DNA from: Argopecten irradians
Taxonomy: Eukaryota > Mollusca > Bivalvia > Pectinida > Pectinidae
Direction of reading: 5' to 3'
Assembly: GCF_041381155.1 (NCBI RefSeq)
Contig: NC_091145.1
Location: 41,009,697 to 41,073,696 of the forward strand
DNA length: 64,000 nt
Under the pieces are notes generated by a model. The model was not told the DNA's origin. It saw only the letters and a list, made by a program, of their open reading frames with translations, and did no database searches. The translations under genes were made by a program, and so were the position numbers. Below, piece after piece: positions 1 to 64,000 of this stretch; the stretch's first letter is position 1; every line of letters begins with the position of its first letter.

Positions 1-876
1 GAGATAGACACACCACTGAAAGTCTGTTAAGTAGTCATAGACCTAGAGATGGACACACCACTGAAAGTCTGCTAAGTAGTCATAGACCTAGAGATAGACA
101 CACCACTGAAAGTCTGTTAAGTAGTCATAGACCTAGAGATGGACACACCACTGGAAGTCTGTTAAGTAGTCATAGACCTAGAGATGGACACACCACTGAG
201 AGTCTGTTAAGTAGTCATAGACCTAGAGATGGACACACCACTGAAAGTCTGTTAAGTAGTCATAGACCTAGAGATAGACACACCACTGAAAGTCTGTTAA
301 GTAGTCATAGACCTAGAGATGGACACACCACTGAAAGTCTGTTAAGTAGTCATAGACCTAGAGATGGACACACCACTGAAAGTCTGTTAAGTAGTCATAG
401 ACCTAGAGATTGACACACCACTGTAAGTCTGTTAAGTAGTCATAGACCTAGAGATGGACACACCACTGAAAGTCTGTTAAGTAGTCATAGACCTAGAGAT
501 GGACACACCACTGAAAGTCTGTTAAGTAGTCATAGACCTAGAGAGGGACACACCACTGAAAGTCTGTTAAGTAGTCATAGACCTAGAGATGGACACCACT
601 GAAAGTCTGTTAAATAGTCATAGACCTAGAGATGGACACACCACTGAAAGTCTGTTAAGTAGTCATAGACCTAGAGATGGACACACCACTGAAAGTCTGT
701 TAAGTAGTCATAGACCTAGAGATAGACACACCACTGAAAGTCTGTTAAGTAGTCATAGACCTAGAGATGGACACACCACTGGAAGTCTGTTAAGTAGTCA
801 TAGACCTAGAGATGGACACACCACTGAAAGTCTGTTAAGTAGTCATAGACCTAGAGATTGGCACACCACTGAAAGA
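1..876. repeat. 45-bp minisatellite array
   Basis: About 19.5 copies of a 45-bp unit (GAGATGGACACACCACTG and so on, through AGTAGTCATAGACCTA) with few substitutions. The array runs off the left edge, so its full length is unknown. Because 45 is a multiple of three, a 15-residue repeat stays open over part of it. That is a by-product of the period, not evidence of a protein. The last unit decays near 866-876. Confidence 0.97.
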
Positions 877-3800
877 AACAGCATTTAAGTGAAGTAAGTA
901 GGCATGTGTTATGGGGGACATGTGTAAGGTATCCTAGACAGTACTTCAAGTCTGACAGCACCTGATACATGTATCGCGTGATGGTTTACCTGAGACAGCT
1001 GTGTACAGTTTATTATAATTACAGATAATCGTTTGTTCTGTCGACTTGTGTGTAGTGTAATAAGTATATAGAGTAATGTCTCTATCTATGATAACCGTGT
1101 AATTTCTTAGTGTTTCAACTCACAATGTAATGATTTCTACACAGACCCAGACACGCAATAGAGTGTCAATAACACAAACTTACTTCGGTAGACAAATATC
1201 GAGGATGACTCATAGAATCTAGACACACGTTATATTATAAATATTCCAATCGCAAGTAAAACCAGAGAAACTTATATTAAACCAGCTTAAATCTGTATCT
1301 CATGAGTTAATTAAAATAGTTCCGAGATTATTTTACAAGAAATTAGTTTTGACAACACAACAAGAGGAGCCTCAAATGAGTAAATATGCTCAGAAAGAAA
1401 TCCGACATATAAAATAAAAAATCATCGTTATGGAACGCCACAATATTAATAGTATATAGCTATCATGCATTATTCATAGGGCTATATAGCTCTTCTGACG
1501 TAAATGTGTTTTTCTAGTTAATGGAATCTACTTACGTGGCTGTATGGAAGATGCAATATGAATCTACAATCGAGCGAGCAGAGACAACAGACGATGTGTG
1601 TCTGTATGGAGTTTCTAGGGTGTAGTCTTATCGACACATTCGTGATCCGAACACACATCTAGAGAGTGGGTGGGTGGGAGGAGGGGTATGACTAGTCATA
1701 TATCACACAGAAATATAATATCAACAGCCGTCACAGTGACGACTCCAAATATTTGTGGTTAAAGATGGACAACGAACAGGTCGGACAAGAAAATGGGAGA
1801 ATTAAAATAAAGAACAATGTATAACTGACTTAGGGAGATGATGAGGGACACTATACGTCACTATAACCCTCCTCTATTGGGCTGGTGGGTTTACTATCAC
1901 TCGTTAGTAAGTAACACTGTGTAGTAGGTGTAGACGTGAATGGTGTAGCTAAGGGTAAACACATGAATAATTCAGTGAGTTAGCCCATATCTGTCTGGGA
2001 TTGCTAGCATACCGCACGGGTCACTGTTCAGTATATGTACGTATGTAATGTTTGACCTGACGACTCACGCAATGTGTGTCGAATGGATGTAACATACATG
2101 TACCTTTGCGTAATATAAATTAATAATCTAAATGCTGCGAGTATTGGGGCGTATAGTTTGGGTGTTTTAGTACAATAACTTACAATAAACATAATGGTAA
2201 TGCCTTAATTTTCTGTTATTCGCTGACAGTGCAGTTCTACAGACAATCGATATAAGCTGATCATCACCTGGCTATAGGTGTAAACACCGTTATCACTAGA
2301 TTTACCTGAAAATGGGCGTGTCCCTTTTCTCTGTGCAACAGGTAACGTTTACATGTTTCGTACCTGTTTGGCTGATTGTAAAGCGGATACATATACGGCA
2401 AAATTGTAAAATACATTCAAATATACACATAAATATAAAACATCGAAGAATTTACCAGAACTACAGGTGTAAAGAAGGCTTTTTATCTTACCTGATCGGG
2501 AGAAGGTGCAAGTTGATCTGACAGCTGTTTACGGTTCGGTGGTTATATAGTCACTTCCGCTGTCAAGTCAATTTCCTTATATGGGCGTATATATAGTCTA
2601 AAAAGGTAGACATACGGGCAACTCAAAAATATACATTGGTGTTGCAAGGCATCAAATGCTTCCCTATTCAGGTAGACTATGTACCAGAGACGTGTCATAT
2701 ACTATGACAAGTTTAACTTTATGTCAAATCTATAATATTCTTGAATGAAGTCGTACATTTCAGAACTTTGAATTTTCATTTTTTTAATATTTTATCTTTA
2801 TATCGTATGCATATATGCACACACTGGGAAATCGATCATGCACATTCAGAAACTACGCTAAGATGACTAATAAACTCAACCCAAATATAGTAACAGGTAA
2901 AAGGCTATCTGTATAACAGGTGACGTTAAAACCCGGAACGAAACCGACTTTTCCTTAGAGAGGGTTATATGTGAGTTGTTATTTCGATCAGATCTGACTG
3001 AGATCTGAAGTGACCAGTGTTTCACTTGTATCTTTCAATGTAAAGTTAATTTGAAAGAAAAGTTTAGCCCAACAAGAAATCCGAGCATAAATTACAATTG
3101 ATTAAATTAGCTCAAATCTATTTTCGCGGAATATTTATGGGAGTAAAAAACGCTAACATTTTTTAGAACACAGAGTTTATGCACTGTAACATGGTTGTGT
3201 TTATGCTCTATGGAAGTTTAGATGGAAACATCCCCGAAGAAGTCACTTTACTATTTCATGTGCTAACTTCACTGTAAGATTGTGAAATATAATTGAAGAT
3301 CAGAACTTGACTTCATAATCTGACCTTATACACTCATTTGGTCCCCACTCATTTCGCTTCACTATAGATGTAAAAATCATTTTTCGGCTCTTTTTGTTAT
3401 CGTTAAATTAAAACATATGCATTGTAAGTATTGTAATTCTCAAATGTTCTTCGCGATTCGTGAGTCCTTGAACATTCTTTTATTAATCCATGTATTCAAT
3501 TCATGCAACGACTAAGAGGAAGTTGAATTGCCTTTATATCTTATTTACAATAACTTCTGAAATGTCTAGACATGAAGCGATTTATTTGTTTATGTGATTG
3601 CCATACAAGACAATATATTCCTTTCTTTGTTCTGTCTGATTATTGTGACATTATCTCAATGTGTCATTTGTGATATTCCCTTTCCTTGCTTCACTCTGTG
3701 TTAGGTCGTATTTTGTCCGGGCTTATTTTTTTACCTAATAATTCTTCAATGTCTTTCTTATCCAGAGTGCCTAACTTCCTCACTTCATCCCTCGTCACCA

Positions 3801-3974
3801 TATCTTCGGTCTAGCTGTTTGTAGCACAGTCATTCATGTTTGGGTTCTAACATTTGAGTGGTACAACTACCAGTATCCATGGGTGGGTATTATAGTAACT
3901 TATATGAATATCGAACATTCCAGTATATCTTTTTAAATAATCCTGTGAGACTTTCAGAATTCTGTTAGCCACGG
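877..3974. other. Gene-free AT-rich stretch
   Basis: I find no exon with flanking splice sites, no long reading frame and no recognisable RNA gene on either strand. A short open frame near 2312-2521 has no recognisable motif and looks like chance. Confidence 0.6.
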
Positions 3975-4165
3975 TCGCTAATTAAATGTGGTTAAGGTGT
4001 CCCGACATATTACTATACACCCTCCAGGTCGCAAGTTCAAATCCAATGTGGGACTTTTGCCAGCAGCAGACCTGTAAGGGTACTTCAGTTTTACTCCGCC
4101 ATTTAAATCTGGCATGCCCTTAAACTATTAATCCATTGTCCGTGTATATTAGCTGGGACATTACC
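3975..4165 (+). mobile_element. tRNA-derived SINE, degraded
   Basis: A tRNA-like head is seen: an A-box-like GTGGTTAAGGTG near 4000 and a B-box-like CGCAAGTTCAAATCC near 4031. It is followed by a body (GGGACTTTTGCCAG, then TTTAAATCTGGCATGCCC) that matches the layout of the copy at 16142-16352. Internal pol III boxes plus a shared non-tRNA body are typical of SINEs. It is diverged and its ends are approximate. Confidence 0.55.
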
Positions 4166-4576
4166 CGAGATAATGAAAAAGACCCACAACAAATCAGAAA
4201 AAAATGAAAAGCCAAATACAAGTTGTTCACAATATTACAAATGTTTTAATAATCGAATCTGACATTGAGAGTACAAAGAAAATAACATTAACAAGTGACT
4301 CAATAAACAAAATAAAAAAGAAATAAGAAAAAGGGTCCCAAACCTTATATTTCCTTAAAGTTTTATGTGAGTTTCGCAGAAACGAGTTCCTACCACTTAA
4401 TTGCACAGTTAAACATCATCAAATTCATCTCTGTTTTGCCTGTTTTTACTAGCATGTGATTGTATTCAATTCTATTTACCAAAATTTCATTTCATATAAG
4501 CGATCTGAATTGCATTAAATTATAAGATGTATAAAGCTGGTAGATTTTGCTACGCGATTTGGAATGGAATGTGAAA

Positions 4577-5062
4577 CAAGAGGCCAGAGGGCTGTATCGC
4601 TCACTGGCGTAATTATCACAAGACAGACAATTAGAAAAATAAGCAAATTGCTCCAAGTTAATTTTGAATCACAACCATACAATGAATGCTATTGACCTTT
4701 TGACTCGCATCTTTGCGTCTAAGGCCAGGGGTCAGCCTATCATTGTACAATTTCAATCCAACCCTATAAGGATGTACCATTGCATTATAAGTGCTCTTCC
4801 ATTCTTAGTTGCAAGAAGAAGTCGTTTATATGGAAATAGCTAAATTGACCCTTTTGACCCCTTCGACCCGGGGGTCAGCCCATCATTTGCAAAATTTTGA
4901 TCCAAACCCTATAAGGATGTAACCATGCATTATGACGAATATACCATGTATTTGGGTGCTATACGTGCTTGGTTTCAGAGAAGAAGTCGTTTAATGGAAA
5001 TAGCCAAATTGGCCACTTTCGACCCGCCCTCAGGCCCCTGGGGGTCAGCCCATCATTTGTAT
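4577..5062 (+). mobile_element. Helentron-like non-autonomous element, truncated
   Basis: It starts with CAAGAG after an A, followed at once by a weak hairpin (AGGCC-aga-GGGCT), the same terminal layout as the other Helentron-like elements here. Inside are two to three diverged core repeats that each carry a GGGGTCAGCCCATCATTTG-like segment and CCCTATAAGGATGTA. The other end (hairpin plus CTAA) is missing, so the copy is truncated near 5062. A short open frame across it is not a gene. Confidence 0.55.
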
Positions 5063-5633
5063 GGAATAGAAAAAATACAATGAAAGAACCTTCAAAGATT
5101 TCCCATGTTTTCTGCCATAGATGCTACCATTTGTTGATCACCTTAATACCGCGACGAGGAGCCACGGTTGGCAGTACTTGCCTCGACAGTAGAAAAATAA
5201 ATGAAAAACTTAAGATTTCTAACCTGGTCGTTTGAAAAGCGGAAGTTTCGTAAGGGAGCGGGCGTTGTGGCATCCACGAAACAATAGTCTAGCCAGGCTT
5301 CCTTTAATTAACATTAGCTTTCTAAACTTCCTGATTGCAGGGAAATAAAACAAGAAACGATTAAATAAATAAAGCACGTGCAATAACTTATATATGCATT
5401 AGCACAATGTCATTCAATTGTAATGTCATGTCCCCGTAATCTTTACGACAAAATGCGCATAAAAATGAACACAAATATCTGTGTTTGGGGTAATCATAAA
5501 CTGTGTATCGAAGCACAATATTAAGCTACATAATTATAATAGGTAGGTATCTAAGCCACAACATAACTAGTCCTATCACCCTATGAGGTGCTGAACCACG
5601 ACGTAACGGGCGTAGGTTGGTTCCTCCGCATCC

Positions 5634-8600
5634 TTATGCGGTCATGGCTAGCGTGAAGTCGGCACAGTCCTGGCCTTGACGCATAACCACACAAGGTAAG
5701 TAACACTGTTTTTGCTTCTTTAAATACTCCTGAAAACCACATAATACGCTTTAAATCACGAGAACAAATACAGGACTTGTTTTAGAAATTCAGGCGTGTC
5801 ATTACAAAGGCACAGAACTTAACTGAAACGGCTTTTATCTTTTAAAACGTCACTGGAAAACGAGAAAATAAGTTACGGAGTCCAAAAAGGTTATTATCTT
5901 ATCGGTAATGTCATATACATTATCCTTCCTAAACAATTTTAAATAAATTAATTAACTGTTTAATTCCATAACACGACTTTTATACGGCGTCGACCTATTT
6001 ACCGAAATTACTACACCAAGAGGTAAAACAGCAAAATCAACCGTCATTGTTAACTTGGATTTATACAGGAAATCATGCAATTTTTATGATTATAACATCA
6101 TTATATATAAATGCTAGTTATAAACTTTTTTTTCGCAAACGTAGTTGGTCTTTACAATAAACTAGTATTACTTACGTGGGCATATGTCATCCCTCTCATT
6201 TTCTCATTAGCGGACGCTCTCCTACCTTTGTACACAAACACTCCAAGGCTCTTGTGGTGGTATAGAAACACATCCTATAAACACATATCAAATGATAGTC
6301 ACAAAGATTTCAAAGATCAACACACATGTGGTACATGATGACATATACATATATGTATGTAAAGAATAGACATAACAGAATGGACTACAATGTACAAAAC
6401 ATCCAACAAGCACACAATGTTGTATTTTGTCTGTAATGTTCAACATTAGGCAATATCATCACCTTTCTTAGAAAAAGTGCAAAATTGTTCGTAACTTGAA
6501 TATTGTAAACAGCCAGGTCTCGTACGTGTAAACGTACATGTACATATTTAAAGTCGTAGCATACATAATACAAAGTCACGAGCAGTACCCAGACGATTTG
6601 GTTGACAGCTGGCGATCCGTCAATTCAATAGACGTGCTAATGTTTAAAAAGTAGGACATTTGACATAGAAACATATATTTTATTATGGATTCATATTTCT
6701 GGACATAGTACCGAGGAAAAAAGTTATTCAATTCTCTCCAACCTTAATTTAAGGACATTTCTCATTATAACAACCATCACAACAGACTACCAAATGTTAT
6801 AGTGTTATAGATACGTACCTCCTCTTTGAAATCGTCCATCGTTACGTCACCGCACTTCACTTTGCTTATAACAATCTTCCCAGACTCATCACAAACCCTT
6901 TAACATACATTATATTACATATTTGTAAGACTTTGTGAATGACTTTAAAATGCCTGTAAACTAACAATCCAAACAGTAGTCGGTTTTTTCCTCATACCTC
7001 CTACAGCGAATAATATTCAGAAGCCATTTCAGCTTAACATTCTCTATCTTTGCATCAAACCATAATTGATCATTCAACTTCTTGTTATAATATAACATAT
7101 TTGTTATCATATCAACAATTCATCCTCCATGCCGGTAGTAAGTCTTTCGCTTATTAAAGTGTACACGGAATGGTTTGGTATATAGACGCTTGATAAATGC
7201 GTCATTTGATAAAACTTAGAACGGAGAAAGTCCCAGATTCATAACGATCGTGGTATTAGAGATAACTCGATTTTTTTCGAAAATACACCTGAAGCCCCAA
7301 ACCATTGACCCCTATTCGGTGACCCTGACCTGTGACGTCATAAAGACAACGGGATGGATTCGACTCGCATAAATTCCACATTTTTAAAGACAAACAGACC
7401 TTCATCCCGGATATTACAATAACACACAATCAAAATATTTTGATTATATTATGGATTAGGTATCAAGTATCGAAAGTTTACTTAAGAAGAAGAAGGGAGT
7501 ACTAACTTGAAAAGTTGTTTTTCATCCTCACAGTCATCGCCTTCACAGTCGCTGTCGTCCTCCTCCAGTTGTTCGTCTGACAGGGAGGTATTGAACTTGT
7601 GCTACACAGATAGAACAACACAACCAAATCAAGAAATACGATGATACGGTTAATACAATCAGGCACTTAAATGGTTCATTTTTATCAAAATTTCACGATG
7701 ACATGGAATTGTAGAATTAAGAAAACAATACAGAGAAAATGCTATTAATACAATTAGGGTCCTGTTTCATGACCATACCTTCTTGTTAAGGTAACTTCTC
7801 CATAGTAAAGCATTACAAATTTAAAGGAAGGCTCCTTAACTTAAGTTTTTTCCTTAACTTACGTAAAACTTTCCTATTGCATTTCAGATTTTGAAAAAAT
7901 ACTACAACTCAGTTTAAATGCTACAGTATTTAATGTTCAATTCCAATGAAAACGGTTAACATCGTTTTTAAGTTAGAGATCATATGTAACTATGTTGAGG
8001 AGGTGTTTTATGTCCTACATTGTATGTATACGTAATATTATACGTAAATCATACGTGAAAGCAAACATTTTATTTATGACGTCATGAATATTGCTGACGT
8101 CATATATCACAGCAACGCAAATACCTTTTCTGATCTTCGGTCTATTGTGAGCAAATAATACTTCTAAACCACATTGAAATGAACAACCATTCGCCTGAAG
8201 ACGGCTGTGAAATCAGAAAGGCATTGCGACAATGTCTTGGAGTTTTTTTCATATATATATCTTGTCAGCATTTACAAGTCGCTCAACAAATGAGGGCGCA
8301 CTTACGTCACCGCGCACGTTGGCCTCCTCTAATGTTTCGGATGTAGCTGATCTGTCTAGCTTCAGGTTGGAGAGATAGGACATGGCCTGTCAAAAGAAAC
8401 ACTTATAACATTATCTAAGATTTACTGCTAATTAAAGTATGAATCGAGAATGATGAATGTCTGTGATAAAACAATTCAATTATGTTCCTGTTTAAATACT
8501 CTGTTACTCAGAATATAACCCGAACATAGACAAAGCGTTAGTTGATATCGCTACAAGTACGCACTGATTGCCTACATAATGGTGATTTGGTACAAAGATT

Positions 8601-11600
8601 CTACACATGCGGCTATATTCTGTATTGTTATCTGTCCTTGTAGTTAGGTATTGATTGTGCCGTCATGATTTTTTTGCAAGAGTAACGTCATATGTTTTGG
8701 AAAAGACTACGTGAATTGCGCTCTCAAAATAATGACGTCACAATGGATACCTTCCCGCAAGGGAGTTAACTTTGTAACACGCAAAGACGGAATACATCAT
8801 CATAAAAATCCCCCTTTAGATAGGTTAGCCTTATTTACCTTGAAGCGTTCGTCTTTGCTTGATGCGCTTCCATTCCACTGGTAGATTTCTCGTCCAAGGT
8901 CGAGGATGAAAACATCAGCAGATTTGAGTGAAGACTTGCACAATGGCACCTGGGATAAAATGAAAAAGGGACATACGGAGTTAATCACTTTAAAAGACGT
9001 TGGCGCCATGTTTGTTTCGGTATATCTGTAGCGGCAAGGTGTCGATTCTTATTGTAAACGATATATATACACCTGAAATATAACGTTTTTATAAAAAAAA
9101 ATGGTATGTGATCGGAACCCTTGAAGTATCGAGAAAGCCCATAACAATGCTCAGGGAAGGGTAAAAACTTTCAAATGTGAAATACGCATCATATAATTTT
9201 TCGTTCATCATCATAATTATTACTGTTTTGGATTAATTACTTCAACAACTTCAACATTCCTGCGACAGCCGCTGAAATGAAGCAGCCTTGGTCTGTATTC
9301 CTCTGGTTTCACGTGTCGGAATCCGGTGTCAGCCCCTCCTTCCATGATACTGTAATAACAACACACTAGGTATAATAGTCACCTCTTATACAATCACGAT
9401 ATGTTTTACATTTGTCAAAAATATGGGCTGGATATGGTCGTTGCAACAAATTTTGACTTTGAAGTTTGCTTTATTGTGGCTTAAAAATAGAGTCAATTCA
9501 ATCTCTTAAATCTCCACTGGATGATTTCAACAGATCCTAGCATATAAAATGTAGAGATACAATGCCTTTTTTTTGTCATAATTTATAAATGTGAACTAGA
9601 AAGCACTGGTTTGTAGGGGGAAAACCAAGATATATATAACCTAGCTTTCTCGTTTATGAAGAATCTATCTTGGAAAATAATAATAATATTTATCACACTT
9701 ACTCATTTACATGGTGAGAGAGGAATAGACAATATCCTACTGTACAGTAACAGATTAATTTATAATGTTATATACTGTATTTAGTTCAAGAAAAACACGT
9801 GCACTTACGTCATTGTAGGAAAATAGCTTTTGAACATTTGTGACTCGTGGCCCTGTACCTCTCTATGCTGTACAGCCCTATCATCCAGGAGAGTATCTAA
9901 CTCCACAGTCTTGTAGGCTGCCGTCCCGTACTCATCCTGCCGGAATGACACATGGATGGCTTATATAATGTTATAGACACACGGGTGGCTTATATAATGT
10001 TCATAGAGACATGGATGGCTTATAGAATGTTCATAGATATATGGATGGCTTATATAATGTTCATAGACATATGGATAGCTTATATAATGTTATAGACATA
10101 TGGATGGCTTATATAATGTTCATAGAGACATGGATGGCTTATATAATGTTCATAAACATATGGATGGCTTATATAATGTTATAGACACACGGGTGGCTTA
10201 TATAATGTTCATAGAGACATGGATGGCTTATAGAATGTTCATAGAGACATGGATGGCTTATGTAATGTTTATACACACATGGATGGCTTATATAATGTTC
10301 ATAAACATATGGATGGCTTATATAATGTTATAGACACATGAATGACTTATATAATGTTCATAGACACATGGATGGCCTATATAATGTTCATAGACACATG
10401 GATGGCTTATTGAATGTTCATAGCCATATGGATGGCTTATATAATATTCATAGACATATGGATGGCTTATATAATGTTATAGACATATGGATGGCTAATA
10501 TAATGCTATAGATACATGGATGGCTTATGCAATGTTTATACACACATGGATGGCTTATATAATGTTCATACACCAGGGTGGCTTATAGAATGTTTATAGA
10601 CACATGGATGGCTTATATAATGTTCATAGACATATGAATGACTTATAGAATGTTCATAGACACATGGATGGCTTATATAATGTTATATTTACAGTTTGCA
10701 CTGACATGGACTCAATAACCATGCTTTCTAGTATTATCATTATCAGTATATAATGTTAGCACAACACGCGCGGTGATTCTATTGTTACGTGAATAGTCGA
10801 TGGCGTAGCAACGTGAGGTCATGACCCCACTTTTGGCGGAAACATATGAATGACTCGATTCCAATCAGCTGTTCAATCGAATTCGTTGACGATGACGGGA
10901 GAGAAAAAATATGGGTATTATAATAAAAAAAATATGCAACTTCCGCGGGAAATTTTTTTTATTCATTTACTTGAAAAACTGTAAATATAAGGAATAGATG
11001 TTTATTTTGTTGAGGTTATGATCATGAAGGTATAATGATAATGGAGCCCGTGTAAATTTTATGTAACCCGGCTTCGCCTGGGTTGCATAATTTACACGTG
11101 CTCCATTATCATTATACCCTCATAACCTCAACAAAATAAACATCTATTCCTTAAATAGACACATGAATGGCCTATGGAATGTTTAAAGACATATGGATGG
11201 CTACAGGAGGGCTTACAATTCAAAATGTCTATCTATACAGGGAAGTTGATGGACAAGGTGCTTATAGAATGTTTAAAGATAGAGGTTCAAAAATGTACAT
11301 ATACAGAAGTGTATTAACAAAAGAGAGGATAGAGAGTGTTTATAGACGGGGGTGGTAACGGATGTTTTTGACTGAGGGATGTTATGTAATGTTTAGAGGG
11401 AAGGGGAGGGGGTTACTAAATATTGATCAGACAAAAATTATATACAACATTAAGATGATAATAGATCTGACCTCAGTTTAAAATGTGTTACCTAAGAGTA
11501 AATATTCGGGCTATATTCTGCCGATATCTTGTTGTATCACTTAATACCAGAGTAACAGTTTGCTGTCCTCCAAGGAGGTGTAAACAATGGTATGGAAAAA

Positions 11601-14600
11601 GTGCAAAAATACGTGTACTGTGTTTTAAAGCAAAACTGTGCATTTTTCCTCCGTCTAAAACATCTTTTGGAAATAAGGGCGAAACTTTACATAAGTTGAC
11701 TGACCATCGATTGAAAACTTCTTCATAATAGATATGAATAAGTGAATGTACGTCGACTTGTACCACTAATATTGCTTGATAACTCTAACTGAGATGGCGT
11801 AGTAGTTCTGGACGAGGAACGGGAGATTTCTGCTTCGACGGTTTTCACGGAGTAAAGTCAGCAAATGATAATTAATTCCAAATGGACACCTACCTGTGAG
11901 CTGTATTTTCCGATCCAGAAGTGCACGTGACACCTACCTGTGAGCTGCATTTTCCGATCCAGAATTGCACGTAACACCTACCTGTGAGCTGTATTTTCCG
12001 ATCCAGAAGTGCACGTAACACCTACCTGTGAGCTGTATTTTCCGATCCAGAAGTGCACGTGACACCTACCTGTGAGCTGTATTTTCCGATCCAGAAGTGC
12101 ACGTGAAGAGCCAGTTCACCTTTCTTTTCTCTAGTCTGTTAACAGTGAATTTAAGGTAATTGTACAGGTATAATTGTTTTGACCATATTGCTGATTACAT
12201 CACCAGAATTTTTAGTAATGTTCGCATTATAAGATATTTGACATATCTATTTGAATGATCTGATCATAGGATAGTGTTGTTATTGATATATTGATATTTG
12301 ATTGGATATTCCTTTTATCGTTATTTAAACATCAGATAATACTGATGTATTAATGATCAAACGATTGATGTTATTGATATCTAAATGAAATCATATTAGG
12401 TGATTATTCTAATTAATTAGACCACTAATGAATTACGTCGAGGATGATGTAGGAATCTCCGCTGTAGAACTGTCCATACTGTTCCTTGGGCCAGTGGGTC
12501 ACTTTAAATTTCTGAAATAGATCGAGTGTACAATGTAAGGCATAATATTGATGATTCATTATAACAATAGAATGTGACATGATGTGCTTGATGTTTTGAC
12601 AACCCAAGTTATCATAAATAGAACTTGACATAAGTTATACACTAGATATACTACGTTGCCTTATCATGGGGAATCAGTCGTGTTTGTATGGCGATTGTCA
12701 TTGGTAAGGGAGAGGGCGGTTACCCCTCAGTTACATATAGTCCTCTACTCTTCTTAAGCTATCAGAACAAAACTGTTTAACCTCGTCAATTCGGATTTAT
12801 TATAGGATCATGTCTTCATTGGGAGTGTTTTGTTGTTCCGGGTCATAATAATTAATACAAGTACTGTTCAGATTCGCCTATTAGGATTATTCGAAATTTT
12901 ACTATGGTTTCCCCGACTTAAGTTGATAAGATTCGAGTGTATCTCACCGGTTTATATTATTTTTTGGAATATGAAGATGATAATTTTTATTTGATGTACA
13001 GACGTATAATATATACACATATCTCACAACAAAATGTACTGTCTAGAAATCCCGATCGCCATGAATGACGCGTCCTATACATGTACCTACCACAATCCTC
13101 CAGACTTGTAGGCCAGGCTCTTGTCCTGCACCTTCCCAAGCAGGCTCCGTCTCAGCAGCCGATTCTGAAAACGGAGACAGGAATGTTTTCAAAGTGCTTG
13201 AGTAATGAATATTTTAGAACTTTGTTCAATAAACATAAATATATTAAAAACTCGCCATACAAATCTAGGTCACATCCCCACTCGTCAAACAAATCTACGT
13301 CACAACCCCACTCGCCATACAAATCTACGTCACAACCCCACTCGTCATACAAATCTAGGTCACATCCCCACTCGCCATACAAATCTACGTCACAACCCCA
13401 CTCGTCATACAAATCTACGTCACAACCCCACTCGTCATACAAATCTAGGTCACATCCCCACTCGCCATACAAATCTAGGTCACATCCCCACTCGTCATAC
13501 AAATCTACGTCACAACCCCACTCGTCATACAAATCTAGGTCACATCCCCACTCGTCATACAAATCTACGTCACAACCCCACTCGTCAAACAAATCTAGGT
13601 CGCATCCCCACTCGTCATACAAATCTAGGTCATATCGACACCCACTATATAAATCTCATTAAGATCACCAAGTTTCTTTTGATATATCTATATTTTGTAC
13701 AGGTACTTCTGTGTTCTACCAATTTCTGAGAAGTTAGTCAAAATTTATGTCACATCGACACTCGCCATACAAATCTAGAGCAAAGCAACAACTGATATGT
13801 AAATATAGGTCACAAAGGTCACCACTGGACAAGTCTTACTCTATATTGCACATATAAGACAAGAATTTGGATTATTTTCCAGTGATGTCATGACGCGGAC
13901 CGTACACCTTCCATAGTGATGATCAACTTTCCCCGTTGACGCCCTATGCAGGTAATCTAACCGTTATCAGTTAAAACCTATCACAACAATTAATATCTTG
14001 AGGCCTTTGACGGGAAAACACCGAATGTATGAGATGTTTGAATGTAGACTATGAACTATAGAGACATCGGAGCGCTAGTCATGTAAGAATTCTTGTTGGT
14101 TATATTGTCGTTAAGGGCGTTACAAAGTGACGTTCACACGTTCTAAAATGATCTACGGTTTACATATAGGTATTCTTTCATAGAATAAAAAGTCATATGC
14201 ACTATATTTGTTAACAGCAATGGAAAAGTAAATTATAACTATTATTATTGTTGTAAAATAAGTCTAGAAATGGCGTGTGTTCATGAAACAGAATTTTGTA
14301 CGACGTTATTTAATAAATACATTAAACAAATATTACTTTTGACATCCCTTTTGTATTTGTTATTATTTAATAAACACATTAAACAAAGCTTATTATTGGC
14401 ATTCCTTTCCAGTTTGTATTCGTTGGATATTATTTAATAGTTATTTTTTATTTGTTTTCATAATACATCTGACTTTCTGATTGGCAGATCCTTTTTCTTC
14501 ATATACTATGAAGAAAAAATCTGAGAATGGCGCGAAAATCTGACGTTATCATGACGTCACAATAGAGACGTCGACGTTGCGTATTGATCTATAAAACATG

Positions 14601-15694
14601 ATTCATTGGAAAATCAATAGAATCATACGTTTGAACGTATTTTATATTATCAAATAGTCTGAAAAATTAATTATAAGCAATGATGTAACTATTTTTAACT
14701 TCATCGGGTAATGAATTAAATTTTGTTTGCAAACTTTTGTGAGAATGATTCACACAGTTTGCAAACAAAAATTCTTTCATAACCCGATGAAGTTAAAAAA
14801 TAGTGACATCAATGCTTAAATAAATACATTAAACAAATCTTACTTTTGACATTCCTTTCCAGTTTGTATTTGTTGGATATTATTAAATAAACACAGTGAA
14901 CAAATCTTACTTTTGACATCCCTTTCCAGTTTCGACCCGAACAGAGCCATGTTGGAGTCCTTCCAGTCATATTTCTTCGCTTTCCTTAAACCTATACAGA
15001 TTAATGGAAATTATTCACATAGTATGTATTTATTTACCATGATGAACAGGTATAAAGTATAAAACAAATACATACGAGTATACCATAAGGAATAGAAATT
15101 AAATAAAAATCAAAAAGTCTGTGTAAAATTTGTACATCTCTAATATGTAGAAACACATATCATTTATAAACAAAATCTAAGATGTATGTGATGATATGTA
15201 ATTATAATGTGTATTGAATTACACGCCGACATTAATCCTGGGCACCGGGCCCTAAGTTATTGATAATTTCTCAGAATTCTAATACTAGATTATCTCCCCC
15301 TAGTTTGAAACTTGGACATATCGCAGAGACAAAACTTATCAAGCCACAATTCGTGTTGTTTGATACTAAATGTAAGTTGGTATGTAACATAGACACGGGG
15401 AGCTAACTGCAGTTCCGTTACCAGATTTAAATGTCATTCCATTCATAAGCTAGGACGCCGATGAGATCTCGCCTATACCAACGAAATTATGGGTCGTCAT
15501 TCCAAACGACACGAGTAAAAACTGTGTTTGTTGTGTTAGATATCTATTTTTCACTCTTTTTTAATTTTATCTACCTTTCATCCAAACTCCACCCAAAAAT
15601 GTTAAAAGGCCTAGTGATGGATAAAACTCCATAGACGTACATACCCCATTCTTGGCAAAATTGTTAGGATCTATAATTAGAACTTACCTGCCAT
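5634..15694 (-). CDS. Gene A: gelsolin-like protein (severin/CapG size), complete
   Basis: Actin-filament severing or capping protein with three gelsolin repeats, expected in the cytoplasm. Coding exons in order: 15694-15688, 14991-14911, 13164-13091, 12511-12437, 12135-12070, 9936-9809, 9349-9241, 8949-8839, 8386-8306, 7601-7507, 6897-6819, 6274-6176, 5729-5634. All have AG/GT borders and compatible phases, giving 366 aa. G1 (about residues 50-145) holds [19 protein letters not shown] and [11 protein letters not shown]2 (160-245) holds [16 protein letters not shown] and [11 protein letters not shown]3 (276-366) holds VCDESGK, DVFLYHH and a final repeat ending FTLAMTA. A 31-residue acidic linker ([15 protein letters not shown]) separates G2 from G3. 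ATG was chosen because [20 protein letters not shown] is the usual start of molluscan gelsolin-like proteins; the frame stays open upstream within that exon. Structure matches gene B exon by exon. Confidence 0.93.
9951..10687. repeat. 30-bp minisatellite in gene A intron 5
   Basis: About 24 copies of a 30-bp unit (CATGGATGGCTTATATAATG plus TTCATAGACA) start only 14 bases beyond the acceptor of gene A exon 6. One or two decayed copies reappear at 11157-11215, beyond the foldback at 10989-11152, so the array was probably once longer and then interrupted. Confidence 0.95.
10989..11152. mobile_element. Foldback (long hairpin) MITE
   Basis: Two arms of about 75 bp are inverted copies of each other. 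The left starts AAGGAATAGATGTTTATTTT and the right ends with its complement near 11152. The arms have few mismatches around a small GC-rich loop (GGCTTCGCC). It is non-coding. It lies among decayed copies of the 30-bp array, consistent with insertion into it. Confidence 0.85.
11885..12104 (-). repeat. 44-bp array of duplicated splice donors, gene A exon 5
   Basis: Five copies at 11885, 11929, 11973, 12017 and 12061. Read on the minus strand, each unit carries the last 28 bases of exon 5 (ending AAATACAGCTCACAG), the donor GTAGGTG and the start of the intron. The rightmost copy is the true exon end at 12070; the other four lie just downstream of it in the transcript. Copies differ by one or two bases. 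Use of a downstream donor would add 44n bases and shift the frame unless n is a multiple of three. Confidence 0.95.
13251..13642. repeat. 30-bp minisatellite near gene A exon 3 acceptor
   Basis: About 13 copies of a 30-bp unit in two alternating variants (AAATCTAGGTCACATCCCCA and AAATCTACGTCACAACCCCA, each followed by CTCGTCATAC). The array sits in intron 2 of gene A, about 90 bases from the exon 3 acceptor. The period keeps frames open on both strands, giving spurious repetitive peptides. Confidence 0.95.
14300..14932 (-). repeat. Diverged array of duplicated donors, gene A exon 2, split by a MITE
   Basis: On the minus strand, exon 2 ends CTGGAAAGGGATGTCAAAA and is followed by GTAAGATTTG. 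Near-copies of the exon tail, donor and following intron recur downstream: one around 14840-14880 still with GTAAG, and two more decayed ones around 14325-14425. The copies are separated by the MITE at 14436-14820. Units are about 65-72 bp. This is the oldest-looking of the donor arrays. Confidence 0.8.
14436..14820. mobile_element. MITE with internal foldback
   Basis: The right half (about 14678-14820) is an inverted repeat built on ACTTCATCGGGTAATGA and TTTGTTTGCAAACTTTTGTG. The left half carries a second small hairpin (TTCTTCATA/TATGAAGAA). The same element, shorter and inverted, occurs at 43022-43305 and in its duplicate at 47568-47851, so it is a dispersed family. It is non-coding. Confidence 0.75.
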
Positions 15695-16141
15695 ACTGGT
15701 GATGCTTCCAAACAAATTCTGCGGATGTTAAAACTGGTCATAAAAGATAAGAAAATCGTTAATATACAAATAAAGTATGGTTGAAGTCGATTTAAACACA
15801 TTTTCCACACACACCCCTCCCATTATGTGTGAATGAAATATGACGTGTTGAAAGACTCTAACAATCATATATAACCGCTTGATTGTGATTGCATTTTTCC
15901 TTCAAATAGTTATACATTTTATATACAAAACAACAAGCATAAAAATATACAGAAACTCAAGATTCGCATCAGAATATAGTTTGGAATAAGAACATGTTAT
16001 TGTTCATGATAAAACATTTCTACATTATACAACATCGGTATAATTATATCATGAATACCCCGTGTTATATGGATTGTAAATAACATATATTTTTCTTTAT
16101 AAAGACGTTACATCAAGTTTTCTCACATTGATTGAAAATAC

Positions 16142-16352
16142 TTTGATCATGGCCGAGTGGTTAAGATGTCATGAAATTTTTCTACTGGGTCGCGAGTTTG
16201 AATCAAACGTGGGGCAGTTGCCAGGTACTGACGGTTGGTCGGTGGATTTTGTATGAGTATTCCTGCTTTTAAACCGGGTACGACCTTTAAATGACCTCGA
16301 TTGTTTATAGGATGTTGAACCTAATCAACCAATCAACAATTGTGTTATGCTT
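16142..16352 (+). mobile_element. tRNA-derived SINE
   Basis: A-box-like TGGCCGAGTGGTTAAG and B-box-like CGCGAGTTTGAATC lie 40-50 bases apart. They are followed by a body with GGGCAGTTGCCAG and TTTAAATGACCTCG, and a tail GTTGAACCTAATCAACCAAT made of short CAA-type repeats. This matches the general layout of a widespread bivalve SINE whose tail ends in AAACAAAC-like repeats (from memory). A diverged relative is at 3975-4165. Confidence 0.65.
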
Positions 16353-16439
16353 AACTAAGCATTATGGTGTATATAATAGTCAATAGCTGACCACCACTCT
16401 GTAAAGGTGCTACTCAGTAACCCCTTCCTTTTACATCGC

Positions 16440-16553
16440 CAATTAACTTAATTTGAAGCAAAGAATTCCCTCCCGATGCTTTACCCCTACTGATGCCAAT
16501 TAACTTAATTTGAAGCAAAGAATTCCCTCCCGATGCTTTACCCCTACTGATGC
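16440..16553. repeat. 57-bp perfect tandem duplication
   Basis: Two consecutive 57-bp copies beginning CAATTAACTTAATTTGAAGC are essentially identical. Recent local duplication; no gene is recognised here. Confidence 0.9.
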
Positions 16554-18018
16554 AGAGATAGATGTTCATTACTGGGATATTCAGAACCATTTTGATAGAG
16601 CCCCACCGCATATATGTCACATTTATATGATATAACATACGAAGTTAAGTGACTAATGTCTGTATGATAGCAGCTGTTTTCACCAGGGCGAGACGGCTGG
16701 CGGGGTGTTCTTGTGAATCATAGCTTATACATAAGATATGTTTGTCTCAGTGTATCGTTTGTGAGGCTGTATCACCAAGGGTTATTTTCGCTTCTGTTTT
16801 GATGGGATGTTCATACTTCAGACGTTCCCTTGTAGGCTACTTTGTTTCAGAACTCGACAGTACGATAAGAATACAGTCTCATGTTTTTACTGTTTGACTA
16901 AACAAAACAACGGGTTTCATTTTAGGGTAATGAGTTAACATACCGTAGGCATTGGTTCTCCAGAAAGCAGAGGGCAACTTTTACGGGACTTTTGAACTTT
17001 GAACTTTTACTTTGTTTTCAATGCCAATGGAAACGTCTTAGTTTGCAAAAATTAAAATATACATGTATCGCTTAATTTGTCTGTTGTCCAGTGACTTAGC
17101 CCAAGACTACTTCCTGTGTATGTCACTAGTGTTTGGCTATGTTGGACAGGAAATCCATGTAAGCAAGAACAATCACGTGATGACGGGGTCAAGGATGATT
17201 ACTTTCAATTATATAAGTCTAGTATTTAAATATATTTTATCTAAGCACACTTTCTCACACTATCACAAAATATACAGCAGTTACATAATGTATTTTCTTC
17301 CATACATTGCCGAACTAAGGCTATGGTAACATTAATGTCTAAAATGGACCGAAAAATGAACAGTTTTTGAAGTCAGGGCATAATTCATTAAGGTTTGCTG
17401 TACAGAGAATTGTATCAAGGCTGTCTTCTACCGATATTGGATGATAATAATGTTGATATAAACACGCCAAAGACATCTAATGATGTGCTACCTCTTATCT
17501 CAGTGTAGATGTTCAAAAGAATTCCGCAGTAATAAATAATCTACAAGTCCTAACAATAAACATACTTCTTCACCCGAAAACACAACATCATGAGAGGAGC
17601 TTGATGTAACAGTACAAGGAGCTAGCCTTGGATTCGGTAATGTCGGTAATTTTGTAGATACGTATCTATCTGAGACTGTAGCCAAAGCAACGCTTTGTAG
17701 TGTTATGGCGGTTCAAGTCATGCTAACTTAGCAATCTTTGCCAAGGCGTTATAACAGGATGTAGTAGTCAGGGTGCCCATTGTACGAGTGCACAAAGGTT
17801 ACAAGAGTGTTCCAAACATAACATTACAGTAGCATTGCGAATGCATTAACTCATGATGATTTATATTAATTACTATCCTTTTTTCTATAAATTATTATAA
17901 TTATTAAATAAATATCGAGTCGTCATGACTGTTTGGATTATGAACTCGTGTAAATGAACCTGGATTATTGACGGTTTGCTGTCTTCACTAGTCTAGAAGG
18001 TTAAGACTGCGTTCCCCT

Positions 18019-18650
18019 TTTTAGCTCGCCTATTCGAAGAATAGGGGGAGCTAATGTTTTCACACCGGCGTCGGCGTCAGCGTTGGCGTCCCATTTCACG
18101 TTAAAGTTTTTGAACAAGTTTCTGTTTCGTCAATTGTTTCAGCTTAAGTAATCATAAATGTTTATGATTTTATTTTCCTAATGTGTATGGATGCTGAACG
18201 TGATAACACAACAAATTTGTGGCCCTTTAGGTGTTTTTTGAGTCTGTTAATTTGTCATATTTCCATGTTAAAGTTTTTGAGCAAGTTTCTATTTTGTCTA
18301 TTGTTTAAGCTTAAGTCATCATAAATGTTTATGATTCTATTTTCCTAATGTGTATGGATGCTGAACGTGATAATACAACCAATTTGGGGCCCTTTAGGGG
18401 TTTTTTGAGTCTATTAATTTGTCATATTTCCATGTTAAAGTTTTTGAGCAAGTTTCTATTTTGTAAGCATAAGTCATCATAAACGTTTATGATTTTATTT
18501 TCCTATGTGTATGGATGCTGAACGTGATAATACAACCAATTTGGTTTTTTTTAGTCTGTTAATTTCTCATATTTCCATGTTTAAATAGTAAATACTTGAA
18601 CATCAACTTCCTCTTAATAGGCGAGCTTTGCTGTTCTCCAACAGCTCTTG
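18019..18650 (-). mobile_element. Helentron-like non-autonomous element
   Basis: On the minus strand it begins CAAGAGCTGTTGGAGAACAG, whose CTGTT/AACAG forms a hairpin. It ends in a hairpin built on TAGGCGAGC followed by TAAAA, read from 18019 on the plus strand as TTTTAGCTCGCCTATTCGAA. Inside are three core repeats of about 150 bp (GTTAAAGTTTTTGAGCAAG, ATGTGTATGGATGCTGAACG). Next to one end is a GC-rich tract (GGCGTCGGCGTCAGCG). No protein is encoded. Layout is that of pearl-type elements. Confidence 0.75.
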
Positions 18651-19113
18651 TTTCTATGACTTCTTGACGCGTTCATTACAGACTACCATATACACATATA
18701 AGAATGATGGAAGTGCTGTTTGGTAACTCAGGTCAGGTCAGATTATTGCTGGGTTTCGATTCCAGACCTCATCAAAGATAACAAGGCCCGAAAGGTAACG
18801 GTAATTGTATAATTGGAGAACATGGATGAGTCGCAAACTACGTTTAATTATCTGTTAAGTCTACTAAAGCCAATGAAATTAAACTAATGGTTTTTTTTAA
18901 TTCCAACTTAAAATCTAGTTTTCGATCGTATTAGTGTTCTTATTTATCCAAATATGTGTGATAAACTGGTTACTGCTATATTCTATCAGCTAACAAAAGT
19001 TTAAGTATGTAAACATCTCGGTACATTGGTGATGGGTCAGTAATGAAGTCCATATACACCAACCATGTCGGAGCCTGGAATTATTAGGAATTTAGACTAG
19101 AAGGATACTTTAC

Positions 19114-19172
19114 AGGGTCAATCGTGCCGGGGACGGAGCGTGCCACCAGTTCGTGGCCTTGGGGGCAGCCTC
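19114..19172 (-). other. Candidate extra 5' exon (possibly of gene A)
   Basis: A GC-rich 59-bp stretch bounded on the minus strand by an acceptor-like TCATTACAG and a donor GTAAAG. Two minus-strand frames are open. One ends in phase 0 and would join in frame to the open upstream part of gene A's first coding exon. No family match was recognised, so this may be chance. Confidence 0.25.
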
Positions 19173-20993
19173 CTGTAATGAGGAAATATGTAGGGGAGGG
19201 GGAATTACGAAGAGGATGTGGGGTTGAGAAAGTAAGTTTGGCATCAGACCAACGCCGTTGGCATGCTCATCAATACTTGGTCTGGAACATTTGTAAATAA
19301 ACTACAAGTGAACACTTTACCTGGCCTCCTGTGTATAAAGAGAAATATATCATACACACGTATAACGGTGTATAACGGTAATATTATCATAAAACTATAC
19401 ATATATTACTTCTTTGATGGCTGATTGTATATTTCAATGATTTGGCTTAGATGATAAAATTACAAAGTTATGATTGAAACAAAAAAACACTATAAACTTA
19501 CAATCTGAGCACTGTTGTACAAAGCATCGCAAAACGAATGGTTATTGCATGTGCCGTTTCTTATCACTTATCAATTATCTTATCAATTATCACTTCAATT
19601 AATACAAGTAGAAAGGATAGATGAATCTTTTAATGTCAGCAATATTTTTCTTTCCTAGAAGTGCAAAAAATGCCTAATGTGAATTCGATTGTTTTATTAT
19701 TTCATTACTGGCTTAAGGCAGTGGAGGGATGACCTGTAGCAGGATTGCTTTTGTCATGTCTCTTATCCTGTTAGGATAGGAATACCAGTTTATTGTCGAA
19801 ATACGAGTAGAGTCCTTCATATACTAATCATGTTCCCACTTTCCTGCACGTGTAAGTACTTAAACTTGGAAATACTTGTATCTGTTACAGCAGTGATAAT
19901 ATCATCATAATCATCTCCGACACTTAGAACGGGTCTTACTTCCGTACCTATTCTCTACCCACATCAGAACTGGTAAATAGAGAAGGAAGTTCAATGAAAA
20001 AAACCACACCTATTTCTATCAAATAACTACCTGTTTTATTTCTAATAGTCAATCATCAACGTTTCCTTATTGTTCAAATGGATGCATTAACGAATGAAAT
20101 AGTTATCGTTACTATCGAAAGCTGCTTTTAATTCTTCTCTAATTGAACTTCCGTTCGCTTAATTCCGTTTATCGATATTTATTATTGCCAATGGTGCTAT
20201 GCATGTTGATATACATGTATAGTAACCGTGGAGCTCTGTAATTACACCTAGTGCTTTGTCTCTGACGGGTGTTTTCCATGTTCTCTTTAGAGTGCATTAT
20301 CTATCAAGTAATTATATAAGCGTTTACAGACTGAGAAATTGCCCGGGGATTATATTAACGATAGTTAGATACCATCCGTTACCGTAAAGGTTAAAGGTCA
20401 TCCATAGCGGTTCATCACCTGACTATAACTTCAGATGGAGTTCTCGTTACAGATAGCGTGTTTTCACGTAAATCGCACTCGTACCAAAACATCAAGGCCG
20501 CGTCTATCTGAGCAGAAACTATTTTTAGAATCTCTCAACACTGTTCAGTTTGATTGAGTATCAAATATCTATTTAACATTCACAAAGATTGTGATGTAAC
20601 TCTCGGAATTCTGTTTTCTAAAAGTTGTTAGAAACTGTTAAATTTCTGAGGTGAACAATATTTTTGGTATACGATAATAGCAACTTTTACATTTTATTTT
20701 TCAAATGAAAAGAAAAATATATTGACAACGCCTCGAAAATAATTTCAGAGCTCAATATCACATCAATATATTTTCAAGTATGCAAATTTTATACTTGTGA
20801 AAAACCTTCGACCGTTGACGGTACATCATATCACTAGGCGTGGTCTACATGTATATACTGTGCACACAGCATTAATTTGTAAATTTACATTTTATTTTAA
20901 TTATTTTTTCCTGATATAACAAAGTACTTATAAGTTAGTAAAGTTAATTAAGTTTAGGTTTTCAATATATCTTGGATTGTTACAATTACTTAC

Positions 20994-21060
20994 CCTGTCT
21001 GTCTATTGCCCTTCTGTCTGTGTTGAAAACCAGCCGGCACTGTTTGTGAAACTTTCTCTT
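20994..21060 (-). other. Candidate 5' UTR exon
   Basis: On the minus strand, GGCAATAGACAGACAGG is followed by a strong donor GTAAGTAATTG. The upstream edge of the exon cannot be placed. It lies 5.3 kb upstream of gene A on the same strand, so a non-coding first exon is possible. The donor is the only support. Confidence 0.2.
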
Positions 21061-21985
21061 ATTATCTCACTTCCGCCTTCTGTGCCAAATTTGGAGATTC
21101 GCATGTAAAAACCAGAAACATCCGGGTCTCGTCTCAGCCTCCGCCGCCGACTGCTATTTTAATATTCACACACGTGCATTCAATGTATCAGCATTAAGTT
21201 GGAGGCAAACAAATCAGCGTTGTATGTAGTGAAGTTTGTTCTAAGTGAATGTGGTTTCCCTGGTATGTAATGTGAAGCGTTTAGGGAATATGACTTGCAA
21301 TATAACTATGGATCTAAGATTCTATTAACTATGTATTATCCTCTCCTTTTGGCTGATGTATGCAGTTATAATATTTATTGAAGTATTTATCTCAAAAAGT
21401 AATTAAATGACGAACACCCCAAGGTACTAAAAACAGTCTTTATATTGAGAAGGCCTATATACACAGGGCAGATTCTATTTGTATTTACCAAAAAATGGTA
21501 TAGTTGAGCAGGTGGTCTTTATACAGACTAACACCTGCTATGGGTAAGAATGATGTATAGAAACCTTTATGAATTTATTCCAACAATAGGATCCTTGAAT
21601 GATTAAAACAAAAACAACCATTACCACTGTTTGAAATACGTGTCAATCAAGTCAATGTTATTTAGACAGAATAATACCTAAACAGAAAATACATCCATGA
21701 CGTTATCAAACCCTTAATTTCTCCATTAGGTCATTAATTGATGATCGTTTCACAATATGATAACGGCAAACACTGAACTAACTGGGATCATGAACAGCAC
21801 AGACTCCTAAACAAGGCTTCTTACCTTGATCTTTACCTAATATACAAATAACTAGGCTGTATATGTTTACAATTCCCAATTTTCAGATAACAACATCTAT
21901 ATATCCCAATCCACGGTGAAAACATGACCCCTCGATCTTCAATTCCAGGGCCAGTTTCAATCTTCATAAATTGTCACCATAGATG

Positions 21986-22560
21986 AATAATAATAATAAT
22001 AATAATTGACTTTATTTCATGTCGATAACATATTGAGTCAGTGACTACGTTTACAAGTGGTCGACTTATATAATATACAACATATACAGCATGAATATAA
22101 AACAATTTATCATTATAATAGATAATGTTATATCACAGTAAGCTTACACAAGAGATATTTTCTATGTAACACAGACATAAATCACATGATGCTGATATGA
22201 TAGAGATAAGCACAATCAATACACATATACATTATAATGTCAATGCGACAAACCATAAAATTGATATATGTTAATGTAGCATCAGTTCACATATTGCAAA
22301 TATAGTATGAATTAATGATGCTCCACCGTCGACAGAGCTTAAACGATACTCATCATTTGAACAATAATAGGTGTTTAATCGTGTATATATACATGGATGT
22401 CTAACTAACACAAAAATACATATGAAATAATTTATTTTGTTTTTGGTGCATGCGCAATCAGTACTTAATGCCATATAGGACATACTGCCACGGAAATATT
22501 TCGGGATGCAATTAATTATTTTCGATATTTTATCTTGACGTAAAATCAACAATTCAAACT
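21986..22560 (-). mobile_element. Possible LINE 3' end
   Basis: Read on the minus strand, the segment ends ATGAAATAAAGTCAATTATT followed by several ATT units, a common 3' end of some invertebrate non-LTR retrotransposons. The 93-residue open frame inside has no motif I recognise. Identification rests mainly on the tail. Confidence 0.3.
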
Positions 22561-23004
22561 TTTCAATGGTGGTAATGGTGTTAAGTAAGTAACTTTTGTG
22601 ACTGAAGAAAACTACTTTATCGTCTGCTCCTGTATTTGAAAAAATACCATTTAGAAGCGTTTGAGCATCTTTAAAACAAACATTAGCATTACATTTGTTT
22701 CAAAGCAAAATTCTGTTGTTACTTTTTGGCAGTATTGTTTCAATCGACTATAAATGTAATTATGGATTTCTGAAAAAGAGTTAGCAGAATAATGTCAGCT
22801 TTCGTCAGTTTTCATTTCAAAATGGGTAGGGGAAAGACAGCTCACACGTACTAGACAATGACTTGACGTCATCTATACATGTGGTGCCTATTGTCGGCGA
22901 CGTCATTAATTTTGACGCACTTTGATGTTCCTTTGATTGCGGCGCTTTGAAAATGTTTCTTAAAACTGCATTTTTATAATGTTTCGTGAAAGTATGGGAG
23001 AAAA

Positions 23005-23159
23005 AGAATCTTACATGGGTCTATCAAGTGGACATGGATATCTCAACCCTCGTGAAAGATTTTGGCCGGTCAGCCCGAGGCTTGCCGAGGGTTGGCGGCC
23101 AATATCTTTCACTCGGGTTGAGATATTCCTGTCCATTTGACAGACCCATGTACGATTCT
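23005..23159. mobile_element. Foldback MITE
   Basis: Arms of about 70 bp (AGAATCTTACATGGGTCT on the left, AGACCCATGTACGATTCT on the right) pair almost throughout, with the centre at the GC-rich GAGGCTTGCCGAGGG. It is non-coding; the open frame that crosses it follows from arm symmetry. Confidence 0.85.
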
Positions 23160-23971
23160 ATTAGTCTCACTACAGTAGTTGTATTTCTTATATATACGGG
23201 AATCGCAGCGCATCGACTGTTACCGAAGTAGTTAGGTAGATGAATGTTTTGTATTCATGTTATGTGCAAATGTATGATGGTGTGGAAGTATCAGTAACGA
23301 CGAATGCTTACATATCCTAAAGGACTCAAAATCGTGTGAGTGATAGTTAGGATTATTTGTGGTGGCAGAACTAGGTGTTTCAGAAAAGAAAGCATTCTTT
23401 AAAATATAAACGTGGCCGGCAGTTCCTGTGACGTCATCTCCTCCACTTTAATTATCTACAGATGAATACTACTGCATGGATGTGATGATTAAGCTTATAA
23501 GTAGCTACGAACTCATCTTCAAGTTCGTTTTGAAATACACATATTTTATCTACAGATGTAGTTCATTTTGGACCAGTGCGGTTGTATAATATGACTAACC
23601 ACACAATTAGATTAGTACATCTTTCTTGTTAAAGAACGTAAGCATCCTTCAACTATTTGTGTTTGTCATTTTCAGAAGTGAAGATTGTATTTCCAGTTTT
23701 CGTTATACTAAGAGGTTAAAATGACCATTATTTATATAGGCCAAATAAAAAAGAGAAAATATTTCCATCTGCTGATATCAAAACATATCAGGATACTCCA
23801 CACTCGGGATCACAATACTAGGGTTAATCCTAACCCTAAACCCTAGTACGTGACAATGTCCGCTGTAGCTTTATATGGTTTACGACAACCCTCGGATACA
23901 ATCCTCTACTCTTCATATATATTAATGCACATGTGACGGTAGGGAGGTCCTGTTTTTTACTATATGGATAC

Positions 23972-26341
23972 CTAATTCCGACGCTGTATTTTATCATTTA
24001 ATCTGATGACGGACGGGATAAAATCATGTAGATGAACGTGATCTCCAAGGCAAATGTTAATGCCCTGGGGGCCGGGCTCCTTACTCCCCACCCACTCCAG
24101 AAACGCTAGTGAAGCCCGGGGGACAACGCTTTCCTTTAGACTCCCACACAGGTGTGACATGATGGTTCCAGCCCCGGGGGTGAGGACACCTTGCCATACA
24201 TAGAAGTTCCCATTGTTGTTTCGATGTTTAGCATTGTAATTGTTTTCTAGGAAGTCTATTAACACACGAGGGTCACTGGTATTCGGCCAGGGGGAGGGGA
24301 TAGCAAATCCTGGCCAGAATTCCTTCATATTCGCACTCGTATCATCACTGTAAAATATCATAACACGCATCGGAGTCTCCCAAATGTTTTCAAGTGTCAT
24401 TCGCCAGGGGGACATATTAACATCGACGGGCATGATTAAAGCACCAAATAAGGTTTTCAAATCTGTCAGCAATTGTTTATGGCAAATAGCGTCCATATTG
24501 TGAAAATGATTAAAGTCTAAAAGTATAAACTCTTTCGGATTTTTGTCCAAGAAATCCTTGACTTCTTTTAAAGCTGTCAGAACCTTAGTTCCATACAGTC
24601 CATGCAGGAAATGCGTATCAGCTGTTTGCGGTTTGACGCAGACACGAAGGTCAAGGTATCGAATGCCGGCCTCAAGCTGCTGTCCGAGCGAAAGGTCCTG
24701 AGTAACTGACCACCGATTGACCACCGAGAGTCCAGCACCACAACAGAGAGACCCAAGGAAACTTACTAATCTCGGCTCGTCAACAGACACTCCGGCCGAC
24801 TTGTCCAGTGCATAGGCACCCGAGTCGTGGCTTCCTGCGGGAAGAAAATATTAGAGATCATCTCATGCGAAATATGTATGTTACCTCGTATCAAATATTT
24901 AATTTACTTCGAATACCACATTGAAAATAGACATATGTGTAAATATTATGTCAATGATAAATAAGCACTTACCTACGACATAAACCCACCGATGGTATAA
25001 CGATGGTTTTATTTGTAGTGTCAAGAAATTACTATTGTGATAGTAAACAAATATTATACAGTACCATTTAATTAACGTTTTCTTCGACACCTCTTCTGTT
25101 TATATTGAGGCAGTTCGTCGCTTAAGCCACAGTTGCCAGAAGAGAAATCTTTTCGTCAGGCATGGCACTTTGTTAACTTCTTTGTATAACACATGTATAA
25201 AGGTTATCGTCTAAATCTGACGGGAAAGATGGGTAATCATAAAGACCAATGCCAAATAAGTCTCCAGGTATCAGCCAAATGAGTATGAGATAAGAAACAA
25301 AAAGGCCAATAGCAGAACAACGTCGGGTACCACGTTTGATCTCACCACGCTTCGCTACACCTATCACAATAAGTGCAACATTGCATAATGGAATCCACCG
25401 TGGGTGTCCGATGATGATAACATTGAAATGAAACAAAACACACCAAAATATATCTACGATTCGACTAATAACAAAGAAGAGGAGAGAAACTAATGGAATT
25501 AGCCTTCCACACACGCACAGAACATCTGGGATTAGAGTGAATTCTACATTCTCTTCAAAGTAAGGAAACACAAGAAGTTCAATGGCGATATCCACACATA
25601 ATAACAAGAGACCTTCCATAGAGATGTTCCACCGCCGACGAATCAAAATTTGTTCTTTATCAAAAACAGGAGCAGACGAATTAAATTACTTTGCACCATT
25701 ACCGACATTTAAAGATTTGAGCTTCTTATTTTAATTAAAGTAAAAATATTACAACATAATTAATTGCGTTCCGAAAAATAATAATTGGCACTATGTTCTA
25801 TTAGGTACTAATTATGAACGTACAAAAAGCAAAATAATTATGATATATGCATTTTTTTAATAAGACACATATAAACACGATTGTACATTAATTATGGTTC
25901 AAATGATGGGTATCGTTTATGATGTCGGCGGTGGACCATCTTTAATCAGCATCCCAGATGTGATAAAGATTCTAACCCATTCCATGTGTCAGTCCTTGGC
26001 AGTTCGTTGTCTTGTTTAGATTTCTATGACGTGTCCTCCTCTGAAATCTGAACTCCACTAGGAACCCTTTATCAACACGGACATGGCCAAACTTTGAGGA
26101 GTGGTCAGTACTTACCAGGGATAGACGGACATGGCCAAACATTGAGGAGCGGTCAGTACTTACCAGGGATAGACGGACATGGCCAAACATTGAGGAGTGG
26201 TCAGTACTTACCAGGGATAGACGGACAAGGCCAAACATTGAGGAGTGGTCAGTGCTTACCAGGGATTGCCAGACAGGATAATGGTACCCGGGTGAGGTGA
26301 CCAGGCAGCTCACTCATCCAACTACGGTACCTGGTGTCCAT
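23972..26341 (-). CDS. PI-PLC X-domain protein (PLCXD type), two coding exons
   Basis: Exon 1 is 26341-26260 and exon 2 is 24834-23972, joined in phase 1, giving 314 aa, the usual PLCXD size. Exon 1 encodes MDTRYRSWMSELPG and LSCLAIPG. Exon 2 opens with SHDSGAYALDK. The X-domain signature GSHDSG supplies the first catalytic histidine (His30). RYLDLRV (86-92) and HGLYG with the second histidine (His105) follow, then EFILLDFNHFH. There is no Y, C2 or PH domain and no signal peptide, as usual for this family, which is related to bacterial-type phosphatidylinositol phospholipase C. Substrate is inferred. The donor of exon 1 is followed by a 48-bp array of extra donors. A possible second gene lies in the intron. 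Confidence 0.9.
25173..25646 (-). CDS. Hypothetical 157-aa multi-pass membrane protein inside PLCXD intron
   Basis: A single open frame of 157 codons within the PLCXD intron and on the same strand. It is strongly hydrophobic, with about four possible membrane segments (GLLLLCVDIAIELLVF, LIPLVSLLFFVISRIVDIF, WIPLCNVALIVIGVA, IGLFVSYLILIWLI), a basic KRGEIKRGTRR loop and an acidic C-terminal tail. No family is recognised. In a region where chance frames rarely pass 100 codons its length and organised hydrophobicity are notable, but no promoter or splicing evidence supports it. Confidence 0.4.
   Translation of the reverse strand: MIRRRWNISMEGLLLLCVDIAIELLVFPYFEENVEFTLIPDVLCVCGRLIPLVSLLFFVISRIVDIFWCVLFHFNVIIIGHPRWIPLCNVALIVIGVAKRGEIKRGTRRCSAIGLFVSYLILIWLIPGDLFGIGLYDYPSFPSDLDDNLYTCVIQRS
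26065..26262 (-). repeat. 48-bp array of duplicated splice donors, PLCXD exon 1
   Basis: Four donors at a 48-bp spacing, with exon edges at 26260 (the true one), 26212, 26164 and 26116. Each reads ATCCCTG then GTAAGTACTGACC on the minus strand. The exon-derived part in each unit is about 13 bases, with substitutions in the three downstream copies. The period is a multiple of three, so an incidental 113-residue frame runs through it. Confidence 0.92.
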
Positions 26342-27258
26342 TGTAACAGATTCCAGGTATTCAACTGTTTTCAATCAGGAATCCGTTTGTATGAGACATC
26401 GAAACCTTTTTGTTTTACTTTCATATTCTATATATAGTACGTGATCTAACCCTAATTGATAACAGTTAGGTGAATGTGGGTCACATTTAATCAATAAACG
26501 GAAGTGCTGGTATTTCGGCTATTCGGTTATCATATCAAAAGAAAGACAACTCATCCATTTTCCTCGGTATTGTATATGAGTTATTCTCTTAAGTCGAGAT
26601 AAAATTTTATTAAAAAAAATCAAAATGTTCACGTCAACAACTCCAAATTTCGAGATAATAACACAATTAATAACATGAAAACAAACGAACTTATTTTTAT
26701 ACAACTTGCCGTAATCCGCACTATTACAATCACCAACTTCTAATTTTTCATAATTCAATGACAGTGAATGACGATGTGTATTATTAAATTTCTTACCTTT
26801 TTAGACATTCTTACCATTGAGAACAGGTAAGATATTTGTCTTCTGTTCCATGTCTTTATCGTAAACTTCTATTTGAGTGTAAATAGTAAGTGTTTTTGCT
26901 TGATTCAAAACTTTCTTTTTCACTCTTTTTCCTTGAAGACGTCTTTCCTTAAACATGTAGTTTGGGTACTGACATTTAGGGATACACACAACAGAATCGT
27001 TAGAGATAGTACAGCGATTTTATGGGTTTACATCCAAATGATAGACTTGTTTCTGTTCGGAGTACGATATGTAAAAGAAAAGTCAATATAAATAATAAGA
27101 AAAAAAGGAAGTGATTTTCAACCTCAACAAAATCTGGAAAATAATAATATTACCTTGCTGGACCGTCTTTGAAGAACCATATTGTGTTTCTAACTTTCTA
27201 TGTAACTCTGGATAAATACTATCAAATATGAACAACAAAGATTTCTAAAGTATCAGTT

Positions 27259-27293
<35 letters not shown>

Positions 27294-27303
27294 CACGACG
27301 AGT

Positions 27304-27336
<33 letters not shown>

Positions 27337-28051
27337 GGAATCACGACGTCTTCAAAAAGTTTGTATGCTGTTCTTATATACTATTAATATTAGCTTTGTT
27401 GATATTGAAAACAGGGTTTTGAGATATTACCATAACTATAATGTTGATGTACAGTAATATTCTGGCATATGATTTGTTCATTACTTTACACAAAATGTAA
27501 TGTGTATAAATGAGAGTTTGAATTTCAACGTCTCGAGTATAGGGTTCCTGCTGAACTGTTTTGACCGTATAAGTTTATAATTGAAACCGAATGATCTCTT
27601 AACTTGTGGATGACATCGTATAAAGGATACTCACATATTCCTTGAGATTTTTTTTTTTTTTTTTTTTTGAGATAATTATTATTATTATTTTTTTGAGATA
27701 ATTGTTTTAGCGATTTCGCAGGACATTGTTATGGAATATTAAAGAATATTAGGATCATAAATATCAACATTTTTCTATGATCGTTTAATTTTTAAGCGCC
27801 GGTAATTTTTGGACAAGTAATTTGTAACTATTTTCAAATATATTAGCTTTGACAGTAATTTGTCGACTGTTAAAATGTATAATGTCTCTGTGTTTGTTTA
27901 TAAATGACTCCGACAATCTTGGTACATATAACCGGTACGGAGTCTGTGCAAATCGTGTATCACAGGAACTGGTGTCTTTCTGTGTCATTCCGGCGGAAAG
28001 GAAATCTTATTTCTTTAATTCTGATTTTCTGATCCACATTGTCTTCATCAG
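26342..28051. other. Intergenic region between PLCXD and gene B
   Basis: Divergent spacer between the minus-strand PLCXD gene and plus-strand gene B, so promoters of both probably lie here; no core promoter element can be assigned with confidence. It contains an interrupted (TA)n tract at about 27267-27334 and a T-rich tract at 27649-27668. Confidence 0.5.
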
Positions 28052-28091
28052 ACAAACATTCCGATCAACAACACCAACAACAGCTACAGCT

Positions 28092-31000
28092 ATGGAAGGT
28101 CTTTATCTGTTGATTCTGGGCTTTGATATTTTAACAATGGATTTGTGTGTGTTTATTTAAAAACTTACAAAATTTGACAATAGAGTCCTGCGCTTGTTGA
28201 TCATTTTTCATTTTTGCCTTATCTGAATGAGAAGATGATAATTCCACTTAATGAACCATAGTTATCGTCTAATTTTATAACCAAGCTAATATTACTTTAA
28301 CATTTCAGCAAAGTCAGCCCTCCGAAAGCAGAAGAAGTATGACTGGAAAGATTCCAATCTGGCCCTGTTTGGATCTAAACTAGAATACGAGCTAAAAAGT
28401 ACGTATGAATTTATATATAATATGTTAAATTGTTTTAATACACTTATCCCAGAAACGGATTTTAAACATCTTTTCCTTATGTAAATATGTTTTATAACCA
28501 ACATATTATATTAGATATGTATATGTGATTTATAACCTCTTAGTAAACAATAGATTGTTGTTTGTTGTTGTTGTTGTTATACAAAATATTGTCTAAATAG
28601 TCTGTTGTAGTTAAATAAAAGGGTTGTCAAAATAGTCTGTTGTTGTTATACAAAGTGTTGTCTAAATAGTCTGTTGTTGTTAATAAATAGGTTGTCAAAA
28701 AAGTCAAATAGTTGTTGTTGTTATACAAAGTGTTGTCAAAATAGTCTGTTGTTGTTATACAAAGTGTTGTCAAAATAGTCTGTTGTTGTTATACAAAGTG
28801 TTGCCAAATAATAGGTCTGTTGTTGTTATACAAAGTGTTGTCAAAATAGTCTGTTGTTGTTATACAAAGTGTTGTCAAAATAGTCTGTTGTTGTTATACA
28901 AAGTGTTGTCAAAATAGTCTGTTGTTGTTATACAAAGTGTTGTCAAAATAGTCTGTTGTTGTTATACAAAGTGTTGTCAAAATAGTCTGTTGTTGTTATA
29001 CAAAGTGTTGTCAAAATAGTCTGTTGTTGTTATACAAAGTGTTGTCAAAATAGTCTGTTGTTGTTATACAAAGTGTTGTCAAAATAGTCTGTTGTTGTTA
29101 TACAAAGTGTTGTCAAAATAGTCTGTTGTTGTTATACAAAGTGTTGTCAAAATAGTCTGTTGTTGTTATACAAAGTGTTGTCAAAATAGTCTGTTGTTGT
29201 TATACAAAGTGTTGCCAAATAATAGTCTGTTGTTGTTATACAAAGTGTTGCCAAAATAGTCTGTTGTTGTTTTACAAAGTGTTGTCAAAATAGTCTGTTG
29301 TTGTTATACAAAGTGTTGTCAAAATAGTCTGTTGCTGTTATACAAAGTGTTGTCAAAATAGTATGTTGTTGTTATACAAAGTGTTGCCAAAATAGTCTGT
29401 TGTTGTTATACAAAGTTTTGTCAAAATAGTCTGTTGTTGTTATACAAAGTGCTGTCAAAATAGTCTGTTGTTATTATACAAAGTGTTGTCAAAATAGTCT
29501 GTTGTTGTTATACAAAGTGTTGTCAAAATAGTCTGTTGTTGTTATACAAAGTGTTGTCAAAATAGTCTGTTGTTGTTATACAAAGTGTTGTCAAAATAGT
29601 CTGTTGTTGTTATACAAAGTGTTGTCAAAATAGTCTGTTGTTGTTATACAAAGTGTTGTCAAAATAGTCTGTTGTTGTTATACAAAGTGTTGTCAAAATA
29701 GTCTGTTGTTGTTATACAAAGTGTTGTCAAAATAGTCTGTTGTTGTTATACAAAGTGTTGTCAAAATAGTCTGTTGTTGTTATACAAAGTGTTGTCAAAA
29801 TAGTCTGTTGTTGTTATACAAAGTGTTGTCAAAATAGTCTGTTGATGTTATACAAAGTGTTGCCAAATAATAGTCTGTTGTTGTTATACAAAGTGTTGTC
29901 AAAATAGTCTGTTGTTGTTAAATAAAAGGGTTGTCAAAATAGTCTGTTGTTGTTATACAAAGTGTTGTCAAAATAGTCTGTTGTTGTTTATACAAAGTGT
30001 TGTCAAAATAGTCTGTTGTTGTTTATACAAAGTGTTGTCAAAATAGTCTGTTGTTGTTATACAAAGTGTTGTCAAAATAGTCTGTTGTTGTTATACAAAG
30101 TGTTGTCAAAATAGTCTGTTGTTGTTATACAAAGTGTTGTCAAAATAGTCTGTTGTTGTTATACAAAGTGTTGTCAAAATAGTCTGTTGTTGTTATACAA
30201 AGTGTTGTCAAAATAGTCTGTTGTTGTTATACAAAGTGTTGTCAAAATAGTCTGTTGTTGTTATACAAAGTGTTGTCAAAATAGTCTGTTGTTGTTATAC
30301 AAAGGTTGTCAAAATAGTCTGTTGTTGTTATACAAAGTGTTGTCAAAATAGTCTGTTGTTGTTATACAAAGCGTTGTCTAAATAGTCTGTTGTTGTTTAT
30401 ACAAAGCGTTGTCAAATAGTCTGTTGTTGTTATACAAAGTGTTGTCAAAATAGTCTGTTGTTGTTATACAAAGTGTTGTCAAAATAGTCTGTTGTTGATA
30501 TACAAAGTGTTGTCAAAATAGTCTGTTGTTGTTATACAAAGCGTTGTCAAAATAGTCTGTTGTTGTTATACAAAGTGTTGTCTAAATAGTCTGTTGTTGT
30601 TATACAAAGTGTTGTCTAAATAGTCTGTTGTTGTTATACAAAGTTGTTGTCAAATAGTTGTTGTTGTATACAAAGTGTTGTCAAATAGTCTGTTGTTGTT
30701 ATACAAAGTGTTGTCTAAATAGTCTGTTGTTGTTATAAAAGGTTGTCAAATATTGTTGTGTTATACAAAGGTTGTCAAAATAGTCTGTTGTTGTTATACA
30801 AAGTGTTGTCTAAATAGTCTGTTGTTGTTATACAAAGTGTTGTCAAAATAGTCTGTTGTTGTTATACAAAGCGTTGTCTAAATAGTCTGTTGTTGTTATA
30901 CAAAGTGTTGTCAAAATAGTCTGTTGTTGTTATACAAAGTGTTGTCAAAATAGTCTGTTGTTGTTATACAAAGCGTTGTCTAAATAGTCTGTTGTTGTTA

Positions 31001-34000
31001 TACAAAGTGTTGTCTAAATAGTCTGTTGTTGTTATACAAAGTGTTGTCAAAATAGTCTGTTGTTGTTAACAAAAGTGTTGTCAAAATAGTCTGTTGTTGT
31101 TATCAAAGAAAGTGTTGTCTAAATAGTCTGTTGTTGTTATACAAAGCGTTGTCTAAATAGTCTGTTGTTGTTATACAAAGTGTTGTCTAAATAGTCTGTT
31201 GTTGTTATACAAAGTGTTGTCAAAATAGTCTGTTGTTGTTATACAAAGTGTTGTCTAAATAGTCTGTTGTTGTTATACAAAGCGTTGTCTAAATAGTCTG
31301 TTGTTGTTATACAAAGTGTTGTCTAAATAGTCTGTTGTTGTTATACAAAGCGTTGTCTAAATAGTCTGTTGTTGTTATACAAAGTGTTGTCTAAATAGTC
31401 TGTTGTTGTTATACAAAGTGTTGTCTAAATAGTTTGTTGTTGTTATACAAAGCGTTGTCTAAATAGTCTGTTGTTGTTATACAAAGTGTTGTCTAAATAG
31501 TCTGTTGTTGTTATACAAAGTGTTGTCTAAATAGTCTGTTGTTGTTATACAAAGCGTTGTCTAAATAGTCTGTTGTTGATATACAAAGTGTTGTCTAAAT
31601 AGTCTGTTGTTGTTATACAAAGTGTTGTCAAAATAGTCTGTTGTTGTTATACAAAGCGTTGTCTAAATAGTCTGTTGTTGTTATACAAAGTGTTGTCAAA
31701 ATAGTCTGTTGTTGTTATACAAAGTGTTGTCAAAATAGTCTGTTGTTGTTATACAAAGCGTTGTCTAAATAGTCTGTTGTTGTTATACAAAGCGTTGTCT
31801 AAATAGTCTGTTGTTGTTATACAAAGTGTTGTCTAAATAGTCTGTTGTTGTTATACAAAGTGTTGTCTAAATAGTCTGTTGTTGTTATACAAAGTGTTGT
31901 CTAAATAGTCTGTTGTTGTTATACAAAGTGTTGTCTAAATAGTCTGTTGTTGTTATACAAAGTGTTGTCAAAATAGTCTGTTGTTGTTATACAAAGTGTT
32001 GTCAAAATAGTCTGTTGTTGTTATACAAAGTGTTGTCTAAATAGTCTGTTGTTGTTATACAAAGTGTTGTCTAAATAGTCTGTTGTTGTTATACAAAGTG
32101 TTGTCAAAATAGTCTGTTGTTGTTATACAAAGTGTTGTCAAATAGTCTGTTGTTGTTATATACAAAGTGTTGTCAAAATAGTCTGTTGTTGTTATACAAA
32201 GTGTTGTCAAAATAGTCTGTTGTTGTTATACAAAGGTTGTCTAAATAGTCTGTTGTTGTTATACAAAGTGTTGTCAAAATAGTCTGTTGTTGTTAAATAA
32301 AAGTGTTGTCAAAATAGTCTGTTGTTGTTATACAAAGCGTTGTCTAAATAGTCTGTTGTTGTTATACAAAGCGTTGTCTAAATAGTCTGTTGTTGTTGTT
32401 ATACAAAGCGTTGTCTAAATAGTCTGTTGTTGTTATACAAAGCGTTGTCAAAATAGTCTGTTGTTGTTATACAAAGTGTTGTCAAAATAGTCTGTTGTTG
32501 TTATACAAAGTGTTGTCAAAAATAGTCTGTTGTTGTTATACAAAGTGTTGTCAAAATAGTCTGTTGTTGTTAAATAAAAGTGTTGTCAAAATAGTTTGTT
32601 GTTGTTATACAAAGTGTTGTCTAAATAGTCTGTTGTTGTTATACAAAGTGTTGTCAAAATAGTCTGTTGTTGTTATACAAAGTGTTGTCAAAATAGTCTG
32701 TTGTTGTTATACAAAGCGTTGTCAAAATAGTCTGTTGTTGTTATACAAAGTGTTGTCAAAATAGTCTGTTGTTGTTATACAAAGTGTTGTCAAAATAGTC
32801 TGTTGTTGTTATACAAAGTGTTGTCAAAATAGTCTGTTGTTGTTATACAAAGTGTTGTCAAAATAGTCTGTTGTTGTTATACAAAGTGTTGTCTAAATAG
32901 TCTGTTGTTGTTATACAAAGCGTTGTCAAAATAGTCTGTTGTTGTTATACAAAGTGTTGTCAAAATAGTCTGTTGTTGTTATACAAAGTGTTGTCAAAAT
33001 AGTCTGTTGTTGTTATACAAAGTGTTGTCAAAATAGTCTGTTGTTGTTATACAAAGTGTTGTCTAAATAGTCTGTTGTTGTTATACAAAGTGTTGTCTAA
33101 ATAGTCTGTTGTTGTTATACAAAGTGTTGTCTAAATAGTCTGTTGTTGTTATACAAAGTGTTGTCATCAAAATAGTCTGTTGTTGTTATACAAAGTGTTG
33201 TCAAAATAGTTGTTGTTGTTATACAAAGTGTTGTCAAAATAGTGTTGTTGTTATATACAAAGTGTTGTCAAAATAGTCTGTTGTTGTTATACAAAGCGTT
33301 GTCTAAATAGTCTGTTGTTGTTATACAAAGTGTTGTCAAAATAGTCTGTTGTTGTTATACAAAGTGTTGTCTAAATAGTCTGTTGTTGTTATACAAAGTG
33401 TTGTCTAAATAGTCTGTTGTTGTTATACAAAGTGTTGTCTAAATAGTCTGTTGTTGTTATACAAAGTGTTGTCAAAATAGTCTGTTGTTGTTAAATAAAA
33501 GTGTTGTCAAAATAGTCTGTTGTTGTTATACAAAGCGTTGTCTAAATAGTTTGTTGTTGTTATACAAAGCGTTGTCTAAATAGTTTGTTGTTGTTATACA
33601 AAGTGTTGTCAAAATAGTTTGTTGTTGTTATACAAAGTGTTGTCTAAATAGTCTGTTGTTGTTATACAAAGTGTTGTCTAAATAGTCTGTTGTTGTTTAT
33701 ATACAAAGTGTTGTCAAAATAGTCTGTTGTTGTTATACAAAGTGTTGTCAAAATAGTCTGTTGTTGTTATACAAAGTGTTGTCTAAATAGTCTGTTGTTG
33801 TTATACAAAGGTTGTCATAGTTGTGTTATACAAAGTGTTGTTGTTGTTGTTATACAAAGCGTTGTCTAAATAGTCTGTTGTTGTTATACAAAGCGTTGTC
33901 TAAATAGTCTGTTGTTGTTATACAAAGTGTTGTCTAAATAGTCTGTTGTTGTTATACAAAGTGTTGTCTAAATAGTCTGTTGTTGTTATACAAAGCGTTG

Positions 34001-37000
34001 TCTAAATAGTCTGTTGTTGTTTATACAAAGTGTTGTCTAAATAGTCTGTTGTTGTTATACAAAGTGTTGTCTAAATAGTCTGTTGTTGTTATACAAAGTG
34101 TTGTCTAAATAGTTTGTTGTTGATATACAAAGTGTTGTCAAAATAGTCTGTTGTTGTTATACAAAGCGTTGTCTAAATACTCTGTTGTTGTTATACAAAG
34201 TGTTGTCTAAATAGTCTGTTGTTGTTATACAAAGTGTTGTTCTAAATAGTCTGTTGTTGTATACAAAGTTTGTCAAATATTGTGTTGTTATACAAAGTGT
34301 TGTCTAAATAGTCTGTTGTTGTTATACAAAGTGTTGTCTAAATAGTCTGTTGTTGTTATACAAAGCGTTGTCTAAATAGTCTGTTGTTGTTATACAAAGG
34401 TTGTCTAAATAGTCTGTTGTTGTTATACAAAGTGTTGTCTAAATAGTCTGTTGTTGTTATACAAAGTGTTGTCTAAATAGTCTGTTGTTGTTATACAAAG
34501 TGTTGTCTAAATAGTCTGTTGTTGTTATACAAAGTGTTGTCTAAATAGTCTGTTGTTGTTATACAAAGTGTTGTCAAATAGTCTGTTGTTTATATCAAAA
34601 GTTGTTGTTACAAATAGTCTGTTGTTGTTATACAAAGTGTTGTCAAAATAGTCTGTTGTTGTTAAATAAAAGTGTTGTCAAAATAGTCTGTGTTGTTGTT
34701 ATACAAAGCGTTGTCTAAATAGTTTGTTGTTGTTGTTTATACAAAGCGTTGTCAAAATAGTTTGTTGTTGTTATACAAAGTGTTGTCTAAATAGTCTGTT
34801 GTTGTTATACAAAGTGTTGTCAAAATAGTCTGTTGTTGTTAAATAAAAGTGTTGTCAAAATAGTCTGTTGTTGTTTATACAAAGCGTTGTCTAAATAGTT
34901 TGTTGTTGTTATACAAAGCGTTGTCTAAATAGTCTGTTGTTGTTATACAAAGTGTTGTCAAAATAGTCTGTTGTTGTTATACAAAGCGTTGTCTAAATAG
35001 TCTGTTGCTGTTATACAAAGTGTTGTCAAAATAGTCTGTTGCTGTTATACAAAGTGTTGTCAAAATAGTTTGTTGTTGTTATACAAAGCGTTGTCTAAAT
35101 AGTCTGTTGTTGTTATACAAAGCGTTGTCTAAATAGTCTGTTGTTGTTATACAAAGCGTTGTCTAAATAGTTTGTTGTTGTTATACAAAGCGTTGTCAAA
35201 ATAGTCTGTTGTTGTTATACAAAGTGTTGTCTAAATAGTCTGTTGTTGTTATACAAAGTGTTGTCTAAATAGTCTGTTGTTGTTATACAAAGTGTTGTCT
35301 AAATAGTCTGTTGTTGTTATACAAAGTGTTGTCTAAATAGTTTGTTGTTGTTATACAAAGCGTTGTCTAAATAGTCTGTTGTTGTTATACAAAGTGTTGT
35401 CTAAATAGTCTGCTGTTGTGTTTAGATATTGTTCATTACACCCTTTTTATTATGCCATTGGGGTCACAATAAGTGCACTTCTGTTGAACACAGGCCTAAC
35501 CTTTGGCCTGACGAACTGGTGGGTTTTTTTTCTGTGAAATATTTGATATTTTTTACAGAAGGATTGAGTTGATTCATTAATTGTTTGTAATCCTAACAAC
35601 TCTCTAAAGACAATATTCCACAGAACAAATCATTTGTTTCATATTTTTTCTTAATACAAATGATTTTTTTATTACAAATGCATTTTTCTTATACCATATG
35701 TTGTTTTTTCTGAATGCAAATTATGTTTTCTTACACCAAATTGGTTTTTTTCTGAATACAAATGATGTTTTCTTCATGCTATCGATTTTTTTTCTTGTAT
35801 AAGTTGTTGCATTACATTGTAGAGGATTCGGCAGAGCATGAGCTGGCGTGGCACAATGCGGGCAAGGAAGTCGGAAGGAAAATATGGCGGATCGTGGTAT
35901 ATCTTAACCTCACTTTTACATTGCTTTTCGTCTTATTTGTATTAAACTTAAATGATAAACACTTGAAACAAAAAAGGTTGCTTAGGTTCAGTAAAAGTCG
36001 TAAGTAAGGAAACAACTTTGATTGATTTAGAAAATTACTTTGATTAAAACACAGAAAATAATTTATATAAGCTTTAAGCTTGTTTTCCAATTCCCAAATA
36101 TTCTATAGTTGTATGTACATATATCGTGATATAAAAATAAACTGTTTATATCAAATAATGGATTGGACACAGATCTCACAATAAACCAATTGTTATAAAT
36201 GGCAATGGCATGCTTTAGGCTGATTTAATGGTGTCAAAATGTAGATAACATGTCTTATCATTATGTACCGGTAGGAATATATGGCGGGATTAGAAATTCA
36301 TATATTGACCATTACATCAACAGAATTTCCAAGTCACCGATTGGCCTGAGGAGGATTATGGAAAGTTTTATGAGGGTGATTCTTACATTGTCCTCGATGT
36401 ACGTATTTCACTAAAATAGGCCTTATTGTCAATATTATTTTTAATTCCTTGCGCAACAAATAAAGCTATCAATCATCCATCTTTACAAGTTGGAACCTTT
36501 ACAAATCACTGACTTTACCAAACAGTCTCACAGGTTGAAAGCGGGTTCATGTGGAGTTATTGTGACGTAGTCAGAAACGAAGAGGACTGCAAGATAGAAT
36601 ATGACAGATTAACAAAGTCATTTGTCTTTACTCTTTAATGACAAAGTCACGTGTCTTTACTCTTATCGTTTTTGACATGTATTTTGGTCTAATTCAAACT
36701 TTCTAGTCAACTCTTTAGTATCTGGGTCACAGGAACTGTGTACAACCTGTGGTGGGCCACACTAATTTCCGGAAGAATCAGTTTGCCGGACAACTACTTA
36801 GTAGGTTATTTACACTTCCTGTCAGAATGATATATCAAGGTCGAGTGCCTCTTAGTAAATTGTTTATATATCTACTTTGTCCTTTTCTTTGGTCAATATT
36901 TACCTGTTTAAACTATTTATCATCCAAACATTTTTATCCCATGTGCCAGTCAAACTTTTCAGGTTTCCATCATTACGATTTCCGTAACAAATGTTGACTA

Positions 37001-40000
37001 TGAAGTAAGAACTAAGACTCACGCACCTATGGCAAGCCGTTTGGGTTTTTACCTATTGAAATGAAGATATCTGTATTCAAAATAAAGATATCTGTATTTC
37101 TACAACTATTAGAGATATCTGTATTTGAATTAGAGATATCTGTATTTGAATTAGAGATATCTTTAATTGAATTAGAGATATCTGTATTTGAATTACAGAT
37201 ATCTTTAATTAAATAGAGATATCTGTATTTAAATTGCAGATATCTTTAATTAAATAGAGATATCTTCATTTTAAATAGAGATATCTTTAATTAAATAGAG
37301 ATATCTTCATTTCAATAGGTAAATACGCACCAGAGTTAGGAAGATGTAACTTGACGATGACAAAAGGAAAGTTTTACGGTCGATACCACATCTAATTATT
37401 TCTCGATTTCTTTTCCTATACTTCATAATATAAACTAGATGTTGGTGTGCATTAGTTATGTATATGATATATCGTTTTGCGAGGAGAAATGTAGAAAAAA
37501 AGTACCTTCAGTTTGCCATGAAAGGGTTACAGGGAAATTTATTAGAAAGAATGAATGCTTTCATATGAAAATTTAGTCCGCTAAACCTGCCTATGTTATT
37601 AGGCTATTTTATTTTTTTTGCCTAATATATATATTAGGCAAAAAAAAAAAAAAAAAAAAAAATTAAAAAACTCTAATAATATAGGCAGGTTTAGCGGACT
37701 AACGAAAATTGTGACATCAACTTCCAATTCGTATATCGCACATCGACGTTATGCTGCATTTGCGTTAAAATAATTCCAAAACTCGCAGATATTAGAAGAA
37801 TCGGTCTGTAAAGGTAGAGGGCATTTAATCACGTATCAAAGAACAAACGAACGCGCAATATTTCAAAATTATTATATAAGATAGATGAATGAATAAACAT
37901 GGTACTTTATATAAAACCAATTAATGAGAGGAACCGCAAGACAAGATAGATACATTTTCCTGGCAGTATTTTTGTAAGTTAATTTATTTAATAACATTAT
38001 TATGACAGAAATTCTTTTTCTGTTTTAGACCTACAAAAAATCAGGAAGTGATGCGCTCTACCATGACATACATTTTTGGATCGGAAAATACAGCACTCAG
38101 GTAAATACCGCACTCATATACTAATAATCTATCAACAGCACTTACATATATCTAGCACTCTGATCAACAACCCACCCATATTTAGGGACCACACTTACAT
38201 ATATCTAGCACTCTGATCAACAACCCACCCATATTTAGGGACCACACTTACATATATCTAGCACTCTGATCAACAACCCACCCATATTTAGGGACCACAC
38301 TTACATATATCTAGCACTCTGATCAACAACCCACCCATATTTAGGGACCACACTTTACGACCCACCCATATTTAGGGACCACACTTTACGACCCACCCAT
38401 ATTTAGGGACCACACTTTACGACCCACCCATATTTAGGGACCACACTTTACGACCCACCCATATTTAGGGACCACACTTTACGACCCACCCATATTTAGG
38501 GACCACACTTTACGACCCTAGGGAAAATCCCCTTGGATAATTAATTTGAATTATTTGTGATTATTCACAAATAATTAATTTCCCCAATTATAGCACATAG
38601 GATGTTATTTCTACAGGATGAGTATGGCACGGCCGCCTACAAGACAGTGGAGTTAGCCACCTACCTCGGGGGCAACCCCATCCAACACCGAGAGGTCCAG
38701 GAGCACGAGTCAAAGCAGTTCCTCAAGTACTTCGTCACCATCACGTACGTATACAATATAATGCCTTTTCAGTGACTGAGTTAACTCCCTTGAGGGAAGG
38801 GATCCATTGGTCAATTGTGAGCAAATCTGAAGTCACTGAAAAGTGTGTGCGCGCAAACATGACGTCAATCAATACTTACTCTATCATCAATTGCAAATAT
38901 TCAATTTCAGCAGAAACGATTATCATGGCATTATGACCGTGAGGATCAATTATCCTTTGTTCTGTAAAGAAAAATAGGGGCATCACCTCTCCAAACAAAT
39001 ACAAAAATGCGTTCAATGCTTTGGCTTTTCCGAACAGTTTTGTTTATTGTTTATTGTTACAGGCCTTCACAATAGACAACATTTTATTGAACGATATCAC
39101 ATTCTACTTTATGACTGAAAATGTTCTCTTGTTTCAAAAATGGAATCACAGATATCTACAGGGAGGTGCAGAAAGCGGTTTTCGGACGGTAAAGTCCGAG
39201 GAGTACACACCTCGCCTTCTACATTTCCATGGAGACAGACGAGGTGTTACGGTTAAGGAGGTAATGTCGGTGTGGGAGGGGTTTGGGATAACCCGAATTG
39301 CCTAACAATTTTATTTTAATCTTCAGTATTTCATTAGCTTCCTTCAGATTAGGTTTGGCAGGTTATTCTCTTGGCACAAAGGAAATGATATTGTCTCTGT
39401 TACCATATAAATCGTACTTACGGATTATGTGATAATACCAGCTAATTAAACGGGAATGGTCTCTCAACCCAATATGATACATCAGACAGTGGAAAACCTA
39501 CCTACAAATACCAGAATATGTTGTTAACAGATTCCAAGAGACAAGAGGAAGTTAGATTCTACGGACGTCCACATACTGGACCTCGGCTACATCATTTACC
39601 AGTGGAACGGCAAGACAAGTAACAAGGACGAGAGGGTCAAGGTGAGTAGATATTTACCAGTGGAACGGCAAGAAACGTAACAAGGGTGAGATGGTCAAGG
39701 AGAGTAGATATTTACCAGTGGAACGACGAGAAAAGTATCAATGACGAGAAGGTCAAGGTGAGTAGATATTTACCAGATGAACGACAAGACAAGTAACAAG
39801 GACGAGAGGGTCAAGGTGAGTAGATATTTACCAGTGGAACGACAAGACAAGTAACAAGGAGGAGAGGGTCAAGGTGAGTAGATATTTACCAATGGAACGA
39901 CAAGACAAGTAACAAGGAGGAGAGGGTCAAGGTGAGTAGATATTTACCTGTCAAACGACAAGACAAGTAACAAGGAGGAGAGGGTCAAGGTGAGTAGATA

Positions 40001-43000
40001 TTTACCAGTGGAACGACAAGAAAAGTAACAAGGACGAGAGGGTCAAGGTGAGTAGATATTTACCTGTCGAACGGCAAGACAGGTAACAAGGACGAGAGGG
40101 TCAAGGTGAGTAGATATTTACCTGTCGAACGACAAGAAAAGTAACAAGGACGAGAGGGTCTAGGTGAGTAGATATTTACTTATGGAACGGCAAGAAAAGT
40201 AAGAAGGACGAAAGGATCAAGTGTAGAACAGAAATTTTTTTTTTCTGCATCCACTAATGTACTCGTGTTCAAACCTGTCCTCAGGCTATGCAGTATATCA
40301 TAGACTTGAAGGAAGAACGCTGTGGGAAGGCTGTGTCAGAAGTCCTGGAAGAGGAATCCACTGAACCAGATGTAAGTATTTCTTTTATATTCATTACAGC
40401 TAGAACGCTTATAGAACATACCGTAACGTTTGTGTCATAGACAACGGAATTACAATCATGAATAAAATGTAACTGTAGAACGAGTTTGGTAATTTTGCTG
40501 AGTCCTAAAAGTTATTATCTTATTATAGATACCACATTTATCATAACTTCTTTAGCAATTCAATAAAAGCCCACTACCGTTCCCAGTACGTGGACAAAAG
40601 TACTTGGACACCTCATATTTTAACTATATATTTCAGGTATTTTTACTTTTTTTTTCTTTAAATTATCCTGATGAATTTTATCCAAATTTGGCATATGTAT
40701 AGTAAATTTTCTACGCGTTCAGCTCACAAAATGTTTAATATTCCGATGTTTCATTTTTAAAATATCATCTTAAACTTTATGACGTCATTTCTTCTTTATT
40801 CTAACAAAAATGGCAACGAAAGCGTATTGCTTGCTAATAAGACAAGGTTTTTAAAAAACATACACAAAGAGAAATTGTCGAAATATTATAAACATTATGA
40901 GTTGAAAGTGTAGACAATGCTCTGTAAGTATACCCAATTTGGTTGAAATTCGCCGATAGCAAAAATCAGGAAATTTAAAAGAAAAAAAAAAGTGAAAATG
41001 CATGAAATATCTAGTAACAATATGAGAATCGGAGTACTTTTGTCCACGTTCTGTAATTACCGCGTGGTAGTTAAATATCATTTAGACAGACAGTGAAATG
41101 AATTTTGAGTGTTAACAAAGATGACGAGGGAATCTGTCATTTGTGTGGTGTAATAACCCATCATATATTATATGCCATTGATATAAATTTTGAAATATAT
41201 ATTTTTAAGAAATTTCATTTTTGTTTCGGTGACGTAGTGAGCCTTTACTTGTACGATCCTTTATAAAACGGATGAGAATAAAGATATCGCATCACATTGA
41301 CAGTGACATTAAAACATAGCCTTCTACAGAGCAATTTATAAAATAAGGCTAACATCTTTCTGAACAACATAATTTCTAAATCTATGTATGTATGTGTGGA
41401 ATATTACTAAATCTATGTATGTATGTGTGTGTGGAGTATTACTAAATCTATGTATGTATGTGTGGAATATTACTAAATCTATGTATGTATGTGTGGAATA
41501 TTACTAAATCTATGTATGTATGTGTGGAATATTACTAAATCTATGTATGTATGTGTGTGTGGAGTATTACTAAATCTATGTATGTATGTGTGGAATATTA
41601 CTAAATCTATGTATGTATGTGTGGGATATTATTTAATCTATGTATGTATGTGTGGAATATTACTAAATCTATGTATGTATGTGTGGAATATTACTAAATC
41701 TATGTATGTATGTGTGGGATATTATTAAATTTATGTATGTATGTGTGGAATATTACTAAATCTATGTATGTATGTGTGGGATATTACTTAATCTATGTAT
41801 GTATGTGTGGGATATTACTAAATCTATGTATGTATGTGTGGAATATTACTAAATCTATGTATGTATGTGTGGAATATTACTAAATCTATGTATGTATGTG
41901 TGGGATATTACTAAATCTATGTATGTATGTGTGGAATATTACTAAATCTATGTATGTATGTGTGGAATATTGCTAAATCTATGTATGTATGTGTGGGATA
42001 TTTCTAAATCTATGTATGTATGTGTGGAATATTACTAAATCTATGTATGTATGTGTGGGATATTACTAAATCTATGTATGTATGTGTGGAATATTAAAGA
42101 TAATGGGGAAGCTATTCGTTATCTTGACAAACGCTGCACAGTTTAATGTTTCTCCTACTTAATTCAGCACTGTTTTACTGTTATACATTCATCGGGGCCA
42201 GAAGTAAGTTCTGATATATACAAATGTGCTATTTTTTGACAATTAAGAATTGTTTAGGCATTAACGAGATATTGTAATCGATCGGGTGACGATAAGTGAT
42301 TAAATCTGGCAATCGTTGTGAGCAGCATGACGTGTGATCCCTTCTGATTCATTTGTAAATTATTAACAAGCAAATGAGTGTTAAGATCTGTAAAGAGAAC
42401 GTGTGTCCACGTCTAGTTGATGTTCCTTTTGACAGCATTTGTTTTATGCGTGTCTGGACCAAGTGGCCGAAGACGATGAGGACCTATCTTACTTTGCACA
42501 GGATACAACAAAAGAACTCTACAGGTCAGTTATTAATAGTAATTAGAATAATTACAGGTCAGTTATTAATAGTAATTAGAATAATTACAGGTCAGTTATT
42601 AATAGTAATTAGAATAATACATTTGTTTTTTTTTTGAAACCCTAGTCAATACTAGCCGCAATATATACCCCTAGAGGTCCAGAATGCTACCCATGGCATC
42701 TATTACAAAGGCGTTACAGGCTCTTTCTTTTAGCTTGATCGGTTGAGTGTAAGACTAGTGATCCAGAAGTCCCGAGTTCGATACCTGGCGGAGGCAGTGA
42801 TTATTTTTATAAAGTCCTACACTTTTTTACACATATATAGGATCTTACATGAGTGTTCATTTCATGTGAGATTTTATGAAACAAGTCTTAAGAAGTTTTT
42901 AGTTTTGCGAGACTTGGCGAGTTTCATAAAATCTCATAGGAAATGATCACAAACTTTAGATACTTTTTGCACGGGCGAAATCACTGGATATCAGGTGGAT

Positions 43001-44658
43001 TATGCGATATATTTTTTTTATTGTTTAAGCATTGATGTCATTATTTTTAACTTCATCGGGGTATGAAAGAAATTTTGTTTGCAAATTGTGTGAACTGCAT
43101 GGCGGATTCTCACAAAAGTTTGCAAACAAAATGTGTGAAGTTAAAAAATAGACGCTTATAATTACTTTTTCAGACACCTTAATAACACAAAATACGTCTA
43201 AACGCCATTCTCGAATGTTTTTTCTTCATAGTAAATGAAGAAAAATAATCTGCCGATCAGAAAGTCGGATTTAGTATGAAAACAAATAAAAATTAATTAT
43301 AAAATTGTGTCCCATCATATTAAAGGGACAATTCACTCAGGCTAATTCTTTTACATAACAAAGAAGCAAAATATGGCATAAATGTATAAATTCCACGTCA
43401 AAGTTTAGTATTTTAATCAATATCGTTGAAATATCAAATCGTTGATCAATACGATTAAGCAGGTACAATATGGACGCTGTACCTATACCCGAGCCAAAAT
43501 CAGGCACGTTAAACAAATAAACTACATAACTTCTGAGAAGGTGATAAAATGATTTTTAGGCAAGACAATTCACCTAAAAAGGTTAACACACTACTGTCAG
43601 AGCGATTTAAGCAGTTCTAGACATAAGTTACATTACTCTACGAGCAAGGGACAGGGTTCGGCATACAAGCTTTAAGAAGTTCGACCACAATGTGTAATGG
43701 CGGACAGCGAGCGAGTTTGAACATCTACACATATGTCACAACCATGGACTTTTCAGGCATATCACAGTAAAACCGACTGATCTAATTTCCATTAGAACTG
43801 GGTTTTTCCGATATATGTACAAATTTTAATGCTCTCTTAGACTGAATTGTCCCTTTAAGGAAACAAGTCAAAAGTATCCTCAGTAGCACGTGACTATCAC
43901 CACCCAACTAGAGATTAATTAATGTTACAGGTTATCGGACGACAGCGGCACGATGACATTTAGTCTAGAAAAGACTGGCACAATAATGATGAAAGATTTC
44001 GATGGAAAGGTGACAGCTTTCATTTTATGATGTTCTTTTTCCTAGTTGATTCTAGGTTATACTTTTCTGACATTCATTTCTTACGTCATATGATGATGCA
44101 TTAATTTCCCAAGGTCAGTATCGTTTATTTGATTATGAATAAACAGATAACTCAATTTCTCTGTAAAAAAATCTTTCGATTTTAAAGATTTACCATTAGC
44201 TGCAATTGCAATGAGGCATGTCGACAGATATGTTAATTAGATATACAATGTAATTCCGTCTTTGTATGATACAATCAATACCTACTCTACCCGAAAGGGT
44301 AGATAACTCTGTAATATCAAATACGGAATTTCTAATGCACTCTCTTCCACAGGACGTGTTTATATTCGACACCAAAACAGAGGTATTTGTCTTCATTGGT
44401 AAGGAGACCTCCGTTAATGAGAGCAAATTCGCCATGACGTATGCACATGTGAGTATCGATTCAGTAGAAAGTTAAAAAAGTATGGTTATGTTTGGGTTCT
44501 GTTTCTTTATTTGGTCATTTTCAACTATTAACATTTTCTGTTCTTCCTTTCCACAGAATTATCTGATGAAGACTGACCATCCTCTCATACCAATAAGCTG
44601 TATATTGGAACAGGCCGTCGACGCTGCTTTCAACTTCACAGCCGCTCTGGCAGCCTGA
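28092..44658 (+). CDS. Gene B: gelsolin-like protein (severin/CapG size), complete
   Basis: Second three-repeat gelsolin-like gene, expected to bind, sever or cap actin. Coding exons: 28092-28098 (tentative), 28309-28398, 35823-35896, 36324-36398, 38029-38100, 38617-38744, 39152-39260, 39531-39641, 40285-40371, 42436-42524, 43931-44009, 44353-44448, 44557-44658, giving about 372 aa. G1 has [20 protein letters not shown] and [11 protein letters not shown]2 has [16 protein letters not shown] and [14 protein letters not shown]3 has [22 protein letters not shown] and HPLIPISCI. Every later exon matches gene A in phase and nearly all in length. The first exon is the weakest: ATGGAAG followed by GTCTTT, an atypical donor, preceded by an acceptor at 28050-28051. 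Intron 2 contains a 6.9-kb satellite. Exons 10-13 are copied again at 46981-49204. Confidence 0.9.
28552..35415. repeat. 34-bp satellite, about 200 copies, in gene B intron 2
   Basis: The unit is TCTGTTGTTGTTATACAAAG followed by TGTTGTCAAAATAG. Three main variants are CAAAATAG, CTAAATAG and GCGTTGTCTAAATAG. The left part (to about 30350) is dominated by the first; the right part mixes all three, often in alternating runs. Rare indels (AAATAAAAG, TTTATACAAAG) recur in similar contexts, a sign of block amplification. The plus strand is rich in G and T and is the transcribed sense of gene B. Confidence 0.98.
37049..37322. repeat. Foldback built from GATATC palindromes
   Basis: The ends are inverted repeats of 24 bp (TTACCTATTGAAATGAAGAT at the left). 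Between them about a dozen units of 18-21 bp each carry AGATATC(T) with TGTATTTGAATT or TTTAATTAAATAG spacers. The segment is intronic in gene B (intron 4). Confidence 0.85.
37574..37701. mobile_element. Foldback MITE with A-rich centre
   Basis: Terminal arms TAGTCCGCTAAACCTGCCTA and its complement enclose a smaller palindrome (GCCTAATATATATATTAGGC) and a poly(A) run. It is non-coding and lies in gene B intron 4. Confidence 0.85.
38141..38518. repeat. 53-bp and 31-bp compound array, gene B intron 5
   Basis: About four copies of a 53-bp unit (CTTACATATATCTAGCACTC, ATCAACAACCCACCCATATT, TAGGGACCACA) pass into about six copies of a 31-bp derivative (CACTTTACGACCCACCCATA, TTTAGGGACCA). The array starts about 40 bases after the exon 5 donor. 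Confidence 0.92.
39590..40226 (+). repeat. 58-bp array of duplicated splice donors, gene B exon 8
   Basis: The last 48 bases of exon 8 (from ATTTACCAGTGGAACGGCAA to GAGAGGGTCAAG) plus the donor GTGAGTAGAT form a unit repeated about ten more times downstream of the true donor at 39642. Most copies keep GTGAGT; the first has GAGAGT. Coding-like codons in the copies have drifted. 58 is not a multiple of three. Confidence 0.96.
41374..42097. repeat. 31-bp minisatellite, gene B intron 9
   Basis: About 23 copies of a 31-bp unit (CTATGTATGTATGTGTGGAA and TATTACTAAAT). The last five reappear at 46485-46636, where they mark the start of the duplicated segment. Confidence 0.95.
42521..42622 (+). repeat. 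33-bp array of duplicated splice donors, gene B exon 10
   Basis: The exon end TACAG and donor GTCAGTTATTAATAG are followed by two further 33-bp units, each again reading ATTACAG then GTCAGTT. Each junction looks like an acceptor and a donor side by side. The array is identical in the duplicate at 47066-47167. Confidence 0.93.
42731..42800 (+). mobile_element. tRNA-like sequence, probably a SINE head
   Basis: TAGCTTGATCGGTTGAGTG resembles a pol III A box and GAGTTCGATACC a B box, with about 35 bases between them. A functional tRNA would need pairing acceptor ends, which I cannot form. Duplicated at 47276-47345. Confidence 0.45.
43022..43305. mobile_element. MITE with internal foldback (inverted, shorter copy)
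   Basis: Inverted relative of 14436-14820. It carries ACTTCATCGGGGTATGAAAG, TTTGTTTGCAAA on both arms of the foldback, the TTCTTCATAG hairpin and the CAGAAAGTCGGAT segment in the same relative order. It lies in gene B intron 10. A duplicate is at 47568-47851. Confidence 0.75.
43320..43858. mobile_element. TTAA-flanked MITE
   Basis: Terminal inverted repeats TTAAAGGGACAATTCA and TGAATTGTCCCTTTAA bound 539 bp. The ends are TTAA, so a TTAA target duplication as in piggyBac or Kolobok relatives is likely. No transposase is encoded. Duplicate at 47866-48404. Confidence 0.8.
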
Positions 44659-45130
44659 AGGTGCAAGTCGTACAAAACCTGGCAGCCTAAAGGTGCAAGT
44701 CGTATAAAACGAGACCAGTCGAAAACCAACAAATGATGATCTCATATATCAAATACTTACAACTCTATCAATGACATTCGTTCACGATATCCTAACTCAG
44801 CTGTGGAATGTTTTACAGAGGATGGAGTCTCTACTTCTATTTCAATGTAGGCGAAATAGATAAGAAAAACGAATAGGCCCTATATAAAATAATGATCAAA
44901 AGCACAGTTGATGTTTTCTCATTAAATACTTTTGCATCGTCTGCTTTTATAAGATTTATCTGTGTATCTATAAAAAAAACATGCTAAATTCTACATTCTA
45001 ATATTTACACTTGCTAGGCTTGTTTACTATACGCAGGTACTAGCCGATTTTGTTTACCATAACTGCATGGTAACATTGAGTTTTGAACTTGCGTATGAAA
45101 ATGTTCTATGCAACGTAAAGGGTGCTACTT

Positions 45131-46484
45131 TTTTAAGTCATTTGACCCGAAGGGTCAGGATGACCTATAGTCATCGTGATTTTTCCGTCGTCGTCCGCCG
45201 TCCGTCGTGCGTAAACTTTTTCCTTTAAAACGCTACTCCTCCTTAACCGCTAAGCGGATGTCATCCATATTTGGTGTGAAACATTATTAGGGAAGGACAA
45301 TCATATTTAATGTAAATGAGCTTGTTCTGACCCCTAGGGGCTGAGAGGTGGGGCCCCAAAAGGGCAAATTTTCTTATTTTAAGCTTTAAAATCCTACTCC
45401 TCCTTCATCCTTGGATTGATTTCATCCATATTCGGTGTGAAACATCATTAGGGAAGGACAGTCATATTTTATATAAATGAGCTTGGTCCGACCCCTAGGG
45501 GCTGAGGGGTGGGGCCCCAAAGGGGCAAATTTTCTGAATATTTGCTTTGAAATCCTACTCCTCCTTCATCCTTGGATGGATTTCATCCATATTTGGTGTG
45601 AAACATCATTTGGGACGGACAATAATATTTTATATAAATGAGCCTGGTCCGACCCCTAGGGGCTGAGGGGTGGGGCCCCAAATGGGGAAATTTTCTGAAT
45701 TTTTGCTTTAAAATCCTTCTCCTCCTTCATCCTTGGATGGATTTCATCCATATTTGATGTGAAACATCATTGGGGGAGGACAATCATATTATAAATGAGC
45801 CTGGTCCGACCCCTAGGGGCTGAGGGGTGGGGCCCCAAATGGGGAAATTTTCTTAATTTTAGCTTTAAAATCCTACTCCTCCTCCATCCTTGGGTGAATT
45901 TTATCCATATTTGGTGTGAAACATCATTGGGGAAACACAATTATATTTTATATAAATGAGTCTGGTCCGAACCCTAGGAACTGAGGGGTGGGGCCCCAAA
46001 AGGGCAAATTTTCTCAATTTTAGCTGGCCCACTTCCTGTTTTGAGGTTTCAGTCTCCGATCTCAATGAAAATTGGTCTGTAGGGGTTTTAATTGATGCCA
46101 AACAACATGCAAACATTTTCGTAAAGATTTTGGTATTCCAAGATGGCCGCTGGCCCACTTCCTGTTTTAAGGTTTCAGTCTCCGATCTCAATGAAAATTG
46201 GTCTATAGTGGTTTTAATTGATTCAGAAGGGGGAACTTGAGATAAGGACAATCATATTTTTTAAGAACCGAAGTAAGACCCATGGGGATATTATGACCGA
46301 GATGCAAAATGGGAGCTTTGTTGAAATTTGGCTTTAAAATCTGACTCCTCCTTAAATTAATCCTTGAATGGGTTTCGACCATATTTGGATGAAGGGCTAC
46401 CAAGTTTGTTCAACAAATGACATTTATCTTTTTCAGAAACTTACATATTCAACTAAGGAGTTCCTTGTATTGTCTATATTAATC
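45131..46484 (-). mobile_element. Helentron-like element, cut by the duplication
   Basis: The terminal hairpin GGTCATCCTGACCCTTCGGG and a CGTCGTCCGCCGTCCGTC tract lie at the left, then four to five core repeats of about 160 bp (CCTACTCCTCCTTCATCC, GACCCCTAGGGGCTGAG, GGGGCCCCAAA). The right end is missing here because the duplication breakpoint falls inside the element. The full right end is kept in copy 2. Confidence 0.8.
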
Positions 46485-49400
46485 CTAAATCTATGTATGT
46501 ATGTGTGGGAATATTGCTAAATCTATGTATGTATGTGTGGGATTATTTCTAAATCTATGTATGTATGTGTGGAATATTACTAAATCTATGTATGTATGTG
46601 TGGGATATTACTAAATCTATGTATGTATGTGTGGAATATTAAAGATAATGGGGAAGCTATTCGTTATCTTGACAAACGCTGCACAGTTTAATGTTTCTCC
46701 TACTTAATTCAGCACTGTTTTACTGTTATACATTCATCGGGGCCAGAAGTAAGTTCTGATATATACAAATGTGCTATTTTTTGACAATTAAGAATTGTTT
46801 AGGCATTAACGAGATATTGTAATCGATCGGGTGACGATAAGTGATTAAATCTGGCAATCGTTGTGAGCAGCATGACGTGTGATCCCTTCTGATTCATTTG
46901 TAAATTATTAACAAGCAAATGAGTGTTAAGATCTGTAAAGAGAACGTGTGTCCACGTCTAGTTGATGTTCCTTTTGACAGCATTTGTTTTATGCGTGTCT
47001 GGACCAAGTGGCCGAAGACGATGAGGACCTATCTTACTTTGCACAGGATACAACAAAAGAACTCTACAGGTCAGTTATTAATAGTAATTAGAATAATTAC
47101 AGGTCAGTTATTAATAGTAATTAGAATAATTACAGGTCAGTTATTAATAGTAATTAGAATAATACATTTGTTTTTTTTTTGAAACCCTAGTCAATACTAG
47201 CCGCAATATATACCCCTAGAGGTCCAGAATGCTACCCATGGCATCTATTACAAAGGCGTTACAGGCTCTTTCTTTTAGCTTGATCGGTTGAGTGTAAGAC
47301 TAGTGATCCAGAAGTCCCGAGTTCGATACCTGGCGGAGGCAGTGATTATTTTTATAAAGTCCTACACTTTTTTACACATATATAGGATCTTACATGAGTG
47401 TTCATTTCATGTGAGATTTTATGAAACAAGTCTTAAGAAGTTTTTAGTTTTGCGAGACTTGGCGAGTTTCATAAAATCTCATAGGAAATGATCACAAACT
47501 TTAGATACTTTTTGCACGGGCGAAATCACTGGATATCAGGTGGATTATGCGATATATTTTTTTTTATTGTTTAAGCATTGATGTCATTATTTTTAACTTC
47601 ATCGGGGTATGAAAGAAATTTTGTTTGCAAATTGTGTGAACTGCATGGCGGATTCTCACAAAAGTTTGCAAACAAAATGTGTGAAGTTAAAAAATAGACG
47701 CTTATAATTACTTTTTCAGACACCTTAATAACACAAAATACGTCTAAACGCCATTCTCGAATGTTTTTTCTTCATAGTAAATGAAGAAAAATAATCTGCC
47801 GATCAGAAAGTCGGATTTAGTATGAAAACAAATAAAAATTAATTATAAAATTGTGTCCCATCATATTAAAGGGACAATTCACTCAGGCTAATTCTTTTAC
47901 ATAACAAAGAAGCAAAATATGGCATAAATGTATAAATTCCACGTCAAAGTTTAGTATTTTAATCAATATCGTTGAAATATCAAATCGTTGATCAATACGA
48001 TTAAGCAGGTACAATATGGACGCTGTACCTATACCCGAGCCAAAATCAGGCACGTTAAACAAATAAACTACATAACTTCTGAGAAGGTGATAAAATGATT
48101 TTTAGGCAAGACAATTCACCTAAAAAGGTTAACACACTACTGTCAGAGCGATTTAAGCAGTTCTAGACATAAGTTACATTACTCTACGAGCAAGGGACAG
48201 GGTTCGGCATACAAGCTTTAAGAAGTTCGACCACAATGTGTAATGGCGGACAGCGAGCGAGTTTGAACATCTACACATATGTCACAACCATGGACTTTTC
48301 AGGCATATCACAGTAAAACCGACTGATCTAATTTCCATTAGAACTGGGTTTTTCCGATATATGTACAAATTTTAATGCTCTCTTAGACTGAATTGTCCCT
48401 TTAAGGAAACAAGTCAAAAGTATCCTCAGTAGCACGTGACTATCACCACCCAACTAGAGATTAATTAATGTTACAGGTTATCGGACGACAGCGGCACGAT
48501 GACATTTAGTCTAGAAAAGACTGGCACAATAATGATGAAAGATTTCGATGGAAAGGTGACAGCTTTCATTTTATGATGTTCTTTTTCCTAGTTGATTCTA
48601 GGTTATACTTTTCTGACATTCATTTCTTACGTCATATGATGATGCATTAATTTCCCAAGGTCAGTATCGTTTATTTGATTATGAATAAACAGATAACTCA
48701 ATTTCTCTGTAAAAAAATCTTTCGATTTTAAAGATTTACCATTAGCTGCAATTGCAATGAGGCATGTCGACAGATATGTTAATTAGATATACAATGTAAT
48801 TCCGTCTTTGTATGATACAATCAATACCTACTCTACCCGAAAGGGTAGATAACTCTGTAATATCAAATACGGAATTTCTAATGCACTCTCTTCCACAGGA
48901 CGTGTTTATATTCGACACCAAAACAGAGGTATTTGTCTTCATTGGTAAGGAGACCTCCGTTAATGAGAGCAAATTCGCCATGACGTATGCACATGTGAGT
49001 ATCGATTCAGTAGAAAGTTAAAAAAGTATGGTTATGTTTGGGTTCTGTTTCTTTATTTGGTCATTTTCAACTATTAACATTTTCTGTTCTTCCTTTCCAC
49101 AGAATTATCTGATGAAGACTGACCATCCTCTCATACCAATAAGCTGTATATTGGAACAGGCCGTCGACGCTGCTTTCAACTTCACAGCCGCTCTGGCAGC
49201 CTGAAGGTGCAAGTCGTACAAAACCTGGCAGCCTAAAGGTGCAAGTCGTATAAAACGAGACCAGTCGAAAACCAACAAATGATGATCTCATATATCAAAT
49301 ACTTACAACTCTATCAATGACATTCGTTCACGATATCCTAACTCAGCTGTGGAATGTTTTACAGAGGATGGAGTCTCTACTTCTATTTCAATGTAGGCGA

Positions 49401-51030
49401 AATAGATAAGAAAAACGAATAGGCCCTATATAAAATAATGATCAAAAGCACAGTTGATGTTTTCTCATTAAATACTTTTGCATCGTCTGCTTTTATAAGA
49501 TTTATCTGTGTATCTATAAAAAAAACATGCTAAATTCTACATTCTAATATTTACACTTGCTAGGCTTGTTTACTATACGCAGGTACTAGCCGATTTTGTT
49601 TACCATAACTGCATGGTAACATTGAGTTTTGAACTTGCGTATGAAAATGTTCTATGCAACGTAAAGGGTGCTACTTTTTTAAGTCATTTGACCCGAAGGG
49701 TCAGGATGACCTATAGTCATCGTGATTTTTCCGTCGTCGTCCGCCGTCCGTCGTGCGTAAACTTTTTCCTTTAAAACGCTACTCCTCCTTAACCGCTAAG
49801 CGGATGTCATCCATATTTGGTGTGAAACATTATTAGGGAAGGACAATCATATTTAATGTAAATGAGCTTGTTCTGACCCCTAGGGGCTGAGAGGTGGGGC
49901 CCCAAAAGGGCAAATTTTCTTATTTTAAGCTTTAAAATCCTACTCCTCCTTCATCCTTGGATTGATTTCATCCATATTCGGTGTGAAACATCATTAGGGA
50001 AGGACAGTCATATTTTATATAAATGAGCTTGGTCCGACCCCTAGGGGCTGAGGGGTGGGGCCCCAAAGGGGCAAATTTTCTGAATATTTGCTTTGAAATC
50101 CTACTCCTCCTTCATCCTTGGATGGATTTCATCCATATTTGGTGTGAAACATCATTTGGGACGGACAATAATATTTTATATAAATGAGCCTGGTCCGACC
50201 CCTAGGGGCTGAGGGGTGGGGCCCCAAATGGGGAAATTTTCTGAATTTTTGCTTTAAAATCCTTCTCATCCTTCATCCTTGGATGGATTTCATCCATATT
50301 TGATGTGAAACATCATTGGGGGAGGACAATCATATTATAAATGAGCCTGGTCCGACCCCTAGGGGCTGAGGGGTGGGGCCCCAAATGGGGAAATTTTCTT
50401 AATTTTAGCTTTAAAATCCTACTCCCCCTCCATCCTTGGGTGAATTTTATCCATATTTGGTGTGAAACATCATTGGGGAAACACAATTATATTTTATATA
50501 AATGAGTCTGGTCCGAACCCTAGGAACTGAGGGGTGGGGCCCCAAAAGGGCAAATTTTCTCAATTTTAGCTGGCCCACTTCCTGTTTTGAGGTTTCAGTC
50601 TCCGATCTCAATGAAAATTGGTCTGTAGGGGTTTTAATTGATGCCAAACAACATGCAAACATTTTCGTAAAGATTTTGGTATTCCAAGATGGCCGCTGGC
50701 CCACTTCCTGTTTTAAGGTTTCAGTCTCCGATCTCAATGAAAATTGGTCTATAGTGGTTTTAATTGATTCAGAAGGGGGAACTTGAGATAAGGACAATCA
50801 TATTTTTTAAGAACCGAAGTAAGACCCATGGGGATATTATGACCGAGATGCAAAATGGGAGCTTTGTTGAAATTTGGCTTTAAAATCTGACTCCTCCTTA
50901 AATTAATCCTTGAATGGGTTTCGACCATATTTGGATGAAGGGCTACCAAGTTTGTTCAACAAATGACATTTATCTTTTTCAGAAACTTACATATTCAACT
51001 AAGGAGTTCCTTGTATTGTCTATATTAATC
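46485..51030. repeat. Tandem duplication, copy 2 (4.54 kb)
   Basis: Direct continuation of copy 1. Its left edge is five 31-bp units; its right edge continues past TCTATATTAATC into unique element sequence (GTTAACCAATAC) that copy 1 lacks. Copy 2 therefore holds the original right flank. Confidence 0.95.
46981..49204 (+). pseudogene. Duplicated 3' part of gene B (exons 10-13)
   Basis: Copies of gene B exons at 46981-47069, 48477-48555, 48899-48994 and 49103-49204. They are identical in translation to the originals, with all splice sites and the stop codon intact. No copies of exons 1-9 precede them and gene B already ends at 44658, so on its own this is an orphan 3' gene fragment. Exon 9 could in principle splice to exon 10' by skipping the first set, and would then give the same protein with a different 3' UTR. 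Confidence 0.88.
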
Positions 51031-51108
51031 GTTAACCAATACTTTATACTGTGACTTTGCTGTTTTGTGCCAGGAGTCAGATGACCGTTAAGGCCCATGG
51101 GCCTCTTG
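49677..51108 (-). mobile_element. Helentron-like element, complete copy
   Basis: Same element as 45131-46484 with both ends. On the minus strand it starts CAAGAGGCCCATGGGCCTTA (hairpin AGGCCCATGGGCCT) at 51108 and ends in the GGTCATCCTGACCC hairpin near 49677. The flanks are T-rich on both sides. Frames such as 50502-50786 lie inside core repeats and are not genes. Confidence 0.8.
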
Positions 51109-52042
51109 TTTTTAAAAAGAAACATGGCTTTGTTTACATTTTGACGCAACATTACGTGTATATTGTTGTTTTTCATAGAATTTTGGAAAAATGTAAACAA
51201 TATATATATATATTATATTTATATATGATACAAACATTTTTAAAATTACCAATGTATAAAGAAACGGGAAAAAGCCGACCGGGGCGACGTGTAGTGCTTT
51301 CATTTTTGTTAAAAATGATGGATGTCAAATGTAAACATTACCTCTGTGTCTGTGTTCGTCCTACGAGTGGACGGACATGAGACCCTCTGACAGAGGTCAG
51401 TAATAAACATATCCTCTTGTCTTTGTTCTATGTGAATTTAATTGTGTGTTTTATAAAACATGCACCGCTAGTAATCCACGTGTTGCGTCATCACAAATAC
51501 ATTGTATCCATCGAACACAAGTGAAGTTGTTCCATCAATCGATGGCGATGGATCTAAGCGTAGATTATATAATCACATGGCTCCCAAGGATGTAATATCG
51601 TCAAGTCAGACGACAATCTCAAACACATTAAGCTACTTGAACACCAGTGTTTTGACAACTTCGGAAAATTCCTTTGTGTAAGCGTGCGTCAGCTTCGCCT
51701 CGCTGCACATTAACATTATAACGGTCAACGAGTTCACACATGTGGCCGAGTACAAATACTTTATGTTATTACGCTATATTTTAACCTTTAACAAAATTGA
51801 ATATCTATTTAAAGGTCTGATCTTATTAAATAAAATTATCTCTGAAATTTACTTTTTTGTCATGTTTATTTTAGACTAAAATATTGAACTTTTTTGTCGT
51901 AACGGATGAATAATTCTATCTTACGTGAAGAGTCATCATTCGCTGTTCAATTGAGTAAGCTCCTCCCACTTTTGACCGACTTCTATTGAATAATTACGTC
52001 ACTTTTCATAAAATATTAATAAAAAGTCGTGCGAGTATAAAT
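51109..52042. other. Gene-free spacer
   Basis: AT-rich sequence in which I see no exon, RNA gene or clear repeat apart from a short (TA)n run near 51200-51215. Confidence 0.5.
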
Positions 52043-52187
52043 ATAGGGATTAGATTTCGCTTTTATGTTAACCATGCTTGTATGGAGCAATTCCTTTAAG
52101 AATATAATATTCTTTAAGAATATAATATTCTTAAAGGAATTGCTCCATACAAGCATGGTTAACATAAAAGCGAAATCCAATCCCTAT
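52043..52187. mobile_element. Near-perfect foldback MITE
   Basis: Arms of about 60 bp starting ATAGGGATTAGATTTCGC pair almost without mismatch. The centre is AAGAATATAATATTCTT present twice, itself a palindrome. Near-identity of the arms suggests a young element. Confidence 0.9.
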
Positions 52188-52314
52188 ATGGATGTATGAC
52201 TATTATACAAGCGGCAAATGACGTCATATATTTCAAAGGGCAATTTATTGTCAATGATCTTGGTTCCATTTAAATTGTACAGCGTGATTTCAATTTGTTT
52301 GTAAATTTAATTGT

Positions 52315-53395
52315 TTGGATGTAAGATCATGATATTATTGTGTTATATAGTTAATTGTTTGGATGTAAGAAGATCAGGGTATTACTGTGCTATACAGTTA
52401 ATTGTTTGGATGCAAGAAGATCGGGGTATTACTGTGCTATACAGTTAATTGTTTGGATGCAAGAAGATCGGGGTATTACTGTGTTATACAGTTAATTGTT
52501 TGGATGTAAGAAGATCAGGGTATTACTGTGTTATACAGTTAATTGTTTGGATGTAAGAAGATCAGGGTATTACTGTGTTATACAGTTAATTGTTTGGATG
52601 TAAGAAGATCAGGGTATTACTATGTTATATAGTTAATTGTTTGGATGTAAGAAGGTCAGGGTATTACTGTGTTATACAGTTAATTATTTGGATGTTAGAA
52701 GATCGGGGTATTACTGTGTTATACAGTTAATTGTTTGGATGTAAGATCATGATATTATTGTGTTATATAGTTAATTGTTTGGATGTAAGAAGATCAGGGT
52801 ATTACTGTGCTATACAGTTAATTGTTTGGATGCAAGAAGATCGGGGTATTACTGTGCTATACAGTTAATTGTTTGGATGCAAGAAGATCGGGGTATTACT
52901 ATGTTATATAGTTAATTGTTTGGATGTAAGAAGATCAGGGTATTACTGTGTTATACAGTTAATTGTTTGGATGTAAGAAGATCAGGGTATTACTGTGTTA
53001 TACAGTTAATTGTTTGGATGTAAGAAGATCAGGGTATTACTGTGTTATACAGTTAATTGTTTGGATGTAAGAAGATCAGGGTATTACTGTGTTATATAGT
53101 TAATTGTTTGGATGTAAGAAGATCAGGGTATTACTGTGTTATACAGTTAATTGTTTAGATGTAAGAAGATCAGGGTATTACTGTGCTATACAGTTAATTG
53201 TTTGGATGTAAGAAGATCAGGGTATTACTGTGTTATACAGTTAATTGTTTGGATGTAAGAAGATCGGGGTATTACTGTGTTATACAGTTAATTGTTTGGA
53301 TGTTAGAAGATCGGGGTATTACTGTGTTATACAGTTAATTGTTTGGATGTAAGAAGAGAGGAGATAGAGATCAGGGTATTACTGTGTTATCAGCA
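52315..53395. repeat. 47-bp minisatellite
   Basis: About 23 copies of a 47-bp unit (CAGTTAATTGTTTGGATGTA, AGAAGATCAGGGTATTACTG, TGTTATA). A multi-unit block starting GTAAGATCATGATATTATTG at about 52321 recurs at about 52741, so blocks as well as single units have been copied. Confidence 0.96.
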
Positions 53396-54400
53396 TGTGT
53401 TGGGACATTTCCAAAAAAACCCATGGATATACGCGTCTGTTATAAGGAACTTAAAGTTGTGAAGTTCGTATATAGAAACATTACGAGTATCCCCATCCTA
53501 CATGTACCTTGTTAATTAGTATTCATTACGAATTTCATTTATAGAGATTTAAATGCTACAATGCCTCGCGTCTTGAAATATATTATCTTTTGTGAATTAC
53601 ATGAACTGTTCTAATTTGGAACACTACAAATAAGAGCACGGAAAAAAACGACTACGACACTGTTGGAATTTACTTTTCCATATGAACACTATTCGTATCT
53701 TGGGAGACAAACGATGAACCACATGTTACGTAAAATGTTCCATTCTTTACTGTATATAGATCAGAATGAAGGTTCACGTGACCCAAAACAAGGTTTCACA
53801 GGAAAATGACAACAGTCCTAATGCAGTAGTTTTCCCGTGAACTATAACATGACAATTTCGTCCGTGAAATTTATACAATATCAGAAGCGATATAAGTCTT
53901 ACTTTCTGCTTCGGAAATGGCAGCCATATGGTACTTCAAATCAACAAGAGGCCCATGGGCCTTAACGGTCATCTGACTCATGGCACAAAACAACAAAGTA
54001 ACAGTATAAAGTATTGGTTAACGATTAATATAAATAATACAAGGAATTTTTTAGTTGAATATGTAAGTTTCTGAAATAGGTAAATGTCATTTGTTGAACA
54101 AACTTGGTAGCCCTTCATCCATATATGGTTGTAACTCATTCAAGGATTAATTTAAGGAGGAGTAGTCAGATTTTAAAGCCAAATTTCAGCAAAGCTCCCA
54201 TTTTGGACCTCCACCGTACTATCCCCATGGGTCTTAGCTCGGTCCTTTATAAAATATGATTGTCCTCACCTAAAGTTTCCCCTTCTGAATCAATTAAAAC
54301 CCTATAGACCAATTTTCATTGAGATTGGAGACTGAAACCTGAAAACAGGAAGTGGGCCAGTGGCCATCTTGGAATACCAAAATCTTTACGAAAATGTTTT

Positions 54401-54846
54401 TTTATATTTCAACAAATTTTATTGCAAATAATATGCAAATGGATTTGGCAACAGGCAAAGCCTATATTAGCCATCTCCAAACAAATCCGGTATAGTACAA
54501 TTATCAACAAAATATTTTAACATTTAACATTACATTATGAATGAATATTATTATTAGTGTATCTCCCCAACCTATCATAGTAGAAAAATCTAAAAAAATC
54601 TTTTAGTTTCAGATATATATTCTGATATGCATTGCAATAAATATGTATTTTTTTCTTCATCACAATTGTCACAGCCATGCAGTAGAGTTTTTGCGTTAAA
54701 ATGCGAGTGGGGGATATTAGAGTTATGTATTTTGGTTCTGAGTGATGATCTTTGTTCATTAAATAAAGGACATATGAAAAGATAGTGTTCGGCTGTTTCA
54801 TTACCAAGGCCACAAGAACAAATTGGAGAATCTCTCAAATGATCGT
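54401..54846 (-). mobile_element. LINE 3' fragment, 5'-truncated
   Basis: Flanked by an 11-bp target duplication GAAAATGTTTT (54390-54400 and 54847-54857). On the minus strand 54838-54590 encodes 82 residues with the zinc-knuckle-like ICSCGLGNETAEHYLFICPL seen at the C-terminus of many non-LTR reverse transcriptase proteins. The 3' end is A-rich (ATATAAAAAAA). Only the tail of the element was copied, as is usual for target-primed insertion. Confidence 0.8.
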
Positions 54847-55627
54847 GAAAATGTTTTCATGTTGTTCGGCATCAATTAAAACCCCTATAGACCAATTTTC
54901 ATTGAGATTGGAGACTGAAACCTTAAAACAGGAAGTGGGCCAGCGGCCATCTTGGAATACCAAAAATCTTTACGAAAATGTTGTATGTTGTTCGGCATCA
55001 ATTAAAACCCCTGTAGACAAATTTTTCATTGAGATCAGAGACCGAAACCTGAAAACAGGAATTGGGCCAGCTAAAATTAAGAAAATTTGCCCTTTTGGGG
55101 CCCCACCCCTCAGCCCCTAGGGGTCAGACCAGACTCATTTATATAAAATATGATTGTCCTTCCCCAATGATGTTTCACACCAAATATGGATGAAATTCAT
55201 CCAAGGATGAAGGAGGAGTAGAATTTTAAAGCTAAAATTAAGAATATTTGCCCTTTTTGGGCCCCATCCCTAAGCCCCTAGGGGTCAATAAGGCTCATTT
55301 ATATAAAATATGATTGTCCTTCCCTAATGACGTTTCAAACCAAATAAGGATGAAATCCATCCAAGGATGAAGGAGGAGTAGGATTTAAAAGCTAAAATTA
55401 AGAAAATTTGCCCTTTTGGGGCCCCACCCCTCAGCCCCTAGGGGTCGGACCAGGCTCATTTATATAAAATATGATTGTCCATCCACAATGATGTTTCACA
55501 ACAAATATGGATGAAATCCATCAAAGGATGAAGGAGGAGTAGGATTTTAAAGCTAAAATTAAGAAAAATTGCCCTTTTGGGGCCCCACCCCTCAGCCCCT
55601 AGGGGTTGGACCAGGCTCATTTATATA

Positions 55628-58403
55628 CAAGAGATCCCAGAGGGATCTTGGCGCCCACCAAAGAATGATCTATGTCTGACAACAGAAAGAGGGATCTTTT
55701 CCCTGCTTTTCAAACTTTTACTACATACTATATATGAACCTTGAGAAAGATCCTTTCAGTACTTTCTGAGATATGTAGCAGTAACAAACTTCAATTATCA
55801 AAATTCAAGATGGCAACCTGTCGATCATCTTGCTGACCGATCTGTCCCAAAATGCAATATGCACAACTAGGGTCGTAGGGGAACCTACATATGAAATTTG
55901 AGAAAGATTCCTTCAGTACTTTCTGGGAAATAGTGTTAACAAACTTTAACTATCAAAATCCAAGATGGCCGCCGGTCGGCTATCTTGTTGACCGATCACT
56001 CCCAAAATGCAATATGCACAACTAGGGTTCAAGGGGAACATGAATATGAAATTTGAGAGAGATCCCTTCAGTACTTTCTGAGAAATAGCGGTAACAAACT
56101 TTAACTATCAAAATCCAAGATGGCCGTCAGTCGGTCGGCCATCTTGTTGACTGATTGGTCCCAAAATGCAATATGCACAACTAGGGCCCTAGGGGAACCT
56201 ATATATGAAATTTGAGAAAGATCCCTTCAGTACTTTCTGGGAAATAGCGGTAACAAACTTTAACTATCAAAATCCAAGATGGCCGCCGGTCGGCCATCAT
56301 TGTTGACCGATTGGTCCCAAAATGCAATATGCACAACTAGGGCCCTAGGGAAACCTACATATGAAATTTGAGAAAGATCCCTTCAGTACTTTCTGGGAAA
56401 TAGCGGTAACAAACTTTAACTATCAAAATCCAAGATGGCCGCCAGTCGGCCATCTTGTTGACCGATTGGTCCCAAAATGCAATATGCACAACTAGGGCCC
56501 AAGGAGAACCAACATATGAAATTTGAGAAAGATCCCTTCAAAACTTTCTGAGAAATAGCGGTAACAAACTTTAACTATCAAAATCCAAGATGGCCGCCAG
56601 TCGGCCATCTTGTTGATCGATTGGTCCCAAAATGCAATATGCACAACTAGGGCCCTAGGGGAACCTACATGTAAAATTTGAGAAAGATCCCTTTAGTACT
56701 TTCTGAGAAATAGCGGTAACAAACTTTAACTATCAAAATCCAAGATGGCCGTCAGTCGGTCGGCCATCTTGTTGACTGATTGGTCCCAAAATGCAATATG
56801 CACAACTAGGGCCCTAGGGGAACCTATATATGAAATTTGAGAAAGATCCCTTCAGTACTTTCTGGGAAATAGCGGTAACAAACTTTAACTATCAAAATCC
56901 AAGATGGCCGCCAGTCGGCCATCATTGTTGACCGATTGGTCCCAAAATGCAATATGCACAACTAGGGCCCTAGGGAAACCTACATATGAAATTTGAGAAA
57001 GATCCCTTAAGTACTTTCTGAGAAATAGCGGTAACAAACTTTAACTATCAAAATCCAAGATGGCCGCCAGTCGGCCATCTTGTTGACCGATTGGTCCCAA
57101 AATGCAATATGCACAACTAGGCCCCTAGGGAAACCTACATATGAAATTTGAGAAAGATCCCTTAAGTACTTTCTGAGAAATAGCGGTAACAAACTTTAAC
57201 TATCAAAATCCAAGATGGCCGCCAGTCGGCCATCTTGTTGACCGATTGGTCCCAAAATGCAATATGCACAACTAGGGCCCTAGGGGAACCTACATGTAAA
57301 ATTTGAGAAAGATCCCTTTAGTACTTTCTGAGAAATAGCGGTAACAAACTTTAACTATCAAAATCCAAGATGGCCGCCAGTCGGCCATCTTGTTGACCGA
57401 TTGATCCCAAAATGCAATATGCACAACTAGGGCCCTAGGGGAACCTGCATGTGAAATTTGAGAAAGATCCCTTCTCTACTTTCTGAGAAATAGCGGTAAC
57501 AAACTTTAACTATCAAAATCCAAGATGGCCGCCAGTCGGCCATCATTGTTGACCGATTGGTCCCAAAATGCAATATGCACAACTAGGGCCCTAGGGAAAC
57601 CTACATATGAAATTTGAGAAAGATCCCTTAAGTACTTTCTGAGAAATAGCGGTAACAAACTTTAACTATCAAAATCCAAGATGGCCGCCAGTCGGCCATC
57701 TTGTTGACCGATTGGTCCCAAAATGCAATATGCACAACTAGGGCCCTAGGGGAACCTACATATGAAATTTGAGAAAGATCCCTTCAGTACTTTCTGGGAA
57801 ATAGCGGTAACAAACTTTAACTATCAAAATCCAAGATGGCCGCCAGTCGGCCATCTTGTTGACCGATTGGTCCCAAAATGCAATATGCACAACTAGGCCC
57901 CTAGGGAAACCTACATATGAAATTTGAGAAAGATCCCTTAAGTACTTTCTGAGAAATAGCGGTAACAAACTTTAACTATCAAAATCCAAGATGGCCGCCA
58001 GTCGGCCATCTTGTTGACCGATTGGTCCCAAAATGCAATATGCACAACTAGGGCCCTAGGGGAACCTACATGTAAAATTTGAGAAAGATCCCTTTAGTTA
58101 TTTCTGAGAAATAGCGGTAACAAACTTTAACTATCAAAATCCAAGATGGCCGCCAGTCGGCCATCTTGTTGACCGATTGATCCCAAAATGCAATATGCAC
58201 AACTAGGGCCCTAGGGGAACCTGCATGTGAAATTTGAGAAAGATCCCTTCTCTACTTTCTGAGAAATAGCGGTAACAAGAATTGTTAACGGACGGACGGA
58301 CGGACGGACGGAAGGACGGACGGACGGAAGGACGGACGGACGGACGACGGACCACGGACGAAAGGCGATTTGAATAGCCCACCATCTGATGATGGTGGGC
58401 TAA
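55628..58403 (+). mobile_element. Pearl-type Helentron-like element nested in another
   Basis: It starts CAAGAGATCCCAGAGGGATC (hairpin AGATCCC-aga-GGGATCT). About 16 core repeats of about 155 bp follow (AAATTTGAGAAAGATCCC, ATCCAAGATGGCCGCCAGTC, ATGCAATATGCACAACTAGG), then a (GGAC)n microsatellite at 58291-58365, and an end hairpin AGCCCACCATC/GATGGTGGGCT with CTAA. A block of five units is repeated at an offset of 776 bp inside. No protein is encoded. Core repeats followed by an ACGG-type microsatellite is the known layout of bivalve pearl elements. Confidence 0.85.
58291..58365. repeat. (GGAC)n microsatellite inside the pearl-type element
   Basis: About 15 tetranucleotide units with occasional GGAA interruptions, placed between the last core repeat and the right flank of the element. 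Confidence 0.93.
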
Positions 58404-58908
58404 AAATATGATTGTCCGTCCCCAATGATGTTTCACACCAAATATGGATGAAATCTATCAAAGGATGAAGGAGGAGTAGGATTTTAAAGCTAAAATTGAC
58501 AAAATTTGTCCTTTTGGGGCCCCATCCCTCAGCCCCTAGGGGTCGGACCAGGCTCATTTATATAAAATATGATTGTCCGTCCCCAATGATGTTTCACACC
58601 AAATATGGATGAAATCCATCCAAGGATGAAGGAGGAGTAGGATTTAAAAGCTAAAATTAAGAAAATTTGCCCTTTTGGGGCCCCGCCCCTCTGCCCCTAG
58701 GGGTCGGACCTATCTCATTTATATAAAATATGATTGTCCTTCCCCAAGGATGTTTCACACCAAATATGGATGTAATTCACTCAAGGGTTTAGGAGGAGTA
58801 GGCTTTTGTATAAATAGTTTTACGCACGACGCACGGCGGACGGCGCACGACGACGGACGAAACACGATGACAATAGGTCATCCTGACCTTCGGTCAGATG
58901 ACCTAAAA

Positions 58909-59959
58909 ATAGACAAAGTAAGGCAACATATGTGATGTGAAAGGCACTATTTATTTCTAGGTAATTATAAATATAAAACTAGACGGTGCAAGGTTATAAC
59001 AGTATAACTACACGCTACCCAACAGTAAGGAACATGAGACTCAAAATACATTGGATAGTTTCAATAGATTCAATAAAAAACAAAGGCAGCTCAAATCAAT
59101 GTAACCAAATAATTTGCAAAATAAGCATTAAATACAACGGCCAATCTCCATACGCTGATACATTTATTAATCAAAATGCCAAAATAAGTTATGATTTAAG
59201 TTCTTGTTTGCGTAGATAGCTTTAAGCAGATTGTTCACATACCATCATAAAGAGGTTTCTTTTCCGTATCAAAGATTCAATTCCTTAGTTTGAATGTCTT
59301 CCCTATGTGTCAGTAATTTCACTGCGTCTTCCAAAGCTAATATTTAAAAGTGACCGTTACATTTATAGCGATTTGGATTAGCAAGACGACTTTGATCTGG
59401 GTTAACCAATCGACATCAATAACATAACGAGCATGCTCAACAAGTCAATCAGACGTCACCATGACGTAGCCTACTGTTTGTCTAAAGGCGACATCACCCT
59501 AATCTCTTACTGCACTTCAGGAGTCATGTTTAAATTAAAAAATATTCGTAAACTTGGTCCACAATAACTTAAGTGAAGAGGTTAACAAAATGAATGTCCA
59601 ATGAATGATAATGGAACAGAGACAAGGTACCATACAATAAAGTAATGTTGATAAAGAGTTTACAAGAATGTAAAAAAGATTGATATAAAGGACACTGAGT
59701 CAGGCTGCTCACACATTACTAGGTTGTCAGCTGTAGTAATATATGTGTACACATTAAATGATCAGCAATGTTCATTTTTAGTTCTGATATCACAACTATA
59801 CAAAATCCAAATCCCTCCCATTAAGACATTGTTTAGTTTTCAGGAAGGGAAAATTTGTTTATTTTGCTCTGGTGTTGAATTAATTGTTCATCTTTCTCCA
59901 TTTCAAATATATACAAGTGCAGACGTGTGAGAGCATTCCTCAGAAAATGCTCCATGGAT
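58909..59959. other. Gene C 3' flank and UTR
   Basis: Downstream of the gene C stop codon on the minus strand. Possible poly(A) signals AATAAA (minus strand) lie at 59858-59863, about 97 bases after the stop, and further away at 59163-59168 and 58950-58955. No other gene is visible. Confidence 0.45.
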
Positions 59960-62900
59960 TTATGCGAAGAATTTCTCAAAATCCTTATCCTTTTTGCCGG
60001 TTTCACTCACGCATGTAATAGGCACGAAAGGATGGCTTGATTTCATCAAATGTTTCTGTAAATGAACAAGAAAATATATTTATGAGCTTCCTGTCATGTG
60101 ACATGTGTGCAGTAATCTTATGATTTAAGTATAGTATACCAGGTGACATAAGAGCACAGTGTGTCATGTGACATAAGAGCACAGTGTGTTATGTGACATA
60201 AGAGCACAGTATGTTATGTGACATAAAAGTACAGTATGTTATGTGACATAAAAGTACAGTATGTTATGTGACATAAGAGCACAGTGTGTTATGTGACATA
60301 AAAGTACAGTATGTTATGTGACATAAGAGCACAGTATGTTATGTGACATAAGAGCACAGTATGTTATGTGACATAAGAGCACAGTATGTTATGTGACATA
60401 AGAGCACAGTGTGTTATGTGACATAAGAGCACAGTGTGTTATGTGACATAAGAGTAAAGTCAGTCATGTGACATAAGAGTACAGTATGTCATGTGATGTA
60501 AAAGTGCAGTTAAGTCATGTGACATAAGAGCACAGTATGTTATGTGACATAAGAGTACAGTATGTCATGTGACGTAAAAGTGCAGTTAAGTCATGTGACA
60601 TAAGAGCACAGTATGTTATGTGACATAAGAGCACAGTGTGTTATGTGACATAAGAGCACAGTGTGTTATGTGACATAAAAGTAAAGTCAGTCATGTGACA
60701 TAAGAGTACAGTATGTCATGTGATGTAAAAGTGCAGTTAAGTCATGTGACATAAGAGCACAGTATGTTATGTGACATAAGAGTACAGTATGTCATGTGAT
60801 GTAAAAGTGCAGTTAAGTCATGTGACATAAGAGCACAGTATGTTATGTGACATAAGAGCACAGTGTGTTATGTGACATAAAAGTACAGTATGTTATGTGA
60901 CATAAGAGCACAGTATGTTATGTGACATAAGAGCACAGTATGTTATGTGACATAAGAGCACGGTATGTTATGTGACAGAAGAGCACAGTGTGTTATGTGA
61001 CATAAGAGCACAGTGTGTTATGTGACATAAGAGCAGTGTGTTATGTGACATAAGAGCACAGTGTGTTATGTGACATAAGAGCACAGTGCGTTATGTGACA
61101 TAAGAGCACAGTATGTTATGTGACATAAGAGTACAGTATGTCATGTGATGTAAAAGTGCAGTTAAGTCATGTGACATAAGAGCACAGTATGTTATGTGAC
61201 ATAAGAGCACAGTATGTTATGTGAAATAAGAGCACAGTGTGTTATGTGACATAAGAGCACAGTGTGTTATGTGACATAAAAGTACAGTATGTTATGTGAC
61301 ATAAGAGCACAGTGTGTTATGTGACATAAGAGCACAGTGTGTTATGTGACATAAGAGCACAGTGTGTTATGTGACATAAGAGCACAGTGTGTTATGTGAC
61401 ATAAAAGTAAAGTCAGTCATGTGACATAAGAGTACAGTATGTCATCTGATATAAAAGTGCAGTTAAGTCATGTGACATAAGAGCACAGTATGTCATGTGA
61501 CATAAGAGCACAGTATGTTATGTGACATAAGAGCACAGTGTGTTATGTGACATAAGAGCACAGTGTGTTATGTGACATAGGAGCACAGTGTGTTATGTGA
61601 CATAAGAGCACAGTGTGTTATGTGACATAAGAGCACAGTGTGTTATGTGACATAACAGTACAGTATGTTATGTTATGTGACATAAGAGCACAGTGTGTTA
61701 TGTGACATAACAGTACAGTATGTTATGTTATGTGACATAAGAGCACAGTGTGTTATGTGACATAAGAGCACAGTATGTTATGTGACATAAGAGCACAGTG
61801 TGTTATGTGACATAAAAGTACAGTATGTCATGCGACATAAAAGTAAAGTCAGTCATGTGACAAGTATAAGTCATGTGACATGAGTACAGTATACAGTAAG
61901 TCTTGTGACAATTATGACCATTATTATATCATCAGATATTGATGGGCGGCTGTGTTTAGGACTGGAAGAGATATTTCATACACAACCAAATTACACGTAG
62001 CCATTAACTAGTTCTATACCTTAACATTCTCCATAGAAAAGCATTACAGACATTGCATGGTTATATACTTATTGTGCTCTCTTACGTTTACTTTAACATT
62101 AAGTAGATTTGAATTTCTATTCCTGAACGTGGCATAAATAAGTATATATATAACACTCACGTGAGCATATGGCATGCCATTCCTTCGCTCATCAACAGAT
62201 GCGCCACCACCAATCCAGACAAACATGTGGCTTGGAGTATCCAACAGGAATACATCCTGAAAATACACAATTCCTGCTCTAACAAAACTCACCACAAAAT
62301 ATACACATAGTAACTATTATTAGTTGATAATTCTGACAGTAACTTTGATTGGCTGATAATTCTGACAGTAACTATGATTGGGTGATAAATGTGACATTAA
62401 GTATTATTGGCTGATAATTCTGACAGTAACTATGATTGGCTGATAAATGTGACAGTAACTATGATTGGATGATAATTCTGACAGTAACTATGATTGGGTG
62501 ATAAATCTGCCAGTAAGTATTATTGGCTGATAATTCTGACAGTAACTATGATTGGCTGATAAATGTGACAGTAACTATGATTGGATGATAATTCTGACAG
62601 TAACTATGATTGGCTGATAAATGTGACAGTAACTATGATTGGATGATAATACTGACAGTAACTATGATTGGATGATAATTCTGACAGTAACTATGATTGG
62701 CTGATAATTCTGACAGAAACTATTATTAGTTGATAATTCTGACAGTAACTATGATTGGCTGATAATTCTGACAGTAACTATTATTAGTTGATAATTCTGA
62801 CAGTAACTATGATTGGCTGATAAATCTGACATTAAGTATTATAGGCTGATAATTCTGACAGTAATTATGATTGGCTGATAAATGTGACAGTAACTATGAT

Positions 62901-63526
62901 TGGATGATAATTCTGACAGTAACTATGATTGGCTGATAAAGGTGACAGTAACTATGATTGCCTGATAATTCTGACAATAACTATGATTGGCTGATAATTG
63001 TGACAGTAACTATGATTGGCTGATAATTCTGACAGTAACTATGATTGGCTGATAATTCTGACAGTAACTATGATTGGATGATAATTCTGACAGTAACTAT
63101 GATTGGATGATAATTCTGACAGTAACTATGATTGGCTGATAATTCTGACAGTAACTATGATTGGATGATAATTCTGACAGTAACTATGATTGGCTGATAA
63201 ATGTGACAGTAACTATGATTGGATGATAATTCTGACAGTAACTATGATTGGCTGATAATTCTGACAGTAACTATGATTGGATGATAATTCTGACAGTAAC
63301 TATGACTGGATGATAATTCTGACAGTAACTATGATTGGCTGATAAGTGACAGTAACTATCATTGGCTAATAAGTCTGACAGTAACTATGGTTGGCTTATA
63401 ATTCTGACAGTAACTATGATTGGTTGATAACTCTTAGAGTAACTTACCTTGGATTCCAACATATCTCTGGTGATGTTTCCTGATGCGACTTCAGAGACCT
63501 CTGTACTGCCAGATTCGTCACTTACT
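59960..63526 (-). CDS. Gene C: gelsolin-like protein, 3' part only
   Basis: Third gelsolin-like copy, entering from beyond the right edge. Exons seen: 63526-63448 (79 bp), 62256-62161 (96 bp) and 60055-59960 (96 bp with the stop). They encode the third gelsolin repeat: VSDESGSTEVSEVASGN, DVFLLDTPSHMFVWIGGGAS, DERRNGMPYAH and HPFVPITCVSETGKKDKDF, ending EKFFA. Phases and lengths equal those of the last three exons of A and B (79; 96-99; 96-102 bp). The C-terminus is closer to typical gelsolin (PITCVSEG-like) than those of A and B. Splice borders are consensus. It is convergent to gene B. Confidence 0.9.
60118..61865. repeat. 25-bp minisatellite in last intron of gene C
   Basis: About 70 copies of a 25-bp unit (ATGTGACATAAGAGCACAGT plus GTGTT or ATGTT). 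A variant block (ATGTGATGTAAAAGTGCAGT plus TAAGTC) recurs about six times, giving a higher-order pattern. Confidence 0.96.
62295..63443. repeat. 29-bp minisatellite starting at a gene C splice donor
   Basis: About 39 copies of a 29-bp unit (TGACAGTAACTATGATTGGC plus TGATAATTC), with GATG and AAATG variants. Read on the minus strand, the first unit starts four or five bases after the exon border: the donor GTAAG is followed directly by TTACTC, a version of the TTACTG start of the unit. Confidence 0.95.
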
Positions 63527-64000
63527 CTAAGCAAACAAAGAAATAAACAGCATCAGTAATATTTGTACTTGCATTCACATCTTGATGTTGTGTGTCATTT
63601 GGTTTTTTGTTTTATATGGCCAGAATCGCATACCAGAAGGAAAACAGATAAGCTGATTATTTCAATTTCTACCACAAAAGGTGCTGTTATTCAACTCTCA
63701 AGGTATCAGATAAACAATGTAGCTGTTGATTAACAATTTGTTTATACCACACGCAGTATAAACTCTACGCATTCTGATTGGCTGACACGTTGAACTTTGA
63801 CCAAACTACTTGTGTCTCAGTGCAACGTCGTCATTTGTCAATGTCATTAATAATCGAGTGACGTCATGCTACAATGTATGTTGTGCTTGCCACCTGAGGT
63901 CAAAACTGGTGTTGCAAAGCGTTTAGTACGCATCAAGGTCGATGTATGTCTCAAAAACGTGACGGTTTTATGTGAAGTATAATAATCTGTAACTCGTTTT
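63527..64000. other. Intron of gene C, no further exon seen
   Basis: The exon that should precede 63526-63448 (equivalent to exon 10 of A and B) is not found before the right edge. Confidence 0.5.

Follow-up and report, generated by a model that had tools for sequence, protein, structure and literature searches.

Minisatellite arrays spanning splice donors at five exon ends within 64 kb of bivalve DNA

Introduction

Minisatellites that extend over exon-intron borders, so-called mirages, have been described in amphioxus in Adh3, globin and other genes (PMC3087553, PMC3902484). The accessible parts of these accounts name Adh3 (Canestro et al. 2002), the globins (PMC3087553) as well as TnC and PGBD5 (PMC3902484). 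For Adh3, unit sizes of 10-72 bp are given (Canestro et al. 2002). In the globin account the central copies are described as homogenised, with the edge copies standing apart (PMC3087553), and the authors report regular splicing of such genes (PMC3087553, PMC3902484). Mirages are also characterised by copy numbers that vary between haplotypes or in soma. As far as these excerpts go, mirages have so far been described gene by gene in amphioxus. We found no account of donor-spanning arrays in a bivalve in the literature, which is weak evidence since the search was little aimed at bivalves and reached few subscription papers. A paper on earthworm metallothionein mentions intronic minisatellites and, in its accessible part, no donor-spanning array (PMC12783039).

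Here we analyse a 64-kb stretch of bivalve DNA (the window), for which an earlier note had claimed that splice donors are amplified in tandem at five exon ends in three genes. The anatomy of these arrays matches that of the amphioxus mirages; structures of this kind have already been described.

Results

Three gelsolin-family genes (A, B and C) and one PLCXD-like gene were rebuilt in the window, giving 26 donors and 28 acceptors. Splicing from the first donor leaves the frame open in A, in B from exon 2 onward, in the last three exons of C and in the PLCXD-like gene; we did not locate the first exon of gene B. The assembled coding sequences are open and resemble gelsolin-family structures (A, B, C) and, more weakly, PI-PLC (PLCXD-like gene), and hence the array-bearing exons are real. 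Six of the 11 internal exons shared by A and B (exons 2-12) are equal in length, and five differ by 3-9 nt. Searches of the window for tRNAs and for Rfam families at the gathering threshold gave no match. To find contaminating relatives, bacterial/archaeal genome contigs and viral contigs were searched exactly for a pattern taken from a 161-bp repeat family of the window, with no match. The dispersed repeats of the window may be molluscan in character.

All five arrays named in the earlier note are present and each spans a donor, as seen with TRF and the anchor test (Table 1). The array at exon 2 of gene A consists of four copies, namely the exon's own and those at 14865-14816, 14415-14350 and 14349-14295; copies 2 and 3 are parted by an insertion of at most 400 bp inside about 14815-14416. 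The TRF row covers the last two copies only (14306-14417); it is the anchor test and the alignment that tie the array to the donor.

Table 1. Coordinates of the donor-spanning arrays and of the arrays beside donors in the window.
Feature	Exon	Array	Exon plus array	Strand	Unit x copies	Exonic part of unit	Basis
Gene A exon 2 (degenerate array)	14991-14911		14295..14991	-			Exon model, anchor test, alignment
Gene A exon 5	12135-12070	11885-12106 (crosses donor)	11885..12135	-	44 bp x 5	37 bases	TRF, exon model, anchor test
PLCXD-like exon 1	26341-26260 (coding part)	26077-26266 (crosses donor)	26077..26341	-	48 bp x 4	~7 bases	TRF, exon model, anchor test
Gene B exon 8	39531-39641	39594-40221 (crosses donor)	39531..40221	+	58 bp x 10.8	48 bases	TRF, exon model, anchor test
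Gene B exon 10	42436-42524	42520-42618	42436..42618	+	33 bp x 3	5 bases (TACAG)	TRF, exon model, anchor test
Second copy of gene B exon 10 array		47065..47163		+			TRF; borne by 4.5-kb tandem duplication
Gene B exon 5 and array	38029-38100	38139-38355	38029..38355	+	53 bp x 4		
Gene C exon 11 and array	63526-63448	62309-63444	62309..63526	-	29 bp x 39		TRF

In exon 8 of gene B, GT is kept in eight of ten extra copies. Copies 3-9 share 52-57 of 58 bases with each other and are, on the whole, less like the edge copies 1, 2 and 10 in the identity matrix. Such a homogenised centre is readable in this array only, as the copies of the others are too few or too similar. The extra copies also hold a 39-nt in-frame piece up to the donor, which is open in nine of ten; as the preceding AG is kept in only five of ten, we did not build on it as a meaningful feature.

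The three copies at exon 10 of gene B are identical. A 4.5-kb tandem duplication (99.8% identity) carries the second copy of this array, which was left out of the count of independent arrays. The array lengths depart from whole units by 2 bases in A exon 5, -2 in PLCXD-like exon 1 and 0 in B exon 10, pointing to joints with minimal microhomology, if any. Unit lengths and source exons differ between the arrays, and so do their ages, since the exon 10 copies are identical and the exon 2 array has had time to acquire an insertion. The earlier claim of independent events is thereby confirmed. A single transposed element as the source is ruled out, because each unit holds its own local exon end.

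The anchor test was applied to every splice site and found local copies across exactly five of the 26 donors and none of the 28 acceptors. These donors scored 38 (A exon 2), 142 (A exon 5), 113 (PLCXD-like exon 1), 117 (B exon 8) and 66 (B exon 10). The donor of gene C exon 11 reached 70, with four of eight core bases matching; the remaining 20 donors scored at most 8 and the acceptors at most 7. Among 300 positions in one mononucleotide shuffle the top score was 12. The paralogues A and B had no clear array in common at any junction in this test. Outside arrays, 1221 intron positions were sampled and just 23 had a local copy, so the intron interior does not abound in overlooked arrays; positions within 20-40 bp of a splice site or 8 bp of an array were skipped in this control.

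A sixth array, noted earlier as lying just past a donor in gene C, indeed abuts the exon 11 donor and begins within its consensus, near intron base 4. In one copy six exonic bases before the donor match as well, with the four donor bases differing, and the likeness to the donor region has P = 0.0215 against random windows and P = 0.019 in a second test. At exon 5 of gene B an array starts 38 bp past the donor and shows weak similarity to the donor region (P = 0.006, two tests). Both the gene C and the gene B array are possibly decayed donor-derived arrays.

The significance of the five donor-spanning arrays depends on the null. Of 32,323 gene-body bases, 14,072 (44%) lie in arrays, a share that drops to 28% if the 6.85-kb array is left out; at a coverage of 44% five of 26 donors are no excess. 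If each array is represented by one founding unit, 0.64-0.91 donors are expected against five observed (P(>=5) = 0.0002-0.0016 by placement rule), or P = 0.003-0.011 if the degenerate A exon 2 array is not counted. The earlier claim of a number far above chance is upheld only in part, by founding units and not by coverage, and the former significance is nominal, coming post hoc from one window. Donors and acceptors differ in Fisher's test (5/26 versus 0/28, P = 0.021; 4/26 versus 0/28, P = 0.047). However, about 0.7 acceptors are expected under the founding-unit null, where zero has a chance of about 0.5, so that the zero at acceptors alone says little. Moreover, in seven of 15 intron arrays the 5' edge lies at a donor or at most 50 bp from it (2.2 expected, P = 0.003; P = 0.056 without the two borderline arrays, in intron 5 of gene B and intron 11 of gene C).

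The nulls drew on 16 arrays in gene bodies, or 15 once the stop-codon repeat is set aside, and on 15 in another version of the test; TRF rows that were redundant, runs of AT or poly-T, arrays with very short units and those between genes were excluded. For A exon 2 the insertion was treated as part of the array, and it was therefore removed as well when the length was collapsed. One version of the null adds a 26-bp array at 27662, outside the modelled introns, and a repeat of two copies at about 36.6 kb, whose coordinates and unit were placed by eye.

Across the five arrays, GT is kept in 19 of 22 extra copies. The use of any of these donors is predicted to result in a frameshift or a stop. 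Since the frame would stay intact in none of the 19, the extra donors are ruled out as a source of protein variety. Mismatches per base in the donor columns compared with the rest of the unit were 0.025 versus 0.063 in B exon 8 copies 1-9 (31% of same-size windows are as clean), 0 versus 0.029 in A exon 5 (41%) and 0 versus 0.017 in PLCXD-like exon 1 (62%). B exon 10 shows zero variation between copies. This test does not include A exon 2, the first copy of any array or the final copy of exon 8. In three of four arrays the rates lean towards constraint, far from significance; demonstrable selection preserving the extra donors was rejected, as in a test of low power the donor columns show no significantly lower mismatch rate than the rest of the unit.

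With a PWM built on the window's own 26 donors, the extra donors mostly score equal to the first donor, and in PLCXD-like exon 1 the downstream donors outscore it (10.7 versus 7.7). The array donors rank 8, 11, 13, 21 and 23 of 26 in strength, and we therefore rejected the idea that arrays mark the weakest donors; none lies within the seven strongest, and the weak donors ranked 22, 24, 25 and 26 have no array.

Discussion

Our data establish the anatomy of the five arrays, their independence and differing ages, and show an intact exon in each case, with the extra copies lying intronward of it. We think that the arrays are probably mirage-type minisatellites, i.e. local duplications tolerated as the exon-proximal copy stays intact. 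A short local tandem duplication may have happened to take in the last bases of an exon, the GT donor and the first intron bases, and the duplicated border would then have expanded through tandem-repeat turnover. The exon-proximal copy would keep working as exon end and donor, allowing the arrays to persist, and the added copies would become intron sequence close to neutral, with the spliceosome mostly taking the first donor. This neutrality is not self-evident, because most extra donors are as strong as the first and those of the PLCXD-like gene are stronger. With equal competing donors in vitro, the intron-proximal one is often favoured. A duplication spanning an acceptor would set a new AG ahead of the real one, which could explain the absence at acceptors; yet such a zero would arise by chance about half of the time. 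Tolerance alone also leaves the nominal excess over intron interiors unpredicted, which counts against it.

This excess might be explained by a donor hot spot, which is possible but open to considerable doubt. Tandem duplications would preferentially start at exon 3' ends, possibly through co-transcriptional breaks or a property of the border sequence, and tolerance, with which this reading is compatible, would merely act as a filter. It is favoured by the founding-unit result, by the arrays with edges near donors, two of which (B intron 5, C intron 11) resemble their donor region, and by the scarcity of local copies in array-free intron. However, the window was picked for this very pattern, the P values rise without exon 2 or without the borderline arrays, and coverage gives no excess. 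Joint microhomology amounts to at most 2 bases in the three readable arrays, and a shared motif was sought by reading the units only. The earlier suggestion that borders are duplication hot spots thus keeps nominal founding-unit support, limited to n = 5 in a single window chosen post hoc, and draws little from the acceptors. In a stronger form, which we hold to be rather unlikely, exon 3' ends would be true hot spots in this genome, with donors seeding minisatellites at several times the per-base rate of intron interiors and acceptors showing no such effect. Many ordinary minisatellites within introns, the arrays of B intron 5 and C intron 11 among them, would then be old and derived from donors, their extra donors having decayed.

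Chance is another tentative explanation, in which several arrays fell on donors in a region packed with minisatellites. The share of gene-body bases in arrays, the 58 overlapping tandem-repeat rows that TRF reports in 64 kb and the 36% of 600 random window positions that pass the anchor test all point this way. On the other side, array length is mostly growth after founding, and counted by units five are unlikely.

That the extra donors are useful was suggested before and is unsupported by our data; we consider such a role, e.g. as a splicing switch to transcript decay or as added U1 binding sites, very improbable. The retention of GT together with the predicted loss of frame at each use is what a decay switch requires, the downstream donors of the PLCXD-like gene are stronger than the first, and array donors are missing among the strongest. 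However, the donor columns are not significantly conserved, several weak donors have no array, and no junction has a clear array in both A and B. An assembly artefact, i.e. collapsed or expanded repeats or haplotype duplication, is hardly credible: the 4.5-kb duplication with the second exon 10 array could be a haplotype artefact and the B exon 10 copies are identical, but copies have diverged in four of the five arrays and an insertion separates copies in one, which misassembly would not readily yield.

Five arrays in 64 kb, all at donors, suggest a genome in which the raw material for intron gain and growth could be counted directly. If donors truly seed minisatellites, the splice signal or transcription would be tied to a local mutation process. 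If they do not, the case still shows donors that duplicate freely while the first copy is kept.

In the model of Rogers, introns are gained via tandem duplication of AG|GT segments, and in a potato case, as far as described in the accessible text, the duplication crosses an existing intron-exon border (PMC2891723, PMC4974935). Some duplicated segments in the window likewise contain AG|GT. In contrast to that model, the window holds no evident new intron: the four gelsolin arrays lie at introns common to A and B, and the PLCXD-like gene has no paralogue in the window for comparison. The proposed route to new introns is therefore not seen here. Introns from tandem arrays have also been described by Zhuo et al. 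2007, and in human segmental duplications, internal tandem repeats at exon-intron boundaries are reported together with transcripts supporting new introns (PMC2812944, from the accessible part). Both those repeats and ours are border minisatellites with the potential to alter splicing, whereas ours are known from genomic sequence alone and their gelsolin introns are shared by paralogues. The minisatellite of human IFI6 (6-16; Turri et al. 1995) also provides several donors after one exon; according to the available account, two downstream repeat units are used as donors, giving three mRNAs (PMC4526556). Unlike in IFI6, no extra donor in the window is predicted to keep the frame.

Amphioxus mirages occur at both intron ends, a trait that does not strictly define them, whereas the window has donors only, with 0/28 acceptors where about 0.7 were expected. 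The two are alike in that tandem repeats lie over the exon-intron border, here at five donors, the authentic exon is intact with the extra copies on its intron side, and many but not all copies keep the splice signal. The central copies of B exon 8 may be homogenised in a similar way, and the unit sizes fall inside the range of Adh3. Compared with amphioxus, the five arrays in three genes within 64 kb are unusually dense.

Results

All splice sites in the gene models, which were rebuilt from sequence, are GT/AG, with 26 donors and 28 acceptors. Gene A, one of the three gelsolin-family genes (A, B and C), gave structure matches to villin, gelsolin, fragmin and CapG. The fourth gene matched bacterial PI-PLC structures (best E 2.6e-08) and, short of the curated cut-off, PI-PLC-X; hence we labelled it PLCXD-like. 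The repeat at the stop codon of gene B adds a further case in which a duplication crosses the 3' boundary of a coding region.

Gene models, donor-spanning arrays and other repeats in the window
Feature	Positions	Strand	Description
Gene A	15694-5634	minus	13 exons; open protein of 366 residues, three gelsolin stretches
Gene B	28309-44658	plus	exons 2-13, exon 1 not located; open protein of 369 residues, three gelsolin stretches
Gene C	63526-59960	minus	last three exons; one gelsolin stretch
PLCXD-like gene	26341-23972	minus	two coding exons
Gene A exon 2 array			four copies; insertion up to 400 bp separates second from third
Insertion in exon 2 array	about 14416-14815		fold-back appearance, judged by eye; related sequence near 43030-43225 and 47570-47770
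Gene A exon 5 array			five 44-bp copies; 37 exonic bases in unit
PLCXD-like exon 1 array			four 48-bp copies; about 7 exonic bases in unit
Gene B exon 8 array			about eleven 58-bp copies; 48 exonic bases in unit
Gene B exon 10 array			three 33-bp copies; 5 exonic bases in unit
Exon 10 array, duplicate	47065-47163		within the 4.5-kb duplication
4.5-kb tandem duplication	41936-46484 and 46476-51030		99.8% identity; gene B exons 10-13 doubled
31-bp array	41372-42096		contains left end of the 4.5-kb duplication
Gene A intron 5 array	9947-10684		30-bp unit; stops 10 bp short of exon 6 acceptor, no crossing
Gene B intron 2 array	28569-35419		6.85 kb, about 201 copies of 34-bp unit; fills most of the intron
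Gene B stop-codon repeat	44647-44710		32 bp, two copies
155-bp satellite (about 16 copies) and dispersed 161-bp tandem repeat family	55728-58278, 45223-46025, 49769-50571, 55069-55627, 58403-58806	both	several places

Tandem Repeats Finder returned 58 overlapping rows for the 64-kb window. The anatomy claimed in the earlier note proved right, since all five arrays (four clean and one degenerate) crossed a donor when aligned in register, each unit holding the exon's 3' end, the GT donor and the intron start. Likewise, the gene C exon 11 array, said to start four or five bases past the donor, begins near intron base 4. The exon 10 array and its duplicate were counted as one; the position of the left end of the 4.5-kb duplication, inside the 31-bp array, points either to array copies having exchanged with one another or to a haplotype artefact. 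In the exon 8 array, the middle copies are more alike than the edge copies. The arrays are separate local duplications that each took in the exon's end and differ in age, which bears out the view of them as independent events.

In the anchor test, the same strand was searched up to 800 bp from every splice site for a copy of the junction. The five donors with arrays scored 38-142, the gene C exon 11 donor 70 and the remaining 20 donors at most 8, while none of the 28 acceptors was spanned by a copy within 800 bp (scores at most 7). One mononucleotide shuffle of the window (300 positions) gave a maximum of 12. In intron sequence outside arrays, 23 of 1221 sampled positions reached 16 or more, in five clusters, three of them no more than 20 bp away from an array already known. 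Given these sparse copies and the low scores elsewhere, the donors were not merely examined harder.

Whether the five arrays are far above chance, as had been claimed, depends on the null. By coverage there is no excess: 36% of random positions (n=600, window) passed the anchor test, and arrays occupy 44% of gene bodies vs 5 of 26 donors spanned. Array length is, however, mostly a record of growth, and the arrays were therefore cut to one founding unit each and placed at random. Under this second null 0.64-0.91 donor-spanning arrays were expected, and the nominal probability of five or more was 0.0002 to 0.0016 (0.003 to 0.011 without gene A exon 2), so that the claim holds nominally by founding units. 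Donors against acceptors gave a nominal P of 0.021 (0.047 without exon 2). For acceptors about 0.7 were expected, with a probability of zero near 0.5, and this zero taken alone is uninformative. The P values are nominal only because the pattern was picked out after the window had been seen.

Two further arrays resemble the neighbouring donor region: the array that follows gene B exon 5, with a 53-bp unit (random-window P 0.006 in both comparisons), and the one that follows gene C exon 11, with a 29-bp unit (0.0215 and 0.019). Their aligned copies no longer contain the donor; in the best gene C copy six exonic bases upstream of the donor match, but not the four donor bases themselves. We surveyed 15 arrays against the donor and acceptor of their own intron. 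Comparisons covering the junction with P <0.02 were obtained for the five known arrays and those of gene B intron 5 and gene C intron 11, and P was 0.044 for one further array, in gene B intron 9. Against the acceptors of the 15 arrays, no junction-covering comparison fell below P 0.28; the gene A intron 5 array resembles sequence beside its acceptor (P 0.012), the junction not being covered. Since 30 comparisons were made, the alignments are only suggestive of the gene B exon 5 and gene C exon 11 arrays as decayed donor-derived cases.

GT is kept in 19 of the 22 extra copies. If used, none of these 19 donors would keep the reading frame and 17 would add an in-frame stop; in gene A, use of the closest extra donor would lengthen exon 5 by 44 nt and exon 2 by 67 nt, with a frameshift in both cases. 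In three of the four arrays compared, donor columns were cleaner than the rest of the unit, far from significance and with low power, and the array donors rank 8, 11, 13, 21 and 23 in strength among the 26. With no frame kept and no significantly cleaner donor columns, the proposal that extra donors are useful is unsupported. The downstream donors of the PLCXD-like gene outscore its first donor (10.7 vs 7.7), so that use of internal donors would best be sought in this gene.

Discussion

Our data describe duplications in which the first copy would be retained as exon end and donor, with later copies becoming intron; such an event may be nearly neutral. Donors are possibly also favoured starting points for duplication. 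An exon-border hot spot agrees with the nominal founding-unit excess, but it is not established by one window picked post hoc; it is cheap to test genome-wide.

This kind of structure already has a name, mirages, i.e. minisatellites spanning exon-intron borders. The original report on the repeat donors of IFI6 is said to be Turri 1995, and Canestro 2002 (Adh3) and Zhuo 2007 (introns from tandem arrays) are further references on the subject. Intron gain by tandem duplication is treated in excerpts of PMC2891723 and PMC4974935, and human duplicated genes have minisatellites at exon-intron boundaries that are able to form introns (excerpt of PMC2812944). In IFI6, two downstream repeat units serve as donors (excerpt of PMC4526556). 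Excerpts of PMC3087553 describe mirages in two amphioxus globin genes, where exon-intron borders are repeated in the manner of a minisatellite, and an Adh3 mirage (units 10-72 bp) and other loci are cited there; an excerpt of PMC3902484 adds PGBD5 and troponin C. In the same excerpts of PMC3087553, many mirage copies carry AG/GT signals, central copies are homogenised, lengths are unstable and either intron end can be affected; the authors report that regular splicing seems undisturbed by mirages and propose them as an intron source. The anatomy of our five arrays is like that of the amphioxus mirages, and on this ground we file them as probable new members of the kind.
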